Assembly (NCBI RefSeq): GCF_020164495.1
Contig: NZ_JAIQYZ010000002.1
Coordinates: 434,001 to 498,000 of the forward strand
Reading direction: 5' to 3'
Length of the DNA: 64,000 nucleotides
From: Psychroflexus lacisalsi
GTDB taxonomy: Bacteria; Bacteroidota; Bacteroidia; Flavobacteriales; Flavobacteriaceae
Shown here: piece by piece, positions 1 through 64,000 of the stretch
How the letters are laid out: each line of letters opens with the position of its first letter
Numbering within the stretch: the first letter of the stretch is position 1
The notes under the pieces: generated by a model
The model's database searches: none
What the model was told of the DNA's origin: nothing
What the model saw: the letters and a program-made list of their open reading frames with translations, nothing else
Translations under genes and position numbers: made by a program

Positions 1-381
1 AAATTTGGTCAACGAATCTTCATATATTCCAATGGCGCTCGCTGAAATCAAATGCTCCACTTCATGATCATGCGTTGACAAGGCTGACTTTAAAGTCATT
101 AAGCTATCGACTCTGCTGTTCAGTATCGCTTCCTTGTAAGAAGGTGTCCATCGCTTGGCTACACTGGCCCCTGCAAGATTAATGATGGTGTTCACTCCTT
201 TTAAGCTAGCGGGATCCAATTCAGAAGTTGAAGGATTCCAGTAGAAACCCTGGTAATTGGTTTTCGTTTCAATTTTGGAGCGGCTGGTGGTTAAATAATT
301 CACGTCAATTCCATTGTCATGAAAAAGCTCAACCAACTCCTGACCTACTAAGCCTGTTGCCCCTGTAATTAAAACACGCAT
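1..381 (-). CDS. TIGR01777-family NAD(P)-dependent epimerase (partial, N-terminal part)
   Basis: The 127 codons present read inward from an ATG at 381 and run off the window edge. The N-terminus has the Rossmann dinucleotide-binding signature TGATGLVGQ at about residues 6-14. It is followed by a segment (NLAGASVAKRW, then SASAIGIYE) typical of the TIGR01777/YfcH group of extended short-chain dehydrogenase-like epimerases. These proteins are about 300 residues long, so some 60% is missing. The physiological substrate of the family is not settled. The next gene on the same strand is ilvE, but a terminator-like hairpin and 370 bp of repeats separate them, so co-transcription is unlikely. Confidence 0.85.
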   Translation of the reverse strand, partial: MRVLITGATGLVGQELVELFHDNGIDVNYLTTSRSKIETKTNYQGFYWNPSTSELDPASLKGVNTIINLAGASVAKRWTPSYKEAILNSRVDSLMTLKSALSTHDHEVEHLISASAIGIYEDSLTKF

Positions 382-750
382 ACCTAAATTTTCGACTAAA
401 AATAACAAGATTGATCTAGGGCAAGTCCATGTTTAGTATGGTTTTAACTAGATGAAAGTGTGTGGTGAGCCTGCCTGCGTTTCCTTGGCAAAGGCAGGTC
501 GTGAGTAAAATTAAAAATTTTCAACTAACAACCGTCAACCGTTTACTATAACAAAAAAGCCCAATGAATTAAATCATCAGGCTCTAGTTTATTTTATTTC
601 TTGCAACCAATCACTAGTCACCAATCACATTTTACTGACACCTGAACGTAGCTTCAATACACCTCGAAGAAAGATCGAGGCAGTCAGCCACCAATCACTA
701 GTCACAATTCACTGAAAACGGTTAACCGTTAACCGTTAACCGTTTACTAA
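382..750. repeat. Repeat-rich intergenic region
   Basis: No gene is seen here. The region holds a palindromic word built on GCCTGCCT...AGGCAGG (about 472-502; related copies near 29053, 32569 and 39869). It also has low-complexity words of the 'ccaatcactagtcac' type and one minus-strand copy of the GAGTG/GTATCGA hairpin family at 648-692. Just before ilvE there is a short tandem run of the 7-mer GTTAACC (about 720-742). Confidence 0.6.
558..583 (-). terminator. Probable terminator downstream of ilvE
   Basis: Read on the minus strand, AGCC-TG-ATGA and TCAT-TG-GGCT pair around an AT-rich loop and are followed by a run of six T. It lies about 170 bp after the ilvE stop, beyond a repeat stretch, so it is the first plausible stop for that transcript. 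Confidence 0.45.
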
Positions 751-1818
751 TTAAAACGCTTTCATCGTCCATCCGTGTGGATCTTCGACTTTATTGTATT
801 GGATATCTTGTAATGCTTTTTTGAAGAAGGTACCGTAAGGCTCGTCGACTGTTGGCAAATCGTAATACGTTCCATCGTATTCAAAACCATCAACGCTTAC
901 TACTGTAGCTGCAGTTCCTGCACCGAAAATTTCTTTAAGCTCTCCGTTTTTGGCTGCATTTACAATTTCCTTAACCGATACTTTTTCAACGACAACCTCT
1001 ACCCCATTATCTTTGGCTAGTTGAATGATACTCTTACGCGTGACACCGTCCAAAATTCTGTCATTGGTTGGTGAGGTGAGTAGCTTATCCCCAACTCTAA
1101 AGAAGATGTTCATAGTTCCAGCTTCCTCCAGGTATTCGTGAGAACTGGCATCCGTCCAAATGATTTGGTCAAGCCCTTTAGCTTTAGCTAATTTGGTTGG
1201 GTAAAACTGAGCGCCGTAATTACCAGCTGCCTTAGCAAAACCAACGCCACCATCGGCTGCCCTGCTGTATTCCTGTGCAAAAATCACTTTGATGGGCTTG
1301 TTGTAGTAGGCCTGTGCTGGACAGGTGATGATCATGAATCTATAGCGATCTGACTCTGAAGCAGACACCCCATTTTCTGTAGCGATGACAAAAGGACGTA
1401 AGTAAAGTGAATTACCTTCACCTTTCTTCACCCAATCTTTATCGAGTTCCAGTAAGGTCTTTAAAGATTCAAAAAAGTAATCCTTTGGAAACTCAGGAAT
1501 AGCCATACGTTTAGAGGACTTATTGATACGCTCAAAATTTTGTTCGGGTCTAAACAACCAAACCTGTTCGTTTTCATCTTTAAAGGCTTTCATCCCTTCA
1601 AAAACCGCCTGACCGTAATGAAACACTTTAGCGGAAGGCTCAAATTCCATCGGTCCGTAAGGAACAATTTTGGGCGTTTGCCATTTGCCATCGATGTAAT
1701 CACAATACATCATATGATCTGCATTGACTTTTCCAAATTTAAGATTACTAAAATCTACTTGATCAATTTTAGACTGTTTAGTTTTAGTAATGTCGAGTTG
1801 TATATCGGTGTTATTCAT
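751..1818 (-). CDS. ilvE: Branched-chain-amino-acid aminotransferase
   Basis: This 355-residue protein is a class IV PLP-dependent aminotransferase. It performs the last step of Leu/Ile/Val synthesis and the first step of their degradation, using 2-oxoglutarate/glutamate. The PLP lysine is probably K196 in FAKAAGNYG. The conserved EEAGTMN motif follows at about 231-237, and the substrate-side RPF motif is at about 141-143. The length fits the eukaryote-like (type II) BCAT group common in Bacteroidota. The ATG at 1818 sits 17 bases after a TACATTTG promoter word, which supports this start. The gene appears monocistronic: it is divergent from the DUF4920 lipoprotein and followed by repeats and a terminator. 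Confidence 0.95.
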   Translation of the reverse strand: MNNTDIQLDITKTKQSKIDQVDFSNLKFGKVNADHMMYCDYIDGKWQTPKIVPYGPMEFEPSAKVFHYGQAVFEGMKAFKDENEQVWLFRPEQNFERINKSSKRMAIPEFPKDYFFESLKTLLELDKDWVKKGEGNSLYLRPFVIATENGVSASESDRYRFMIITCPAQAYYNKPIKVIFAQEYSRAADGGVGFAKAAGNYGAQFYPTKLAKAKGLDQIIWTDASSHEYLEEAGTMNIFFRVGDKLLTSPTNDRILDGVTRKSIIQLAKDNGVEVVVEKVSVKEIVNAAKNGELKEIFGAGTAATVVSVDGFEYDGTYYDLPTVDEPYGTFFKKALQDIQYNKVEDPHGWTMKAF

Positions 1819-1835
1819 TATAATTGGTATTTTTG

Positions 1836-1843
1836 CAAATGTA
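1836..1843 (-). promoter_or_regulatory. Bacteroidota -7 promoter element for ilvE
   Basis: The minus strand reads TACATTTG, an exact match to TAnnTTTG, leaving a leader of roughly 12-17 nt before the ilvE ATG. No clear TTTG -33 box is seen. Confidence 0.5.
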
Positions 1844-1877
1844 CTAAATTTTAATAAGGTTAATTCAGGAAGATTCC

Positions 1878-1885
1878 TAACTTTG
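1878..1885 (+). promoter_or_regulatory. Bacteroidota -7 promoter element for the DUF4920 gene
   Basis: TAACTTTG matches TAnnTTTG, 34 bp before the ATG at 1920. It is back to back with the ilvE promoter. The -33 box is not obvious. Confidence 0.4.
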
Positions 1886-1919
1886 TTGTTATTCTTATTA
1901 TAAATTTTTAATTATTATC

Positions 1920-2444
1920 ATGAAAAAGCTGCTTTTATTACCAATATTATTGATGTTTTTGGCTTGTGGTTCAAAAGAAACTAAGCAAGAAAAAGAGACG
2001 GTGACAGATGATACATCAGAGGAAAAAGAATTGAGCATGACCACTGACTCTCAGTTTGGTGAAGCCTTTTCTTCTGCTGAAGTCAAAGCGGATAGCGAAA
2101 TGCTGGCCATGTACCAGGATTTATCTCTCGGAGACACGATTCAAGTTCAATTTCAATCTGAAGTGGAAAGTGTTTGCGCGAAAAAAGGCTGTTGGATGAA
2201 ATTAGACCTCCCCGAAGACATGAATGTGCATGTGACTTTTAAAGATTACGGTTTCTTTGTTCCAAAAGACAGTAAAGGCCATGAGATGGTTGTAGAAGGA
2301 AGAGCATTTATTGAAGAAACGGATGTGGAAACGCTAAAGCATTATGCCGAAGACGCTGGTAAAAGCAAAGAAGATATTGCAGCAATCACCTCCCCTAAAT
2401 TGAATTATAGATTTATAGCTGAAGGCGCTAAAACGGTTAAATAG
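1920..2444 (+). CDS. DUF4920 domain lipoprotein
   Basis: The 174-residue protein begins with a short hydrophobic signal and a lipobox ending at Cys16 (FLAC), so it is predicted to be lipid-anchored. Residues about 40-170 form the DUF4920 domain. This domain has a small-barrel character with the conserved SVCAKKGCWMKL cysteine pair and the GYFFVPKDSKG-like segment (here GFFVPKDSKG). The family is common in Flavobacteriia and its function is unknown. The paired cysteines suggest metal or redox chemistry, but that is inference. It has its own promoter word and no operon partner: only repeats follow. Confidence 0.85.
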   Translation: MKKLLLLPILLMFLACGSKETKQEKETVTDDTSEEKELSMTTDSQFGEAFSSAEVKADSEMLAMYQDLSLGDTIQVQFQSEVESVCAKKGCWMKLDLPEDMNVHVTFKDYGFFVPKDSKGHEMVVEGRAFIEETDVETLKHYAEDAGKSKEDIAAITSPKLNYRFIAEGAKTVK

Positions 2445-3432
2445 TTGATTTTTATTCCGTGCAAGGCGATAGCCGCGATACGGAATCTGTTTAGGTGGTG
2501 TACAAAGGTTGAATACTTGGTGTCGCTTCGAGTTCTTGCAATTGTCATCTCGAGGGAAACGCAGTGACGAGAGATCTCTGTCCACCATTTCACAGTCACC
2601 AGTTCACAGCCACCGGTTCACCCTTGTCATTCCGTGCAAGCGATAGCGCGATGCGGAATCTTTTTAAGTGTGTCTCATTATTTAAACTTTAGATATAATT
2701 AGTGTTTTCATTCATTTTTTCCATTGATGAAAAAACGAACCAAAAAAATCTAGGCTTATTTTTATGTCTTTGAAAACTACAAAAGCGGTTCCCCCACGCA
2801 AAGCAAACCGTTTCACTAGTGCTTTGCTCCTTTATCCTTTCTTCACCACTTTTTTGTTTTCTAACCTCCATAAAAAGTAGGCCGTTTTCTAACTATCAAG
2901 TGACCATTTTCATAAAAATTTGACTTGTCAATTTTGAAATTTTAAATATGAAATCTGTTCCTCCATTATACTACTACACCACTATACTAACCAACCACAC
3001 ACCACTCAAGACTCACCACTCACTACTACACCATTATACTACTACACCACTATACTAACCCACCACTCACCATTCACTATTACACCATTATACTACTACA
3101 CCACTATACTAATACACCATTATACTAACCACTAATAAGCTCCCTTAGGTTTAATCGAGTTCTCGATACAATGGCTTTGGTCTATCGCCACAAATCCATC
3201 ACTCGAACTGACGTTTAAATGTGGCTTCGATACAATTTTTCAAAAGAAAAATCACTCAGCCACCGGTTCACCAGTTTACCAGTCCACAGTTATCAGTTGC
3301 CAGTCAACCAGTCTACCACAGACTGACAACAGACAACAGACAACGGAGAACACACAACTCACCTCTCACAACTCACTACTACACAACTACACCACTATAC
3401 TAATCCACTACTCACCACTCACCACTCACCTC
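2445..3432. repeat. Repeat-rich intergenic region (no convincing gene)
   Basis: It contains two copies of a CCGTGC...GCGATAGCGCGATGCGG hairpin word (about 2457-2489 and 2632-2663) and a TCTCGAGGGAAACGCAGTGACGAGAGA hairpin at about 2536-2577. There is also a segment at 2716-2765 whose reverse complement resembles 29562-29611. Low-complexity runs of 'actactacaccactatac' type occupy about 2960-3130 and 3360-3440. Two minus-strand copies of the GAGTG/GTATCGA hairpin family lie at 3158-3209 and 3221-3263. Short open frames here follow the repeats and look non-genic. Confidence 0.6.
3158..3263 (-). repeat. Two adjacent GAGTG/GTATCGA hairpin elements
   Basis: Minus-strand copy 1 (3158-3209) has outer stem AGTTC/GAACT. 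Copy 2 (3221-3263) has outer stem GTGGCT/AGCCAC and inner stem ATTTTTC/GAAAAAT. Both keep GAGTG on the 5' side and GTATCGA on the 3' side. Confidence 0.65.
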
Positions 3433-4482
3433 TCACAACTCACGACTCACTACTTCAAACCACTGATGCTTCACCACTTCCCAATCGAAGTGCTCGACTT
3501 TTTTACGGCCTTGAAGGGAGAGCTGCTGAGCTAAACTTGGATCATCCAACAGACGGATAATCGCTTGAGTGAATTCGTCTACATGTCCAGGGGATACCAA
3601 CAAAGCTTCTTTTTCATGATCTAGGAGATAAGGCAGTCCACCCACATTGGTGGAGACCACAGGTAAGCCTAAGGCCATGGCTTCGATCACGCTTACGGGA
3701 GTGTTGTCGACATTGGTAGTATTAATAAACACATCAAAGTCTTGGGCGTACTGAAGCCAGTCTTCCTTTTTCATTCCTCCAGTAAAAGTCACTGGTAATT
3801 TATGTTCTTTGGCAAAGGCTTTACACTCCTCTATGGAATCATCTTTAAAAGGGCCTACCATACTGAGCTTCACCTTTGGATAAGTGAACCGCAACTCTTT
3901 TAAAACCTGAAGCGCTAAGAGAGGATTATATAAGTGGGCAAAAGACCGAACCCATAAGAGGTGGGGTTGGAGCTCTTGGCGTTTTTTAAAGGTATACAGA
4001 TCGAGCTTGATAGTATTGGGGATATAGGTAAGGTTGGTGTAGCCTGCATTTTTAAATTCGTGTAACAAATAAGCAGAGGGCGCTACATTGACTTTCGCGT
4101 TCCCAAATAGCTTTTGGCAAAGCTGAGGATCACTTTTAAGCCGTTTGGGGAGATCACCGCCATGTAAAATAGGGATATAATCTAACTTTAAAAAAAAAGC
4201 CAATCGACTACTGATATAAGCAAACCAAAAAGCGGAAGTGCTATACGTGTCTATGAGTAAAACATCAGTTTTTGAAGCTTGAATTATCACTTGACCAAGC
4301 ATCACCAGCAACCTCAAGACCGGATTCGTTTGACTTGATGCTGAAACAACTTTATAGCCATCACTCTCAAACTGGCTAGACAGATACTCTATGGTTGAGG
4401 TGTTTTTCCCTTTACGGGAGAGCTTGTTGCCGAGATAAAGCAGTCGTTTTGGGTTTGGTTTTGGGTCGTTTTTGTTTCGCAT
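3433..4482 (-). CDS. Glycosyltransferase family 4 (GT-B)
   Basis: About 349 residues from the ATG at 4482. A start at 4509 is also open but adds nine residues (MALPSYLFI) atypical of the family and lengthens the overlap with the upstream gene. The C-terminal half has the GT4 donor-binding region: SVIEAMALGLPVVST, then a GG-containing turn (NVGGLPYL). Retaining GT-B enzymes of this kind transfer a sugar from a nucleotide donor during surface-glycan assembly, at the cytoplasmic face of the inner membrane. It is the last gene of the polysaccharide cluster. It overlaps the ligase-like gene by 71 bp, implying translational coupling. The sugar specificity cannot be read from sequence. Confidence 0.85.
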   Translation of the reverse strand: MRNKNDPKPNPKRLLYLGNKLSRKGKNTSTIEYLSSQFESDGYKVVSASSQTNPVLRLLVMLGQVIIQASKTDVLLIDTYSTSAFWFAYISSRLAFFLKLDYIPILHGGDLPKRLKSDPQLCQKLFGNAKVNVAPSAYLLHEFKNAGYTNLTYIPNTIKLDLYTFKKRQELQPHLLWVRSFAHLYNPLLALQVLKELRFTYPKVKLSMVGPFKDDSIEECKAFAKEHKLPVTFTGGMKKEDWLQYAQDFDVFINTTNVDNTPVSVIEAMALGLPVVSTNVGGLPYLLDHEKEALLVSPGHVDEFTQAIIRLLDDPSLAQQLSLQGRKKVEHFDWEVVKHQWFEVVSREL

Positions 4483-5803
4483 AATGAACAGATAAGAGGG
4501 CAAAGCCATACATAAATCCAGGAAGTGCTACTCGCATCGCAGAATGGTTGATGGTTAAAAACCAAAAGGCAACAAAGGGCAACATCAATAAATTTCTATT
4601 TTTCGATAATAAAAAGCCAAGCGGAATCAACAAAAGAATAAGAAGGGCGAAGATCCCTAAAACACCATGCTCCGCCATCATCCTAGAGACTTCATTATGA
4701 CTTGCGGCAAGTTCTCCATCTAGCTCAAATCTAAAAAACTTTCCCATCCCAACCCCTGCACCTAAAAAGGGATCTTCAAAAAAAGCCATTAGCTCTTCAC
4801 TAATGATTTCTGCTCGGCCAGTGGTGATGTCTTTATCTTCTCCTCTTGCATTTTGACCAGCATAGCGGTTATAAATTAATCCTCCTGTCACCGCCATCGC
4901 AGTTCCCCAAAGCAGGAACCCTCCTACCCCAAGCCCTATTAGCTTTACTGTGGCTTTTGCTTTTTTGGCTAAAGGCGCCCAATTGATATAAAGCACCGTA
5001 AAAACAGCCATCATCACGATGGCGGTTATAAAACCACCGCGGGAAAAAGTGAGTAAACACCGATAAGTCAACAGACCTAAAAGACCTATATTAATAAAGT
5101 TTAACAAATTATTTTTATAGGGGATCAGAAACCGGATGAAGGCTAGAAACATTCCTAAGCCTAGAATCGTGGCCACTTGGTTTCCACTATATCCTCCTGA
5201 AGCTGCTTGGTTGGACTCGGTGGTAAACACGATATTCTCTAAAGCAGGCGCATATAAAATAATATACACCACCATGCTTAACACAGGAAGCATCATGACA
5301 TCAACCACCTTTAACAAGGTTTTAAATTTGATTTCCCGCTGGTAACAAAAAAGGGCTGTCGCGAATAAGGACAAGGGGCCGGAAAGATTAAATAAGACCG
5401 TTTTTCGAAAGCTCTCATCAAAATAATCAAAATTGAGGTATCCAACCACGACACCAGGTAATAGCAAGAACAAAAAAGCTAGCACAGGCCAAGCTTTCAA
5501 TTTAAAGCCCTCGAAAAACATCCCTAAAAGCATGAAGAAGATGACTAAATATTTGCCCAATTCCCAAAACGGCATCGCTTTAGACATTCTTAAAAAAACT
5601 TCAGCGGCTGCGATATAGGCTGCAGCACCTAAAGCATGATAGGTTTTATCGGTCCGTTTTATGATTTGAAAAACAAAATACACCACGATTGATAGTAAAT
5701 AAACCTGAGCTAAAACTCGGAATTTACTTACCAAAATACCTATCCCCACGTGAAGGAGTAAGCGCTGAAGATATAAAGTGGTGTCTTTATCTAAGCCGAA
5801 CAT
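4412..5803 (-). CDS. O-antigen ligase/polymerase family membrane protein
   Basis: The 463 residues contain about 10-11 hydrophobic segments and one large periplasmic loop. The loop carries the Wzy_C-type sequence GAGVGMGKFF and then ASHNEVSRMMAEHG, the loop His-containing motif shared by WaaL ligases and Wzy polymerases. The cluster exports glycan through an ABC transporter rather than Wzx. A WaaL-like ligase role, joining the finished glycan to a lipid acceptor, is therefore more likely than Wzy polymerisation. That choice is inference from context. It overlaps both neighbours (16 bp upstream, 71 bp downstream). The last 20 residues are basic and lie within the downstream overlap. Confidence 0.8.
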   Translation of the reverse strand: MFGLDKDTTLYLQRLLLHVGIGILVSKFRVLAQVYLLSIVVYFVFQIIKRTDKTYHALGAAAYIAAAEVFLRMSKAMPFWELGKYLVIFFMLLGMFFEGFKLKAWPVLAFLFLLLPGVVVGYLNFDYFDESFRKTVLFNLSGPLSLFATALFCYQREIKFKTLLKVVDVMMLPVLSMVVYIILYAPALENIVFTTESNQAASGGYSGNQVATILGLGMFLAFIRFLIPYKNNLLNFINIGLLGLLTYRCLLTFSRGGFITAIVMMAVFTVLYINWAPLAKKAKATVKLIGLGVGGFLLWGTAMAVTGGLIYNRYAGQNARGEDKDITTGRAEIISEELMAFFEDPFLGAGVGMGKFFRFELDGELAASHNEVSRMMAEHGVLGIFALLILLLIPLGFLLSKNRNLLMLPFVAFWFLTINHSAMRVALPGFMYGFALLSVHYAKQKRPKTKPKTTALSRQQALP

Positions 5804-6929
5804 GAATGATTTTTTCGTTTATCGCTTGGGTGTAATACTCGTAAGTAAAACGCTGAGCAAAGGTATAATTTTTAAGTCTAAGGCTTTTGAGTTCCAAAGC
5901 TGTTAATTGGTATAAGCGCTGTAAACTATCCACTAACGCATCAGGAGTCAACTGATCTAATAAATAGCCATTCTCCCCATCGGTAATATAGTCTTCCAAA
6001 CAAGACACTTTAGAGACGATAGGCACGCATCCATAAGCCATGGCTTCGCCCACCACTTTCGGAAATCCCTCAGATTTAGAAGGCAGTAAAAGCGCGTGAG
6101 ATTCACTTAAAAGCTGATGTACTTTTGGTTTGGGTAAAAACCCATGAAATTGAATCGGTGTCTCTATCTCTGAAGCCATCTGTTCGTAGGCTTTACGATC
6201 GGGGCCATCTCCTATAAAATGTAAAATTTTAATAGGAATAGAGGTTTTCATTAGGCTTAAAGTTTCTAAAATAAGAGGTACTCCTTTATGGGCGTTTAAA
6301 GCCCCGACGAAACACAGCGTCCACCCTTCCTCTTTCGAATCTGGTTTTATAGTTAGCGCTGGCTTGGCTTCAACATAATTCTCTTTGGTAAAACAAGGGT
6401 TATCGAAAGGTAGGAATTGCGGCCTGTCTTCCCAGTTTCCGTTATAAGTCACTTGAGTCTCAGGCTCTAGGTGCTTTAGAAGCCATCGCTTTTGGAGTTG
6501 ATTTCCTAAGGGCATCTGTGGATCTACCCAATTACCCGCATATTTCACCCAATACGGTTTTGCATTCACCCATTTCAAATACGGCAAAACATACAACCCC
6601 ATTCCTGTTGGAGCTCGAAATTGAATGATATCTGCTCGTTTAAGGGCCTTATGGATTTGCCTTAAGTTAGATAAAGCTGACCAAGCAATACTAAGTTTCT
6701 TTACCCCTTTTCCTCCGGAAGGCATTAAAGGTATAAATTCAATTTGAGTTGTATTTGCATAGGCTAGGCTACTTGGGGGAGGATTGCCTTTATGCAAAGG
6801 AGCAATATGAATAATGCGATCGGCAATGTCCAGCAAATGATTGATCTCCATCACTGTAGAACCCCATGCCAAAAGAGTTCCTTCGGCATCCAAGTAATGT
6901 TCCGTATGAGAGATAATGCAGAGGGTCAT
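5787..6929 (-). CDS. Glycosyltransferase family 4 (GT-B)
   Basis: About 380 residues from the ATG at 6929, where the typical N-terminal strand MTLCIISHTEHY begins. An in-frame GTG at 6959 would add ten residues encoded by repeat-border sequence and is less likely. The donor-binding half has LCFVGALNAHKG, GDGPDR and SKSEGFPKVVGEAMAYG, all GT4 landmarks. The substrate is unknown. Upstream is a repeat array rather than a coding neighbour, so this gene and the next two may form a separate transcript from the rest of the cluster. Confidence 0.85.
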   Translation of the reverse strand: MTLCIISHTEHYLDAEGTLLAWGSTVMEINHLLDIADRIIHIAPLHKGNPPPSSLAYANTTQIEFIPLMPSGGKGVKKLSIAWSALSNLRQIHKALKRADIIQFRAPTGMGLYVLPYLKWVNAKPYWVKYAGNWVDPQMPLGNQLQKRWLLKHLEPETQVTYNGNWEDRPQFLPFDNPCFTKENYVEAKPALTIKPDSKEEGWTLCFVGALNAHKGVPLILETLSLMKTSIPIKILHFIGDGPDRKAYEQMASEIETPIQFHGFLPKPKVHQLLSESHALLLPSKSEGFPKVVGEAMAYGCVPIVSKVSCLEDYITDGENGYLLDQLTPDALVDSLQRLYQLTALELKSLRLKNYTFAQRFTYEYYTQAINEKIIHVRLR

Positions 6930-7489
6930 TTTTTTATTTATCAGGCGAGACTTTGTCACTATTCGTGTATTCGTTTATTCGAGTATTCGTGTATTCGTGT
7001 ATTCGTGTATTCGTGTATTCGTGTATTCGGCGAGACTTCGTCTCTAATGGTGTATTCGTTATTTCGTGTACTTGTCATATCGAGTGGTTTTTACTTTGCT
7101 TTTTTGAAGCTAAATAAAAATTGTATCGAGATACCGATTATTCTATTATACGATTATACGACTATTCGTCCTTTCGTGTATTCGGCGAGACTTCGTCTCT
7201 AATGGTATATTCGAGTATTCGTGTATTCGCCACTTTGTTTTTACTATTTTCCGATTATTCTATTATACGACTATTCGTCCTTTCGTGTATTCGTGTATTC
7301 GGCGAGACTTCGTCTCTAATGGTGTATTCGTTATTTCGTGTACCTGTCATATCGAGTGGTTTTTATTTTGCTTTTTCATAGCTAAATAAAAATTGTATCG
7401 AGATATAGTCAGTACTTTTTCCGACTATACAATTATACTACTATACGACTACACTTTTATACGACTAATAATTGTTTCGTGATTTAAAT
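6930..7489. repeat. Low-complexity array of the 8-mer GTATTCGT and related words, with two hairpin elements
   Basis: The 8-bp unit GTATTCGT recurs in tandem. It is interspersed with the hairpin word GCGAGACTTCGTCTC (about 7030, 7188, 7304) and with ATACGACTATTC-type words. Two copies of the GAGTG/GTATCGA hairpin lie at 7078-7133 and 7350-7405 (outer stem TATC/GATA). The 8-mer has no stop in any frame, which creates long spurious open frames. No gene is supported. Confidence 0.75.
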
Positions 7490-7846
7490 CTAATATTTGG
7501 TTTTGACATATTTTTTATAGCCTGAAAGTAATTTTCTAGTTTTCTCAAGCATTTCAAATACTTCTTCAATTGACTTGTCATCTAAATAATTCAGATTTTT
7601 TGCGATTATAATTTGGGTATCTAGTTCAGCGGCGGAACCAATAGAATAACCTACAAATTGATGTAGCTCTTTCCAACTATTTCTACCACTCCCTTCAGCA
7701 ATATTAGAGGGAATTGAAACAGCAGATCTTCTAATCTGGCTCGTCAGTCCAAAGTTCTCAGATTTGGGAAAGGCTTCTGTAAGCTTATACACAAGAGTGA
7801 CTAACTCCATAGATACCTTCCAAACATCTAATTCTTTATGGTTCAT
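7490..7846 (-). CDS. Four-helix-bundle protein (S23/IVS-type, TIGR02436)
   Basis: The 118-residue all-helical protein starts MNHKELDVWKVSMEL. It contains the family hallmarks LTSQIRRSAVSIPSNIAEG at about 48-66 and a helical tail ending KKLSGY-like (KLLSGYKKY). The family includes proteins encoded in 23S rRNA intervening sequences and is distantly related to Avd of diversity-generating retroelements. No rRNA or reverse transcriptase is nearby. The molecular function is unknown. The gene is wedged between repeat arrays: the 8-mer array begins about 5 bp before its ATG and resumes shortly after its stop. It is therefore an island of coding sequence within low-complexity DNA, inside a glycosyltransferase cluster. 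Confidence 0.85.
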   Translation of the reverse strand: MNHKELDVWKVSMELVTLVYKLTEAFPKSENFGLTSQIRRSAVSIPSNIAEGSGRNSWKELHQFVGYSIGSAAELDTQIIIAKNLNYLDDKSIEEVFEMLEKTRKLLSGYKKYVKTKY

Positions 7847-8610
7847 GTTTTATTCGTGTATTCGTGTATTCGTGTATTCGTGTATTCGTGTATTCGTGTA
7901 TTCGTGTATTCGGCGAGACTTCGTCTCTAATGGTGTATTCGTTATTTCGTGTATTCGTGTATTCGTGTATTCGGCGAGACTTCGTCTCTAATGGTGTATT
8001 CGTGTATTCGTGTATTCGTGTATTCGGCGAGACTTCGTCTCTAATGGTATATTCGTTATTTCGTGTACTTGTCATATCGAGTGGTTTTTATTTTGCTTTT
8101 TTATAGCTAAATAAAAATTGTATCGAGATATATTCAGTACTTTTTCCTACTATACTACTATTCGTCCTTTCGTGTATTCGTGTATTCGGCGAGACTTCGT
8201 CTCTAATGGTGTATTCGTTATTTCGTGTACCTGTCATATCGAGTGGTTTTTACTTTGCTTATTCGAAGCTAATTAAAAATTGTATCGAGATACCGATTAT
8301 ACTACTATACGACTATACTACTATTCGTCCTTTCGTGTATTCGTGTATTCGTCCTTTCGTGTATTGGTATATTCGAGTATTAGTGTATTCGCCATTTTGT
8401 TTTTACTATTTTCCGATTATACGACTATACTACTATTCTATTATACGACTATTCGTTGTTTCGTGTATTGGTAAATTCGAGTATTAGTGTATTCGCCATT
8501 TTGTTTTTACTATTTTCCGATTATACAATTATACGACTATACTACTATTCGATTAGACGACTATACTATTATACGACTATTCGTTTTATCCATTCAAAAT
8601 TAAAATTTAT
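7847..8610. repeat. Low-complexity array of GTATTCGT with two hairpin elements
   Basis: About seven perfect tandem GTATTCGT units lie at 7853-7911. They are followed by four GCGAGACTTCGTCTC hairpin words (about 7913, 7976, 8029, 8188) and by ATTATACGACTATAC words up to 8585. Hairpin elements of the GAGTG/GTATCGA family occur at 8075-8130 and 8237-8292, with a TATC/GATA outer stem. There is no supported gene. Confidence 0.75.
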
Positions 8611-9723
8611 TTACAGATGTTCTTCAATCTTTTCTATATAAAGTTGACCTATTTTATCCCAAGTAAAATTTGTACTCCAAACTTTAGCTTGCTTTGCATA
8701 GGTTTCCCGCTGAGATGTAATTTTATCTACGGCCTCTAAAATGGCCTGAGGATCATGAGGATCGACCAGCTGACCTGAATAATCAGCCTTAATCGCATCT
8801 TCAATACCACAATTGACACTTCCCACCGCTGGGAGTCCTAGAGCATTGGCTTCTAAAATAGCAATCCCGAAACCTTCTACATCTCCTGTCGAGGTCTGTT
8901 CACTTAGCATCATAAAAACATCCGAAGCAAGTAATAGCTTTATTTTTTCCTCTTCTGCCAGCCTCCCATGATGGCGAATATACTCGTTGATCTTAAGCTT
9001 GCTAGCTAAGTTTTCTAAGCGTTCTTGATCTGTGGGGAGACCTACGATATGATAGATAAGATTTGGGTAAGTTTTTATAAGTAAAGGCAAAGCTTTAATC
9101 ACATTATGTTGCCCTTTGCGCTGAGTAAGGTTTCCAACGGTGATTAAGTGCAGGAAGTCACTCTTTGTCTTCTCTTTATACTCAGGTTTTTTATGCACCT
9201 CATTAAGCTGAGACAAGTCAAAGCCATTTGGGATCACAGATTTTTGTTTTAGATTCAAATGAGACACGAGATTTAAGGTGAAGTTGGACACCCCAATCAC
9301 ATGATCGAACCGTTGCAAAGACCAATTGGTAAATCCTCTGGCTAAAGAGTTGGATAATTGAATTTCACTCCCATGAATAATCGCCACATAAGGTTTTGAA
9401 TAAAATAAAGATAAGAGTCCTCCAGTCCAAAGTGAAAATTTACCAGAAACCAGAATCAAATCAGCCTGTTTAGCAGACTGAAACGCAGAAACCAGTCTTA
9501 AAAGATAAGTCCATAAAATAAAGGGATAGCGTTGAACGCGATGACTTGAAAATTTTTGAAGTTGATCAAATTCCTTTTCCTCTACTCCATCTTGAGACCG
9601 TTGATCGGCCAGCACTTTTACTTTATAGTGCAATGACAATTGCTGTGCCAAATGGTAAGCATGGTTGCCAATCCCACCAGGTTGTGGGGGAAATTCGGAG
9701 GTAATAAGTAGGATGGTTTTCAA
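8611..9723 (-). CDS. Glycosyltransferase family 4 (GT-B)
   Basis: This 370-residue protein opens with a TTG codon at 9723 (KTILLITSEFPPQPGG). An in-frame stop lies just upstream and the conserved P-rich G-G-I loop begins at once, so TTG is the credible start. Landmarks of GT4 are the N-terminal GGIGNHAYHLA, VGNLTQRKG in the second domain, and EGFGIAILEANALGLPAVGS in the donor site. It is a cytoplasmic sugar transferase of the surface-glycan pathway. Repeat arrays lie on both sides, so it stands alone physically. The promoter is not recognisable in the flanking array. Confidence 0.85.
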   Translation of the reverse strand: MKTILLITSEFPPQPGGIGNHAYHLAQQLSLHYKVKVLADQRSQDGVEEKEFDQLQKFSSHRVQRYPFILWTYLLRLVSAFQSAKQADLILVSGKFSLWTGGLLSLFYSKPYVAIIHGSEIQLSNSLARGFTNWSLQRFDHVIGVSNFTLNLVSHLNLKQKSVIPNGFDLSQLNEVHKKPEYKEKTKSDFLHLITVGNLTQRKGQHNVIKALPLLIKTYPNLIYHIVGLPTDQERLENLASKLKINEYIRHHGRLAEEEKIKLLLASDVFMMLSEQTSTGDVEGFGIAILEANALGLPAVGSVNCGIEDAIKADYSGQLVDPHDPQAILEAVDKITSQRETYAKQAKVWSTNFTWDKIGQLYIEKIEEHL

Positions 9724-10432
9724 TGCGTTGTTCGTTTACTTGATGTCGTGTATTCGTTTATTCGGCGAGACTTTGTCTCTAATGGTGTATTCGTCCTTTC
9801 GTGTATTCGTGTATTCGGCGAGACTTTGTCTCTAATGGTGTATTCGTTATTTCGTGTATTCGCCACTTTGTTTTTATTATTTTTCGACTATACGACTATA
9901 CTACTATCCGTCCTTTCGTGTATTCGTGTATTAGTGTATTCGCCATTTTGTTTTTACTATTTTCCGATTTTATAATTATACTACTATACGACAATTCGTT
10001 CTTTCGTGTATTGGTGTATTCGAGTATTAGTGTATTCGCCATTTTGTTTTTACTATTTTCCGATTATACGACTATTCATTGTTTCGTATATTTGGAGATT
10101 TGTTTATTCGGTTACTCAGTTATTTTTTTCCTACTATACGATTATACTACTATACGTCTAAACGACTATCCGTTCTTTCGTGTATTGGTATATTCGAGTA
10201 TTAGTGTATTCGCCATTTTGTTTTTACTATTTTCCGATTATACGACTATTCATTGTTTCGTATATTTGGAGATTTGTTTATTCGGTTACTCAGTTATTTT
10301 TTTCCAACTATTCTACTATACGATTATACGACTATTCGTTCTTTCGTGTATTGATATATTCGCCATTCCTACTATACGATAATTCCATTATACGACTATA
10401 CAACTACAAACCTCCGGCTATAAGACTCCCAA
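9724..10432. repeat. Low-complexity array (GTATTCGT, TTTTACTATTTTCCG, ATTATACGACTAT words)
   Basis: This degenerate array includes the hairpin word GCGAGACTTTGTCTC twice (about 9766, 9818). A longer composite word (GTGTATTCGCCATTTTGTTT...) recurs at about 9937, 10031 and 10206. A near-identical ~110-bp segment is found at 10042-10120 and 10217-10300. The array is open in several frames only because its units lack stops. I see no gene. Confidence 0.7.
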
Positions 10433-11761
10433 CTACATCAACTTTTCAATTTTAGCACCTTCTTGAAGCTTTTTACTGGCTAATGACCAAGATTTATAGA
10501 CCTGTAAAAAGACAAGCGGTGAAATTAAAATACTGATTAACATTCCTAGAAGCATCATATAAGAATTACGTTTATATCGATAAGGCATTATTGAACTTGG
10601 AACCGTCTTTAGCAAAGCCCACCGAGTCGCGGTATTGCCATGGTACTTTCGGAAGAAATAGACTACACTAGGTATAGGTCGCGGATCTAACCATTTTCGA
10701 GGTCGAAATGCATCCCAACTCCCCATTTCGCGTAATCCTCCTACGCTAGCTTTTACATCTATGCATGAAGCTAAAGGATTTGAAATACTTTTAATCCCTT
10801 TCAAATAAACACGCAATCCAAATTCACCATCGCCCATTCGCTGCTTTTCAAATTGACGATCAAACAAACCAACGTCTTGGAATACAGATTTGTATAAAGC
10901 TGCATTACCAGTTGCGAATTGTGATGCTAACTTAAAATAATTGCTATCCATAGGTATATTCATACCCTGTGGATAAAAAACTCCTGCTGAAACCTTAGCG
11001 TCAAAAAAATCTAAGCATTTTAAATGCTGAACAATCCAGTCATCATTTATCCTCACATCGTCTTCAGACAACAAAATTACTGACCCTTTAGCATTTTTAA
11101 TTGCTGTATTTCTAGCCAACCAAAGGGCTTTTTCTTCCTGATGTATCAGCTTTAAGTCGAGTTTAAAGTCCTTATAAAAATCCTTTTGAAAAGGCTCTGA
11201 CTGATCTACGACAATCACTTCAAAGTGTTTATAATCCTGTTGTTCCAAATCGAGGAGCACATCTTTTAAATAAGGATAGCGGTTTAAGGTTGGAATGACA
11301 ATACTTACCAAAGGCTTGGAGGCGAGCAGGCTAGACTCATAATTGGAATAACTTGGGTAAGGAATATACTCTTGTGATAAAAATTGACGTTGAGTTTGTC
11401 GAGTTTTAAAGAAAGCACTAAGCTCCTTAATTGGATTTTTAAGGGATAGCAGACGTATTAAAAGCGTGTAAAGCACCCAAGCCTGATGAAAGTTTTTACG
11501 GATAAAGCGATATTCATCACTAAGGGGTAATTTTTCAAAATTGATGTAGGTATCTGCCTCCCCGATATAGCCCTTTTGAATCGCTTGCCAAGACAAATCA
11601 TAGTTTTTTGCTAGTTGAGAGCGGTAAGAGTCATCTTTAGAAAGATGAACTAAGGCCGATTCTGGAAGTTCTTCAACTTTTGGAAACACGCTGTGTCGGT
11701 CTTTTATAAAAAGACGGAAATAATGGGTTGGCTGAAGATAGGTGAGGAATTTAAAAGGCAT
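10433..11761 (-). CDS. Glycosyltransferase family 2 with N-terminal extension
   Basis: About 442 residues from the ATG at 11761, which avoids overlapping the upstream gene's stop; a start at 11791 is also open. The first ~150 residues are an uncharacterised extension. A GT-A domain follows: VSIVIPTLNRYPYLKD, VIVVDQSEP, and the metal-binding acidic motif in LLSEDDVRI. A hydrophobic helix near the C-terminus (MLLGMLISILISPLVFL) suggests membrane association. The protein is an inverting sugar transferase for surface-glycan assembly. It follows the hexapeptide acetyltransferase gene closely and is probably co-transcribed with it. Confidence 0.82.
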   Translation of the reverse strand: MPFKFLTYLQPTHYFRLFIKDRHSVFPKVEELPESALVHLSKDDSYRSQLAKNYDLSWQAIQKGYIGEADTYINFEKLPLSDEYRFIRKNFHQAWVLYTLLIRLLSLKNPIKELSAFFKTRQTQRQFLSQEYIPYPSYSNYESSLLASKPLVSIVIPTLNRYPYLKDVLLDLEQQDYKHFEVIVVDQSEPFQKDFYKDFKLDLKLIHQEEKALWLARNTAIKNAKGSVILLSEDDVRINDDWIVQHLKCLDFFDAKVSAGVFYPQGMNIPMDSNYFKLASQFATGNAALYKSVFQDVGLFDRQFEKQRMGDGEFGLRVYLKGIKSISNPLASCIDVKASVGGLREMGSWDAFRPRKWLDPRPIPSVVYFFRKYHGNTATRWALLKTVPSSIMPYRYKRNSYMMLLGMLISILISPLVFLQVYKSWSLASKKLQEGAKIEKLM

Positions 11762-11765
11762 AAAA

Positions 11766-12284
11766 CTAATTAATTTTTGCAGGTACACCAATTAATGATA
11801 AATTATCATTGTAAAAGCTTTTTACAACACAAGCCATCGCCGCGATTTTGATGTTATTACCTAATTGAAGTGGTCCAATAATACAGGCATTTGCTCCAAT
11901 ATTACAATTATTTCCAATTATTATTCCTTTAGAACCATTCTTAACTCCTATAATATTTCCACCTGTTAAGGTTAGCATCTCCCCTATTTTAGCTTTTCCT
12001 GAAATTACAATACCGGCAGATGGATGATGTATGTTTATTCCTCCTTGAATTTCGGCTTTGTGATGTATGTCACAATTGGAGATAATTTGAAGTAAATAAA
12101 AAAAGGGTGAGAATAGTATCCTTATAAATTTGTAATAACTTTTAAACATGCCATAAAAAAATCTATCTAGCCGATAAGAGAAAACTCCCCAAAATGCACG
12201 GTTAAACAACAAAACAATAAGCCTATATTTATTTCTACCCAATAGAGAATTTATGTCCTTAAATAAATATCGAAATTGTTTCAA
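11766..12284 (-). CDS. Hexapeptide-repeat (left-handed beta-helix) acetyltransferase, serine acetyltransferase-like
   Basis: The protein has 172 residues. An N-terminal helical, partly hydrophobic part (about 1-68) precedes imperfect hexapeptide repeats: INIHHPSAGIVISG, IGNNCNIGANACIIGP, IKIAAMACV. It ends GVPAK, as in CysE-like acyltransferases. In glycan clusters such proteins usually acetylate a sugar or amino sugar with acetyl-CoA rather than serine. The domain is short compared with true CysE, and no cysteine-synthesis partner is nearby, so sugar O-acetylation is the better guess. It is followed at 5 bp by the GT2 gene. Confidence 0.75.
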   Translation of the reverse strand: MKQFRYLFKDINSLLGRNKYRLIVLLFNRAFWGVFSYRLDRFFYGMFKSYYKFIRILFSPFFYLLQIISNCDIHHKAEIQGGINIHHPSAGIVISGKAKIGEMLTLTGGNIIGVKNGSKGIIIGNNCNIGANACIIGPLQLGNNIKIAAMACVVKSFYNDNLSLIGVPAKIN

Positions 12285-12361
12285 TCTCTTCTATATTTTA
12301 AAAATTTATAATCTATTAAAAGTTTAAGACTAAACTTTTTACTAGTCCCCTTCAGATCAAA

Positions 12362-12520
12362 TTATTGGTCTTGATAGGTCGCATTGAACTTACTCAAACA
12401 AGCTTGATTAAGGTGTTTATTTAACCCAAAAGAAATCCATGTAAATTCTGGATGGTATGAAAACATCTTATTAAATAAGGTGGTTCCTGAGCGCCCTGAA
12501 ACATGAATTATGGTATTCAT
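12362..12520 (-). pseudogene. Sulfotransferase N-terminal fragment (52 codons)
   Basis: An ATG at 12520 overlaps the stop of the SGNH gene as ATGA, the usual coupling arrangement. It encodes 52 residues beginning MNTIIHVSGRSGTTLFNKMF and then HPEFTWIS. GRSGTT is the PAPS 5'-phosphosulfate loop seen at the very start of sulfotransferases, and a helix and HP-E segment follow as in that family. The frame ends at a TAA (12362) where a complete enzyme would need about 200 more residues, and no continuation is visible in the 80 bp before the next gene. I read it as a deleted sulfotransferase gene whose start region survives. A short functional peptide is much less likely. Confidence 0.6.
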
Positions 12521-13398
12521 TTTAGAATAGCATTTACAAAGGATTGAGTAGCCAAAACTCTCCCCCTCTTATTGACATGAATAGCATCATAAAACAAAGC
12601 TGTATCTTGAGCTAGTAATGTAGAATGATTGATCATGGTATAGGCTTTTGGTGTGATCTGCTGCTGATTCAACAGTGGTGATTGGTATAGAATGAGTTCT
12701 ATACTATTTTCTTTACAAAGTAATTGAATTTTTTCTAGATAAGGGTTCTTAAACTGATATTCTGATCGTTTTATCGTTTTGGTCTCGAGTGAACTGCCTA
12801 AATTAGGATAAACATAATTTCCCTTCGCATCAAAGCGATTGCGATAGTTTGGCTTTGCCAGAGCAATCAATGAGGGGTAAAAAAGCTCGGTGTTATAATA
12901 GCTAAAACCATATAAGGGAACAAAAGTACTCCCGTAAACTGGAGACAAGTCATCAGTGGGTAAGCCCTTAAAATGATCTTTCACCTCTTTTTTAAATATA
13001 AAAGGCAAAAATCGATAAGCGTTATTGCCTAGTTTAGGATGAGCATTGGCAACATCCCAAGGCGTAATCGCGAGAATACATCGTTTTAACTGGCCTCCTG
13101 ACTCTAGAAAATGTTTTAGCATAAGGTAGTGAGAAGGCAAAGCAGTATCATCCATGCTCAGATTCAAACCCTGCCAGTTGGTCAAACTATCGATTTGCTT
13201 GGTATCTAAAGTGGTTAGACCTGTGCTCGATCCTAACACGATATAATCCAAATCTAAGTTATCTTGGTTGATCGCAAAACTAGGTTTATAGAACGTAGAT
13301 TGTCTCAAACTCCAAAAACTTCCTAAGGCAATTAGGTTAAGCAGGATAAAAACCAAGCTTCCGTAAAGAGCGATATGTTTTAAGAAGATTTTCATCAA
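12517..13398 (-). CDS. SGNH-hydrolase-like O-acylation partner (AlgJ/AlgX/DltD-like)
   Basis: The 293-residue protein has an N-terminal signal anchor (about 6-28). It then carries a nucleophile motif VLGSSTGL with Ser57/58 and a C-terminal DxxH triad segment, YDAIHVNKRG (Asp271, His274). This arrangement is that of periplasmic SGNH proteins that accept acyl groups handed over by a membrane MBOAT protein and attach them to an exported glycan. The gene overlaps the MBOAT reading frame upstream by 4 bp, so the two form one functional pair. The family is divergent and the exact acyl group (usually acetyl) is inferred. Confidence 0.75.
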   Translation of the reverse strand: MMKIFLKHIALYGSLVFILLNLIALGSFWSLRQSTFYKPSFAINQDNLDLDYIVLGSSTGLTTLDTKQIDSLTNWQGLNLSMDDTALPSHYLMLKHFLESGGQLKRCILAITPWDVANAHPKLGNNAYRFLPFIFKKEVKDHFKGLPTDDLSPVYGSTFVPLYGFSYYNTELFYPSLIALAKPNYRNRFDAKGNYVYPNLGSSLETKTIKRSEYQFKNPYLEKIQLLCKENSIELILYQSPLLNQQQITPKAYTMINHSTLLAQDTALFYDAIHVNKRGRVLATQSFVNAILK

Positions 13399-13685
13399 AA
13401 TTGAAAGTAAATAAAATCAGCTTGATTTTTGAACGCTCCCATCAATACGATGCAAGCGATAATAAAAGCAGCAGAAAACCTATTGAGATTAACTTCGACC
13501 AACTGTTTTCTAAAGGCTTTAAATTCAAAATAAAGCATGATTAAAACGCTAAAAAGTATCACAGCACTTAATAGAATAAATTTTGAGGACTTGATAAAAT
13601 ACATCAAACTCACAGATTTAAATTCTGCTATGTTATACATATACTGTAAGGCTTCAGTTAGGCTATTGGCTCTAAAAAAATCCAA
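13395..13685 (-). pseudogene. C-terminal part of MBOAT O-acyltransferase, in the -1 frame
   Basis: About 93 residues beginning FFRANSLTEALQYM continue the MBOAT protein exactly where the upstream frame diverges. The ILFS...ILFSVLIMLYF and C-terminal GAFKNQADFIYFQF segments are the last helices of AlgI-like proteins. No good start codon exists for independent translation (TTG only, at 13685). The product is made only if the frame is repaired by slippage or by a base insertion. Confidence 0.8.
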
Positions 13686-14821
13686 GCCAAACAGACGATG
13701 GTAAAAGTAAATCCAATTTTAAGAATCTGCTGAAACTGGAGGGCATCGTTTTCCAGATATTTCCGGTTCAACTTAAAGATCAATAAAGGCAAAAAGAAAA
13801 GCGCGTGCAAGGCTCCCCAAATGATAAAGGTCCAATTGGCGCCATGCCAAAATCCACTAACTAGAAAGATAATCAACACATTTCTCACTTGAAGGGAACG
13901 TTTCACGCGGCTTCCCCCCAATGGAATATAAAGGTAATCTCTAAACCAGGTTGATAATGAAATATGCCAACGTCTCCAAAACTCAGCAATATCTCTGGAA
14001 AAATAAGGAAAGGCAAAATTGGTCATTAATTGAAATCCAAATAGTCGAGCGGTCCCGATGGCGATATCGGAATAGCCCGAAAAATCTCCATAGATCTGAA
14101 AGGCAAACAGCACCGCACCAAATCCCAATTCTGCACTCGAAAAGTTATCGGGATTATCAAAGATTTGGTTGACCAAAAAGGCGCAATTATCGGCAATCAC
14201 TACTTTTTTGAATAGCCCCCAGATAATTAAATACACCCCAGATTTCGCCACTTTATAGCTAAAGCTTCTAGCTTGACTAAATTGGGGAAGGAGTCTGGTA
14301 GCTCGCTCTATGGGTCCTGCCACCAGCTGAGGAAAAAATGCGACATAGGCGGCGAAGTTCAACAAGCTATGAGTAGGTTGAAGTTCTTTTCTGTAAACAT
14401 CTATAGTATAACTAAGGGTTTGGAAGGTATAAAAAGAAATCCCAACCGGTAAAATAATGGAAAGTGTACTTACTTCTAAATCTACGCCTAAGCCTCCCCA
14501 AGCCTCTACCCAAGAGTCAATAAAGAAATTGAAGTATTTAAAAACACCCAAAAAGCCTAGATTCACCAATAGACTCGTCCAAAGCAAAGACTTAGATCGT
14601 TTTTTAGAATTAGATTTTCCTAGTGCTTTACCCAAATAAAAATCGAGTAAAGTACTAAAGAGGATAAGGCTTAAAAAACGCCAATCCCACCAGGCGTAAA
14701 ACACATAGCTGGCCACTAAAATTAAAGCATTTTGTGCCTTTAGCTTTGTTCTCAGCACAAACCAATATAGGGCAAAGACTATTGGTAAAAAGACAAAAAA
14801 AGTAAAGGAGTTAAAAAGCAT
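13658..14821 (-). CDS. MBOAT-family membrane O-acyltransferase (AlgI/DltB-like), frameshifted near the C-terminus
   Basis: The 387-residue frame holds about ten membrane helices and the MBOAT catalytic region: FWRRWHISLSTWFRDY with His286, and SGFWHGANWTF with the invariant His326. Such proteins move acyl groups across the inner membrane to a periplasmic SGNH partner, whose gene lies directly downstream. After Ile381-Phe382 the frame runs into a five-residue tail and a stop. Shifting to the -1 frame at that point restores WIFFRANSL, the usual family sequence, and adds the missing ~93 residues, giving about 475 in total. The shift is at a T7 tract (coding strand) within T TTT TTA. It starts 2 bp from the upstream glycosyltransferase stop. 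Confidence 0.85.
   Translation of the reverse strand: MLFNSFTFFVFLPIVFALYWFVLRTKLKAQNALILVASYVFYAWWDWRFLSLILFSTLLDFYLGKALGKSNSKKRSKSLLWTSLLVNLGFLGVFKYFNFFIDSWVEAWGGLGVDLEVSTLSIILPVGISFYTFQTLSYTIDVYRKELQPTHSLLNFAAYVAFFPQLVAGPIERATRLLPQFSQARSFSYKVAKSGVYLIIWGLFKKVVIADNCAFLVNQIFDNPDNFSSAELGFGAVLFAFQIYGDFSGYSDIAIGTARLFGFQLMTNFAFPYFSRDIAEFWRRWHISLSTWFRDYLYIPLGGSRVKRSLQVRNVLIIFLVSGFWHGANWTFIIWGALHALFFLPLLIFKLNRKYLENDALQFQQILKIGFTFTIVCLAWIFLEPIA
13673..13679 (-). other. T TTT TTA slippery heptamer at the MBOAT frame break
   Basis: In the zero frame the coding strand reads ATT TTT TTA. Simultaneous -1 slippage of the TTT and TTA codons would give ATT TTT TTT AGA and rejoin the conserved frame. This is the X XXY YYZ form of a -1 slippery site. 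Equally, one missing T in an original T8 would produce it. No strong downstream stem-loop or upstream Shine-Dalgarno stimulator is evident by eye. Confidence 0.5.
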
Positions 14822-14822
14822 A

Positions 14823-16001
14823 TTAAGTCGTATAAAATTCAGAAAAAGACTTGGCTTGTTGTTCTAAGCTAAAGTCATCATGAACCCGTTGAATAGCCTT
14901 TTGACTTATTTGTTCTTTTTCGTGATTAGATCTCTGCATCACCTCTATAATCTTTTGAGCTAACAAGTGGGGTTGACCTTTAGGAGATAAGAACCCCGTT
15001 GTATTGTTTTGTATGTTTTCAGATAAAGCACCAGCATCGTAGGCTAAGCATAGCTTTCCTAAAGCCTGAGCTTCTAAAACTGCATTACAAAAGCCTTCAC
15101 TTAAACTGGTCTGAACGTAAATCTCTGTTTTAGAAAGTTCTTCTAAGGTCTCGGCATGACTAAGTTTTCCTAATAAAAGGACTTGCTCTTGCAAATCTGC
15201 TTTATAAATATGATAGGCATACCTCTCGGTGTGTTTCTGATCTCCCTCACCGATGACCTTCCACTCAAAATCAATTTGCTTTGACTTTAGATGTTGAGCT
15301 GTTTCAATTAAGTCATCTATTCCTTTGATCCAATGCAACCTTGCAATCGTTAAAAGTTTAAACTTTGTACCCAAAGTATCACTAGATAATTGAATCTTTT
15401 TTATAAAATCAAAATCTATCGCAGGATAAATCACTTCACTATCGACCGACTTAGAAAGCCCCAAATCAAAAGCTTTTTCTAATAAATAATTAGAAATGCT
15501 ATGTACCTTATCGACATGCATCCATAATCTTTGATAGCAATCTCTATTCTTTAAGAGGAAAACCTCTATATCATAGCCTCGAAAGCTTACCGCAAGTTTT
15601 GCTCCAATAGCTTTAGGGACAGTCTCACGGTCTATAGCCATAGTGGCAAAACCAAAGTGGATCCAATTGGCATTTAACTTTAAAAGACTCGCATTGATAT
15701 AGATTTTTTCTATCAAACGCTTAAAGGACGTTCCCTCTTTTCGCTCTAGGTTGATGTATCGATTCACTTTAGTCCAATAAGCCAATAAGCCTACAAACAC
15801 TAACAACATACTTAACAATTGCCTAATGGGATTTTTATACACCCTAGGATGTTGAATATGTGCGCATAAGTCAAAGGATTTATTGGTAGCTGCTGTGACC
15901 AAAACTACCTGATGCCCATTAGCCTTTAAACCTTTAATTTTCGAACGAAAAAAAGTTTCTGAATACCCAGGGGGTTGAGAAAGGACTAAAGTAATTTTCA
16001 T
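14823..16001 (-). CDS. Glycosyltransferase family 4 (GT-B)
   Basis: The 392-residue protein begins MKITLVLSQPPGYSETF, the acceptor-domain start of GT4 enzymes. The second domain has LLTIARLHWIKGID, GEGDQ, and the donor-site stretch SLSEGFCNAVLEAQALG. An internal hydrophobic patch at about 65-80 may tether it to the membrane. It is a cytoplasmic glycan-assembly enzyme of unknown sugar. The stop is 1 bp before the MBOAT start, so the acylation genes are coupled to it. An 80-bp gap separates it from the upstream glycosyltransferase. Confidence 0.85.
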   Translation of the reverse strand: MKITLVLSQPPGYSETFFRSKIKGLKANGHQVVLVTAATNKSFDLCAHIQHPRVYKNPIRQLLSMLLVFVGLLAYWTKVNRYINLERKEGTSFKRLIEKIYINASLLKLNANWIHFGFATMAIDRETVPKAIGAKLAVSFRGYDIEVFLLKNRDCYQRLWMHVDKVHSISNYLLEKAFDLGLSKSVDSEVIYPAIDFDFIKKIQLSSDTLGTKFKLLTIARLHWIKGIDDLIETAQHLKSKQIDFEWKVIGEGDQKHTERYAYHIYKADLQEQVLLLGKLSHAETLEELSKTEIYVQTSLSEGFCNAVLEAQALGKLCLAYDAGALSENIQNNTTGFLSPKGQPHLLAQKIIEVMQRSNHEKEQISQKAIQRVHDDFSLEQQAKSFSEFYTT

Positions 16002-16080
16002 GTAAAATAAAAAAATGAAGTTAAGAATTTAGACAATAATACTCTCTTCCTTGACCGAAAATTGAAAGTTTTCAAGGGTC

Positions 16081-17253
16081 TCAATATTTCAAGACTGTTG
16101 CATACAAATTCATCATATCTTTAATCATTTTCTCTTCATTATGCTGCTGTTCCACTTTTTGACGTGCTTTAATAGTGATATTTTTTATTTGCTCCGCATC
16201 TAAATTCATGAATTTGATTATTTGCATATTTAAAGCTTCTGAATCTCGAATGGGTACAATCCAACCTTCTTTGTTATGAGTAATCAACTCCTCCATACCA
16301 CCACAATTGGTGGAGATAACAGGCGTACCTAAAGCCATTGACTCAACAGCAACATTGGCAATACCCTCTTCAACACTCGGCAAAAGCATAACATCGGCAT
16401 GATATACTTTCTCGAACACCTCCTCTTGTGGTATTTTATAAGTTAGGCTGATATGATTTTCTAAGCCCAAATCATGTATCAAGAATAAAACTTCTTCATC
16501 CCCTTGACCACCAATAATCGTATAATGAAAATCAATACCCTTTTGCTTTAAATAGGAACAAGCTTTTATTGCTGTTGGATAATCTTTAACCCAATGAGAT
16601 CTGCCTACAGAAATCATTTGTAATTTTTCTGATTTATGTTTTAAAGTTTGATTCATTTTTAAACTAGAAATTGATGTTCCTGAATAAATCACATGATTTG
16701 GTATATCTATTATTGAAATAATTTTTTGATATCTTACAGATATAGCTTTAGAAACAGAATGTAGTCCATCTAAACGGTGATAATAATTGCTTAGGATCTT
16801 AGCAAAGCTTTTACTTACAAAAGGTGTTATATTATTTTGTGAACCCCGCTGGCTCAGAATAATTTTAAAATTCAAGTTGTTAAAATAAGGTTCCAACCAG
16901 AGCAACAAGGTTGGCCATTGTACATGCACAACATCGGGCTGCAAGTTTTTAAGGACTAAGTCTAAATTCTGTTTTTGCAAGGCTTTGCGATTGCCTTGGA
17001 CTAAAAATAGCATAGCCTGAAAAAAGCTTTTGGGTAGACCCCATCGAACTGCCAGCCCTAAACTTGTTTTTATAAACTTGAGTTTTGATTGATTACTGCC
17101 CAAACTTTGGTACTTAACCATAGGGATAGGATTAGAATTTATTTCATTGAAACCAATCACACTCACCTTTTGACCTTGAATAATTAAACCCATAATAAGG
17201 CGATTGATAAAGGCGGTGGTTTTAAAAGAACCGTCAAAGATGATGATATGCAT
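16081..17253 (-). CDS. Glycosyltransferase family 4 (GT-B)
   Basis: The protein has 390 residues. The GT4 landmarks are MISVGRSHWVKDYP at the inter-domain junction, IIGGQGDEE, and PSVEEGIANVAVESMALGTPVIST with the catalytic-site E-x7-E spacing, then NCGGMEEL. The N-terminus (MHIIIFDGSFKTTAF) is family-typical, so the start at 17253 is secure. It lies 2 bp after the preceding glycosyltransferase stop and is clearly part of the same operon. Donor and acceptor are unknown. Confidence 0.85.
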   Translation of the reverse strand: MHIIIFDGSFKTTAFINRLIMGLIIQGQKVSVIGFNEINSNPIPMVKYQSLGSNQSKLKFIKTSLGLAVRWGLPKSFFQAMLFLVQGNRKALQKQNLDLVLKNLQPDVVHVQWPTLLLWLEPYFNNLNFKIILSQRGSQNNITPFVSKSFAKILSNYYHRLDGLHSVSKAISVRYQKIISIIDIPNHVIYSGTSISSLKMNQTLKHKSEKLQMISVGRSHWVKDYPTAIKACSYLKQKGIDFHYTIIGGQGDEEVLFLIHDLGLENHISLTYKIPQEEVFEKVYHADVMLLPSVEEGIANVAVESMALGTPVISTNCGGMEELITHNKEGWIVPIRDSEALNMQIIKFMNLDAEQIKNITIKARQKVEQQHNEEKMIKDMMNLYATVLKY

Positions 17254-17255
17254 GA

Positions 17256-18482
17256 TTAAGATTTTATTTTATCCAAAAAACAATTAAATTTATTAATCAT
17301 TATTTGCTCAGAATGTTCTTGCTGTATGTAAGCCAAAGCATTCTGACTCCATTCTTCATACATACCTTTATTATTCTCAACATGTGTAAGAGCTGCAACC
17401 AATTCTTTTTGAATAGAAGTTGATTGTATTAAAAATCCATTTTTATTATTCGTAATAGCCTCTTGATTACCTCCAATAGCGGTAGCTATTACAGGTTTGC
17501 CATAACTTAAAGCTTCCAATAAAAACATGCTATTTCCTTCCCTATATTTGGATAGTACAGCAGCAAAGTCAATGGCCGTATAAAATAGGTGAAGATCTGC
17601 ATGCGTTACCCAGCCCATCCAATGAACCGCATTTTTTAAATATTTTGCTTCAAAATTTTTAAGCTTCTCAAAGTAGTTATGGTTGGGTGTTTTTTCATAT
17701 TTGATATCCCCAGCAATTAAGATTTGATAATCCAGACCCCTATTTCTTTTTTCTTTAATTGCTTCAAAAAGTTCAAATAAAGACTTTTCCTCGCTAAACC
17801 TTCCTGCAAACCCGATAACTATTGTATCACCGGCTATATTAAATTTGGAGCGTATTTCTTTTCGTGTATTAACTAGTACCCGATTAGTTTTAGTTTGTTC
17901 TAGGGTTGAATTATATATGGTTTGCGTAGGAAAAGATATTGTTTTAAACTGCTTTAACTCTTTTATAGGTTCCTTTGTATTAGCTAAGAACCCTGAACTA
18001 TGCTTAATTAAATAGTGCATATTCTCTTTCCCTATACGGCCATTAAGATCTGTACTCCTAAAAAAGTAAACATGCTTGCTATTGGGCAAAGCCTTAACTA
18101 ACATTTTAAACAACTCAAAATGCATAAAAGTGATAACAAGATCAGGTTTTTCTTCCTTGGCTAAGTTGACTAAACCGGTATAATAAAGTATGCGGTCAAC
18201 TTGAGTAAACCCATATCTTTTTTTCAAAATACGGTAAGGCATCTTGTTTAAGAAGTGCTCTAAGATACTTGTTTTTAAATTCACTTTGGGATGTAAAAAA
18301 ATACCGGTATTAAAATCTAGCTGTGCTAAATCAAGATGATCTTTACTGATAACCCGTATTTGGTATTTATCTCTATCTATATGATTGGCTAAGGTATAGA
18401 TAATCCTAGCCACACCTGGACTGTGTTTTAAAGGAGGCACCGTATGACGAGAACCAGATGCTATTAGAATTTTATTTGACAA
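17256..18482 (-). CDS. Glycosyltransferase family 4 (GT-B)
   Basis: The protein has 408 residues. The N-terminal domain opens MSNKILIASGSRHTVPPL. The C-terminal domain carries VIGFAGRFSEEKS, LIAGDIKYE and SKYREGNSMFLLEALSYGKPVIAT followed by IGGNQEA, the retaining GT4 donor site. It overlaps the preceding gene (18472-19680) by 11 bp and is followed at 2 bp by the next one, a tight operon arrangement. The exact linkage formed cannot be deduced. Confidence 0.85.
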   Translation of the reverse strand: MSNKILIASGSRHTVPPLKHSPGVARIIYTLANHIDRDKYQIRVISKDHLDLAQLDFNTGIFLHPKVNLKTSILEHFLNKMPYRILKKRYGFTQVDRILYYTGLVNLAKEEKPDLVITFMHFELFKMLVKALPNSKHVYFFRSTDLNGRIGKENMHYLIKHSSGFLANTKEPIKELKQFKTISFPTQTIYNSTLEQTKTNRVLVNTRKEIRSKFNIAGDTIVIGFAGRFSEEKSLFELFEAIKEKRNRGLDYQILIAGDIKYEKTPNHNYFEKLKNFEAKYLKNAVHWMGWVTHADLHLFYTAIDFAAVLSKYREGNSMFLLEALSYGKPVIATAIGGNQEAITNNKNGFLIQSTSIQKELVAALTHVENNKGMYEEWSQNALAYIQQEHSEQIMINKFNCFLDKIKS

Positions 18483-19680
18483 ATTGTATTGATTTTAGAG
18501 CATCCATAAAACATTCAGACATTTTTTGCACAGTGAAGCACTCTAGGTATTTATCTCTAGAGTATTTAGAATATCTGCTGTATAATTCAGGATTTAGATA
18601 TAATTTTTCTATGTGAGATGCTAGTTCTTCTTGGTAATTTTCTTTTTGAATGATTAAAAATCCATTCTTGCCATTTGTTATTAATTCTGGATTCCCTCCG
18701 GAATTTGTAGCTATTAATGGTAAACCGCATGACATCCCTTCAATTAAAGATAAGGATAAGCCTTCTGAAGAAAATGAAGGATCAGTAGGTAAAACAAGTA
18801 TATGGGATTTATTGTATAATTCTTTCATTGCTTTTTCTTTCAAGAAGCCAGTAAAGTTAACGGGGAAGTCGTTTTGTGCTATATAATCTAAACATTCTTT
18901 TAAATATTCATCCCCCTGTTTTAATCCTCGGATAGTACCTGTGGCACCAGCTATATTCAAACTAAGCTGGTAACCTTTATTTAAAAGGATTCCGTAAGCT
19001 TTAATTAAATATAAAACTCCTTTTTCTTTGCATATTCTTCCAGAATATAAAATTTCAAAATTGGTAAAACTATGTTTTTTGGAAAGTTGCATACTATTTA
19101 CTCCATTAGGTATCGAAAAATATTGGTTAATTTTTAGTTTTTTATTAAATTTTTTATTTGCTTCTAATTTGGCAGCTTCATTTACTCCAAAAATTGCTTT
19201 TGTATTTTTAATTAGATTCTCCCATTGTTGCTCTTTTAACTTGGTATGTAAAGACGTCCCGTGATGGTAAAAAACAATTTCAACATCTGGGCAAAATAGC
19301 TTTAGCATATTTACTAATCCTGGGCTTACGTGCACAATTAATTTTTTGTGTTTATGTTTTTTAACAAATAAACAAACCATAATAAAGAAATGGAGTTGTT
19401 GATCACTCGCAGTTATAAACAATTGTTTACGCGAGGCATAAGAATATCTCAGCTTAAGCGAAAACAGAAGTAGATGACTTAATCTTGAGTATTTAACGTG
19501 ATGGAATATTTTTCGATCGTAATTTTGCTTTTTAAACTTTGGGTTTGTGTTGGAAAGCACTTCAAATCGGCTGTCGTTTAATGCTTTTACGGTCTCTTCA
19601 ATTACTTTAGCTGGAGCAGCTCCTTCTGGAGATGGAACAGAGTTTAGTGAACCATAGATGATTAGAATTTTATTGTGCAT
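18472..19680 (-). CDS. Glycosyltransferase family 4 (GT-B)
   Basis: The protein has 402 residues. It starts MHNKILIIYGSLNSVPSPEG, very like the start of the following GT4 (KILIASGSRHTVPP), hinting at related acceptors. The donor domain has ILYSGRICKEKGVLYL, NIAGATG, and the segment SSEGLSLSLIEGMSCGLPLIAT with NSGGNPEL. The start overlaps the stop of the upstream sugar transferase by 11 bp. Codon use is more A/T-rich than in the downstream genes of the cluster, as for the next several genes. Confidence 0.85.
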   Translation of the reverse strand: MHNKILIIYGSLNSVPSPEGAAPAKVIEETVKALNDSRFEVLSNTNPKFKKQNYDRKIFHHVKYSRLSHLLLFSLKLRYSYASRKQLFITASDQQLHFFIMVCLFVKKHKHKKLIVHVSPGLVNMLKLFCPDVEIVFYHHGTSLHTKLKEQQWENLIKNTKAIFGVNEAAKLEANKKFNKKLKINQYFSIPNGVNSMQLSKKHSFTNFEILYSGRICKEKGVLYLIKAYGILLNKGYQLSLNIAGATGTIRGLKQGDEYLKECLDYIAQNDFPVNFTGFLKEKAMKELYNKSHILVLPTDPSFSSEGLSLSLIEGMSCGLPLIATNSGGNPELITNGKNGFLIIQKENYQEELASHIEKLYLNPELYSRYSKYSRDKYLECFTVQKMSECFMDALKSIQFVK

Positions 19681-20461
19681 TTTTCAAATGTTGTTTCAAT
19701 GCCGAAGCTATTTTACGGAGATATATAGAATTAATTGTTTGATTACTAATTAAGAATTCTTTACACAAAAAACCCAAAGATTTTAGAATATTTCCTTCCC
19801 TCATCACCTTCAAAGCATTTTTTTTCTTCCAGCTCTTGTGCCACAAATGGACAGCATAGGAATCGCTGGTGATATAATTAAGATATTCATTAAAAGGTTC
19901 TGATTTTGTTGGGTTAGGATAGGCATAAAAAAAGTCTTTATCAAAAACTCTCAAATTTTTATAATTTGCTTTTTTTATGGGCCCAGAGTAGCAGTACATC
20001 TCTCTATAGATTTGGGTGAATATTTTTGGAATCACAATCTGTTTATAATCTAACCTATCCGTTTTTAATTCTTTATAAAAATTTAAACAATTATGAATAT
20101 AGGGATGGTACGGTATTGCACCAATAATGCCACAACTAACATAATTTTCCGATTCTAAGCCTATAAAAGCTTTATAGTGTAAGAATTGGTCCAAAGGTTT
20201 TAACAAAAGCATATCCGTATCAAGATAGATACCTCCTTCATTATACAATGCGTTAAGCCTCACATAATCAGCTACGAAGGCATACATTTTGTCTGTATAA
20301 GCTTTTTTAAGAAAAGGATGACTTAAATCTACATTGGTTTCATCCCACCGCTGTATTTCATATTCTGGCAACCATTTTTTCCAAGATTCAATACAATCCT
20401 GAACGATGCTAGGCTGCTCTTTAGGACCAAACCAACAGTAATGAATTTTTTTAGGAATCAT
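19670..20461 (-). CDS. DXD-type sugar transferase (Gly_transf_sug, GT32-like)
   Basis: The 263-residue protein starts MIPKKIHYCWFGP, the typical opening of capsular-polysaccharide GT32-like enzymes. Next come VADYVRLNALYNEGG and the metal/nucleotide-sugar DXD motif YLDTD (about 98-102), then a conserved HLWHKSWK near the end of the catalytic domain. These are retaining GT-A transferases. The gene lies 9 bp after the GT2 gene and overlaps the next one by 11 bp, so it is operonic. The sugar is unknown. Confidence 0.85.
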   Translation of the reverse strand: MIPKKIHYCWFGPKEQPSIVQDCIESWKKWLPEYEIQRWDETNVDLSHPFLKKAYTDKMYAFVADYVRLNALYNEGGIYLDTDMLLLKPLDQFLHYKAFIGLESENYVSCGIIGAIPYHPYIHNCLNFYKELKTDRLDYKQIVIPKIFTQIYREMYCYSGPIKKANYKNLRVFDKDFFYAYPNPTKSEPFNEYLNYITSDSYAVHLWHKSWKKKNALKVMREGNILKSLGFLCKEFLISNQTINSIYLRKIASALKQHLKNAQ

Positions 20462-20470
20462 GATAAATTT

Positions 20471-21406
20471 CTATAACCTGTATAGTTTTTTAAGGTTTCT
20501 TAAAGTTAATTCCCTAACAACCAAAATATTTAATTTTAATACTATAATATAGTATTGTCTAGTGTTAAGAATAGATCTATCTCTTAAATAATTCAAGTAT
20601 TTGAAAAATAAGCTAAATTTTAAACCATAAAGTAAAGATTTCACTTCAGAAAGGTATTGATTTAAAATTTCTTTTTTTTCATATTCATTGAATACTTCAT
20701 ATTCATTGAATAATATTGTCTTCTTCACATTGATACTAGAAATTAAAGTTTTTTGATCAAAATTTCTGTAAAGTGAAGAGATTCTATCTGAGTGAAGACG
20801 AAAACTGCAAAGACTCAACTTTAAAAAACTAGATTTTGGTTTAAGCTTGAGTACTTTATAAATAAAGTCAAGATCTTGTGATTTTCGAAGGGTTTCATCA
20901 AATTTAATATCTTTTATAAAATTCTTCCCAAATAAAATCACCGGTAGATTAATTTTTATTTTTTTTAAAATAAAATCTTGTAATATTCTGTCCTCATCAA
21001 TTTTATTTTGGAATCGATTAACAATTTTCTTTTGATTAAAAGTAGAAAATTCACACATTGTTATATCAGACTTTGATGTTGTAATATTATTTATTTGCAT
21101 TTTTAACAAATCTGGATGCATTAAATCGTCTGAATCAAACCACTTTATATACTCTCCTTTACTCTTTTTAAACCCATAATTACGAGCACCATTACCTCCC
21201 GATAGATATTCCTTTGTGCGGTGGTAATACTTAAACCGTGTATCCTTTTTGGTATACTCTTTCATTACTGCATCGGTATTATCACTTGAGCCGTCATCCA
21301 CTACAATGCATTCCCAATTTTGGTAATTCTGTGCTAAAACTGAGTCTAAAGTCTCGCCTATCATATGGGCACGGTTGTAGGTGGGGATAATGATTGAGAC
21401 TATCAT
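20471..21406 (-). CDS. Glycosyltransferase family 2, twin A
   Basis: The protein has 311 residues. The first ~100 form a GT-A nucleotide-binding domain: VSIIIPTYNRAHMIGETL, IVVDDGSSDNTD, and the metal site in WFDSDDLMH. They are nearly the same as in the upstream gene, whereas the last ~200 residues are different. This is an inverting GT2 sugar transferase of the cluster. Its ATG overlaps the upstream stop by 4 bp. The pattern of a shared head and a divergent tail suggests duplication followed by recombination or rapid divergence of the acceptor part. Confidence 0.88.
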   Translation of the reverse strand: MIVSIIIPTYNRAHMIGETLDSVLAQNYQNWECIVVDDGSSDNTDAVMKEYTKKDTRFKYYHRTKEYLSGGNGARNYGFKKSKGEYIKWFDSDDLMHPDLLKMQINNITTSKSDITMCEFSTFNQKKIVNRFQNKIDEDRILQDFILKKIKINLPVILFGKNFIKDIKFDETLRKSQDLDFIYKVLKLKPKSSFLKLSLCSFRLHSDRISSLYRNFDQKTLISSINVKKTILFNEYEVFNEYEKKEILNQYLSEVKSLLYGLKFSLFFKYLNYLRDRSILNTRQYYIIVLKLNILVVRELTLRNLKKLYRL

Positions 21407-22332
21407 TTAAATTTAGCTTTAAAATAATGACTTTTGTTGAACACATAAAACGAAAAACCTAACAGAAAAAAAAATACTATTCCTTGATATCCGTAAATCT
21501 TAGTTGATTTTTTCTGTAATTTGAAATAATTTTTAAAAAAAATATCCTTATCTCTTAGAGAAAGAGTTAGAACACGATAGAAAAACATTTTTTTTCTCCG
21601 TAAAGATAACTTATCATAAATTTCATCAAAACTTAAGAAATGTGACATAAAGATTGAAAACTTCCTATTACTATTCTTTCTATATTTTTTTTGAATTGAA
21701 TTTTCATGCTCCCTTCTTAGAGTTAACACTTTATCAATCACATAATAATTTCTTGAATTCATTAGAAATTTTAAAATAAAATTATACTCTTGCCCAGATT
21801 TTATTAACTCATTATATTTGATTCTAACAATTTTATTTTTGGACACAAAAATATCTGGAGTTAAAAGATTTATTTTTTGTAACAAGAAATTTTCAAAATT
21901 TATTTCAAAATTTTGAAAATTATAATACTTTTCTAAGTCTTTAGTACTGTTAAAATATTTGGTCTTACTCACCACAAAATCAACCTCATTTTCTAAAATT
22001 GCTTTCACCTTTAATTCCAGCTTCTCTGCCACCATCAAATCATCAGAGTCAAACCAATTCACATATTCCCCACGACTCATTTTAAACCCATAATTTCTAG
22101 CGCCGTTTCCGCCGGGTAAATGTTCCTTTGGACGATGATAGTACTTAAAACGTGAATCCTTTTTGGTATACTCCTCAATTAACTCATCGGTATTATCGCT
22201 AGAGCCATCATCTACTACAATGCATTCCCAATTTTGGTAAGTCTGGGCCACTACCGAGTCCAGAGTTTCACCAATCAGATGGGCGCGGTTGTAAGTGGGG
22301 ATAATGATGGAGACTAAAGGCTGGTCAAACAT
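21403..22332 (-). CDS. Glycosyltransferase family 2, twin B
   Basis: The protein has 309 residues. The head domain (about 6-105) matches twin A almost residue for residue: VSIIIPTYNRAHLIGETL, VVDDGSSDNTD, GGNGARNYGFK, WFDSDDL. The tail is lysine- and asparagine-rich and ends in a short hydrophobic segment (GIVFFFLLGFSFYVF), suggesting membrane attachment. That segment is absent from twin A. It is the first gene after a 360-bp non-coding gap, so a promoter may lie there, although no clear TAnnTTTG word was found. Confidence 0.87.
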   Translation of the reverse strand: MFDQPLVSIIIPTYNRAHLIGETLDSVVAQTYQNWECIVVDDGSSDNTDELIEEYTKKDSRFKYYHRPKEHLPGGNGARNYGFKMSRGEYVNWFDSDDLMVAEKLELKVKAILENEVDFVVSKTKYFNSTKDLEKYYNFQNFEINFENFLLQKINLLTPDIFVSKNKIVRIKYNELIKSGQEYNFILKFLMNSRNYYVIDKVLTLRREHENSIQKKYRKNSNRKFSIFMSHFLSFDEIYDKLSLRRKKMFFYRVLTLSLRDKDIFFKNYFKLQKKSTKIYGYQGIVFFFLLGFSFYVFNKSHYFKAKFK

Positions 22333-22693
22333 ATTTAATGAATTCGTATTGCAATGTTACGAATTTTCGGGATGAGTTATTAGTTTATCCGAGTTTTCGT
22401 GGTTGGTTTTTCGGTAATTAGTTGATAGTGGTTAGTTTGTCGTTAACAGTTTTAAATTTGTATATACCATACACTAAAACAAGTCTAAATGGTGGAACTG
22501 AAATAAACCTGCCTACCCAATTCATCCAAGCACGTTCAGATTGACAAGCCTTTTAAAAGGAGATCTGAGTATCATAGAACAGGCTGTTAACATTCAATAA
22601 CCTAAGATTATATTTGAACTTAATAAGAAAATTGACTCCAACTAATTATAAAATAAATAAGAGTGTTATCCAAAAAATCAAACCTTATACTGC
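22333..22693 (-). pseudogene. Intergenic gap with a probable decayed glycosyltransferase tail (about 22440-22600)
   Basis: Read on the minus strand, one frame gives LFYDTQISF, a stop, then KACQSERAWMNWVGRF and PPFRLVLVYGIYKF. The amphipathic, tryptophan- and arginine-rich pattern resembles the C-terminal membrane-binding tail of GT2 enzymes. The in-frame stop and the lack of an upstream catalytic domain make it a remnant if it is real. The rest of the gap is AT-rich with no recognisable signal. Confidence 0.3.
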
Positions 22694-23623
22694 TTATACT
22701 GAAAGATAATTAGGTTGTTGTACTTTATTTTTTTCCACACTTTGCTCAATTTCAGGGATGATGCAATCGATGAGTCTCAAACATTTTTTAAGACCTTTTA
22801 TCGATTTTTGATTCTGTCTTATTCGAGCTTTCAGTAATTGGCGTTTTATTTTTTTTCTATGATTGAGGATTCTGCTTTTATCGTAGTCATTTAGATTACC
22901 ATATTTTTTTTTAAAACTACGGTCTTGTATTTTAAAATAAGCATCAGAATAAAGCTCTATTTGAGGTTTTGGCCTTTCCTCTCTGTCGTGAACCATAAAT
23001 GTGTTAGGAAGGACCCCAATTTTAAAGCCATGGTACGAAACACGTTGGCAATAATTATCATCTTCTCCATAATGAAAGAATATTGGATCAAAACCACCAA
23101 CGATCATCAAACAGGTTTTGCTCAACAACCATCCCGCTGCATTCACAAAAGGAACCTCATACACGTCTTGTAATTGTCGACCTAAAACATGATCTGAATA
23201 AAATGCTGGATTGGCTTCAAAACGGACGTAGTTTGAAAAGTTGCGATCCAATCGCGTCTCTTCTGCATTAGTATGTATAGCACTTAATATTCCAAACTCT
23301 GGATTTTGCTTTTGAAAACCTACCAATTGCTCTAAAGCATCACCTACTAAATAAGCATCTTGATTGAGCAAAAAAACGTGATCTGCCCCTTGGTTTAATG
23401 CATAACTTATGCCTTTATTATTAGCTTGGCCAAAGCCTAAATTCTGATTTTCTTTAAATAATTTAACTGCAGGATAGTTTTTATGTACATGCGCAACGGT
23501 TCCATCACTAGAACAATTATCTACAACCACAACTTCATATCTTGAAAAGTCTATGCTTTCTAAACATTTATAGAGCCAAGGCATAGCGTTGTAACTGACG
23601 ATAATGACGTAAGTTATAGACAT
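22694..23623 (-). CDS. Glycosyltransferase family 2, rhamnosyltransferase (WbbL)-like
   Basis: The protein has 309 residues. It carries TYVIIVSYNAMPWLYKCL, then VVDNCSSDGTV, the AxxGFGQANNKG segment (here NLGFGQANNKG), the metal motif LLNQDAYL and the GGFDPIFFHYGEDDNYC segment. This pattern marks the WbbL/RfbF branch, which often transfers dTDP-rhamnose; rhamnose is therefore likely but not proven. The C-terminal 60 residues are highly basic and could bind the membrane surface. It overlaps the upstream sulfotransferase gene by 10 bp. Confidence 0.87.
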   Translation of the reverse strand: MSITYVIIVSYNAMPWLYKCLESIDFSRYEVVVVDNCSSDGTVAHVHKNYPAVKLFKENQNLGFGQANNKGISYALNQGADHVFLLNQDAYLVGDALEQLVGFQKQNPEFGILSAIHTNAEETRLDRNFSNYVRFEANPAFYSDHVLGRQLQDVYEVPFVNAAGWLLSKTCLMIVGGFDPIFFHYGEDDNYCQRVSYHGFKIGVLPNTFMVHDREERPKPQIELYSDAYFKIQDRSFKKKYGNLNDYDKSRILNHRKKIKRQLLKARIRQNQKSIKGLKKCLRLIDCIIPEIEQSVEKNKVQQPNYLSV

Positions 23624-24297
23624 TTTTTAAGCAAATTTAAACCAGTTCTTTTGTCCTCAAACTTATAATCTAAAAGTTTCATATCCTTTTTAAAATAAGT
23701 CTCTACGAGTCGCTTTCTAGTGTTTGTATAAAAAATAGAATAATGATTTTTCCTGGACGAGTTCTTTTTAGCATGAATATCAAACTCTTTTGAAATCCCT
23801 AACTGGTCATTTAATTTGTTTATTTCAATTCTTATATGTTCAAACTTCCCTATAAAATCCATTTTATAATTTCCTGAAAAATCAAAAAAATCAGTTTGTT
23901 GTAATAGATGATCTCCTCTATATTCTTTTACTGAATTATCACTCAATACAGGTTTAAAAACATTTTTTTTAGTAATGTAGTCTTTAAAACTACCTTTTAT
24001 ATCCCTATCTTTCATGAGCCAAAAATAATCTGAAACAGCTCTATCGTATGGATTTCTAATAAAAGTAAACTTAAAATAATTATCCCAAATTTCTGGCTTT
24101 ACCAGATCAAGTTCTAAGAGCTGCTGACTTGTTGCATGCTGTAAATGGATTTTTCTTTTAGGACACCATCCATAAAGCAGTTCATAATTTGGTAGTTTCC
24201 AATTTAACCTTGGAGTATCAAAATAAAAATCTCTTATGCTTGATCCAGCACATTTTGGAATATGAATAAAAATACATTTATGTTTGTGAGAAATCAT
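23614..24297 (-). CDS. Sulfotransferase family protein (glycan sulfation)
   Basis: The protein has 227 residues. The PAPS 5'-phosphosulfate loop is IPKCAGSSIRD at about 14-24, and the 3'-phosphate motif is RNPYDRAVSDYF at about 101-112. Both match Sulfotransfer_2-type carbohydrate sulfotransferases. It would transfer sulfate from PAPS to a sugar of the exported polysaccharide, giving an anionic glycan as is common in marine bacteria. It sits 1 bp after the export ATPase gene and overlaps the next glycosyltransferase. A truncated second sulfotransferase remnant lies at 12362-12520. Confidence 0.85.
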   Translation of the reverse strand: MISHKHKCIFIHIPKCAGSSIRDFYFDTPRLNWKLPNYELLYGWCPKRKIHLQHATSQQLLELDLVKPEIWDNYFKFTFIRNPYDRAVSDYFWLMKDRDIKGSFKDYITKKNVFKPVLSDNSVKEYRGDHLLQQTDFFDFSGNYKMDFIGKFEHIRIEINKLNDQLGISKEFDIHAKKNSSRKNHYSIFYTNTRKRLVETYFKKDMKLLDYKFEDKRTGLNLLKKCL

Positions 24298-24298
24298 A

Positions 24299-25567
24299 TT
24301 ATTTTATTGTCCAAGATTGATCAGATAAAAAGACACCAAGATTTTCTTTCGAGGGTATTTTACCTGTTTTGAATACGTCGCCTGATTCTACTACAACTTC
24401 ACTAAAGGCATCCTTTTGATACAATACTTTCTTGGATTTTAAATCTAAAATTTGAATTCCAAGTTCATATAATCCGGGAGAGATGTTTAGTTTAGAAATA
24501 GAACAAACAAAACTTTGATCAAATTTTTCTAAAATTTTATTAGAATTTAGATGAAATGTATTTAGTGTGGTAATTAATTTTTCGTCTTTATCAAAAACCT
24601 GGTACCTAACATTAATTTTAGTTGATTTTGGATTTTTAACTCTTAGATTTAATTCAAAGGAGCATTTTTCACCCAACAACAAGTTTGAATTATTACCAAT
24701 AAAATCAAGGACTTCAAAGTTTGATATTTCGCCCTCATCAAATTTAATTGGAAAAGTCTTAGCAGTATCATTATCTTTTTTACTCAAATAATAACTAACA
24801 CAATCATCGGTTCCCCCTTCAAAAGCAATTTTCCCATTTTCCAAGACAATCCCTCGGGTACATAAACTTTTAACCGCCGCCATATTATGGCTGACAAATA
24901 ATACCGTTCGCCCATCGTTTCCAGAAATATCTTTCATTTTACCAATAGCTTTCTTTTGGAATTCGGCATCGCCTACGGCGAGGACTTCGTCCACTACTAA
25001 AATATCGGGCTCAAGGTGAGCCGCTACCGCAAAAGCCAATCTCACCCGCATTCCTGAGGAATACCGCTTCACGGGGGTGTCCACGTACATAGCACAACCC
25101 GAAAACTCGATGATCTCTTCTTCCTTTTCTCTGATTTCCGCTTTGGTCATCCCTAAAATAGCCCCATTCAAGTAGATATTTTCACGACCAGTCAATTCGG
25201 GGTGAAACCCAGTGCCCACCTCCAGTAGAGACGCGATTCTTCCTTTGGTCTTGATAATTCCCGTAGTGGGGGAAGTCACTCGCGATAAGATTTTGAGCAA
25301 GGTAGATTTTCCCGCACCATTCTTACCAATAATACCTAACACATCGCCATCGTAGACATCAAAATTAATATCGCGTAAAGCCCACACATAATCGGTCTCT
25401 GCTTTTTTGCTGCGGTCGTTTTCAGCCCCTATTTTTAGGTACGGATCTTCCTTGCCCCTTAAACTCGCCCACCACCGGTTGAGGTCGTGACTCAGCGTCC
25501 CCGTTCCTACCACACCTAGGCGGTATTGTTTGGAGATGTTTTTGGCGGTTAGAATTATGTTTTTCAT
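24299..25567 (-). CDS. Polysaccharide ABC exporter ATPase (Wzt/TagH type) with C-terminal carbohydrate-binding domain
   Basis: The protein has 422 residues. The nucleotide-binding domain has Walker A GKNGAGKST (81-89), signature YSSGM (169-173), Walker B ILVVDE (189-194) and the switch His227. Residues about 270-422 form a beta-rich Wzt-C-like domain, which in O-antigen exporters recognises the non-reducing end of the chain and so controls which polymer leaves. It pairs with the ABC-2 permease at 27805-28680. Unusually the two genes are 2.2 kb apart, separated by arrays, an IS and a four-helix-bundle gene. Confidence 0.92.
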   Translation of the reverse strand: MKNIILTAKNISKQYRLGVVGTGTLSHDLNRWWASLRGKEDPYLKIGAENDRSKKAETDYVWALRDINFDVYDGDVLGIIGKNGAGKSTLLKILSRVTSPTTGIIKTKGRIASLLEVGTGFHPELTGRENIYLNGAILGMTKAEIREKEEEIIEFSGCAMYVDTPVKRYSSGMRVRLAFAVAAHLEPDILVVDEVLAVGDAEFQKKAIGKMKDISGNDGRTVLFVSHNMAAVKSLCTRGIVLENGKIAFEGGTDDCVSYYLSKKDNDTAKTFPIKFDEGEISNFEVLDFIGNNSNLLLGEKCSFELNLRVKNPKSTKINVRYQVFDKDEKLITTLNTFHLNSNKILEKFDQSFVCSISKLNISPGLYELGIQILDLKSKKVLYQKDAFSEVVVESGDVFKTGKIPSKENLGVFLSDQSWTIK

Positions 25568-25621
25568 TTCAGTTGCCTGTTATCAGTTGTCGGTTGTCGG
25601 TTGTCGGTTATCGGTTGTCAG
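25568..25621. repeat. Tandem CGGTTGT/CGGTTATC words upstream of the exporter ATPase
   Basis: A run of 7-8-mer words (TCGGTTGTC, TCGGTTATC, TCAGTTATT) fills the space between the ATPase start and the small helical gene. The same words recur at 25991-26205, 27547-27790 and 28810-29300. Confidence 0.6.
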
Positions 25622-25990
25622 TTATTTGTTGGTTTTCCAATTAGATTCAACGTAGTTGGTAAATTTATAAATTTTTGCACCTAATTCATCATATTTCACG
25701 ATCATTGATTCCACCTCTAGATCAGGGTAAAGTTGACTTATCATTTCCAATTGTGATTTACACTCCAACAAAGAAGCGTAAGCGTAGATCAAGAATTTTA
25801 TAAAATCATTCTTATAAGCCTTACGCCCATAACCTTCTATAATATTGTCTTTAATGCTTTTTGATGAACGTCTTACCTGGCTCCCTTGTTCATATAACTC
25901 ATACTTAGGTAGCTTCAAAGTCAGTTTATGAACTTCAACAGCATACTCGAATGCTAAATTATATATGTCTAAATCTTTATGAGATTTCAT
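25622..25990 (-). CDS. Four-helix-bundle protein (S23/IVS-type), second paralogue
   Basis: The 122-residue helical protein starts MKSHKDLDIYNLAFEYAVE and carries QVRRSSKSIKDNIIEGYG in place of the usual RRSxxSIxxNIAEG. It belongs to the same broad TIGR02436-like family as the gene at 7490-7846 but is clearly divergent from it. Both flanks are repeat arrays that begin within 10 bp of the ATG and directly after the stop. No ribosome site or promoter stands out apart from the array sequence itself. The function is unknown. Confidence 0.82.
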   Translation of the reverse strand: MKSHKDLDIYNLAFEYAVEVHKLTLKLPKYELYEQGSQVRRSSKSIKDNIIEGYGRKAYKNDFIKFLIYAYASLLECKSQLEMISQLYPDLEVESMIVKYDELGAKIYKFTNYVESNWKTNK

Positions 25991-26205
25991 TATTCGGTTA
26001 TCGGTTATCAGTTGTTGGTTATCAGTTGTCGGTTGTTGGTTATCGGTTATCAGTTTGGTGGCTGAGTGTTCCGACTTTTTGTGTCGGAATGTATCGAAGC
26101 CACTGTTATCGGTTGTCAGTCTTCGGTTATCTGTTTTCAGTTGTCGGTTATCTGTTATCGGTTATCTGTTATCGGTTTTCGGTTCTCAGTTGTCAGTTTG
26201 GTGGC
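25991..26205. repeat. CGGTTATC-type array with a hairpin element (26057-26103)
   Basis: Tandem degenerate words TCGGTTATC and TCAGTTGTC lie on both sides of a GAGTG/GTATCGA element with outer stem GTGGCT/AGCCAC and inner stem TTCCGAC/GTCGGAA. A second element starts at about 26201 and is cut by the IS. Confidence 0.7.
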
Positions 26206-26232
26206 TGTAGAGTACTAAATAGAGTTGACCTT

Positions 26233-27066
26233 TTAGAGTTGTTTATTTGATTCAAAGTTATTAATTATTTCCTTATTAAGTTTTTGTTCATATTCCACTG
26301 GTGTATAGTGTTTTATAGCACTATGAGGTTTTTCATGATTATACATGTATACTGCTCTATCTAAACTCATGTTTAAGCTTTGCTCTGTTACTGGATTATA
26401 TCCTCTTAGATAACTATTCTTTATTGTACCGTTAATTCTCTCCGCATGAGGGTTCTCATAGACATTCACACACATACTATTTCTTAAACATCCTCTTGTC
26501 AAGCTTAAAAAGCTTTTGCTGTAATACTGTCCTCCACCATCAGAGTGTATGATAGGTTTTTCTTTTTGATCACTTGTAATCCTTTTAAGAGCCATCTTTA
26601 GAGCTGGTATGGTTGTATCTATTGTTTTGAGTGTCCTGCTAGCGCTATAACCAATTATCCTTCTGGAATATTGATCCATTATGAAGGTTAGGTAATAGAA
26701 CTTACTATTCATTTCATAGTAGGTTATATCACTCACCCAGACCTGGTTTACTCCTGTCAACTCCCGATCCTTAATCAGGTTAGGGAAACGTATGACCCCA
26801 CTACTATCAGTGGTTCTTCTGAAGGATTTTTGCATAGGTATTTTAAATCCATATTTACCATAAAATTCAAAGAACTTATCCCTGCCCATTGTCTCAGGTC
26901 TTACTTTCCGATAAAGTGCCTTACATCCCATATTCGGATGATCTTCTCTTACCTGCCGCAAAATCACTTTTAGATGTTCTTTCTCTTCCTCTCTTTCTAT
27001 TTCTCTGTTAAGCCGTTGATGTACATTTTGCTTGGTGGTTCCCAACCAACGATAAATCTGATTCAT
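26233..27066 (-). CDS. IS3-family transposase OrfB (DDE integrase)
   Basis: The protein has 277 residues. An N-terminal HTH_21-like part (about 25-75) is followed by an rve integrase core with the acidic triad D113 (WVSDITYY), D176 (HSDGGGQYYS) and E209 (ENPHAERING). Its ATG overlaps the orfA stop by 4 bp. The same frame is open upstream to the A9 tract in orfA, so a transframe OrfAB transposase starting in orfA is probably the active enzyme. All catalytic residues are present and the copy appears intact. Confidence 0.92.
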   Translation of the reverse strand: MNQIYRWLGTTKQNVHQRLNREIEREEEKEHLKVILRQVREDHPNMGCKALYRKVRPETMGRDKFFEFYGKYGFKIPMQKSFRRTTDSSGVIRFPNLIKDRELTGVNQVWVSDITYYEMNSKFYYLTFIMDQYSRRIIGYSASRTLKTIDTTIPALKMALKRITSDQKEKPIIHSDGGGQYYSKSFLSLTRGCLRNSMCVNVYENPHAERINGTIKNSYLRGYNPVTEQSLNMSLDRAVYMYNHEKPHSAIKHYTPVEYEQKLNKEIINNFESNKQL

Positions 27067-27488
27067 TTTCCATTGGTGTTCTTTCCTGTTGAGCCAGAAC
27101 CAGGCAAGGGTTTGGAACTGAGTTTTTTTTTGATGTCGATATCATACATCTCTTCTGCAATATCTATCATCTTATTTTTAAACTCAATCTCGATCTGCTT
27201 TTGACCAATCAAATGCTCGAGATCACGAATTTTCGCCTTTAAATCCTGTATTTTTCGGGTATCACTCATAAGTTCTACAACTTGTTTAACGCCTCGCTTG
27301 CGGTTGAGAGAATACTTATCCAACCATTTATAAATTGCCGTTTTTGACACTTCATACTCTTTGCTGACCTCCATAACTGTAGAAAGGTTCTTCTCAATTT
27401 CCTGAACCTTCTTTCGCTTAAAGCTTTCACTAAAATAACGATTTATTCGTTGAGAACTTTCTTTAGAATAATCTTCTGGTTTTACCAT
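27063..27488 (-). CDS. IS3-family transposase OrfA (helix-turn-helix/coiled-coil)
   Basis: 141 residues from the ATG at 27488. An in-frame TTG at 27524 lies close to the terminal repeat and is less likely. An N-terminal HTH (SFKRKKVQEIEKN...EYEVSKTAIYKWL) binds the IS ends, and a leucine-zipper-like coiled coil (about 65-100) serves dimerisation. A run of nine A on the coding strand (27123-27131) gives A AAA AAA. Slipping there by -1 leads without a stop into orfB, the classical IS3 mechanism for making OrfAB. Confidence 0.88.
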   Translation of the reverse strand: MVKPEDYSKESSQRINRYFSESFKRKKVQEIEKNLSTVMEVSKEYEVSKTAIYKWLDKYSLNRKRGVKQVVELMSDTRKIQDLKAKIRDLEHLIGQKQIEIEFKNKMIDIAEEMYDIDIKKKLSSKPLPGSGSTGKNTNGK

Positions 27489-27546
27489 AATACTGAGTTG
27501 TTTAAAACTCCGTAAAACGGTCAACTTATTTCAGTACCCGACAGGC

Positions 27547-27804
27547 TGAGTGTTTCGACATTTCTGTCGGAATGTATCGAAGCCACTGTTATCTGTTGTC
27601 TGTTTTCAGTCATCTGTTTTCAGTTGTCGGTTATCTGTTATCGGTTTTCGGTTCTCAGTTGTCAGTTTTCAGTTGTCAGTTTGGTGGCTGAGTGTTTCGA
27701 CATTTCTGTCGGAATGTATCGAAGCCACTGTCATGTGTAATCTGTTATCCGTTGTCGGTTTTCGGTTAACTGTCAACTGCTAACCGTTAACCGCGCCTCT
27801 GGCG
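27547..27804. repeat. Right half of the interrupted hairpin, CGGTTATC array and a second hairpin element
   Basis: 27544-27586 is the right part of the IS-split element. Array words TCTGTTTTC and CAGTTGTCGG follow, and an intact hairpin element lies at 27683-27728 with inner stem TTCGACA/TGTCGGA-like arms. No gene is present. Confidence 0.65.
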
Positions 27805-28680
27805 CTACACCGTATCTATAAAACTCTTCTCCGTCCTGTTAAAAATAGCTAAGCCCATAAAAAACACCACTAAGGAAAAACCCAAAGCATAGAAAAAGCC
27901 CCACCACGTAAAAAGTCCTGTGTCTAAGGTCATATACCGGAAGCCTTCTATAATCTGGGCGATAGGGTTGTACTTAAACACCCAAAAGTATTCTGGTTTC
28001 TTTTCCAAGATCTCGGACATAGGAAAAGGAACAGCCGAGATATACATCAGCAATTGTACACCGAAGGTGATCAACACCGTGAAATCTCTGTATTTGGTGG
28101 TCAAAGAGGATAAGATCATGCCCAAACCCAAACCCGTCATTCCCATAATAAAGACATAAGCAGGGAACAGCACCAAATTGGCATTGGGGCTGATGTCTTT
28201 TCCAGAAGCCACGAAGTATATGTAAAACCCCGCAAATATAGTAAGTTGTATTCCAAACTTAAGTAAATTGGAGATAGTCACCGACATCGGCATAATGACC
28301 CTAGGAAAATACACCTTGCCGAAGATACCCGCGTTTTTTGTAAAAGTGCCCGAGGTACCCATAAGACATTCTCTGAAGTACGTCCAAGCGGTAATCCCCG
28401 CTAGGTTGAACAGAAAACTTGGTACAGTACCCGTTTGAATATTAGCCACATTATTGAACACCAATGTAAAAATAACCGAGGTAAATAGCGGCTGAATTAA
28501 AAACCAAAGCGGGCCGAGTATAGTTTGCTTATACACGGTTACTATATCCCGTTTCACAAATAAAACCAGCAAATCTCGGTACCTCCAAATTTCCTTAAAA
28601 TTAAAATCTAGGAGTTTCTTCTCTGCTTTAATCTCGTATAACCAATCAGAATCTTGAGAGGAGGTCTTTGTGTTATCCAT
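27805..28680 (-). CDS. Polysaccharide ABC exporter permease (Wzm/TagG type, ABC-2)
   Basis: The 291-residue protein has six predicted membrane helices and the ABC2_membrane signature region (YKQTILGPLWFLIQPL near 50-65). The N-terminal cytoplasmic segment is typical of Wzm-like subunits. It moves the completed glycan across the inner membrane using the ATPase encoded at 24299-25567. It is the first gene of the cluster in transcription order. A long (about 100-nt) untranslated leader follows a TAGATTTG promoter word. Confidence 0.92.
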   Translation of the reverse strand: MDNTKTSSQDSDWLYEIKAEKKLLDFNFKEIWRYRDLLVLFVKRDIVTVYKQTILGPLWFLIQPLFTSVIFTLVFNNVANIQTGTVPSFLFNLAGITAWTYFRECLMGTSGTFTKNAGIFGKVYFPRVIMPMSVTISNLLKFGIQLTIFAGFYIYFVASGKDISPNANLVLFPAYVFIMGMTGLGLGMILSSLTTKYRDFTVLITFGVQLLMYISAVPFPMSEILEKKPEYFWVFKYNPIAQIIEGFRYMTLDTGLFTWWGFFYALGFSLVVFFMGLAIFNRTEKSFIDTV

Positions 28681-28784
28681 AGAATGTGGTTAGCTGTAAT
28701 GTCTGTTTTCAAATCTTAAAAACCGAAAGTTATAAGTTAATTGATCTTAAATCGAAAGAGATAAAACTTTCTTTCATTAAGCTG

Positions 28785-28792
28785 CAAATCTA
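28785..28792 (-). promoter_or_regulatory. Candidate promoter -7 element for the polysaccharide cluster
   Basis: The minus strand reads TAGATTTG (TAnnTTTG) about 105 bp before the permease ATG. No convincing -33 TTTG is seen. If it is used, the 5' leader would be long enough to hold a regulatory structure. Confidence 0.3.
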
Positions 28793-29738
28793 CATGTTTT
28801 TAGAGAAAGTCGGTTGTCTGTTTTTGGTTTTCGGTTTTCAGTTCTCAGTATCCAGTTTTCGGTTGTCGGTTGTCGGTTTTCAGTTGTCGGTTGTCAGTTG
28901 TCGTATAGTGGTGTAGTTGTATAGTGGTGCATTGATCTTTAGTTAGATTATGAATTACTTCTTTATTCGATATTCGGTTTTCGGTATTTTTTTGTGAACT
29001 GGTGGCTGAATGATCCCGACATTTTGGTTGGGATTGTATCGAAGCCACAATGAATCCTGAGCCTGCCTGCGTTTCCTCGGCAAAGGCAGATCGGGTTTCG
29101 GTTTTCAGTTGTCGGTTCTCAGTTGTCGGTTTTCAGTTTTCAGTTCTCAGTATCCAGTTTTCGGTTATCGGTTTTCGGTTTTTAGTGACTTGTGAATAGA
29201 AACTGGTGGCTGAGTGTCCGCCTAGGAGGATGTATCGAAGCTACCCTGATTGAAGTTGTCGGTTTTCAGTTTTCTGTTGTCAGTGAATAGTGAATTGTGA
29301 TTAGTGAATGGTGTAATAGTATAGTGGAGAAATGGTCGCTAAGCCCTCAAGAATGAATGAGTCGGGCAGGCTTATTGACCAACTAAAACATTAGATTTAG
29401 GTACACTTTTTAGAAACGGGCCTATCTAAAAAAACATTGAAAAACAAGGAAGCAGGGTTAGCTAGAAGATGAAAATCTGTTTAAAGAAGGCGATAGCCTG
29501 ATGAGTTATTTTTCATCTGTGGTGGGGGATTCCATAGTATTTTCTTATGATTTTTTTAGTAAGCCTAGCGTTTTTTGGTTCTTTTTTGGGCAATGCAAAA
29601 AAGAATAAGAGCTTTAATCTTATCTAGATCTTAAAATTCAAACTTCTAACATTAAACTACTTCTCGATACTTTTTCCTCTCCTTCGCAGTCAAGAAAAAA
29701 ACTCGAAGTGACAATAGTTTTCGGTTACCAGTTTTCAG

Positions 29739-30290
29739 TGAATGGTGATTAGTGACTTGTGAATAGAAACCGGTGGGTAATGTCAGGTCGAGTGGATTTT
29801 GCTTTTGAAAAAAGTAAAATTTGTATCGAGACCTTGTCCATACTCAGAACTTCAAACTACCTCTCGATACAATTTCGTTCCGTTTCACTTCTCGAAATCA
29901 CTCGAGGTGACAATGGATGGCTTTTCTTGTAGTTGCATAAAAAGGTAATAATATATTGGTGGCTGAGTGCCTCGATTTTTTATCGAGGTGTATCGAAGCT
30001 ACCACGATTTGTCGGTTTTTAGTGAATGGTGATTAGTGACTTGTGAATAGAAACCGGTGGGTAATGTCAGGTCGAGTGGATTTTACTTTCGAAGAAAGTA
30101 AAATTTGTATCGAGACCTTGTTTTTACTCAGAACTTCAAATTACCTCTCGATACAATTTCGTTCCGTTTCACTTCTCGAAATCACTCGAGGTGACAATGG
30201 ATGGCTTTTCTTGTAGTCGCATAAAAAGGTAATGATATATTGGTGGCTGAGTGCCTCGATTTTTTATCGAGGTATATCGAAGCTACCAAG
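29739..30290. repeat. Tandem duplication of a three-hairpin unit (period 283 bp)
   Basis: Hairpins of unit 1 are at 29785-29834, 29859-29908 and 29958-30003. Those of unit 2 are at 30069-30118, 30143-30192 and 30242-30287. The inner stem of the first hairpin differs between copies (TTTTGC... against TTTTACTTTC/GAAAGTAAAA), while the outer stems and loop words are conserved. Confidence 0.8.
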
Positions 30291-30423
30291 GATTATCAGT
30301 TGATGGTTTACTGTTTTCTGTTGTCAGTTGTCTGTTGTCAGTTGATAATTGAGTAAAAAACAAGTAACAGTAAACCGAAGACTGTAAACGGTGAAAAACA
30401 ATTATGAATTACCACTTTTTGCT

Positions 30424-30741
30424 TTATTCTGTTCTTTTTATTTTTGGAGGATTTTGGCGAGTATCAAAAACATCGTTGATCTCAATTCTACTCTCAGCTT
30501 TATTCATCCAATAGATTATTTTATAGCTTTTGTAAACTAGATATCTAAATTTCTGTTTTCGATTTTTGAGTAATTCCTCAATTTGTCCAATTTCGGGGTT
30601 TTGCTCAAGATCTAGTGCTTTATTATAAATTTCATCCGTCAGATTCTTAGCCATTCGGTAGCTTACTTTTTTATGGTAATATTCGAATATTTTTTTAAGT
30701 TCACCTTCAGCGAATTCAGTCCAATAAACCTCTAACCCCAT
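30424..30741 (-). CDS. ParE/RelE-superfamily toxin
   Basis: The protein has 105 residues. EVYWTEFAEGELKKIFEYY at the N-terminus and the central RYLVYKSYKIIYW strand match the type II ParE/RelE fold, and NDVFDTRQNPPK at the end is the usual closing segment. Such toxins act on gyrase (ParE) or on ribosome-bound mRNA (RelE); which one cannot be decided by eye. The start overlaps the antitoxin stop by 10 bp, the standard antitoxin-first operon. It lies within repeat DNA next to a polysaccharide cluster, as is usual for mobile toxin-antitoxin pairs. Confidence 0.85.
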   Translation of the reverse strand: MGLEVYWTEFAEGELKKIFEYYHKKVSYRMAKNLTDEIYNKALDLEQNPEIGQIEELLKNRKQKFRYLVYKSYKIIYWMNKAESRIEINDVFDTRQNPPKIKRTE

Positions 30742-30974
30742 TTTTCCATTTTGGCTTTTAAATCACTTGCTTTGATCAATCTTCCATTTTTGGAATCCTC
30801 CATGGACCTGTCAATTCGTTTATTAAACTCTTCAATAGTCATAGGTTTAAGCTCCTCTTTTCCAGAATTTTTAATTTCTTTCCGTAAAACTTTCTCGAGA
30901 CGATTTATAATGTCTTCATTTTGAACTTTTAGAAACTCTTGAACAAACTCTATTTTTCTATTTTGAATATCCAT
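30732..30974 (-). CDS. Type II antitoxin (cognate of the ParE/RelE toxin)
   Basis: 80 residues from the ATG at 30974 (MDIQNRKIEFVQEFLK). An upstream TTG start at 30992 would fall inside the TATATTTG promoter word and is rejected. The helical N-terminus probably dimerises or binds the operator. The C-terminal part (MTIEEFNKRID...KASDLKAKMEKW) is the toxin-wrapping tail seen in many Bacteroidota antitoxins paired with ParE. It probably represses its own promoter 16 bp upstream. Confidence 0.8.
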   Translation of the reverse strand: MDIQNRKIEFVQEFLKVQNEDIINRLEKVLRKEIKNSGKEELKPMTIEEFNKRIDRSMEDSKNGRLIKASDLKAKMEKWG

Positions 30975-30989
30975 TTCAAACGATTTTAT

Positions 30990-30997
30990 CAAATATA
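30990..30997 (-). promoter_or_regulatory. Promoter -7 element of the toxin-antitoxin operon
   Basis: TATATTTG on the minus strand is an exact TAnnTTTG match, 16 bp before the antitoxin ATG. Its position settles the start codon. Confidence 0.5.
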
Positions 30998-31761
30998 CGA
31001 ATTAATCGAATCTATATTTTCTTTGTTTTGCAATTTTTCATCAGCGTGTTGCCAGCTTTCAGTGATCAGTGACTGGTGACTGGTAGCAGAGCCCGCCTGA
31101 ATGACTTAGTCGGGCAGGTGGTCCCAACTTTTCGTTGGGATTTTATCGAAGCTACCACGAGTTGTTGGTTTTTAGTTAATGGTGAATGAAATAATAGTAT
31201 AATGGTATAGTGGTAATAAGCCAGTAGTGTCATGCTGAACTCGTTTTAGCATCTTCTCCGGTCTGAATCTAGACCCTGAAATATTCCGAGGCTTCGGGGC
31301 AGGGTTACAAAGCTGTCAGGTCGAGTGGATTTTACTTTTGCAAAAAGAAAAATTTGTATCGAGACCTTGTTCAAGCTAATTGCATCAAACTACCTCTCGA
31401 TACAATTTCGTTCCGTTTCACTTCACAAAATCACTCGAGGTGACAATAGTTGACTTTTCGTGTAGTCTTATAATGAGGTAATTGGTAACTCGTGGCTAAT
31501 ATTAGGTCGAGTGCTGGTTTTGTGTCTTTAGACCAAAATCAGAGTATCGAGACCCTGTTCAAGCTAATTGCATCAAACTACTTCTCGATACTTTTTTCTC
31601 TTCTTCGCAGTCAAGAAAAAAACTCGAGGTGACATTAACTGTAAATTTGGTGGCTGAGTGTCCGCCTAGGCGGATGTAACGAAGCTACCTTAATTATCGA
31701 TTCACGAAAAACAGTGAACTGTAAACTCATCACTAGTCACTAATCACTAATCACTAAAAAC
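30998..31761. repeat. Repeat-dense intergenic region with about six hairpin elements
   Basis: Elements lie at 31082-31156 (variant), 31318-31367, 31392-31441 (minus), 31504-31554, 31580-31630 (minus) and 31649-31689. The last has a perfect inner palindrome TCCGCCTAGGCGGA. One plus-strand inner stem pairs CTGGTTTTG with CAAAATCAG. Low-complexity 'agtgactggtgactgg' words fill the rest. No gene is seen. Confidence 0.7.
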
Positions 31762-32523
31762 CTACTTCAGCGATTTAATAAACGGCTCAATACCATGCAT
31801 ACCTTCATTGGTTAATCTACGGATGAATTCAGACCCAATAATACACCCGCTGGTAAACCGACTAGCCTGCTCAAAGCTATGCGCATCCTTGATGCCAAAA
31901 CCTACCATGAGCTTGTTGGTGAGCTGCATGTCTGAAATACGTTTGAAATACGACATGGCTTCCTCGCCAAACCCTTTTTCGCCTCCTGTTGTGCTGGACG
32001 AACTCACCATATACACAAAGCTGTCGCCCAGAGCATCGATGGTTTGAATACGCTCCACTGAAGTTTCCGGTGTAATCAGCGGGACAAACTTAAGTCCGTG
32101 GGTTTCAAAAAGAGCCTTATAATCGCGTTCGTAAATCGAAATCGGTAAATCGGGCATAATGATGCCGTCGATACCGATCGCTTCGCATTCCTTGCAAAAG
32201 TCTTCCACTCCAAATTGCAGCATGGCGTTGAAATAGCCCATCACAATCAGCGGGATATCCACCTCCTTACGGATGTCTTTTAGTTGCTGAAATAACTTCT
32301 GAGTGCTCATTCCATTTTTTAGGGCCTGCTCTGAGCTTTTTTGAATCACCGGTCCGTCCGCCAAAGGATCGCTGTAGGGCAAACCAATTTCAATCACGTC
32401 GGTCCCAGCTTCCGCCAGGCGTTTAATAACTTCAGAAGTATCTTCTAGCTGCGGGTAACCCGCTGTAAAATAGATAGAGATCAGTTTTTTATGTTGCGCT
32501 AAGGCTTTATTTATTCTGTTCAT
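31762..32523 (-). CDS. trpA: Tryptophan synthase alpha chain
   Basis: The 253-residue TIM-barrel enzyme cleaves indole-3-glycerol phosphate to indole and glyceraldehyde 3-phosphate. Catalytic Glu45 (VIEIGLPYSDP) and Asp56 (LADGP) are both present. The phosphate-binding GF-GI segment (VGFGIKDAHS) and the SSSTTGGEKG loop are intact. It is the last gene of the trp operon. It is separated from trpB by 244 bp of repeat-containing sequence, whereas the other genes abut or overlap. Confidence 0.96.
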   Translation of the reverse strand: MNRINKALAQHKKLISIYFTAGYPQLEDTSEVIKRLAEAGTDVIEIGLPYSDPLADGPVIQKSSEQALKNGMSTQKLFQQLKDIRKEVDIPLIVMGYFNAMLQFGVEDFCKECEAIGIDGIIMPDLPISIYERDYKALFETHGLKFVPLITPETSVERIQTIDALGDSFVYMVSSSSTTGGEKGFGEEAMSYFKRISDMQLTNKLMVGFGIKDAHSFEQASRFTSGCIIGSEFIRRLTNEGMHGIEPFIKSLK

Positions 32524-32767
32524 AGGTTGTTTAAGTTTGTTATCGCTAAGCGTTCTATTAATAGTATCAAGCCTGCATGGGTTTCTTGCAAGGCAGGATC
32601 AGATTAACTTTTATATGTTCTAATTTTTATAGGTGTTTGAATATTTGTTCGTTGTTTCATGTTCAAGCCTTTCGACCTTGGTCAAGATAAACTCAGTCGA
32701 GAACTTTAATCATCTCGACTCCGCTCGATGTTAAAACAAGGACAGAACCATCTGATGTACTAAAAAC
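32524..32767. repeat. Non-coding insert between trpB and trpA
   Basis: It contains a GCCTGCATGGG...AAGGCAGG palindromic word (32568-32595) and TCGAGAAC.../CTCGACTCCGCTCGA words related to the intergenic repeats elsewhere. No promoter word was recognised. It looks like repeat acquisition inside an otherwise tight operon. Confidence 0.55.
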
Positions 32768-33952
32768 TTAATACCCAAAATACTTTCGGTATGTTTCCAA
32801 ATCCTTATCCCCACGCCCGGAGCAATTGAACACCAGCACATCGTCTTCCTTAAAGTCCAGATACTTGAAAATCGCAAAGGCATGCGCCGTTTCAATCGCC
32901 GGAATGATCCCTTCCATACGGCTCAGCTCCAGACCTGCTTCCATCGCCTCCACATCGGTAATCGACACAAATTTACCTCGACCGGTTTTGAACAAATGCG
33001 CATGAAGCGGTCCAATACCCGGATAATCCAATCCTGCCGAAATCGAATACGGCTCGGTAATTTGCCCATCGGTATTTTGCATCAGCAGCGTTTTACTGCC
33101 GTGAATAATGCCTTCCCGACCCAAAATAGTAGTCGCAGCAGATTCGGTAGTTTCTACCCCTTTTCCTGAGGCTTCCACCCCAATAATCCCTACCTCTTCG
33201 TGGTCCATAAAGTCTGCAAACAATCCGGCAGCATTACTCCCTCCTCCTACACAGGCGATGACGTAATCCGGTAACTCCCGACCTTCTTTCTCCAGCATCT
33301 GAGCTTTAACTTCCTTGGAAATCACGCTCTGCAGTTCCGTCACCATATCCGGATACGGATGCGGACCAACCACCGAACCGATGATATAATGCGTGTCTTT
33401 AGGATGGTTGATCCAGTCGCGAATCGCCTCATTGGTCGCGTCTTTTAGGGTTTTACTTCCTGAAGTGGCCGGTACCACTTTGGCACCCAGCATCTTCATT
33501 CGGGCGACATTGGGGGCTTGACGCTCAATGTCTTTGGCGCCCATATACACAATACATTCCAGCCCCATCAAGGCACACACTGTAGCCGTTGCCACACCAT
33601 GCTGTCCAGCACCAGTTTCGGCAATAATCCGGTGTTTACCCAAGGCTTTGGCCAAAAGAATCTGACCAACGGTGTTGTTGATTTTGTGTGCCCCGGTATG
33701 ACACAAATCTTCTCGCTTGAGATAAATTTTGGTCTTGTACTTTTCACTTAAATTTTCAGCCAGATACAAAGGTGTTGGTCGTCCCACATAATCCTTCAAC
33801 AGACTTTTGAATTGCTTCTGAAAGTCTTCCGTATGAATGATCTGCTTATAGTTTTGCCTTAATTCTTCCACATTGGGATACAGCAACTCCGGAATATATG
33901 CCCCGCCAAAATCACCATAAAATCCCTGCTCATCTACTTTATACTTGCTCAT
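32768..33952 (-). CDS. trpB: Tryptophan synthase beta chain
   Basis: The 394-residue PLP enzyme condenses indole with serine and works as an alpha2-beta2 complex with TrpA. The PLP lysine is Lys90 in GAHKINNT. The phosphate-binding GGGSNAAG loop (about 236-243) and the AETGAGQHG active-site loop (Glu109 region) are intact. The start overlaps the trpF stop by 14 bp. It is a TrpB1-type sequence of normal length. Confidence 0.97.
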
Positions 33953-34580
33953 AAGTTCTAAGGTTTTGTAAAAATTCGTTCACTAAAGTTATATTTTTAA
34001 GCCCAGGCTCGTCTTCAAATCCGCTGTTGACGTCCACGCCTGCAATCCATCCTTTTTTAAATAATTGACTCACTTGTTCCGCATCTTCCGGACCAATGCC
34101 ACCACTCAACATTACAGGCTTTGATAAATTCTGTTGCTGAAGCAGTTGCCAGTCAAATTTTTCGCCATTGCCACCTCTGTACTGGCCTTTGGTATCCAGC
34201 AAATAGCCGTTGACATAGTAACTAAAATCTTCAATACCTTCAAAATCTGAAGGAGATTTTATAGAAAATACTTTCCACAACTTCACCTCAGCGAAGCCTT
34301 CTGCAGCCAAAGCCTGATTAAGCTCTTTACAAAATTCCGGACTTTCATAACCGTGCAACTGAATCACATTCAATTGAAACTCTTTGACTTTCTTCAAAAT
34401 CTTCTCGATAGTTTCGTTGACAAATACCCCAACTTTCTGAATGCGCTCAGGAAGCTCAATTGCTGTTTTTGCAAAACGTGGTGACTTTTCATAGAAAATA
34501 AACCCCATATAATCGATGTCTAATTGTGCCAAGGCTTGGATATTTTCTGGATGTTTCATTCCACAGACTTTCACTTTCAT
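33939..34580 (-). CDS. trpF: Phosphoribosylanthranilate isomerase
   Basis: The 213-residue TIM barrel begins [13 protein letters not shown] with the catalytic cysteine Cys6, and the general acid lies in [13 protein letters not shown] near the C-terminus. It converts N-(5-phosphoribosyl)anthranilate to the CdRP isomer. It overlaps trpB and follows trpC at 7 bp, all in one transcript. Confidence 0.96.
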
Positions 34581-34587
34581 ATACCTC

Positions 34588-35346
34588 TTATTTTAATTCA
34601 GATCCATTTTGTTTCATAAAAAACTCACCCACCAATACGCCATTGAATCCTTGCTGAATCAATTTCTGAATGGTTTCCCGGTCCTGAATGCCGCTTTCAG
34701 AAATCTTCAGCACATCTGCTGGCAAATGTGGTAACATGTCTAAACCTTGTTGGAGATCCACTTCGAAAGTCCTTAAATTACGGTTGTTGACGCCAATCAA
34801 ATCAATGTATTTCGTATCTAACTTCTTGATTTCTTCAGCTTCGTGAATTTCAAATAATATTTCTAATCCTAGATCGTGAGCCAAAACCGCCAATTCTTCC
34901 AGCTTTTCAGCAGAAAGCGCGTTGGCAATCAACAAAATCGCATCCGCTCCGTAAGCTTTAGCCTCTAATACTTGGTACGCATCCACCATAAAGTCTTTAC
35001 GTAAAATCGGCAGATTACAAACTGATTTTGCCAGTTGTAAATCTTCCAAACTCCCCCCAAAGTAACGCTGATTGGTCAACACCGACATCCCTGCAGCGCC
35101 CATTTTCTCATAACTTTGTGCAATATTCATCACATCCGCCTTCAGGTTAATCGCTTCCTTACTAGGCGATCGGCGCTTGAATTCGGCGATTATTCCTTCT
35201 TCGGAAGTTGCCACGGCTTGCTTTAAGCTTCGCGTTGGACTTGAAAACTCAGGGAAAGAGGTTAAGACCTCGACGGGCATCCGTTTCTTCTTAAGGTTGA
35301 CGACCAGTTGCTGATAACCGATAATTTCTTCTAGAATCTGTTTCAT
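34588..35346 (-). CDS. trpC: Indole-3-glycerol-phosphate synthase
   Basis: The protein has 252 residues. EFKRRSPSK (Lys-containing active-site strand), LRKDFMVD and ESGIQ are the family motifs. It closes the indole ring with decarboxylation of CdRP. TrpC and TrpF are separate proteins here, unlike the enterobacterial fusion. The ATG overlaps the trpD stop by 4 bp. Confidence 0.96.
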   Translation of the reverse strand: MKQILEEIIGYQQLVVNLKKKRMPVEVLTSFPEFSSPTRSLKQAVATSEEGIIAEFKRRSPSKEAINLKADVMNIAQSYEKMGAAGMSVLTNQRYFGGSLEDLQLAKSVCNLPILRKDFMVDAYQVLEAKAYGADAILLIANALSAEKLEELAVLAHDLGLEILFEIHEAEEIKKLDTKYIDLIGVNNRNLRTFEVDLQQGLDMLPHLPADVLKISESGIQDRETIQKLIQQGFNGVLVGEFFMKQNGSELK

Positions 35347-36338
35347 GACTGACTTATCGTTTTAAGTTGGTTCAAAACTTCAAGTGCTTTTCCTCCTTTC
35401 AAAAGATCTTTAGCTTCTGCAAAAGCATCGGCTACGGTGATGTTTCTGGCTGTTGAAATTGCCGCTGCTGCATTGGCACAGACCACGTTGTTTTGAGCTG
35501 CGGTTCCTTTTCCATTTAAAATCTGATAAAAAATATAGGCAGCACCTTCCACCGTGTCCCCTCCATAAATTTCCTCTTTAGAAACTGGTAAAACGCCAAA
35601 ATCTTCAGCAGACAAATAAATCTCCTGTGTATTGGTGACGCACTTGGTTTTAGCCGTCAGAGAGATTTCATCATACTGATTCAAATCGTGCAAAATGCAG
35701 TAAGTTTTATCGGTTTTCTGATACAAATAATGGTATTTCCTCAGCAATTCCAAGTCATACACGCCGACCAGTTGCAAATCTGGCTTAGCAGGATTCACCA
35801 TTGGACCCAGCATATTGAAAAACGTTTTTAAAGCAAGGGATTTCCGAATTGGCGCCACATTTTTCATCGCCGGATGAAACAAAGGCGCGTGAAGAATAGC
35901 GATATTGGCTTTTTCCATGCTTTTGTCTAAAAAACCCTGCTCATTGGAAAATTTAATCCCCATGGCTTCCAGAACGTTAGAACTTCCACTGACTGAAGAC
36001 ACGCCGTAGTTTCCGTGCTTAGCGACTTTAATGCCTGAAGCAGCAACCACAAACGAAGCTGCCGTAGACACATTGAAGGTGTTTTGCCCATCGCCGCCTG
36101 TTCCACACAAATCCATGACCGTTTCGCCTTGAAAATCGACAGGAATACAGAGTTCCAAAAGTGCATCCCGAAAGCCTTCCAACTCTTCCACGCTGATGCT
36201 GCGCATCATAAATACCGTAAGAAAGGAGGCGATTTGAATCTCGCTGAACTCGCCGTTAGAGATTTGCAACAGCACGCCTTTGGCGTCTTCTTTAGAGAGC
36301 TGTTCCTGCTGTATGAGTCGGTTGAGTATATGTTTCAT
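35343..36338 (-). CDS. trpD: Anthranilate phosphoribosyltransferase
   Basis: The protein has 331 residues. The GTGGDGQNTFNVST diphosphate-binding loop (about 81-94), KHGNYGVSS and the glycine-rich NMLGPMVNPA region are all conserved. It transfers the phosphoribosyl group of PRPP to anthranilate. It is not fused to the glutaminase TrpG, which is encoded 20 bp upstream. Confidence 0.96.
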   Translation of the reverse strand: MKHILNRLIQQEQLSKEDAKGVLLQISNGEFSEIQIASFLTVFMMRSISVEELEGFRDALLELCIPVDFQGETVMDLCGTGGDGQNTFNVSTAASFVVAASGIKVAKHGNYGVSSVSGSSNVLEAMGIKFSNEQGFLDKSMEKANIAILHAPLFHPAMKNVAPIRKSLALKTFFNMLGPMVNPAKPDLQLVGVYDLELLRKYHYLYQKTDKTYCILHDLNQYDEISLTAKTKCVTNTQEIYLSAEDFGVLPVSKEEIYGGDTVEGAAYIFYQILNGKGTAAQNNVVCANAAAAISTARNITVADAFAEAKDLLKGGKALEVLNQLKTISQS

Positions 36339-36358
36339 AAGTCTTTTGTTTGAGCAAA

Positions 36359-36925
36359 TTAGCTTTCAATCCAGTTTTTAATCATTTGTTTGCCTTCCGG
36401 CGTTAACACCGATTCCGGATGAAATTGAACCGCTCTTACATCGTATTCTTTATGTCTTAAAGACATGATTTGCCCCTGCTCATCGACTGAGGTAGCCAAA
36501 AGACAATCTGGTAAGTGTTGATTCACCACCCACGAATGGTACCGACCGACCATCATAGTTTTTGGAAGTCCTTTGTATAAGACCTCATCGTCGACCAAAG
36601 TTTTAATTTCTGTCGCAACCCCGTGGTGAACTTTGTCCAAATTCAGCAACTCTCCACCAAAGACTTCCATGATGGCTTGCTGACCTAAACACACACCCAG
36701 CATTGGCTTTTCGTGAGCAAAAGCTTTGATGATCGCTTTTAACTGGCCAGCTTCTTCAGGGATTCCAGGACCTGGAGACAGTAAGATTTTATCGTAATGT
36801 TTTACATCTTCTACGTTCACCTCATCGTTACGTTTCACAGTAACTTCGGCGTCAAATTCTTCGAGGTAATGCACCAGATTGTAGACAAAGGAATCGTAAT
36901 TATCTATGACTAATATTTTTTTCAT
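36359..36925 (-). CDS. trpG: Anthranilate synthase component II (glutamine amidotransferase)
   Basis: The 188-residue class I glutaminase has the catalytic triad Cys79 (GVCLGQQA), His169 and Glu171 (VQFHPES), and the oxyanion strand SPGPGIPEEAG. It supplies ammonia to TrpE. It lies 8 bp after trpE. The same subunit type can also serve p-aminobenzoate synthase, but the operon position makes the Trp role clear. Confidence 0.95.
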   Translation of the reverse strand: MKKILVIDNYDSFVYNLVHYLEEFDAEVTVKRNDEVNVEDVKHYDKILLSPGPGIPEEAGQLKAIIKAFAHEKPMLGVCLGQQAIMEVFGGELLNLDKVHHGVATEIKTLVDDEVLYKGLPKTMMVGRYHSWVVNQHLPDCLLATSVDEQGQIMSLRHKEYDVRAVQFHPESVLTPEGKQMIKNWIES

Positions 36926-36933
36926 GGCTTTTT

Positions 36934-38316
36934 TTATTGATCCAAAGCTTTACGTAAAGCTCCGAGTTTATTGATGACTTCTTGTAATTCGTTTTCTTCA
37001 GTGCTATCGCTTACCACACCAGCACCGGCTTGGTAATGCAATTTTAAATCCTTACTCACAAAACTTCTGATGATAATCGCCTGATTCATATTGCCTTTAA
37101 AATCGATCACGCCAATGGCACCACCGTAAGCCTCCCGACTTATGTTTTCATACTTTTCAATGAGCGACATGGCATTGTGTTTTGGTGCACCACTCAAAGT
37201 CCCTGCAGGAAAGGTATCGCCTAGCAGTTTCAAACTGTTTTCTTGTTTCACTTCAGCGGTCACTTTACTGACCAAATGAATCACATGCGAGAAATATTGC
37301 ACCTCTTTATAGGTTTCGACCTTTACCTTTTTACCATTTCGGCTCAGGTCATTTCTGGCTAAATCCACCAGCATCACGTGTTCAGAATTCTCCTTTTCAT
37401 CTTCAGACAACTTCAAGGCCATAGCGGCATCCTCCTGATCGTTTCCTGTCCGTTTAAACGTTCCTGCAATGGGGTGAATTTCCGCTTTGCCGTCCTGAAC
37501 CACTAAATGCGCTTCAGGAGAACTCCCAAAGATTTTATAGTTTCCAAAGTCGAAATAAAACAAATAAGGACTGGGGTTGATGCTTCTCAATTTTCTGTAC
37601 ACATTGAATTCATCTCCCTTGAAACCTTGAGAAAAACGTCTGGACATCACCATCTGGAAGACATCGCCACGCTGGCAATGCGCTTTCGCCTTGGTGACGT
37701 ATTCCATAAATTCTTCATCAGTAATAGGAGACGTTTCTCCACCATCCAATTCAAAATCATATTCAGTATAATTCTGATTTTTCATCAAAGATTTTAATTC
37801 TGAAATGCGATTGGTACCGTCGAAACTATGATCAAAAATATAAGCTTCGTCATTAAAATGATTAATGACAATTACATTCTGAAACACATTGTAAAGCATG
37901 TCTGGCAAACCCAATTGAGATCGACTTTTATCGATGGTTAATTTTTCAAAATAGCGAACGGCGTCGTAAGTCGAGAATCCAAAAAGTCCTTGAGTTAGAA
38001 ATTTAAAACCTAAATCTTCGACTTCATACTCTGCTAAATACTTCTGAAGTTCGCTGGTCACATTCACCTCAGCATCGATATCGATTTGCTTATAGGTGCC
38101 GTCGGGATATTTGAGTTCGATTTGTTCGTTTTCCACTTTGAAGTGAGCAATGGGGTTGCAACAGATGTAGCTAAAGCTATTGTCGTTGGTATGGTAGTCA
38201 CTGCTTTCCAACAGCAACGAATGTGGATATTTATCCCTGATTTTGAGATAGGCACTCACCGGCGTAAAGGTGTCCGCAAGCAGCTTTTGATAAGTGGTTT
38301 TTAAAGAATAACTCAT
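36934..38316 (-). CDS. trpE: Anthranilate synthase component I
   Basis: The 460-residue chorismate-utilising enzyme has the N-terminal LLLES segment (34-38), which forms the Trp feedback-inhibition site. In the C-terminal domain it has the chorismate-binding motifs PSPYLFYFDFG, GTFKRTG, DLARNDLSR and FPAGTLSGAPK. It is the first structural gene of trpEGDCFBA and is preceded by a leader peptide and attenuator, so expression responds to charged tRNA-Trp as well as to allosteric inhibition. Confidence 0.97.
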   Translation of the reverse strand: MSYSLKTTYQKLLADTFTPVSAYLKIRDKYPHSLLLESSDYHTNDNSFSYICCNPIAHFKVENEQIELKYPDGTYKQIDIDAEVNVTSELQKYLAEYEVEDLGFKFLTQGLFGFSTYDAVRYFEKLTIDKSRSQLGLPDMLYNVFQNVIVINHFNDEAYIFDHSFDGTNRISELKSLMKNQNYTEYDFELDGGETSPITDEEFMEYVTKAKAHCQRGDVFQMVMSRRFSQGFKGDEFNVYRKLRSINPSPYLFYFDFGNYKIFGSSPEAHLVVQDGKAEIHPIAGTFKRTGNDQEDAAMALKLSEDEKENSEHVMLVDLARNDLSRNGKKVKVETYKEVQYFSHVIHLVSKVTAEVKQENSLKLLGDTFPAGTLSGAPKHNAMSLIEKYENISREAYGGAIGVIDFKGNMNQAIIIRSFVSKDLKLHYQAGAGVVSDSTEENELQEVINKLGALRKALDQ

Positions 38317-38344
38317 GGTCTTGGTTCAGGTTTTAAAAATTAAA

Positions 38345-38372
38345 AAAGGCCTGTCGTGATAGACAAGCCTTT
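38345..38372 (-). terminator. trp attenuator terminator with overlapping antiterminator
   Basis: On the minus strand an 11-bp stem (AAAGGCTTGTC with GACAGGCCTTT, one G-U) encloses a six-base loop and is followed by a T-run. The loop plus first arm bases (38353-38360) are an exact 8-base complement of 38400-38407, at the leader stop codon. That pairing would disrupt the terminator. Stalling at the Trp codons leaves the leader segment free (read-through), while reaching the stop covers it (termination). Confidence 0.88.
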
Positions 38373-38400
38373 ATGAAATATATGCATAGCAGGATCTAGA

Positions 38401-38457
38401 TCACGACGTTTGACGTAATAAAGACCACCACCAAGAATTGTTTTGATTATTTAACAT
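38401..38457 (-). CDS. trpL: trp leader peptide (18 residues, three consecutive Trp)
   Basis: The ATG at 38457 opens MLNNQNNSWWWSLLRQTS and a TGA stop. Three adjacent TGG codons are far above chance and sit about 60 nt before a terminator hairpin, the defining layout of ribosome-mediated attenuation. The stop codon overlaps the antiterminator strand. A TATGTTTG promoter word ends only 4 bp before the ATG. The message could therefore be leaderless or nearly so, and no ribosome-binding site is visible. Confidence 0.88.
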   Translation of the reverse strand: MLNNQNNSWWWSLLRQTS

Positions 38458-38461
38458 GTCA

Positions 38462-38469
38462 CAAACATA
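38462..38469 (-). promoter_or_regulatory. Promoter -7 element of the trp operon
   Basis: TATGTTTG is an exact TAnnTTTG match just 4 bp upstream of the leader ATG. If it is used, transcription would begin at or very near the start codon. The -33 region is AT-rich without a clear TTTG. Confidence 0.5.
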
Positions 38470-39481
38470 GGAATAATAATCATTTATTTATAAATCTACA
38501 GATGTTAAAATTTTGTTTTGGAAAATGATGTTAGGACGCTGCTCGTATTAAGATTACAGAGCTACGCCCCTATCTAGAATTTTTACAAACAAGTTTTAAA
38601 AAAAGCTTTGATATACACATAAAATATGTAACCATAGAAAAAATGGAGGAGCGTTAGCACTGACATCTTCGTAATACATCCGCGACTGCTTGAAAAAAGG
38701 GGCGTTAGCCCTGACATCTTTATAACGTCTGAAATAACAAAAAGAGATAATCAGACCAAGCATACAGAAAAGTTAGGCGATCACATCTCAAAAATAATAT
38801 CATCTCTCAGGACTAAAATGCCAGGGGGCTGCGTCTAGTCAAAAGTGATGATGAAGAATCGCTCATTTTTAATTAAGTCTTGTGGGAGATATTCTTTTGT
38901 TTTAAGTCTGAGTCATTTCATTTTTCAAGTTCGAGCACTTCGGCTATCGCTCAGGATATATTCAATCGAAAACCACTTTTGTTTCAAGTTCGAGCACTTC
39001 GGCTATCGCTCAGGATATATTCAATCGAAAATCACTTTTGTTTTGAGTTCGAAGCCTTCGACTATCGCTCAGAATAAACCCAATCGAGAACCACTTTAGT
39101 TTCAAGTTCGAGCGGAGTCGAGAACCATTTAAATAACTGAAGTCGAGAATTTTACTTTATTCCAAGTTTGAGCCCTTCGGCTATCGCTCAGCATCAACTT
39201 TATTGGGAAACAAAATAGCTTAAAATAGCTCGATACTAAAACAATTATAAAATTCTTTGATTACTTAGTTTAAGTTCGATTTCTTTTCCTGTTTCAAGTA
39301 CGTGTCTTTTTGCTATCAATCTGGATAAATTCCGTCAGAAATCACTTATGTTTTGAGTTCGAAGCCTTCGGCCATCGCTCAGGATATATTCAATCGAAAA
39401 CCACTTTTGTTTCAAGTTCGAGCGGAGTCGAGAACCATTTACTCCATTTGTTTAAATTTAGAATGTGAATCATTTCTACAT
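38470..39481. repeat. Non-coding region with a ~59-bp tandem repeat
   Basis: 38470-38860 is AT-rich and holds a loosely repeated word (GCGTTAGCNCTGACATCTT at about 38651 and 38702). From 38926 a unit of about 59 bp starting CAAGTTCGAGCACTTCGG is repeated at 38985 and then more loosely near 39044 and 39103, with a further copy near 39353-39430. The unit contains TTCGAGC and AATCGA words that may be relatives of the hairpin family. I see no gene. Confidence 0.6.
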
Positions 39482-39703
39482 TCAGCTAAATCTTTTGATT
39501 TTTCACTCAAACTCAAAGGCTTGTTTTACATCATTAAAAGCTTCATAAAAAACCAACTCCAAAGGTTTTCGGCTATAGGTGTAAGCATCTTTGTGTTCTT
39601 CACCAAAACAATGCTCTTGCCATCTTCTAGATATATTATTAGTCATTCCTGTGTAATAAGTATGATCAGCGCATTTGATAATATAGACAAAGAAGGTTTT
39701 CAT
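39482..39703 (-). pseudogene. GIY-YIG endonuclease-like gene, truncated
   Basis: 66 residues start MKTFFVYIIKCADHTYYTG and include TNNISRRWQEH and YSRKPLELVFYE, the small stand-alone GIY-YIG (UPF0213-like) proteins common in Flavobacteria. The family normally continues with a Lys-rich helical segment of 15-25 residues. Here a TGA follows QAFEFE, the next codons still read KIKRFS in the same frame, and then further stops occur. It therefore looks like a gene that has lost its C-terminus to nonsense mutation and repeat invasion. Confidence 0.65.
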
Positions 39704-39712
39704 AATTTTTGA

Positions 39713-40012
39713 TATAGAATTTTTTTGTTCTCGACTCTACTTCGTCTTTGCTCAACACAGGCAGCTCAAACCTAAACAGATTGACAGTGTTTAAATTTAA
39801 ATAAATCGAGTACTTCAACCTCGCTCAAGATCAACTCCGTCGAAAACCTTCCAGCCACCAATCACTCCCTGCCTTTGAAGGAACGCAGGCAGGCTCACTG
39901 TCGGGTACTGTCGGGTACTGAGAACCGTCAACCGTAAACTGAGAACTAAAGACTGACATTCTTCAAAACGGCCTAAAATATTATCTTTGATCCTCAACAA
40001 AAAAACTACCAC
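39713..40012. repeat. Repeat-bearing region upstream of fabD
   Basis: It includes TCGAGTACTTCAACCTCGCTCAAGA-type words and a CTGCCTTTGAAGGAACGCAGGCAGG palindrome (39868-39893). It also holds two overlapping copies of TGTCGGGTACTG (39899-39920), the outer end of the IS at 26206-27543. The fabD promoter word is at 39982-39989. Confidence 0.55.
39982..39989 (+). promoter_or_regulatory. Promoter -7 element of fabD
   Basis: TATCTTTG matches TAnnTTTG, 23 bp before the fabD ATG. The -33 box is not evident. Confidence 0.5.
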
Positions 40013-40897
40013 ATGAAAGCTTATATATTTCCGGGTCAGGGTGCCCAGTTTACAGGAATGGGTCAAGACCTTTACAACAGCTCTGAAGAAGCCAGAAACC
40101 TATTCCATAAAGCCAACGACATTCTAGGATTTGATATTTCCAAAATCATGTTTGAAGGTTCTGCTGAGGATCTCAAAGAGACTAAAGTCACTCAACCTGC
40201 TATCTTTTTACACTCCGTGATTTTAAGTAAAGTGTTGGGAGAGTCTTTTCAACCAGATATGGTGGCAGGTCATTCACTTGGTGAGTTTTCGGCCTTGGTG
40301 GCTAATGGGACTTTAGAATTTGAAGATGCACTGAAATTGGTACATAAAAGAGCTTTGGCCATGCAAAAGGCTTGTGAAATCAACCCCTCAACGATGGCTG
40401 CGGTCTTAGGGCTTGCCGATGAAGTTGTGGAAGAAGTTTGTAAATCTATAGATGGTATTGTTGTTCCTGCCAATTACAATTGTCCTGGACAACTGGTGAT
40501 TTCCGGAACGCGTGAAGCGGTAGAAAAAGCCTGTGAAGCCATGAAGGAAAAAGGGGCAAAACGGGCATTACTACTTCCCGTTGGCGGGGCTTTTCACTCT
40601 CCATTGATGGAACCAGCAAAAGAAGAACTGGCAAAAGCTATTGAATCTACAAAATTCAGTACTCCAAAATGTCCAGTCTATCAAAACGTTACCACAACCG
40701 CAGTTTCTGATCCTCAGGAGATCAAAAACAATTTGATAAAACAATTAACCGCTCCAGTAAAATGGACGCAAACCATGATACAGATGCTGGCTGATGGGGC
40801 TACAGATTTTACAGAAGTAGGTCCTGGAAAAGTTCTTCAGGGCTTATTGAGAAAAGTAGATAGACACGTAAAAGCAGAAAGCATTTCTGGATTATAG
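40013..40897 (+). CDS. fabD: Malonyl-CoA:ACP transacylase
   Basis: The protein has 294 residues. IFPGQGAQFTGMG at the start, the nucleophile Ser88 in GHSLGEF and the catalytic His195 in AFHSPLM are all conserved. It loads malonyl groups from CoA to acyl carrier protein for fatty-acid elongation in the cytoplasm. It is monocistronic here, with its own promoter word, which is unusual compared with the fab operons of Proteobacteria. Confidence 0.96.
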   Translation: MKAYIFPGQGAQFTGMGQDLYNSSEEARNLFHKANDILGFDISKIMFEGSAEDLKETKVTQPAIFLHSVILSKVLGESFQPDMVAGHSLGEFSALVANGTLEFEDALKLVHKRALAMQKACEINPSTMAAVLGLADEVVEEVCKSIDGIVVPANYNCPGQLVISGTREAVEKACEAMKEKGAKRALLLPVGGAFHSPLMEPAKEELAKAIESTKFSTPKCPVYQNVTTTAVSDPQEIKNNLIKQLTAPVKWTQTMIQMLADGATDFTEVGPGKVLQGLLRKVDRHVKAESISGL

Positions 40898-41570
40898 CTC
40901 AAGTCGTGAGTCGTGAGTCGTGAGTCGTGAGTCGTGAGTCGTGAACTTGTCAAAATTTGCATTCAAACTAAAATTATTTGTCGTCAATAAATTTTTAATC
41001 CAAACAAAAAATGATCTCAGAGCTCCTCGGTAGATACTTAGGGGATACTAGGGAGATACTAGGGGTGTAGTAGGGAGTAAAAACTTTTTTAACTTGGTTA
41101 TAAAATGCAGTAAAGGATTGACTTAAAAAAGTAGCTATATCAAAACCAATATCATTGTCATTCTGTCCCGACGATTTGGGATATTTCAGAATCTACATTA
41201 ATTGATTATTAGTTTATAATTAGACCTTGAAAACAAGTTCAAGGTGACAATTTTGATATTTTGAGACAGATTCTTTGTTTGGTGTCACTACAAGAAATAA
41301 CTGTAACCCGACTTCAGGTGAACGAAAACTATTATAAATAAGAGTAGACTAAATCAACTTCCCCAAACGATCCCAACTTGAAATCTAACTTATAAGCTTA
41401 AAGCTTATTTTCTATACATTCTTAGACTTACGTAAGCAAAATCAGAAATAGAGAGCAAACAAGGTTCGACAGACAGGAGACACAAATTTTAATTAAAAAA
41501 TGATTTGATGAAATAAAAAAGCCGTTAAGAACTCTTGGTTTCTAACGGCTTCTGTACTGTTTTAAAGAAT
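40898..41570. repeat. Intergenic region with a 6 x 7-bp tandem repeat and a terminator
   Basis: Six perfect copies of GTCGTGA occupy 40903-40944, directly after fabD. A GGGATACTAGGGAGATACTAGGG-like stutter lies at about 41040-41075. A GTCATTCTGTCCCGAC...-type word appears at 41158, and TTGAAAACAAGTTCAA is palindromic at about 41226-41241. The terminator for the peptidase gene is at 41520-41550. No gene is seen. Confidence 0.6.
41520..41550 (-). terminator. Terminator of the M1 peptidase gene
   Basis: An 8-bp stem AGCCGTTA/TAACGGCT with a 15-base spacer is followed on the minus strand by a T-run (six or more). It lies 20 bp after the stop. Confidence 0.8.
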
Positions 41571-43511
41571 TTAATCTTTATAAATTTCTATTGGCCATTT
41601 ATCATTGGAATAATTGATGTCCATCAAAATTTTGTTAGGGTCGATATCTATAGACTTAATGTCTTTTTCAGTTTCAAATTTATGGGTCCAGGTGTTACCT
41701 CTCTGCCAGATTTCTACAGGCAGGCTTTTCATAGCGGTTGAACCATCTTCAAAAGTGATTTGCATGTGAACCGGCATTGGAATTCCCCCTTTGTTGGAAA
41801 CCGTTAAGTAATAAGCTCCATCTCGCTTTCTTAACGAATCGACAGCTAAATCGATATTTTCTGTGCCATAGAACCATGGCTCAAAAAACCAGGATAGGTT
41901 TTCGCCTGCTGCGCTTTCCATATGGTTGAAAAAATCTTTGGGCTGAGGATGTTTGAACGCCCAGGTTTCGATATACGATCTAAAGGCGTAATCGAATCGC
42001 TCTTCACCCAAAATATATTCTCTCAACATGACTAAGCCTAGTGCTGGCTTATAATACGCAATCATTCCAAGGTTTCTTAAATTTGCTACATCTGGATAGG
42101 TTGCAATGCTTTCGCGGGTATCTCCTATGAACCAACCTGTTAAATTCCTAGGCTTGTTCAAACGTGCTGGATATTCACCATCGTTGAAAGCTTGTGTACT
42201 ATAAAAATTGATAAAGGTATTGAAGCCTTCGTCCATCCAGGCGTAACGTCTTTCATTGCTTCCTACAATCATTGGAAACCAGTTGTGGCCAAACTCATGA
42301 TCGGTAACGCCCCAAAGACTTCCGCCTTTGCTTTTCCAGCTACAGAAATTGAGTCCTGGGTATTCCATTCCACCGATATCTGCGGCGACATTAACTGCCG
42401 ATGTGTAAGGGTATTCAAACCACTTTTCTGAATAATGCTCTATAGACGCCTTACTGTATTCTGTTGATCTTGACCAGGCATCTTGCCCGTCGCTTTCGAT
42501 AGGATATACAGAATGGGCTAAGCCTGTTTTTCCACTTGGAAGATTGAATTGTGCTCCATCCCAGATAAAAGCTTTGGAAGCTGCAAAAGCAAAATCTCTG
42601 GAATTTTCAATTTCGTAGTGCCAGGTTTGAGTGCCGCTTTCGTTGGCAAACATGTTGCTATTACCAATTTCTTCTGAAGAAATTAAAGTCACTGTTTCCT
42701 GACTTTCTAAAGCTTTTTTGTAACGGTCATAAACCTCAGATGACAAGACGTCTTTAGGGTTCTGAAGCTCTCCAGAACCGACCACTACAAAATTGTGAGG
42801 AACGGTGATTTCTACATCAAAATTTCCATAATCGTAGTAAAATTCTCCAGCTCCCAAATAAGGCTCAACATTCCAGCCTTCAATATCATCGAACACCGCA
42901 ACTTGCGGAAACCATTGCGCCAGGGCGTAAATTTCGCCGTTTTGGGTGCTTAAACGCCCCATTCTGTCCATTCCATTCACAGGAATTTCAAACTCAAAGT
43001 TCATAGACACCTCGGCTTTTCCGCCTTCAGCTTTTAAAGGCTGATCGAAAAAGACTTGCATGCGCGTATCTGTAATCAAATGTTTGGTTGAAGTAGAACG
43101 CTTTACTTTGGCTTGTAGATTAGAAATCTTAACACCGTCTAATGGATCACCATTATAACGGTTGCCCTCTACAGGAGTGGTGAGAGTTCCTCTTGAATTT
43201 TGAGTAAATCTATTTTGCTCCAAATACATCCAGATATAGTCTAGATCCTCAGGACTATTGTTGACATACTCCATAGTGATCTGCCCCGTTATCTTATGAC
43301 TTTCGGGATCAAGACTCACCTTGATGCTGTAGTCTGCCTCATTTTGAAAATATTCCGGACCAGGTTTCCCAGTTGCAGAGCGGTAAGAATTTCCAGACCT
43401 GTCCATAAATTCGTCAAATTGTGACTGATTGCTTTCCAGTTGCGCTGAAGCTGATGGGAGAGTAAGAATACTCAGTCCCAGAGCCAGAACTAGATAATTT
43501 ATTTTGTTCAT
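41571..43511 (-). CDS. M1-family zinc metallopeptidase (aminopeptidase-like), exported
   Basis: The protein has 646 residues with a cleavable signal peptide (about 1-23, ending ASAQ). The zinc site is HEFGH (His405, Glu406, His409) with the third ligand Glu428 exactly 18 residues later, in WMDEGFNTF. The substrate-recognition motif is GGMEYPG in place of GAMEN. This variant is typical of the Bacteroidota M1 proteins that lack the classical N-terminus anchor. It probably digests peptides in the periplasm or outside the cell. It is monocistronic with a clear terminator. Confidence 0.92.
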   Translation of the reverse strand: MNKINYLVLALGLSILTLPSASAQLESNQSQFDEFMDRSGNSYRSATGKPGPEYFQNEADYSIKVSLDPESHKITGQITMEYVNNSPEDLDYIWMYLEQNRFTQNSRGTLTTPVEGNRYNGDPLDGVKISNLQAKVKRSTSTKHLITDTRMQVFFDQPLKAEGGKAEVSMNFEFEIPVNGMDRMGRLSTQNGEIYALAQWFPQVAVFDDIEGWNVEPYLGAGEFYYDYGNFDVEITVPHNFVVVGSGELQNPKDVLSSEVYDRYKKALESQETVTLISSEEIGNSNMFANESGTQTWHYEIENSRDFAFAASKAFIWDGAQFNLPSGKTGLAHSVYPIESDGQDAWSRSTEYSKASIEHYSEKWFEYPYTSAVNVAADIGGMEYPGLNFCSWKSKGGSLWGVTDHEFGHNWFPMIVGSNERRYAWMDEGFNTFINFYSTQAFNDGEYPARLNKPRNLTGWFIGDTRESIATYPDVANLRNLGMIAYYKPALGLVMLREYILGEERFDYAFRSYIETWAFKHPQPKDFFNHMESAAGENLSWFFEPWFYGTENIDLAVDSLRKRDGAYYLTVSNKGGIPMPVHMQITFEDGSTAMKSLPVEIWQRGNTWTHKFETEKDIKSIDIDPNKILMDINYSNDKWPIEIYKD

Positions 43512-43580
43512 AAGTTTAAAATTTAAATTTTTGCTCTAAAATATGAAAATCAAGGATAAAATTCAGAAAAAAGAAAGTAA

Positions 43581-44612
43581 TCATTCGATTTCCAGATAAT
43601 TTCTCTTCACAAAATCCAAGGCTGTTTTAAGAATATGCCCCATAGTTTTACAGCGTTTGAAGCGGATGTCTCGGGTATAAGCGACGAGTTGGTTTCTCAG
43701 CGTCTTCACATTTTGATCTGAAGACACTCTGTCCTTCATCATAGAACGTATGAGCATTCTAAATCTTTTTTCTGAAGTGATTAAACGCTTAGCCACTTGA
43801 GAACGCTCTTCTTTCCTATATTGTTCTACCGAAGTGTCCTGAAGTAAATCTGAAACCATTTTGACCATAGGTCGGTTTTCTTTAAAAAAATGTGGCTGAT
43901 ATACTTTTAGATTGCCTTCATAGTTTTGCTGATCAAAATCTATCGCTCTGATTTTGTAATCTACATGGTCAAAATCATGAGTAGGGATTACGACGTAGTT
44001 ATAAGAACGCATATCCCCTAAAAGCCTTAGGGTGCAGCGTTCGTCAAACTTGACAAATTGCTTGGCAATTTCGTTCCTGGCTCTATCAGTGCACTCGGGT
44101 AAATGCTCTTTGATGAAGACATCTCCTGGAATCCCGGCAATATGCTCTTCTATTAAGGTGTCTTTGTTGACCAAAAAATTGATTCGGTTTGGGGAAAGAA
44201 TATGCTCAAAATCCAGCCCGTATATTCTGGAGGCATCTGCTTTTTTGATGTAGAAATAGGTGAAGTTATCGTTCAGTACATTTCTAACTTTAATCCGAAA
44301 GGGTTTAGAATTACCAAAAGTGCAATAGTCTATAGCATCGACATTGAGGAAATCCAGATGTTCACTACGCCCATCGGAGTGAAGGATAAGATAAACACGC
44401 TTTAAACTGTTATCGATTTCTTCCCGCTCAAAATCTGAATAGTAACATCTTACCCATAAAGTATCCTCGTCATGCCTATCATAGACCACGATAGAGCCTG
44501 AAAATCTCAATAAATCATCGTAAGAAACTGGAATCTTAGTGTTCCTGTTATAAGTCTGAAGGTATTTATTGAGCTGTTCGCTTATCGTAAACGATGGCTT
44601 TTTCCTAGACAT
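43581..44612 (-). CDS. Conserved hypothetical protein (Flavobacteriia)
   Basis: About 343 residues from the ATG at 44612; an ATG at 44627 adds MEKKL and is also possible. A soluble basic protein with no signal or membrane segments. The middle part has DMRSYNYVVIPTHDFDHVDYKIRAIDFDQQ, which I split as a His/Asp-rich patch at about 220-250. Its IRAIDFDQ faintly resembles the D-F-D region of kinase-like folds, but I cannot support that. The C-terminus is helical and Arg/Lys-rich (RSMMKDRVSSD). A TACCTTTG promoter word precedes it. The function is unknown. Confidence 0.75.
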   Translation of the reverse strand: MSRKKPSFTISEQLNKYLQTYNRNTKIPVSYDDLLRFSGSIVVYDRHDEDTLWVRCYYSDFEREEIDNSLKRVYLILHSDGRSEHLDFLNVDAIDYCTFGNSKPFRIKVRNVLNDNFTYFYIKKADASRIYGLDFEHILSPNRINFLVNKDTLIEEHIAGIPGDVFIKEHLPECTDRARNEIAKQFVKFDERCTLRLLGDMRSYNYVVIPTHDFDHVDYKIRAIDFDQQNYEGNLKVYQPHFFKENRPMVKMVSDLLQDTSVEQYRKEERSQVAKRLITSEKRFRMLIRSMMKDRVSSDQNVKTLRNQLVAYTRDIRFKRCKTMGHILKTALDFVKRNYLEIE

Positions 44613-44641
44613 GAGTTTCTTTTCCATGCACCCTTTTTTTT

Positions 44642-44649
44642 CAAAGGTA
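44642..44649 (-). promoter_or_regulatory. Promoter -7 element for the hypothetical gene 43581-44612
   Basis: TACCTTTG (TAnnTTTG) lies 15 bp before the first possible ATG and 30 bp before the second. The short leader to the first favours the second start. Confidence 0.4.
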
Positions 44650-44715
44650 GCAAATTTGCTTGCTTAATATGTAACATCAACTCTTGCTTTCCGTCTTATA
44701 AAAAACTGAACCACT

Positions 44716-45615
44716 TTGAAAACTATTTTAAAACTGAAAGGCCTCACCAAAAAATTTGGAAGTTTAACCGCTGTCAATGCACTTAGCTTCAATATCCAAA
44801 AAGGTAATGTTTATGGTATTCTGGGACCCAATGGAAGTGGGAAGTCAACCACTTTGGGAATGGTTCTGAATGTCGTCAATCCCACCTCTGGTAGTTTTGA
44901 GTGGTTTGATGGCAATATGACTACGCATAATGCTTTAAAAAAAGTGGGGGCTATCATCGAAAGTCCCAATTTCTACCCCAGCATGAGTGCTGAGGACAAT
45001 CTAAAGTTAGTTTGTAAGATCAAAGAAGTTGACTCTTCCAAAATAGATCATGTCCTTGACATCGTAAATCTTAAGGACCGAAAAAAAGACCATTTCAAAA
45101 GTTATTCATTGGGAATGAAACAGCGCCTGGCTATTGCTTCAGCTTTGCTCAATGATCCTGAGATCCTGATTCTTGATGAACCTACCAATGGGTTGGATCC
45201 TCAAGGCATCCATCAAATTCGAGAAATTATCAAAAGAATAGCCGCAGATGGCATGACCATTTTGCTAGCTTCTCACCTACTCGATGAGGTAGAAAAAGTT
45301 TGTTCTCATGTCATTGTCATCAGAAACGGAGTGAAATTGTATGCAGGTCCCGTGGACGAACTGAATGCTACTCATGGTTTTTTTGAATTGAAAAGTGAAG
45401 ATAAGGAAGCCTTAAAGCAACTTCTGGATACTCATGAGGCTATTGAAAGTTATGATGAAGAAGAAAATGACCTGATAAAAGCCATCTTATCTCAGCCTTA
45501 TGAAGCTAAAGCTCTAAACAAGGAATGTTTTGAAAACCAAATTTTACTGACTCATCTGGTAAAGCGAAAAGAAACGCTGGAAGAACAATTTTTAAAACTT
45601 ACGAAAAACCAATAA
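44716..45615 (+). CDS. ABC transporter ATP-binding protein (CcmA/DrrA type)
   Basis: The protein has 299 residues. The start is a TTG at 44716, since an in-frame stop lies just upstream and no ATG fits. Walker A GPNGSGKST (37-45), signature YSLGMKQRL, Walker B LILDEPTNGLDP and the switch His (LLASHLLDE) are complete. It energises an ABC-2 exporter whose membrane subunit is the next gene, 9 bp away. The last 80 residues are variable, as is usual in this group. The exported substrate is unknown. Confidence 0.92.
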   Translation: MKTILKLKGLTKKFGSLTAVNALSFNIQKGNVYGILGPNGSGKSTTLGMVLNVVNPTSGSFEWFDGNMTTHNALKKVGAIIESPNFYPSMSAEDNLKLVCKIKEVDSSKIDHVLDIVNLKDRKKDHFKSYSLGMKQRLAIASALLNDPEILILDEPTNGLDPQGIHQIREIIKRIAADGMTILLASHLLDEVEKVCSHVIVIRNGVKLYAGPVDELNATHGFFELKSEDKEALKQLLDTHEAIESYDEEENDLIKAILSQPYEAKALNKECFENQILLTHLVKRKETLEEQFLKLTKNQ

Positions 45616-45624
45616 GCTCTACTT

Positions 45625-46449
45625 ATGAAAAGACTTTTTCTTATAGAATTTCACAAGCTTAAAAATAATCGGGCGGCAAAAGTACTCAGCCTCATTTATT
45701 TCATCCTGTTTAGTGCCATTGCCTTGTTTGCCTCCATTCGGTTTAATTTTGGATCGATTGACTTCCGATTGGCAGACCAGGGCATTTTCAATTTTCCGTA
45801 CATCTGGCACTTCAACGCTTACATCGTTGCCTTTCTAAAGCTATTTTTAGCCGTAGTCATTGTATCCATGGTTTCCAGTGAATATACCAATCGGACTCTA
45901 AAGCAAAATTTAATCGATGGACTGAGCAAAAAGGAATTCATCTTGTCTAAATTTTATGGAGTATTGGGTTTTGCTTTGGCTTCAACACTATTACTTTTTA
46001 TAGTGAGTTTGATTTTAGGACTCATTTTTTCTGATTATAATGAAGTTGGAATCATCTTCTCTGACCTTGAATATATTTTCGCCTACTTTTTGAAGCTGAT
46101 TGGATTCTTTTCCATGTGTTTATTTTTTGGAATCTTATTAAGACGTTCTGCTTTTGCTTTAGGCTTTTTGTTTCTACTCTGGATTTTTGAAGGTATTGTT
46201 CAATTATTTGTGAAATTTCAGGCAGAATCCCTGGAGTTTATCGTTAACTTTTTACCGCTTCAGTCTATGGGCAATTTAATTATTGAGCCCTTTTCAAGGT
46301 TGGGAATCATAAAGTCAGCGGCTACTCAGTTAAACTCTGAATTTGAAAAATCTTATGATGTAGAATGGTCGGCGATCTTGATCGTCATGGCCTGGAGTTT
46401 TATCTTTATTTTTTCTTCCTGGAAACTTTTACAGAAGCGGGATCTTTAG
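45625..46449 (+). CDS. ABC-2 type transporter permease
   Basis: The 274-residue protein has six hydrophobic segments. The N-terminal pattern MKRLFLIEFHKLKNNRAAK is the usual cytoplasmic start of ABC-2 permeases, followed by SSEYTNRTLKQNLIDGLSK between helices 1 and 2. It forms the membrane channel for the ATPase encoded directly upstream. The two genes are a self-contained operon of unknown cargo, possibly a lipid, antibiotic or peptide. Confidence 0.88.
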   Translation: MKRLFLIEFHKLKNNRAAKVLSLIYFILFSAIALFASIRFNFGSIDFRLADQGIFNFPYIWHFNAYIVAFLKLFLAVVIVSMVSSEYTNRTLKQNLIDGLSKKEFILSKFYGVLGFALASTLLLFIVSLILGLIFSDYNEVGIIFSDLEYIFAYFLKLIGFFSMCLFFGILLRRSAFALGFLFLLWIFEGIVQLFVKFQAESLEFIVNFLPLQSMGNLIIEPFSRLGIIKSAATQLNSEFEKSYDVEWSAILIVMAWSFIFIFSSWKLLQKRDL

Positions 46450-46473
46450 ATTATATTTGAGGAAAATGGATTC

Positions 46474-49050
46474 TTGAGAACCTTTATTTTCTTGTTAATA
46501 TCTGTAATAAGCCTTTCTATTTTCGGACAGGGAGAAGCTAACAACTGGTATTTTGGAAACAATGCTGGTGTTACATTCAACACCAACCCGCCTTCAGCAC
46601 TTACCGATGGAGAACTCAACACTTCAGAAGGCTGTTCTTCTATTTCAGACTCCAACGGAAATCTTTTGATGTACACCGATGGAAGAACCATCTGGGACAG
46701 AAATCATAACATTATGCCGAATGCTGATTATTTTAGTGGCTCAGGACTGAATGGTGATCCTTCAAGCACCTCTAGTGGGTTAATTGTCCCTCACCCGACT
46801 GAACCTGATTTGTATTATGTCTTTACCGTTGACGAGCCCCACCATAACAATGCTTTTGCCTATCCAATACAAGGTCCTGCAGACAGATTTAGCAATAGAA
46901 TTGATACTTACGATGATGGTGGTATCATTCCTAGAGACGATGATGGATTCAACAATGGATTAAATTATTCATTGGTAGATATGAGCTTAAGAAGTGGTTT
47001 AGGCGATGTCGTACCTTCTAGTAAGAATATTCAGTTAGTCACCTACGCAGATTCTGATGAAGACAAAAAATATAAAGCTTCAGAAAAAATTACTGCAGTT
47101 AGAGGCCGTGATTGTAACTCGGTTTGGGTGATTACTCATTTTAAGGATACGTATTACTCCTTTTTGATTGATGATAATGGAATAGATGTTAACCCGGAAG
47201 TTTCTCAAGTTATCCCAAATATTCCAACCACATCCTACCGAAGAGGAGCTCTGGGCTATATGAAAGCTTCGCCTATTGGAGATAAAATTTTGACAGCTCA
47301 TTACTCTAAAACATTCAACAGAGAAGATTATACGGATGGTAAAGACGGTTCTGTATATCTGTATGATTTTGACAATGCCACAGGAGTAGTTTCTAATCCT
47401 ATTGAGTTGATTGGTAATGTCAACGCTTATAGTGTTGAATTTTCTCAAGATGGCACCAAAGCTTATGCTGTTGCCACCGATTTGTTTCCAAAAATTTTTC
47501 AGTGGGACTTAAATTCAACTGATATACCTGGTTCAAAAGAGACAATAACAACTTCAACTCAATTATTCAATGCTTTGCAACTTGGTCCGAATGGTAAAAT
47601 ATACCATTCATTAGACGGCGGTAGTTTACTAGGTGTTATCAATAATCCAAACCGAGCTGCAGAGAATGTCAATTATACGCAAGACATAAATCAAGGCGCT
47701 ATTTCTCTTGCTGGGAGGGCCTCTGCTGCAGGATTACCGCCTTTCATACAATCGCTTTTCAGCAAAAGAATTCCAATTGTTGAAACTAATGGAGAAGAAG
47801 TCATAGAGCAAGTTGCTTTATGCGATATGTATACTTATGAATTAAGTTATGATGATATTCCTGGCGCCACCTATACCTGGTCTAAAGATGGCATTATTTT
47901 AAATAGTGAAACTGGTTCTGCTGTAAATATTTCAGTTGATCCAACTTCAGAATTCCCAATTAGAGAAAATTACCGCTTAGAAGTCGATTTAAATAATGGA
48001 GAATGTCCGTTGATCGGAGTGGCCCAAATCACTTTCAATCAAAGTCCAATCTATAGTGATGGCGAACTCTTAACTTGTAGAATACCGGGAGAAGATGCCC
48101 TTTATGATTTAACTGAAATTCGTTCAGTGTTAAGCGATCAAGTCAGTTTAAACCCAGACCAAATAGAAGTTGAAATTTATAAGAATTCTGCTGATGTAAC
48201 TAGTGGAAATAATCCAATTCCTCTAACTTCAAATTTCACAAACATTGAAGACTTGTCTTCTCTTTACGTTAAAATCACAAGCTTTGGAGTATGTGAGGAT
48301 ATTAGGGAATTTGAACTTATTGCTGAAGATTTAGCCGACATCGATGAAAGTGATGAAATCCTCACCTATTGCCTGGAAGACTTCCCAGATGAAATTACAC
48401 TTGATCCCTTAAGTAGCAGCCAGGATCCTTCACGCTTTGAATTTGAATGGTCTACCGGCGAAACAACTCCTACGATTTCAGTTAACTCTGGAGGTAATTA
48501 TAATGTAGATGTCAACATCATAGGCACAAGTTGTACATCCCGAAAATCTTTCATCATAACTGAGTCCAACCTTGCTGACTTTGATCATCAAGTTGAAAGG
48601 CTGGGAGATGTCAGTAACTTAAAACTCCTTGTTAATCCTTCAAGCTTTGGAGATTATCAGTTTGCAATAAACAACGCATCCAGCTTCCAAGATTCCAACT
48701 TATTTGAAAATCTTAATCCTGGGGTTTATACTGTCTATGTAAGAGATAAATTGGGCTGTGGCATTTCAGAAAAAACAGTGGGTGTTCTTGGAATCATGAA
48801 GTTTTTCACGCCCAATGGTGATGGCATCAATGACCTTTGGGAAATAAGCGGATTACTGGATAATACTACGGAGGATATTTTACTTCAGGTTTATGACAGG
48901 TACGGTAAGCTTTTAAGGTCGTTTACAAATGCTGATCAAGGTTGGGATGGAACTTACAATGGTAGAGATTTACCTTCTGATGATTATTGGTATAGAATTC
49001 GCTTAACAGATGGAACAGTTGAAACCGGAAGTTTCACCTTAAAACGATAA
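46474..49050 (+). CDS. Large secreted surface protein with type IX secretion (type B) C-terminal domain
   Basis: The 858-residue protein opens at a TTG (46474) with a signal peptide ending near IFGQ. An N-terminal beta-propeller-like region, with repeated 'YVFTVDE', 'GPNGKIYHSLDGG' type strands, spans about 20-440. PKD/Ig-like modules with paired cysteines follow (about 450-760). The protein ends with MKFFTPNGDGINDLWEI and VYDRYGKLLRSF, the gliding-motility-associated type B sorting domain. It is exported by the type IX system and probably anchored at the cell surface. The ligand is unknown. Confidence 0.9.
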   Translation: MRTFIFLLISVISLSIFGQGEANNWYFGNNAGVTFNTNPPSALTDGELNTSEGCSSISDSNGNLLMYTDGRTIWDRNHNIMPNADYFSGSGLNGDPSSTSSGLIVPHPTEPDLYYVFTVDEPHHNNAFAYPIQGPADRFSNRIDTYDDGGIIPRDDDGFNNGLNYSLVDMSLRSGLGDVVPSSKNIQLVTYADSDEDKKYKASEKITAVRGRDCNSVWVITHFKDTYYSFLIDDNGIDVNPEVSQVIPNIPTTSYRRGALGYMKASPIGDKILTAHYSKTFNREDYTDGKDGSVYLYDFDNATGVVSNPIELIGNVNAYSVEFSQDGTKAYAVATDLFPKIFQWDLNSTDIPGSKETITTSTQLFNALQLGPNGKIYHSLDGGSLLGVINNPNRAAENVNYTQDINQGAISLAGRASAAGLPPFIQSLFSKRIPIVETNGEEVIEQVALCDMYTYELSYDDIPGATYTWSKDGIILNSETGSAVNISVDPTSEFPIRENYRLEVDLNNGECPLIGVAQITFNQSPIYSDGELLTCRIPGEDALYDLTEIRSVLSDQVSLNPDQIEVEIYKNSADVTSGNNPIPLTSNFTNIEDLSSLYVKITSFGVCEDIREFELIAEDLADIDESDEILTYCLEDFPDEITLDPLSSSQDPSRFEFEWSTGETTPTISVNSGGNYNVDVNIIGTSCTSRKSFIITESNLADFDHQVERLGDVSNLKLLVNPSSFGDYQFAINNASSFQDSNLFENLNPGVYTVYVRDKLGCGISEKTVGVLGIMKFFTPNGDGINDLWEISGLLDNTTEDILLQVYDRYGKLLRSFTNADQGWDGTYNGRDLPSDDYWYRIRLTDGTVETGSFTLKR

Positions 49051-49073
49051 GCAAACCATAAACACCTAACCTT

Positions 49074-49769
49074 ATGAAACTCGTATTTAGTATCACAATC
49101 TTATTATTTATAGTCTTAAATGTACAATCTCAGCAAAAAAACTTTATCGATCAGCCTTATATCGAAGTCAAAGGAAGTGCTGACACGCTTGTCTCTCCCG
49201 ACAGAATTTATTTAAATATTACCATTTCTGAAGAGGATACCAAAGGAAAATCCAGTGTTGAAGAATTGGAGCAGAAAATGATTTTAGAATTTAAAAAACT
49301 CAACATTGACATCGAAAAACAACTGTTTGTCTCCGATGCCAGCAGTAATTTCAAATCCTATTTTTTGTCCGGTCAAAAAGTTCTAAAAACTAAACAATAC
49401 AATCTACTCGTATACAAAGCTTCAACGCTTGGAGATGCTGTCAAAAGCCTGCAAGACATAGGAATTGCAAATGTGAATCTAGGAAAAACTGATCACTCCA
49501 AAATGGAAGAACTTAAAACGCAAATGAAAGCTAAGGCTGTAGCAAATGCTAAACAAAATGCGAAAGCGATGACAAATGCAATTGATCAAACACTTGGCAA
49601 AGCTATTTTTATTTCCGAAACCAATTCATTTGCCTATGCTTTACAAAGCAAAGCGTCTGGAATGCAAATAAGAGAGACATCTTCGATGGATGAGGAATCA
49701 TCTCCAAACTTATCGTTCGATCAATTTAAAATCAATAGCGAAGTGTTGCTCAGATTTATCCTTAATTAA
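49074..49769 (+). CDS. SIMPL (DUF541) domain periplasmic protein
   Basis: The 231-residue protein has an N-terminal signal (about 1-19). The SIMPL/DUF541 domain covers the remainder: IEVKGSADTLVSPDRIYLNITI at the front, LVYKASTLGDAVKSLQDIGIANV in the middle, KAKAVANAKQNAKAM at the helical centre. The family forms oligomeric periplasmic assemblies with oxidative-stress or signalling links in some species. No specific role is known here. It is 23 bp after the T9SS protein gene and is perhaps co-transcribed. Confidence 0.88.
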   Translation: MKLVFSITILLFIVLNVQSQQKNFIDQPYIEVKGSADTLVSPDRIYLNITISEEDTKGKSSVEELEQKMILEFKKLNIDIEKQLFVSDASSNFKSYFLSGQKVLKTKQYNLLVYKASTLGDAVKSLQDIGIANVNLGKTDHSKMEELKTQMKAKAVANAKQNAKAMTNAIDQTLGKAIFISETNSFAYALQSKASGMQIRETSSMDEESSPNLSFDQFKINSEVLLRFILN

Positions 49770-49944
49770 GCTTCCGGCATTTATATGCATAATGCTATCG
49801 TTCAAAAGAACTATAAGATTGCTAATAATTTGTGATTTTATCTTCTATTGATAAGTAATCGCCTTGGAAACAATTCAACATGATAATCGATTTCTCTTCT
49901 GAATTCTATACGTGTGAAATTAATGCCAAAGGAAACACTTTGAC

Positions 49945-49975
49945 TTTGGATTGACTTGTAAGCAAGGTATCTTCG
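49945..49975 (+). promoter_or_regulatory. Promoter of uvrB (TTTG-N19-TATCTTCG)
   Basis: TTTG at 49945-49948 is spaced exactly 19 bp from TATCTTCG at 49968-49975, a one-mismatch Bacteroidota sigma-A promoter, 46 bp before the ATG. This is the best two-box match in the window. Confidence 0.6.
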
Positions 49976-50021
49976 CATTTAAATTCATCTGAATTAGAGT
50001 GCCCGTATCTAAAATAAATAC

Positions 50022-52031
50022 ATGAAATTCAATTTAAAGTCAGACTTTAAACCTACAGGAGACCAGCCACAAGCGATTGAAAAACTGGTGCAGGGTGTCA
50101 ACAACAATGACCGCTACCAAACTCTATTGGGCGTGACGGGATCTGGTAAAACCTTTACCATGGCCAATGTGGTGGAAAGTGTTCAAAAACCAACCTTGGT
50201 TTTGGCGCATAACAAAACCCTGGCCGCACAATTGTATTCAGAATTTAAAGCCTTTTTTCCTGAAAATGCTATTGAATATTTTGTCTCATATTACGATTAT
50301 TACCAACCTGAAGCTTTTATTCCGTCAAGCGGAACCTACATTGAAAAAGATTTATCCATCAATGATGAGATCGAAAAACTGAGATTGAGCACAACATCTT
50401 CTTTACTTTCAGGTCGGCGTGATGTTTTAGTTGTGGCTTCAGTAAGTTGCCTTTACGGTATAGGAAACCCAGTTGAATTTCAAAAAAATGTGATTGAGGT
50501 AGAAGTTGATCAACACATTCCAAGAACTAAATTGCTTCAGCGCTTGGTTCAAAGTTTATATTCAAGAACCGAGGTTCAGTTTAACCGCGGCAATTTCAGA
50601 ATAAAAGGTGATACCTTGGATATATTTCCAGGTTATGCCGATCATGCTTATCGCATCCATTTTTTTGGAGATGACATTGAAGAAATTGAAGCATTCAATG
50701 TAGAGACCAATGAAATCATGGCCAAATATGATAAGTTAAATATTTATCCGGCCAATATTTTTGTGACCTCGCCTGATGTTTTGAATAGTGCAATTGATCA
50801 AATCGCAATTGATTTAGGCAAGCAAATCGAGTATTTCAAAGACATCGGCAAACCGCTTGAAGCTAAACGAATTGAGGAGCGTACCAATTTCGATTTGGAG
50901 ATGATTAAAGAATTGGGGTATTGTTCAGGGATTGAGAATTATTCCAGATATCTTGATGGCCGACAGCCAGGTACTAGGCCTTTCTGTTTGCTTGATTATT
51001 TTCCAGATGATTATTTAATGATTGTGGATGAAAGCCACGTGACTATTCCGCAAGTAGGCGCTATGTATGGCGGTGACCGCTCTCGTAAAGAAAATCTGGT
51101 AGATTATGGTTTTAGACTGCCCGCAGCCATGGACAACCGTCCTTTACGTCTGGAAGAATATGAGGCTTTACAAAACCAAGTCGTTTATGTAAGCGCTACT
51201 CCGGCAGATTATGAATTACAAAAGTCAGATGGTGTCTATGTAGAGCAAGTGATTAGGCCAACCGGTCTTTTGGATCCTGTAATTGAAGTTCGTCCGAGTC
51301 AAAATCAAATAGATGACTTGATTGAAGAAATCAACATTCGGGTAGAAAAGGATCAGCGTATTTTGGTGACTACCCTAACAAAGCGTATGGCAGAAGAGCT
51401 GACTAAATACTTAACGCGAGTCAAAATTAGAACACGTTACATTCACAGTGATATTGACACTTTGGAACGTGTGGAAATCATGTCTGATTTACGAAAAGGA
51501 GTATTTGACGTTCTGGTTGGAGTGAATTTATTGAGAGAAGGTCTGGATTTACCTGAAGTTTCTCTAGTAGCGATTTTGGATGCCGATAAAGAAGGCTTTC
51601 TGCGAAGCAATAGAACCTTAACGCAAACCATAGGTCGTGCGGCACGTCACCTGGAAGGCAGGGCGATTTTGTATGCTGATAAGATTACAGATAGCATGCA
51701 GAAAACCATCGATCAAACCGAATACAGAAGATCCAAACAAATTGAACACAATACTAAACATAATATTACGCCACAAGCTCTTAAAAAAGCTCACAATTCT
51801 GCTTTAAGCGGCAAAAAAGAAAAACCATACGAAGTTGTTGAAACTCCAACACTGCAGGCTGCTGAAGAAGCAGCTGAGAATTATAATGAAGCAGATCTAA
51901 AGAAAAGAATGACCTTGGTAAGGAAATCCATGGAGAAAGCTGCCAAAGACCTTGACTTTATGGAAGCAGCACGTTTCAGAGACGAGTTGAAAATGCTTCA
52001 GGATAAATTAGAAAAGGAAAAAGCATCTTAA
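50022..52031 (+). CDS. uvrB: Excinuclease ABC subunit B
   Basis: This 669-residue protein is the damage-verifying helicase of nucleotide excision repair. Walker A GVTGSGKT (37-44), the beta-hairpin start SYYDYYQPEAF, the helicase DE-box (VDESHVT) and motif VI (QTIGRAARH) are present. The UVR domain that contacts UvrC is at the C-terminus (about 630-664). Length and order are fully standard. It is expressed from its own promoter. Confidence 0.98.
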   Translation: MKFNLKSDFKPTGDQPQAIEKLVQGVNNNDRYQTLLGVTGSGKTFTMANVVESVQKPTLVLAHNKTLAAQLYSEFKAFFPENAIEYFVSYYDYYQPEAFIPSSGTYIEKDLSINDEIEKLRLSTTSSLLSGRRDVLVVASVSCLYGIGNPVEFQKNVIEVEVDQHIPRTKLLQRLVQSLYSRTEVQFNRGNFRIKGDTLDIFPGYADHAYRIHFFGDDIEEIEAFNVETNEIMAKYDKLNIYPANIFVTSPDVLNSAIDQIAIDLGKQIEYFKDIGKPLEAKRIEERTNFDLEMIKELGYCSGIENYSRYLDGRQPGTRPFCLLDYFPDDYLMIVDESHVTIPQVGAMYGGDRSRKENLVDYGFRLPAAMDNRPLRLEEYEALQNQVVYVSATPADYELQKSDGVYVEQVIRPTGLLDPVIEVRPSQNQIDDLIEEINIRVEKDQRILVTTLTKRMAEELTKYLTRVKIRTRYIHSDIDTLERVEIMSDLRKGVFDVLVGVNLLREGLDLPEVSLVAILDADKEGFLRSNRTLTQTIGRAARHLEGRAILYADKITDSMQKTIDQTEYRRSKQIEHNTKHNITPQALKKAHNSALSGKKEKPYEVVETPTLQAAEEAAENYNEADLKKRMTLVRKSMEKAAKDLDFMEAARFRDELKMLQDKLEKEKAS

Positions 52032-52203
52032 TTATAATTTGAACTGGATTTTAATTCACGTTTCGAGTCCAAATAAAGCGCTCACAATCAAAAATCTTGG
52101 TTATTAATAGTTAAGAATTTGTAGTCTTCGCAAAACACTTAATGGTCTTTGCGTTGAAACTTTTAAGTGTTAGAGATTAGTAATTAAATTATTCTAATTC
52201 TTT

Positions 52204-52743
52204 CTATTTTAAGAATTGTGTCTTAGACATAAAATCCCAAACACATACACCTGCTGTAACTGAAATGTTTAAAGAATGCTTCGTTCCAAGTTGTGGAATT
52301 TCCAGGACAGCATCGGAAACATCTACGACTTCTTGTTGAACTCCTTTTACTTCATTACCAAAAACAAATGCATAAGTTGTATCCTTTTCAGGTTTAAATT
52401 CGTTTAAAGAAACAGAGTTTTCCGCTTGCTCAATCGACATGATTTGCACATTATTTTCTTTCAGTTTACGTATCACTTCTAGAGTACTTTCAGCATAAGA
52501 CCAATCTACAGTTTGGGTAGCACCAAGAGCTGTTTTTTGAATGTCCTTATGAGGTGGAGTTGCAGTAATTCCGCAGAGATAAATTTTCTTAATTAAAAAC
52601 GCATCTGCCGTTCTAAATACAGAACCGATATTATTGAGGCTTCGGATGTTATCCAAAATTAGGATCAGAGGAGTTTTTTTTGAAGTTTTAAACTCAGCAT
52701 CCGTCTTTCGAATCAGTTCGCTATTTTTTAATTTTCTAGGCAT
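52204..52743 (-). CDS. TrmH/SpoU-family RNA 2'-O-methyltransferase
   Basis: The 179-residue SPOUT enzyme has motif 1 NNIGSVFRTADAF, motif 2 FGNEVKGV and motif 3 IPQLGTKHSLNISVTAG, forming the trefoil knot and SAM site. It methylates the ribose of tRNA or rRNA. The exact target (for example position 18 of tRNA) is not determined. In the ancestor it would have been adjacent to the tRNA-Leu/tRNA-Gly genes and mutS. A 9.4-kb element now lies between them. Confidence 0.92.
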   Translation of the reverse strand: MPRKLKNSELIRKTDAEFKTSKKTPLILILDNIRSLNNIGSVFRTADAFLIKKIYLCGITATPPHKDIQKTALGATQTVDWSYAESTLEVIRKLKENNVQIMSIEQAENSVSLNEFKPEKDTTYAFVFGNEVKGVQQEVVDVSDAVLEIPQLGTKHSLNISVTAGVCVWDFMSKTQFLK

Positions 52744-52761
52744 AACATTTTTTAAAACAAA

Positions 52762-52787
52762 AAACCCTTTGATTTCTCAAAGGGTTT
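52762..52787 (-). terminator. Stranded tRNA-Leu terminator
   Basis: The 10-bp stem AAACCCTTTG/CAAAGGGTTT with a six-base loop and a T-tract on the minus strand directly abuts the tRNA-end copy at 52789. It would have terminated the tRNA-Gly/tRNA-Leu transcript before the element split them apart. Confidence 0.85.
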
Positions 52788-52788
52788 G

Positions 52789-52807
52789 GTACTCGGAGCG
52801 GGACTTG
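52789..52807. other. Left attachment site (tRNA-Leu 3'-end copy)
   Basis: This is the 19-bp identical copy of 62168-62186. It is not followed by the rest of a tRNA. Confidence 0.88.
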
Positions 52808-52941
52808 TTTTGCCCTATTTATTTAGATAACATTAAATCTAAAAAACACCCGAAACCCTTTAATAACGTCGCAAAGCCTTTATAATTAGGACTTTTGATT
52901 ATTGAATTAAATTTAAACAAATCTAAACTAATCTACATTCT

Positions 52942-52964
52942 ACGTACAGATTGCGTACAGATTT
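52942..52964. other. Putative integrase arm-type sites, left end
   Basis: CGTACA occurs at 52943 and 52954 (11-bp period, same helical face), with GATTG/GATTT following each. A matching pair is found near the other end (62093 and 62104). It directly abuts the integrase -7 element, so binding could also repress integrase. Confidence 0.55.
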
Positions 52965-52965
52965 G

Positions 52966-52973
52966 TATATTTG
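52966..52973 (+). promoter_or_regulatory. Promoter -7 element of the integrase
   Basis: TATATTTG (TAnnTTTG) lies 33 bp before the ATG. The CGTACA pair lies where the -33 region would be. Confidence 0.5.
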
Positions 52974-53006
52974 CTTAATAAGTGCTAATTTAAAAACATT
53001 TGTAAG

Positions 53007-54347
53007 ATGGCTAGAGTTTATTTTTTATATCGTTCACAGAAAGACAAAGCAGCTTTAAAAGTTAGGATTCAATTAGAAAACAACAAGCAGCAATTTGAAG
53101 CAAACACCCAAATCCACACTACAAAGATTTTTTGGAATGATACCAGAAAAAAACAACGTGGATTAAGTGGAGTTGAAAAGAATGAAATTGCCGCTATTAA
53201 TAAAAAACTAGACCCGCTAGAAAACTACATTTTAGAAAAGTTTGAAATTGATAACCCAAAACCAGAGCAAAAAGAATGGCTCAAATTAACCCTAATTGAT
53301 TATTACAATCCAACTGATGAAACCGATATTAAAAGAAGTGATTTGCTAACTGATAATATTCAGCATATAATCGACACGGCCAATATTAGAAAAAACGCTC
53401 AAAATAATTTAGGGCTATCCAAAAGCCGTATCAATTCTTATAAAAACCTCCTTAAAATAATTGAACGATACCAGGAAAAAAAACAGTCTTTAAGGATAAA
53501 AGATTTTAATCAAACTTTTGCTAACAACTTTTTAAAATGGCTAATTGATGATAATGGTTATGCAGATAGTTACGCGTTAAAAAAGATTGATGACTTAAAA
53601 GCCGTTTGCCGTGATGCTGAAATCGATAATATTGAAGTTAACAAACAACTAAGCAAAATCAAAGGGGGCAAAATATCTAATGAAAATATAATCTACCTAA
53701 ATGAGTCTGAACTTGAAAAGATTGAAAACCTTACTTTAGAAAGTGATAAGCTAGAAAACGCCCGTAAATGGTTGTTATTAGGCTGCAATTTGGGGCAAAG
53801 AGGCTCAGACCTTTTAAGTCTTTCAGCCAGTAACATAAAAACCCGAAACGGTTTGCACGTGATCGAACTGGAGCAGCAAAAGACAAAGGCTAAAATTAGT
53901 ATTCCAATTTTAGACAAAACCGCTGAAATCATTAAAAACGGTTTACCTAAAAAAATAAGTATTCAAAATTTCAATTTCTACATTAAGGAATTATGTAAAA
54001 TAGCTGAATTAAACGAGCCAACCAAGGGACGTAAAGCAGCCGTTAGAAAAGAAGTTAAAAGAGTAAAGGGAGAAAAAAAGCAAGGCCACATAAGGCGCAA
54101 ACTAGGCACTTATCCAAAACACGAATTAACAAGCTCGCATATTTGCCGCCGCTCTTTTGCATCAAATTTATACGGTAAAATGCCAACGTCATTAATAATG
54201 CGTATCACAGGACACAAAACCGAAAAGATGCTGCTTCAATATATCGGGAAAAGTGATTTAGATTATGCTCAACAAATTGCAGATTTTTACGAATTGCAGA
54301 AGCTTAAAGCCAAAAGAGAAACCACCCTAAAAGTCGTTAACCAATAA
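53007..54347 (+). CDS. Tyrosine recombinase/integrase (phage-integrase family)
   Basis: The 446-residue protein has an N-terminal arm-binding region (about 1-100), a SAM-like core-binding domain (about 110-215) and a catalytic domain. The active-site residues are R265 (LGQRGSD), H378 and R381 (HICRRSF), H403 (TGHKT) and nucleophile Y412 (QYIG). It belongs to the large Bacteroidota integrases with an N-terminal Arm-DNA-bind_5/SAM_5 arrangement. It is expected to recombine the 19-bp tRNA-Leu core with the element's circular form. Spacing from the left end is 200 bp. Confidence 0.93.
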   Translation: MARVYFLYRSQKDKAALKVRIQLENNKQQFEANTQIHTTKIFWNDTRKKQRGLSGVEKNEIAAINKKLDPLENYILEKFEIDNPKPEQKEWLKLTLIDYYNPTDETDIKRSDLLTDNIQHIIDTANIRKNAQNNLGLSKSRINSYKNLLKIIERYQEKKQSLRIKDFNQTFANNFLKWLIDDNGYADSYALKKIDDLKAVCRDAEIDNIEVNKQLSKIKGGKISNENIIYLNESELEKIENLTLESDKLENARKWLLLGCNLGQRGSDLLSLSASNIKTRNGLHVIELEQQKTKAKISIPILDKTAEIIKNGLPKKISIQNFNFYIKELCKIAELNEPTKGRKAAVRKEVKRVKGEKKQGHIRRKLGTYPKHELTSSHICRRSFASNLYGKMPTSLIMRITGHKTEKMLLQYIGKSDLDYAQQIADFYELQKLKAKRETTLKVVNQ

Positions 54348-54359
54348 TCCAGATTTATT

Positions 54360-55271
54360 ATGAATAACATAACACCAGAGCAAAAAGCAAAAGCAGAACA
54401 ATTTATAAAAAATAATATTGGGCTTAAATCTTATAAAAGCAATGCTTATGGAGAGCTGCAAATGTTATATGATTTTGTAAAGGATAACGATTTGAGCAAA
54501 ATGAATGATGAAGAAAGAAGTGATTTTTTTATCGAAATAAGTGATTTGAAAAATAGGCTAATTGACTGGATAAAAGATACACCTCAAAAACAATATCAAT
54601 TTGAAAATATCATTTTTAGAATAAAATCACTTTATGCAGCTTTTTATAATATCGAGGTTTTTACAGATATTGAAAAAAATAAAATAGAGCTTAACGATGC
54701 GTTTGATTTTGAATTAGAACCAAAAGAATTAAAAATTAATTTACTGATTGAAAATGCTGAAAGTAGAATTTTAAAGGCAATTAATGAAGTGGAAAGCAAA
54801 GCAGAAAAAACCTCAAATAAAAGCAGCAAAAAGAAACCGATACCAAAGTTTGAAGAGGTTATAAACAAAAAACTGAACTGGAATAAAAAACAAATTGAAA
54901 CTCTAGAAAACGAGTTAAAAATGAATTTTGCAGATATAATAAGTAAAAGTTACAACAAAGAAGGGAGAGGTAGCAAAGAACCCTTATACTTTGCCATTTT
55001 ACATTTGGGAAAAAAAGAAATTATCGATTTTGAAGCAATAGAAGCTAAGAAATTCTTGAGGTTTTTTGTGAATTTATTTTTAGGCGAAAATTATAATTGG
55101 GAAAATTTTGAGGATAGAGATTATATAGGGTTTACTCAAAAGCTTAGAGAATTTAAGAATAATAAAAATGATATAAATACCAAAAAATATAAAGAGCAAA
55201 TTAAACCCGTATTTGAAAAGATTGAAGAAAAGCATATATTCATTAAAATAGCAGATATAAGCATAAATTAA
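54360..55271 (+). CDS. Hypothetical protein of the element
   Basis: This 303-residue, strongly charged, lysine-rich protein has no signal or membrane segment and several predicted helices. A low-complexity linker (SKAEKTSNKSSKKKP) at about 145-160 separates an N-terminal part from a C-terminal part rich in aromatic residues (FFVNLFLGENYNWENF). It lies 12 bp after the integrase gene and is probably co-transcribed. I recognise no family. Bacteroidota elements often carry a regulator or RteC-like protein in this position, but I cannot claim similarity. Confidence 0.7.
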   Translation: MNNITPEQKAKAEQFIKNNIGLKSYKSNAYGELQMLYDFVKDNDLSKMNDEERSDFFIEISDLKNRLIDWIKDTPQKQYQFENIIFRIKSLYAAFYNIEVFTDIEKNKIELNDAFDFELEPKELKINLLIENAESRILKAINEVESKAEKTSNKSSKKKPIPKFEEVINKKLNWNKKQIETLENELKMNFADIISKSYNKEGRGSKEPLYFAILHLGKKEIIDFEAIEAKKFLRFFVNLFLGENYNWENFEDRDYIGFTQKLREFKNNKNDINTKKYKEQIKPVFEKIEEKHIFIKIADISIN

Positions 55272-55306
55272 TAAAAAATAGCAAATATTAGATAATTGCC
55301 TTTATT

Positions 55307-55336
55307 TATAGTTTACTGTAAACTGAGTAAACTATA
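55307..55336. promoter_or_regulatory. Perfect 11-bp inverted repeat, operator-like
   Basis: TATAGTTTACT and AGTAAACTATA flank eight bases that themselves repeat the GTAAACT word. It lies 75 bp upstream of the HTH gene. It is a good candidate binding site for the HTH protein or the integrase, but it could also end the upstream transcript (few T follow). Confidence 0.45.
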
Positions 55337-55410
55337 AAAGCCTTACAACCAACTAAATAGCACTAAATCGATAGTAAATTTACATTATATATTAATCAAA
55401 ATATAATGTT

Positions 55411-55680
55411 ATGAATTTATTACAAATAGAATATTCGGACGAATTAAAAAACGACATTGAAAGCCTTAAAAGCGATTTGGCTGAAATTAAACTAAACCTT
55501 CAACCTAAAGAGCCAACCAAGTATTTAGGACGCAAAGAGGTTGCCGAAATGCTCGACGTAAACATTTCAACAGTTCACAACTGGACTGCAAGGGGCATTT
55601 TAACCGCCTTACAAATTGGGGGTCGCATATACTACAGAAAAAAAAATGTAGAAGCGGCTCTAATTGAACTAAAAAAATAA
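55411..55680 (+). CDS. Helix-turn-helix (HTH_17/excisionase-like) protein
   Basis: The protein has 89 residues. The winged HTH at about 41-85 reads LGRKEVAEMLDVNIST, VHNWTARGIL and GGRIYYRKK, the MerR/Xis-like DNA-binding core. A coiled-coil-like N-terminus (about 8-32) may mediate dimerisation. Such genes in integrative elements are excisionases (recombination directionality factors) or replication regulators. Here the next gene, 5 bp downstream, is the replication protein. Confidence 0.85.
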   Translation: MNLLQIEYSDELKNDIESLKSDLAEIKLNLQPKEPTKYLGRKEVAEMLDVNISTVHNWTARGILTALQIGGRIYYRKKNVEAALIELKK

Positions 55681-55684
55681 GACA

Positions 55685-57115
55685 ATGAACGACGCAATAG
55701 CTCACTGTCTTAAAAATGTTCTGTTCGACCTAGATGGCGAATATAATACTTTTATAGATTTAGAAATTAGAGACGGCAAGAAAGTTGACCCCAGTCTATT
55801 AAAAAAATTCTTACAGGCTAATGGTTTTAGAAATCTAAAGATTTACAATGTTAGTAAAGTGATTAAACTCACTCAAAATATTGTAGAAGTTTTTACGCCC
55901 CAGGAAGTCTTTAATTACTGTTTGAAATTTATTGAAAGTCATTACAGCGATTTTGAAGCTGTTTTTATTGAACAAGGGGAAAAGTATTTAATATCCAAAA
56001 AAGCTTTACTAGGAAGCCTGAAACCAATCGAATTTAAAAAATTTAAGGATGATATTCTTACTAGTAGACATTTCTTTAATAATTGCTTTGTTGAGGTTAC
56101 GTCTAATGAGATTAAAACAAATTTTTATAAAGATTTACATAAGCATAAGAAATATATTTTTAAAGATGCGATAATTGACAGGCCTTTTGAAGTTAGACCA
56201 AAAGAGTTGTCAGATTTTGAAAAATTCTTAAAGCTAAGCACAAATTCAGATTTACATTTTGAAAGTGTTTGCACCTCGATAGGGTATTTGCTTCACAGCT
56301 TCAAAAACCCGGCTAATGCTAAAGCGATCATATTAAGCGATGTGCTAAGCCAAGCCACCAACGAACCAAACGGAAGGAGCGGCAAGGGGTTAATCATAAA
56401 GGCTATTGCAGAGTTTATTAACGTAATTGAGTACAACGGAAAAAACCTCGACTTGAAGCGTGATAAGTTTGTATATCAAAGCATTGACTATAATACAGAT
56501 TTATTTGTTATTCAGGACGTTTCAAAATCTTTTGACTTTGAAGATTTGTTTTCGCAAATTACTGATAAGATGGACGTGCAGCGAAAACATATTAATAAGA
56601 TGATTATTGACTTTGCTAGCAGCCCTAAAATTGCTTTGACGACGAACTACACTATACCCCAAAATACAGATAGCTACGCAGACCGAAAGCAATTAATATT
56701 ACTCAATAATTACTTTAATGCAAACCACAAACCAGAAAACGAATTTAAGGAGCTGTTTTTTGTTCAATGGGATGAAAAGCAATTTTTAGCCTTTGATAAT
56801 TTCGTGATGCGCTGCATTCAGTCTTTTTTAAAAAATGGTTTAATCAATTACGATGATCCAGAACTACAAAAGCAAAATTTGATTAATAATACCTCTAAAG
56901 TTTTCATTGATTTAATCGAAAGCCAATATTTCACTAATGAGTATTACTTATTAAAGGAACTAGCCGCACAATTAGAAATAAATTCAAATGAAAATTCTGT
57001 AAAATCAAAAATTGCTATGCAATGGCTAAACACCTATGCAAAATATAACAATTTCAATATTGAGACGAGAACATCTGCAGGCGTTGTAAAGTTTTGTTTC
57101 TTAAATAAAAGTTAA
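55685..57115 (+). CDS. SF3-type helicase/primase-like replication protein
   Basis: The protein has 476 residues. The C-terminal half is an SF3-like ATPase: Walker A NGRSGKG (229-235), Walker B LFVIQD (273-278), a sensor-like TTN (319-321) and a basic Arg334 (YADRK) that may be the arginine finger. The N-terminal 160 residues resemble the non-catalytic front of phage primase-helicases (DUF5906-like) but show no primase acidic triad that I can identify. It is predicted to unwind the element's own origin. The iteron cluster starts 6 bp after its stop, which strengthens that assignment. Confidence 0.8.
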   Translation: MNDAIAHCLKNVLFDLDGEYNTFIDLEIRDGKKVDPSLLKKFLQANGFRNLKIYNVSKVIKLTQNIVEVFTPQEVFNYCLKFIESHYSDFEAVFIEQGEKYLISKKALLGSLKPIEFKKFKDDILTSRHFFNNCFVEVTSNEIKTNFYKDLHKHKKYIFKDAIIDRPFEVRPKELSDFEKFLKLSTNSDLHFESVCTSIGYLLHSFKNPANAKAIILSDVLSQATNEPNGRSGKGLIIKAIAEFINVIEYNGKNLDLKRDKFVYQSIDYNTDLFVIQDVSKSFDFEDLFSQITDKMDVQRKHINKMIIDFASSPKIALTTNYTIPQNTDSYADRKQLILLNNYFNANHKPENEFKELFFVQWDEKQFLAFDNFVMRCIQSFLKNGLINYDDPELQKQNLINNTSKVFIDLIESQYFTNEYYLLKELAAQLEINSNENSVKSKIAMQWLNTYAKYNNFNIETRTSAGVVKFCFLNKS

Positions 57116-57509
57116 AATAATTGTAGGGCAAATTTTCAAAATTGTAGGGGAGATGTTCAATTTGTAGGGGAGATTCTTAAAAAAAGATAAATATCAAAAA
57201 ATGAATATTTTACAAATAATTCAAAAAACAACAAAAAAGCCTATTTGCCCTACAATTTGTAGGGGTAGGCTAAAACTCCCCTACAACGCTAACGCCCCGT
57301 AAATACTGATGGTTGAAGCCTTTTGTAGGGCAAGTAGGGGTAATTTAATAATAAACGCATAGAGAAAGTATATATATATAGAAACAAAACATTTTGCCTT
57401 TTGCCCTACTTACCCACCAGATAACAGTAAGTAAAAAAATAAATTAACAAAAAAAAGCAGCACTTTAAAATATAACAAAGTGCCGCTAAATCCAAAAAAA
57501 ACGAATATT
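57116..57509. repeat. Iteron-like cluster, putative element replication origin
   Basis: The word TTGTAGGG (either strand) occurs at 57121, 57143, 57163, 57248 (reverse), 57257, 57278 (reverse) and 57323. Related AGTAGGGG and CCCTACTTACCC words lie at 57333 and 57404. The 57248-57264 pair is a perfect 17-bp palindrome. An AT-rich stretch (57171-57246) and a TATATATATATA run (57370-57381) lie between, as in iteron origins with an AT-rich unwinding region. No gene is present. Confidence 0.65.
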
Positions 57510-58214
57510 ATGAATAACCTTTTCTTAACCACAAATCAACAATCTTTTGAACGCTATCAAAACCAGATGATAGAATTTGGAGAGGTATATACTAATGCAA
57601 GCAAGGAGCTTGTTAACCTTGATGTAAAAGGCTACAAAGCTGAAAATTTAATAAACGGCGGCTTTCTTGCTTTATTTCACGACCACCACAAAAACGAACA
57701 CGCTCAACAACCACAATGGGCAAATTTAGGTATTAGGTACGAAAAGTATTTAGACCTCAAAGAATTTGATACTACCAAACTGGAAGCTCTAGAAGCAGAA
57801 CACGAGCGAATAATAGAGCTAAAATTTGAGCTATATGAAACCAACGATAATTTTTTCAGCTTCGCAGAAAATAGAACTAGAGATACTTCATATCAAAAGG
57901 CCTTAACCTTTGCGCCAGAAAAATTGACCTATAAAGTTTTTGACTTTTTAAGCTTTAAGGGCAATACGGCAAAAATTAATATACCTAAGAAACCGTTTGA
58001 GATTCATGCCTTGAATAAATCCCAGATCGACCTTTTGCAGGATGTCAGAAATTACGTGGATTCATGTAGAAAATTAGGGCTAAAATATAGCGACGTCCTA
58101 AAAAATGTAGAAAAGTACGTAAAATGGGAAAATGGCCGATCCACTGGATTATCTTTTGACCTTAAGCAAATTGAATTTTCCTATAACCAAATTTTAAATC
58201 AAAGATTATTATGA
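57510..58214 (+). CDS. Hypothetical protein downstream of the iteron region
   Basis: 234 residues from the ATG at 57510 (MNNLFLTTNQQSF). A GTG at 57480 is in frame but lies closer to the iteron region. A soluble, mixed helical protein without recognisable motifs. The N-terminus contains GGFLALFHDHHKNEH, a His-rich stretch that might bind metal. It overlaps the next small gene by 4 bp. It could be a replication accessory or copy-control protein, but only from position. Confidence 0.65.
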   Translation: MNNLFLTTNQQSFERYQNQMIEFGEVYTNASKELVNLDVKGYKAENLINGGFLALFHDHHKNEHAQQPQWANLGIRYEKYLDLKEFDTTKLEALEAEHERIIELKFELYETNDNFFSFAENRTRDTSYQKALTFAPEKLTYKVFDFLSFKGNTAKINIPKKPFEIHALNKSQIDLLQDVRNYVDSCRKLGLKYSDVLKNVEKYVKWENGRSTGLSFDLKQIEFSYNQILNQRLL

Positions 58215-58357
58215 AGGCAAAAGTAGTAAGTGCAAAAAATGAAAGCGAGCTCGAAAATCAGCTAAATGAATTATTGTTTAGATCCTGGCAATTAACTGAT
58301 ACTTTGGCATTCGATAAATATGGAAAAATCTATACTATCGTAAAAAAGAATAGTTGA
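58211..58357 (+). CDS. Small 48-residue protein
   Basis: An ATG that overlaps the preceding stop (ATGA) encodes MKAKVVSAKNESELENQLNE and then LLFRSWQLTDTLAFDKYGKI before a TGA. The coupling, codon use and an immediately following terminator make it a real translated gene rather than noise. No family is recognised. The length and charge suit a regulatory or adaptor peptide. Confidence 0.65.
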   Translation: MKAKVVSAKNESELENQLNELLFRSWQLTDTLAFDKYGKIYTIVKKNS

Positions 58358-58387
58358 TTTTTTAATTTGTTATACTTTTGATTAAGG

Positions 58388-58430
58388 CCCCGTTAAATAG
58401 AGTAGTATCTCTATTCAAACGGGGTTTTTA
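58388..58430 (+). terminator. Terminator of the replication-region transcript
   Basis: The stem CCCCGTT/AACGGGG, extended by AATAGAG/CTCTATT, is followed by TTTTT. It ends the transcript that runs from the HTH gene through the small 48-residue gene. Confidence 0.88.
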
Positions 58431-59196
58431 ATTTGTTATTTATAAGTATTCTTATTATTTATAACTATTCTATATAACAAGGCTCAAATCCATGCGTAAT
58501 AAGTGAAAATTGGAGTGTTTAAAGTATTGCATTTTTTAACAGAAAACCTTCAAAGTACCTAAACGATTTAAGCACCCCTAAGGCATTATTTCTTATTAAA
58601 GCATAAATTATAAGTCAGTGAGTTTAAAAGCGAACCACACCCACGCATCAAACCCAAGTAGCCAATCATTCATTAAGTTAAGTCTTAACCAACCCAACAA
58701 ATAAATAGAGCGTGAAGCCCTTGCCGCTATTCATTAACTATGTATTGATTAATCGACTAAGGAAAAAAGCAAAGCTTTAAAAAAATCAATGATTATGCTA
58801 AATAATATTAATGAAACAAATCTCCAATCCCACCAACCGTAAAAACATAAGTTGCAATAAAAACCAGAAAGTTTTGAAGTTATATGTTTTGTTAGCAACA
58901 AACCAATATAGTAGAAATATTATTTGCTAAAAAAGTGCAAAATCTATTGAGTTAAATAACATTTATTTCTATTCCTTTTAATGTTCGTAATTTCGTTTCA
59001 TTGTTTAACGCACAAGGAGTTTATATAGGATTTGTTGCGTGTTTTAAGAGATTAATTTACTAAATAAATAGAGAAAATCAATTAAGAAAGCTCGTAGAAT
59101 CAGTTTCATGAATCCATGAGCATAGAATACTAATGTTTCAAATTGAAGTAGAAAAGAGTTTTTTTTACCTCAGTTCTTTGTTAGCATTTTTATTTT
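58431..59196. other. Non-coding region between element modules
   Basis: About 760 bp of AT-rich sequence with no open frame I can support, no promoter word I trust and no repeat family shared with the chromosome part. It separates the replication module from the cargo genes. Confidence 0.6.
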
Positions 59197-59949
59197 CTAC
59201 TTCACATTATTTGCATCCCATAGAATTTTTATCAAAACTCCTACTACAAATATGATAATAAACCAATAAGGAAGACCAAGCCAATACATTCCCAAGGTCA
59301 TTAATGCTAGAAATATTCCTAAAAATATTTTACCTCCATTAGAACTGACCATTTGTTTTGTTTGTTTATTTTTTACTTTAACAGATTCAAAATCTTTTCC
59401 GAGCTTAAATTTATTTCCGCAAGATAAACAGGATAATTCTACTTTATTACTTCCAATTGTTCCAGCAAGAATTCCAATTCCTCCAGTTAGTATTGCTCCA
59501 CCAACCGCTTGTGTTCCGCTAAAACCTTTTTTTCCGCCAATAATATTGATTGATTTACACTTCGGGCATTGTATTTTATTATTGTCTGATTTTTTAATAT
59601 TACCAGTTGTTGAAGTCGGAGGAACTGGACTTTTTTCACGCCAAGATGAATGACAACTTTGGCATTGTTGAGCATATTTTGTTCGTAACTCTTTGTAGCA
59701 GATTGGACAAAATCCTAATTTTAAATCACAACTAATACAAATGTTTTTTTTTGTATTTATATTGTTTTTAAAGATATTCCTCTTTGTCTTATTGCATTTT
59801 CTACAAGTTTCCTTTTTTGGAGTATATGATTTAATTGGACTATTATCTTTAACAGTTTTACTGTTATCAGTTAGATTTGATTTTGTTCCACATTTTGAAC
59901 AGAATAAATCTTTTCCCAATATTTCATTACCGCATTTTGAACAATACAT
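59197..59949 (-). CDS. Zinc-ribbon membrane protein (eight CxxC pairs)
   Basis: The protein has 250 residues. CxxC pairs at 3, 17, 49, 71, 81, 96, 128 and 174 suggest four zinc ribbons. A glycine-rich hydrophobic stretch (about 144-166) lies between the last two pairs, and two C-terminal membrane helices are at about 207-223 and 226-244. The N-terminal CSKCGNEI and CSKCGT are zinc_ribbon_2-like. The topology suggests a membrane-attached protein with a cytoplasmic zinc-finger array. It is a cargo gene of the element; the function is unknown. Confidence 0.75.
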   Translation of the reverse strand: MYCSKCGNEILGKDLFCSKCGTKSNLTDNSKTVKDNSPIKSYTPKKETCRKCNKTKRNIFKNNINTKKNICISCDLKLGFCPICYKELRTKYAQQCQSCHSSWREKSPVPPTSTTGNIKKSDNNKIQCPKCKSINIIGGKKGFSGTQAVGGAILTGGIGILAGTIGSNKVELSCLSCGNKFKLGKDFESVKVKNKQTKQMVSSNGGKIFLGIFLALMTLGMYWLGLPYWFIIIFVVGVLIKILWDANNVK

Positions 59950-60042
59950 ATTTATTTTAGTTTGATATTCTTTGTTTTTTCTAATAACCGCTAACGTATG
60001 GATAACAAAACAAATTGAGTTATCCCCATTTTATTAATAGCT

Positions 60043-60110
60043 AGATTCAAATCATAAATGCAACTTATACATTAAATAACAATTGATTTATTATAAATTT
60101 AAGATTTTAT
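60043..60110. repeat. Degenerate copy of the BspA-gene promoter region
   Basis: This segment resembles 61776-61842 over about 68 bp (shared words GATTCAA, CATAAATGCA and CATTAAATAA, then an ATTTAAG/ATATAGG end). The TAnnTTTG word is lost here. The two copies flank the BspA-type gene in direct orientation, hinting at a cassette-like duplication or a lost paralogue. Confidence 0.5.
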
Positions 60111-60203
60111 TCTTACAAAGAGATTAAAGACCTGATTATGTTAATTTTTTGACAGTTTTTCGATATTCAGTTTTAAGGGTTTTGATATCTATCCACCCAG
60201 CAA

Positions 60204-60231
60204 AAAGCCTCTACAGTTTTGTAGAGGCTTT
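60204..60231 (-). terminator. Terminator of the BspA-type gene
   Basis: A perfect 11-bp stem AAAGCCTCTAC/GTAGAGGCTTT with a six-base loop ends in a T-run on the minus strand, 31 bp after the stop. Confidence 0.9.
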
Positions 60232-60261
60232 GATAACTATAATATTTTCAATACAAAGTGT

Positions 60262-61758
60262 TTAGTTCACAATTAATCGCTTTACAAATTGTTGGTTATC
60301 TACTGTTGTAAACTGAACAAAATAATTACCGGCATCTACACCTGAAACGTCAAGGCCATTGTTTATTTGACTTGCTGCGAGGGTTTTTATATCTCGACCC
60401 AGTATATCAATCAACTTAATTTTAGAAAGTATCACCTGCCCATCATTTTCGATAAACACTTTTGAATTTGAGGGGTTAGGATATATTAGAATATTAAATC
60501 CAATAGCTTCTGGGTTTGTTGTGGATAAGTTACACTCTGCACCCCAATTTGGAAAAAAGTCGTTTTGTAAAGCAGAGTTAAGAGCGAAATCTTGGGGTTC
60601 ATTTGGGATCTGCTCTACACACCACATTGAAATATCTTGGTTAAATACCAGAGCGTCATCAAACATTTTACCCATATTAGTTACCTTGCTTACAACCCAG
60701 GAATCTAGAGGTTGGTTAAATGATGACGCATCATTAAACATAAACTCCATATTAGAAACATTACTTACATCCCAATTGACAAGGGGTTGGTTAAATGAAG
60801 TTGCATCTTTAAACATAGCAATCATATTAGTTACTTGACTTACATCCCAGTTATCAAGAGGTTGGCTAAAAGATGATGCAGAAGAAAACATAAATCTCAT
60901 ATTAGTGACTTGACTTACATCCCAATTATTAAGGGGTTGGTCAAATGACTCTGCACCATAAAACATGAACCCTATAGTTGTAACATTACTTACATCCCAA
61001 TTATTAAGGGGTTGGTTAAAGGAAGTTGCATCATTAAACATAAACTCCATATTAGAAACATTACTTACATTCCAATTGACAAGGGGTTGGTTAAAAGATG
61101 ATGCCTCAGAAAACATAAAGTTCATATCAGTTACATTACTTACATCCCAATTATCAAGGGTTTGGTTAAAAGATGACGCATCATTAAACACACCAGCCAT
61201 ACCATTTACTTGGCTTACATCCCAAGAATTAAGGGGTTGGTCAAAAGATGATGCACGATAAAACATACTACGCATATTGGTAACACTACTTACATCCCAA
61301 TTATCCAGAGGTTGGTTAAAAGATGAAGCGTCTTTAAACATATTCCTCATGTTTGTAACTTGGCTTACATCCCAAGAATTTAAGTCTTGGTCAAAAGATG
61401 TTGCTAATGAAAACATTTGAAACATGTTTGTAACTTGACTTACATCCCAACTATTTAAATCTTGGTTAAAAAGAGATTGAAGGACAAACATACTAGACAT
61501 ATCGTCAATACCACTTGTACAGGTTAAGGCAATATAGGGATCTTGTTCATCATTATCAATTAATGCATTAAGTTGTGCACGACTCCTTTTTGTAAAGGTT
61601 TTGGTTTCACCGTTAATGGTTAAGGTTCCTGTGTCTCCAAAATCAGCTCCTGGACATAGACAAGTTACCCCATTGGGGGCTAGATAAAAATCTGGGTTGT
61701 TTTGGGCGTAAAGTGTAAGTGTAAAAAGAAATGTGGTTATAAGTAATAGTTTTTTCAT
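60262..61758 (-). CDS. BspA-type (DUF285) repeat surface protein with type IX secretion tail
   Basis: The protein has 498 residues with a signal peptide (about 1-18). Residues about 85-380 hold 11-12 tandem units of 25 residues with the core NWDVSNVTNM and MF, the DUF285/BspA leucine-rich-like repeat. The last ~75 residues (SNSKVFIENDGQV, then LDVSGVDAGNYFVQF) form a type A T9SS sorting domain. Such proteins are surface or secreted adhesins. As cargo of a tRNA element it may change cell-surface binding. The repeats are close to one another at DNA level, so unit number could vary by recombination. Confidence 0.88.
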   Translation of the reverse strand: MKKLLLITTFLFTLTLYAQNNPDFYLAPNGVTCLCPGADFGDTGTLTINGETKTFTKRSRAQLNALIDNDEQDPYIALTCTSGIDDMSSMFVLQSLFNQDLNSWDVSQVTNMFQMFSLATSFDQDLNSWDVSQVTNMRNMFKDASSFNQPLDNWDVSSVTNMRSMFYRASSFDQPLNSWDVSQVNGMAGVFNDASSFNQTLDNWDVSNVTDMNFMFSEASSFNQPLVNWNVSNVSNMEFMFNDATSFNQPLNNWDVSNVTTIGFMFYGAESFDQPLNNWDVSQVTNMRFMFSSASSFSQPLDNWDVSQVTNMIAMFKDATSFNQPLVNWDVSNVSNMEFMFNDASSFNQPLDSWVVSKVTNMGKMFDDALVFNQDISMWCVEQIPNEPQDFALNSALQNDFFPNWGAECNLSTTNPEAIGFNILIYPNPSNSKVFIENDGQVILSKIKLIDILGRDIKTLAASQINNGLDVSGVDAGNYFVQFTTVDNQQFVKRLIVN

Positions 61759-61833
61759 AATAAAGGGTTTTACTTTGTATTTGGATTCAAGTCATAAATG
61801 CATCTTTAGCATTAAATAATAATTGAACCATTA

Positions 61834-61841
61834 CAAATATA
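61834..61841 (-). promoter_or_regulatory. Promoter -7 element of the BspA-type gene
   Basis: TATATTTG on the minus strand (TAnnTTTG) implies a leader of about 65 nt before the ATG. It lies inside the 68-bp duplicated segment. Confidence 0.45.
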
Positions 61842-62131
61842 GGATTTTCATAATTAAACCTTTTTCTAGGTCTTAGATTTAATTTTTTTTATCTGGCAAT
61901 CAGTGATTTTTGTAAAGTCTGTTTTGAAAAAGTATCTATTCATTTTAATAATGAGCTTCACAATAGCGAGATGGGAAAAACAGGAAGTAAAACAAAACCT
62001 TTTTTAATGCTCAAAAAAGCGAAACAATTATTTATTAAATATTATTTGGGTTCATTATAAATAAACAGATTTTAAATTTAAAAATGAATTTACGTACAAT
62101 ATACGTACAAGTAGAGATGTGCTAAAAAGAT
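61842..62131. other. Non-coding right arm of the element
   Basis: AT-rich, with no gene. It includes CGTACA words at 62093 and 62104, the probable integrase arm sites. Confidence 0.55.
62091..62113. other. Putative integrase arm-type sites, right end
   Basis: Two CGTACA words with 11-bp spacing (62093-62098 and 62104-62109) mirror the left-end pair in spacing and strand, 59-75 bp inside the attachment repeat. Confidence 0.55.
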
Positions 62132-62165
62132 AAAGCCCTGAAAATCAAATGATTAACAAGGCTTT
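62132..62165 (-). terminator. Terminator behind tRNA-Leu supplied by the element
   Basis: AAAGCCTTG and CAGGGCTTT pair on the minus strand across an AT-rich loop, and TCTTTTT follows. It replaces the original terminator, now at 52762-52787. Confidence 0.65.
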
Positions 62166-62167
62166 AA

Positions 62168-62186
62168 GTACTCGGAGCGGGACTTG
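62168..62186. other. Right attachment site (3' end of tRNA-Leu)
   Basis: The 19-bp core, identical to 52789-52807, covers the acceptor 3' strand and part of the T arm. Confidence 0.88.
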
Positions 62187-62253
62187 AACCCGCACGACCG
62201 CAATGGTCATTGGATTTTAAGTCCAACGTGTCTACCAATTCCACCATCCGAGC
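62169..62253 (-). tRNA. tRNA-Leu (anticodon UAA)
   Basis: The 85-nt cloverleaf has acceptor GCTCGGA/TCCGAGT, a long variable arm (TGACCATTGCGGTC) and the anticodon stem-loop GTTGGACTTAAAATCCAA with UAA. TTCAAGTCC forms the T loop. CCA is not encoded. The 3' end is the integration target of the 9.4-kb element, and the tRNA sequence is fully restored. Confidence 0.97.
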
Positions 62254-62259
62254 AGAAAG

Positions 62260-62331
62260 AGCGAAAGACGGGATTTGAACCCGCGACCCTCACCTTGGCA
62301 AGGTGATGCTCTACCCCTGAGCTACTTTCGC
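62260..62331 (-). tRNA. tRNA-Gly (anticodon GCC)
   Basis: The 72-nt cloverleaf has acceptor GCGAAAG/CTTTCGC, D-arm GCTCAGGGGTAGAGC, anticodon loop TTGCCAA and T-arm GCGGGTTCAAATCCCGT. It is transcribed ahead of tRNA-Leu with a 6-nt spacer, forming one tRNA operon. Confidence 0.97.
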
Positions 62332-62404
62332 GTAGATTATTGCGAGTGCAAATTTAATATATTAATTGATTTGTCAAAACCTTTTCGATAAAATATGAAT
62401 AAAA

Positions 62405-64000
62405 TTACTTCTTAGGCTTTGGAGACAATAAGCGTTTGATTTCATTGAGCTTCATTAGAGCTTCTACTGGAGTCAGTGTATCGATATCAAGCCTTAAAAT
62501 TTCGTCTTTAATTTGCTCAAGCAGAGGATCATCCATATTGTAAAAACTCAATTGAGGCTCAGGCTGTACTGCTTTCCTGATGGATGCAGAATCATCATCT
62601 GTATCACGTAACGACTCCAATTTTTTCAAGACAGTATTAGCCTTTTGAATAACATATTGAGGCATCCCGGCCATTTTAGCCACATGAATTCCGAAACTAT
62701 GCTCACTTCCACCTGGAACCAGCTTTCTTAGAAACAATACTTTATCTTTTAACTCTTTCACGGACACGTTAAAATTCTTGATTCGCTCAAATTGTTTGGA
62801 CATTTCATTAAGCTCGTGGTAATGCGTCGCAAATAAGGTTTTGGCCTTACTTGGATGTTCATGTAGAAATTCTGCAATCGCCCAAGCGATCGAAATCCCA
62901 TCGTAGGTACTGGTGCCACGACCTATTTCGTCTAAAAGAACCAGACTTCTCCTGGAAAGATTATTTAAAATACTCGCAGATTCATTCATTTCTACCATAA
63001 AAGTAGATTCTCCCATAGAAATATTATCACTTGCCCCTACTCTGGTAAATATTTTATCTACCAAACCTATCTCTGCTGAAGTTGCCGGAACAAAGCTTCC
63101 CATTTGAGCCAATAGAACAATAAGTGCAGTTTGTCTTAATAGCGCGGACTTACCACTCATGTTTGGCCCCGTAATCATAATGATTTGATTGGTTTCCTGA
63201 TCGAGAAACAGATCATTACTGATGTATTCCTCTTCAGCTTTTAGTTGCATTTCAATTACCGGGTGTCTCCCTTCTGTTATAGAAAGATTGTAATCTTCAT
63301 TAATATTTGGTTTTGCATAGTTATGCTCTAAAGCTAATTGAGCAAAACCCGATAAACAATCTAACTGGGCAATCTGAAACGCATTTTGCTGAATTACTTT
63401 TATATAGTCTTGGGTCCAAATGACTAACTCCTGAAAAAGTTTCTGTTCTAAAGTTGATATTTTTTCTTCTGCAGATAGTATCTTTTCTTCATAGACTTTT
63501 AATTCTTCAGTGATATAACGTTCTGCATTTACCAAAGTTTGCTTTCTGGTCCAATTTGAAGGCACCTTATCTTTATGTGTATGTCTGACTTCAAAGTAAT
63601 AACCGTAAACATTATTACTTCCTATTTTTAAACTAGGAATTCCGGTATTTTTAGATTCGGAGTCCAGCATTTCATTTAGATAATCATGCCCGGAAAAAGC
63701 GATCTTTCGGTATTCATCAAGTTCATCGGAATAACCAGATTTAATGGCATTTCCTTTTAAAATATTGACCGGAGGCTCTTCAGAAATTGAAGAATTAATT
63801 TTGTTTCTTAAAACTTCACAGGGATTCAGATGATCCGCAATAGTTACTAAGGATTCATAATTTGAATTGGACAGTGTTTCTTTACATCTGTCTATAATAT
63901 CAAGAGATTTCCTTAATTGTAGAATTTCACGTGGATTAATCTTTTGAGTTGCGACTTTGGAGACTAGGCGCTCTAAATCATTAATCTCTTTGAGATAAGA
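62405..64000 (-). CDS. mutS: DNA mismatch repair protein MutS (C-terminal part; the 5' end lies beyond the window)
   Basis: 531 residues of the C-terminal part are present. They include the clamp/lever region and the ATPase: Walker A GPNMSGKS, the MutS signature [12 protein letters not shown], Walker [15 protein letters not shown] and switch FATHYHEL. The last ~30 residues are a helix-rich dimer/tetramer tail. The frame is open to the window edge, with no internal start needed. MutS recognises mismatches and recruits MutL. The tRNA pair follows downstream on the same strand. Confidence 0.97.

Follow-up and report, generated by a model that had tools for sequence, protein, structure and literature searches.

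The CGTC-tagged REPs appear in the portions of Di Nocera et al. (2013; PMC3733652) used here as mostly intergenic repeats with a terminal CGTC or TGTC outside a stem of 8–9 bp, a loop of 4–5 nt and a CCA-like tail; dimers with the tags outward predominate, often with unlike halves, and clusters are rare. The same portions report these repeats in Bacteroidetes and Chlorobi, with G. forsetii named, and without a linked transposase. Bacteroidetes TnpA-REP genes of subclass 2.6 (Bertels group 5) are flanked by REPs that lack the GT[AG]G tag and have an unusual structure, according to the part of the source considered here (PMC6006769).

The elements that we describe lie in a 64,000-nt stretch of DNA from Psychroflexus lacisalsi (the window) and resemble the mini-mobile repeats of the bacterial REP family, of which they seem to form an undescribed branch. 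Their closest kind is the CGTC-tagged REPs, as set out in those portions of PMC3733652: the main subfamily shares with them a YGTC tag, outward dimers and the missing link to a transposase, whereas stem, loop and tail disagree. An initial annotation of the window knew of no described family with this signature, which was too strong. At the Rfam gathering score, the window gave two tRNAs and one Bacteroid-trp leader and no match to the elements, and none of the papers listed in literature searches has the element signature; of 114 papers that contain one of three words from the sequence, the 20 listed are unrelated by title. We propose, with a probability of roughly 60%, that the elements belong to the REP/REPIN type of mini-mobile element in Flavobacteriales, work as a hairpin of single-stranded DNA and are mobilised in trans by a putative, most likely HUH-type, enzyme.

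Copies in the window

Covariance model R1 finds 25 copies within positions 646–31690 of the window, and 18 of these were already in its training set. The matches include every place named in the initial annotation, whose family of about 25 elements is real. The copies are as follows (coordinates, strand, type, R1 score).

646–693, minus, subfamily II (YGG tag), degenerate loop words, 46.9 bits
3155–3212, minus, subfamily I (YGTC tag), 46.8 bits
3219–3265, minus, subfamily II, 52.3 bits; identical 47-nt sequence in genome G021 (L112, 11634–11680)
7074–7137, plus, subfamily I, 54 bits
7346–7409, plus, subfamily I, 54.7 bits
8071–8134, plus, subfamily I, 52 bits
8233–8296, plus, subfamily I, 53.7 bits
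26056–26105, plus, subfamily II, 57.4 bits
26199–27588, plus, subfamily II interrupted by an IS3-like insertion sequence, 38 bits (match 27540–27588)
27682–27730, plus, subfamily II, 53.5 bits
29000–29050, plus, subfamily II, 58.2 bits
29204–29246, plus, subfamily II, 41.6 bits
29656–29712, minus, subfamily I, 36.2 bits
29782–29837, plus, subfamily I, dimer 1 left half, tags outward, 52.2 bits
29856–29911, minus, subfamily I, dimer 1 right half, 18-nt spacer, 45.4 bits
29957–30004, plus, subfamily II, 55.9 bits
30066–30121, plus, subfamily I, dimer 2 left half, 53.7 bits
30140–30195, minus, subfamily I, dimer 2 right half, 18-nt spacer, 43.6 bits
30241–30288, plus, subfamily II, 48.4 bits
31109–31157, plus, subfamily II, degenerate, 23.5 bits (E 1.9e-4), absent from the whole-genome search list
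31315–31370, plus, subfamily I, dimer 3 left half, 55.8 bits
31389–31444, minus, subfamily I, dimer 3 right half, 18-nt spacer, 42.5 bits
31501–31558, plus, subfamily I, dimer 4 left half, 43.3 bits
31577–31633, minus, subfamily I, dimer 4 right half, 18-nt spacer, 32 bits
31648–31690, plus, subfamily II, 42.1 bits

The window cluster makes up 20 of the 36 copies in the whole-genome search. The copy at 648 has two substitutions in its loop words. The IS3-like insertion sequence, with rve and HTH_Tnp_1 domains, spans about 26206–27543 with GGC on either side (by eye), and the 3' part of the interrupted element follows at 27544–27588.

The window contains 20 occurrences of the TGTATCGA motif where 1.28 would be expected, and none of 100 shuffles reaches 20. 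Requiring both GAGTG and GTATCGA, each with no more than one mismatch, plus an outer stem of at least 4 bp and an inner stem of at least 3 bp, gives 23 copies in the window and 2 in the reversed sequence. When stems are not required and at most one mismatch in total is allowed, the window has 38 motif pairs, of which 22 form an outer stem of at least 4 bp, compared to 8 pairs and no such stem in the reversed sequence.

Two subfamilies share a fixed core

The elements fall into two subfamilies: subfamily I has a YGTC tag and an NNTC stem, and subfamily II has a YGG tag and a TNNYT stem. Common to both is a core, GAGTG on the 5' side and NGTATCGA on the 3' side, that flanks a variable inner hairpin. 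The elements follow two types of tag and stem instead of the single plan first proposed. In the RNAalifold consensus the 3' side carries a GA bulge of 2 nt, beyond which come GA/TC pairs and a small internal loop; of six window copies folded as single-stranded DNA, four show these features and two differ. The asymmetric loop of the initial annotation is thus not one simple loop. Folding is better for the strand with GAGTG than for the opposite strand in all 21 window elements chosen by motif alone, under both RNA and DNA parameters, in 34 (RNA) and 33 (DNA) of 36 such elements from genome G055, and in 79 (RNA) and 77 (DNA) of 86 from titled Flavobacteriia loci.

Set against the portions of PMC3733652 used here, an unpaired terminal CGTC (or TGTC or CCTC) is found in subfamily I only; the tag is YGTC in 86 of 97 Flavobacteriia elements and in 0 of 16 outside Bacteroidota/Chlorobiota. 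Instead of a stem of 8–9 bp closed by 4–5 nt, there is a 4-bp outer stem, a bulge, an internal loop and then the inner stem, which is long and variable, and several genomes carry arrays of copies where clusters of CGTC-tagged REPs are rare. Those REPs have A-T at the first and second stem positions, a rule to which the present elements do not keep. Among 139 motif-chosen elements, which include loci whose titles were not displayed, GTC is mostly followed by A, and the base facing this position is T in 43, C in 36 and A in 31. Past the 3' stem of 203 subfamily I elements there is no CCA consensus; two positions are T-rich (in 111 and 128 elements), with no T run.

REPINs and RAYT-linked GTAG REPs, as the parts of PMC3116915 and PMC3733652 used here present them, are alike in having two inverted hairpins, a short end tag and intergenic dispersal, but the present tags are YGTC and YGG rather than the 5' GTAG (GTGG) of RAYT/REPtron REPs. 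The atypical REPs of subclass 2.6, compared by their partial description in PMC6006769, are alike in phylum, in the missing GT[AG]G tag and in their odd structure.

Stems vary while pairing is kept

In the R1 training alignment, whose window rows had been picked using stems, 97.1% of cells are paired compared to 63% after shuffling and 34–50% after sliding. The covariation score and the number of cells changed on both sides lie above all 500 shuffles; 10 pairs changed on both sides and 22 further pair types are no excess in that alignment (88 and 147 of 500 shuffles are as high). When elements were chosen by loop words alone, pairing in the window (n = 21) was 0.933 for the outer and 0.952 for the inner stem, against 0.580 and 0.595 with 3' halves swapped between elements. 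The corresponding values were 0.867 against 0.724 (outer) and 0.994 against 0.579 (inner) in genome G055 (n = 36), and 0.965 against 0.723 (outer NN) and 0.949 against 0.643 (inner) in 86 elements from 57 Flavobacteriia loci. None of 2000 swaps reaches the observed pairing in these sets, a comparison in which swapping leaves relatedness uncorrected. The initial claim that both stems vary yet still pair is borne out, with covariation beyond chance also in the sets chosen without stems.

Low-complexity word repeats are abundant in the intergenic DNA of the window, and palindromes might arise by chance in such DNA. The swap tests on motif-only sets from the window, G055 and Flavobacteriia refute this reading, which we regard as having practically no chance of being right; the motif excess over shuffles and the reversed-sequence scans also stand against it, and a motif-only scan yields stems and tag in Flavobacteriia and neither in the 16 loci outside Bacteroidota/Chlorobiota.

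Inner stems favour G-T over A-C mismatches, by 44:14 in the window and G055 motif-only sets and by 14:4 in the Flavobacteriia set. The outer stem shows no G-T excess in the window and G055 sets (26:22), and the ratio is 14:40 in the 139 motif-chosen elements, where 36 of the A-C cases come from the fifth position, itself unpaired. The 36 G055 copies have 23 distinct 5' inner 6-mers, and so many unlike inner stems suggest old copies rather than recent hops. Template switching during replication could also keep stems perfect without structural selection, in which case selection or inheritance would concern the core words alone. Near-perfect inner palindromes and the many unlike stems within G055 are as this process predicts; however, both stems are paired across an imperfect core and G-T is commoner than A-C in inner stems, and template switching should remove both the imperfection and the G-T pairs. 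We think this account improbable.

Taxonomic range and genomic setting

The search with the covariance model in further genomes, which the initial annotation had recommended, gave copies in 31 of 37 genomes of the same family; among 23 genomes that belong to other families in the order, 3 have copies. Titled motif matches include Chryseobacterium, Flavobacterium, Maribacter and Winogradskyella. Viruses were rejected as carriers: of at least 120 motif matches in viral contigs, one had a GTC tag, and it was stemless.

Copies avoid genes and divergent gaps: 1 of 611 lies inside an ORF (overlapping loci counted more than once), and the gaps that hold copies are 25 of the 38 convergent, 49 of the 154 co-directional and 3 of the 26 divergent ones. 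Together with the better RNA folding of the GAGTG strand and the G-T pairs of inner stems, the preference for convergent and co-directional gaps would fit a hairpin that works in transcripts, in 3'-end protection, processing or bidirectional termination, with stems kept by selection on RNA. Against such a role, co-directional gaps hold 72 sense and 56 antisense copies, intrinsic terminators in 25900–31760 number 4 against 4.2 expected and one of the 4 overlaps a copy, the T-rich positions of subfamily I are not a T run, and no window copy has an Rfam match at the gathering score. An RNA role alone would also leave the tag-bounded similarity described below unexplained. We consider this explanation unlikely, though conceivable.

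For BIMEs, a role as double-strand DNA has been proposed, in which a palindrome or cruciform is used by a DNA-binding protein or topoisomerase. A site of this type for a dimeric protein or a topoisomerase would accord with the palindromes, dimers, arrays and preference for convergent gaps seen here, but free stems around a fixed core are the reverse of the usual double-strand operator and folding is asymmetric between the strands. We give it little credence.

Dimers and dispersal

A common unit is a dimer with the tags pointing outward. The window holds four, each with an 18-nt spacer, and 14 of 15 pairs in G055 have this arrangement. Over all loci it is the commonest without being a majority, with 96 outward, 69 inward and 75 same-way neighbour pairs (n = 240), the last two inflated by arrays. 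In this the elements are like CGTC-tagged REPs as the portions of PMC3733652 describe them.

We compared 20 loci, from 11 genomes of one genus, selected for matching a dimer in genome G077. At 18 of them, the first alignment begins between 4 bases before and 1 base after the first tag base, and the left flanks are unlike (by eye). At L222 alignment begins 6 and 14 bases before the tag, and at L219 only from base 83. Similarity bounded by the tag in unlike flanks at 18 of 20 loci of one genus indicates dispersal. At one site of presence and absence, about 250 bp of G077 are missing in G116 from the tag on; since ATTTTAA stands on both sides in G077 and G116 lacks further segments too, insertion and loss from G116 are equally possible. 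The trpA–trpB gap holds two copies in G008 and none in G000, but the two gaps have diverged so far that no insertion point can be made out. A hint of replication-strand bias in G077 (6 of 7 loci) is not significant.

The initial annotation had offered selection on structure or a transposition mechanism that needs it. Pairing kept through two-sided change and sharp ends in unlike flanks indicate that structure matters and make structure-using mobility the best reading. Pairing may be kept by selection on structure or by a mutational process that perfects palindromes.

Search for a partner protein

No R1 match at E ≤ 0.01 was found at 79 Y1_Tnp loci (30 + 20 + 29), which are part of the Y1 genes; weak matches have E values of 0.06, 0.14 and 0.23. 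As far as Y1 transposases go, the elements are thus like CGTC-tagged REPs and differ from RAYT/REPtron REPs, where repeats flank the Y1 transposase gene, in the portions of the sources used here (PMC3116915, PMC3733652). They also differ from subclass 2.6 REPs as described in part of PMC6006769, in that 20 weaker Y1 loci, mostly with ORFs of RAYT size, have no copy at that threshold. A Y1 (IS200-like) transposase was rejected as linked partner in G000, whose only Y1 match (L001) is flanked by other repeats; from its motifs (DHTH, WQ and YVLNQPQHH), we read this protein as probably like subclass 1.2 of the classification, as partly described, in PMC6006769. Element and Y1 gene counts correlate (rho 0.39, n = 37; rho 0.55, n = 60; kinship and genome size uncorrected). 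Genomes G055, G050, G002, G011, G029, G034, G035, G116 and G121 carry copies with no Y1 match at E ≤ 0.001, which narrows the enzyme candidates.

Two 23S-IVP four-helix proteins (PF05635) lie among the window copies, and their counts correlate weakly with those of the elements (rho 0.34). They were rejected as partner because G034 and G035 have elements with no PF05635 match.

Proposed mechanism

In the mobile-element reading that we prefer, one arm would consist of the end tag, an outer stem of 4–6 bp, the fixed core and the variable inner hairpin, and the core could form two GA/TC pairs, the GA bulge and the small internal loop. We infer a single-strand DNA step in which an enzyme acting in trans, most likely a HUH enzyme, would recognise the tag and the bulge and ignore stem sequence; stems could then drift with pairing kept. 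Two arms with tags outward would be a common dispersing unit, landing between genes, with convergent gaps tolerating copies best, and local arrays would grow afterwards by tandem duplication.

Integron attC sites are recognised as a folded single strand through bulged bases while their stem sequence varies. The likeness lies in a fixed bulge with free stem sequence, recognition of the present elements being putative.

The signature is sharp enough to search for a family that lacks an Rfam match in the window, and as a clear natural case of a fixed core with free stems the elements make the question of the mobiliser of CGTC-type REPs testable.

It seems to us doubtful that Flavobacteriales have here an undescribed system of transposition or recombination through single-stranded DNA, with an enzyme that reads the tag and GA bulge but ignores stem sequence, and with copies that gather in surface-polysaccharide loci and there promote gene exchange and hence surface variation. 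The repeats may help a surface-polysaccharide locus recombine, because large clusters sit in such loci in the genus of the window. Other clusters lie elsewhere, and cluster C23 of G021 (L180) is denser than the large clusters in polysaccharide loci.

Copies in the window and genome

Using R1, a covariance model of the hairpin repeat (outer stem, GAGTG, inner stem, GTATCGA, outer stem), we found 25 matches at 646-31690 of the window (contig C12 of genome G000), 18 of which had been taken into the R1 training alignment; every element position listed in the initial annotation carries a match. TGTATCGA was observed 20 times in the window as compared to 1.28 expected, and a pattern scan gave 23 copies there and 2 for the reversed control. 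Across the whole genome, the exact pattern has 31 copies and the backward pattern 3. The genome-wide covariance search that the annotation had proposed did return further copies, with 36 matches in all, a lower bound because 5 of the 25 window matches, 4 of them above 40 bits, are absent from that search.

Structure and covariation

We derived profiles from 299 unique copies with at least 3/5 pairs required in each stem: 203 belong to subfamily I (YGTC A NNTC GAGTG-inner-N GTATCGA GANN) and 75 to subfamily II (YGG TNNYT GAGTG-inner-N GTATCGA ARNNA), and 21 with other stem ends were excluded. In the copy profiles, the tag (YGTC or YGG) forms a sharp left boundary of the element. RNAalifold on 25 sequences placed a 3'-side GA bulge, then GA/TC pairs, a small internal loop and the inner hairpin, and the bulge/internal-loop arrangement is also present in 4/6 DNA folds of window copies. 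Plain RNA folding recovered the inner helix in the expected register in 104 of 122 unique elements and both helices in 33; we take the low outer-helix recovery to reflect slipped outer registers permitted by the TCGA words.

In the training alignment, 3/5 covariation measures were above all shuffles; the other two, pairs changed on both sides and further pair types, were not. Because the window rows of that alignment had been picked with their stems, we redid the swap test, in which 3' halves are exchanged among elements, on sets picked by loop words only (21 elements from the window, 36 from genome G055 and 86 from 57 Flavobacteriia loci). Observed pairing exceeded all 2000 swaps in every set, as expected if, as first suggested, both stems change in sequence and still pair. 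Across 160 inner-stem types, a set that contains stretches located through R1 suggestions, pairing was 0.902 observed and 0.638 swapped for the outer stem, and 0.895 and 0.522 for the inner stem, again beyond all 2000 swaps.

Strand asymmetry

Two separate counts gave G-T pairs versus A-C mismatches of 44:14 and 14:4 for inner stems, and of 26:22 and 7:1 for outer stems; an earlier inner-stem count gave 41:1 in a sample with many related copies. For the three sets picked by loop words only, the GAGTG strand has the better fold of the two strands in 21/21, 34/36 and 79/86 elements with RNA parameters and in 21/21, 33/36 and 77/86 with DNA parameters. The G-T excess and the strand-biased folding therefore favour a single-stranded form (RNA or DNA) rather than a symmetric duplex site. 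A single-strand DNA mechanism may be at work.

Taxonomic range

A motif scan that covered genomes of 84,980 species gave at least 118 stretches, 80 of them with titles, by which we grouped them into 57 Flavobacteriia, 7 other Bacteroidota or Chlorobiota and 16 others. Both free outer pairs, the inner stem and YGTC are found in 92, 94 and 86 of 97 Flavobacteriia elements, in 11, 8 and 9 of 12 elements from other Bacteroidota/Chlorobiota, and in 7, 4 and 0 of 16 from outside these phyla. Under strict filters, 34/60 genomes have R1 copies, namely 31/37 of the same family and 3/23 of other families of the order (5 copies in G064, 49 in G072 and 33 in G077). The plain pattern is present in 80/100 genomes, where 1-5 matches per genome are what the backward control yields as well. 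Thus, the family is wide and patchy in distribution.

Genomic placement

When intergenic gaps of 60 bp or longer are considered, copies are present in 25/38 convergent, 49/154 co-directional and 3/26 divergent gaps; as the loci were selected around copies, only the contrast between gap types carries information. Copies avoid genes: 1/611 lies within an ORF (overlapping loci counted repeatedly). Relative to co-directional genes, 72 are sense and 56 antisense.

A surface-polysaccharide locus with glycosyltransferases, Wzy_C, MBOAT, ABC and ABC2 proteins occupies 3.4-29 kb of the window, bordered by an Aminotran_4 gene on one side and Trp_syntA on the other. In G000, 20 of the 36 matches lie in one 28-kb stretch of C12 and 16 at four places on contig C1. 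Polysaccharide-type genes are likewise present in stretches of relatives fetched for copy richness, which hold 29 copies in 40 kb (G021), 33 in 40 kb (G025), 16 in 40 kb (G008) and 9 in 20 kb (G001); the proteins checked with Pfam (3, 3, 3 and 1, respectively, one stretch each) are polysaccharide-type except one AAA/DUF4143 protein. Arrays also occur at other sites, with ten copies in a single gap on C1 of G000 (locus L124), nine in G005 (L117) and sixteen in 4 kb of G021 contig C23 (L180).

Other features of the window are:
7490-7846 and 25622-25990, two 23S-rRNA intervening-sequence type four-helix proteins (PF05635; 11 matches in G000) within the polysaccharide locus
26206-27543, IS3-like element (rve + HTH_Tnp_1 ORFs) within a subfamily II copy; the GGC on both sides is likely a target duplication
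38362-38476, Bacteroidete trp leader RNA (RF01692), with a 460-aa ORF (36934-38316) immediately downstream

Dispersal of tag-bounded units

Two arms with tags outward form a dimer. G077 has 36 occurrences of the long half when up to 3 mismatches are allowed; they are spread over 8 chromosomal places, mostly in arrays of ~165 bp. When a lone dimer (L170) was the query, most of the matches listed in the same genus start at the tag and many stop at the opposite tag. We examined alignment boundaries in 20 such loci from 11 genomes of G077's genus: in 18/20, the first alignment starts no more than 4 bases ahead of the first tag base and no more than 1 past it, the exceptions being L222 (6 and 14 before the tag) and L219 (only from base 83). 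Alignments often end at 124-127, several span a single half (end 49) and some reach 130-210. By eye, left flanks are unlike among these loci; in arrays, the flank is the adjacent unit. Similar units are thus dispersed.

At one orthologous site in G116, ~250 bp are absent and the gap starts at the tag; given the short direct repeats there, the difference may be a deletion. Matches in G116 and G130 extend beyond the dimer, and because some are ~250 bp long, a unit longer than the dimer may exist. At L170 1099-1348 (G077), the dimer lies at one end of such a possible unit of ~250 bp.

Candidate partner enzyme

None of 79 loci with a Y1 (IS200-like) transposase gene has an R1 copy at E<=0.01; these are best or selected loci, a subset of all Y1 genes (L001 and L032-L060, 20 weaker ones and 29 in the genus of G077), and some end at contig edges. 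Nine genomes have copies and no Y1 match at E<=0.001, G029 among them being only 80% complete. Against a Y1-free reading, element and Y1 gene counts correlate. An enzyme, if involved, would act in trans and would read the bulge.

The sole Y1 match of G000 (L001 1200-2480) sits amid another repeat of GGGGCTTTAGCCCTG.. units, possibly the REP-like partner of that transposase. L091 (G025 C1:3301000-3314000) has four adjacent weak Y1-like ORFs of ~130-185 aa within 13 kb.

Relation to known repeats

The hairpin family probably works like REP/REPIN sequences. PMC3733652 sets out the defining features of CGTC-tagged REPs. Subfamily I is like them in its tag, dimer orientation and lack of a transposase, but departs from them in the A-T start, the tail and the sizes of stem and loop. 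Subfamily II differs in being without the tag. Because these features are shared only in part, we keep the family outside CGTC-tagged REPs, as a variant of the kind. According to PMC6006769, Bacteroidetes subclass 2.6 genes are adjoined by atypical structures, and these may overlap with this family. Among the papers listed by our literature searches, we found no description of the GAGTG/GTATCGA signature; figures and many subscription papers lay outside those searches.

Other repeats

At 2543-2580, the window also has a simple CGTC-like repeat (TGTCATCTCGAG..CGAGAGAT) that lacks the GTAT core and coexists with the family. Intergenic DNA at 2890-3430, 6960-8600 and 25560-29300 consists of degenerate repeated words, with runs of TTCGTGTATTCG or GTTGTCGGTTATC as examples; the repeats vary between gaps, and comparable word arrays are found in trpA-trpB of G008.
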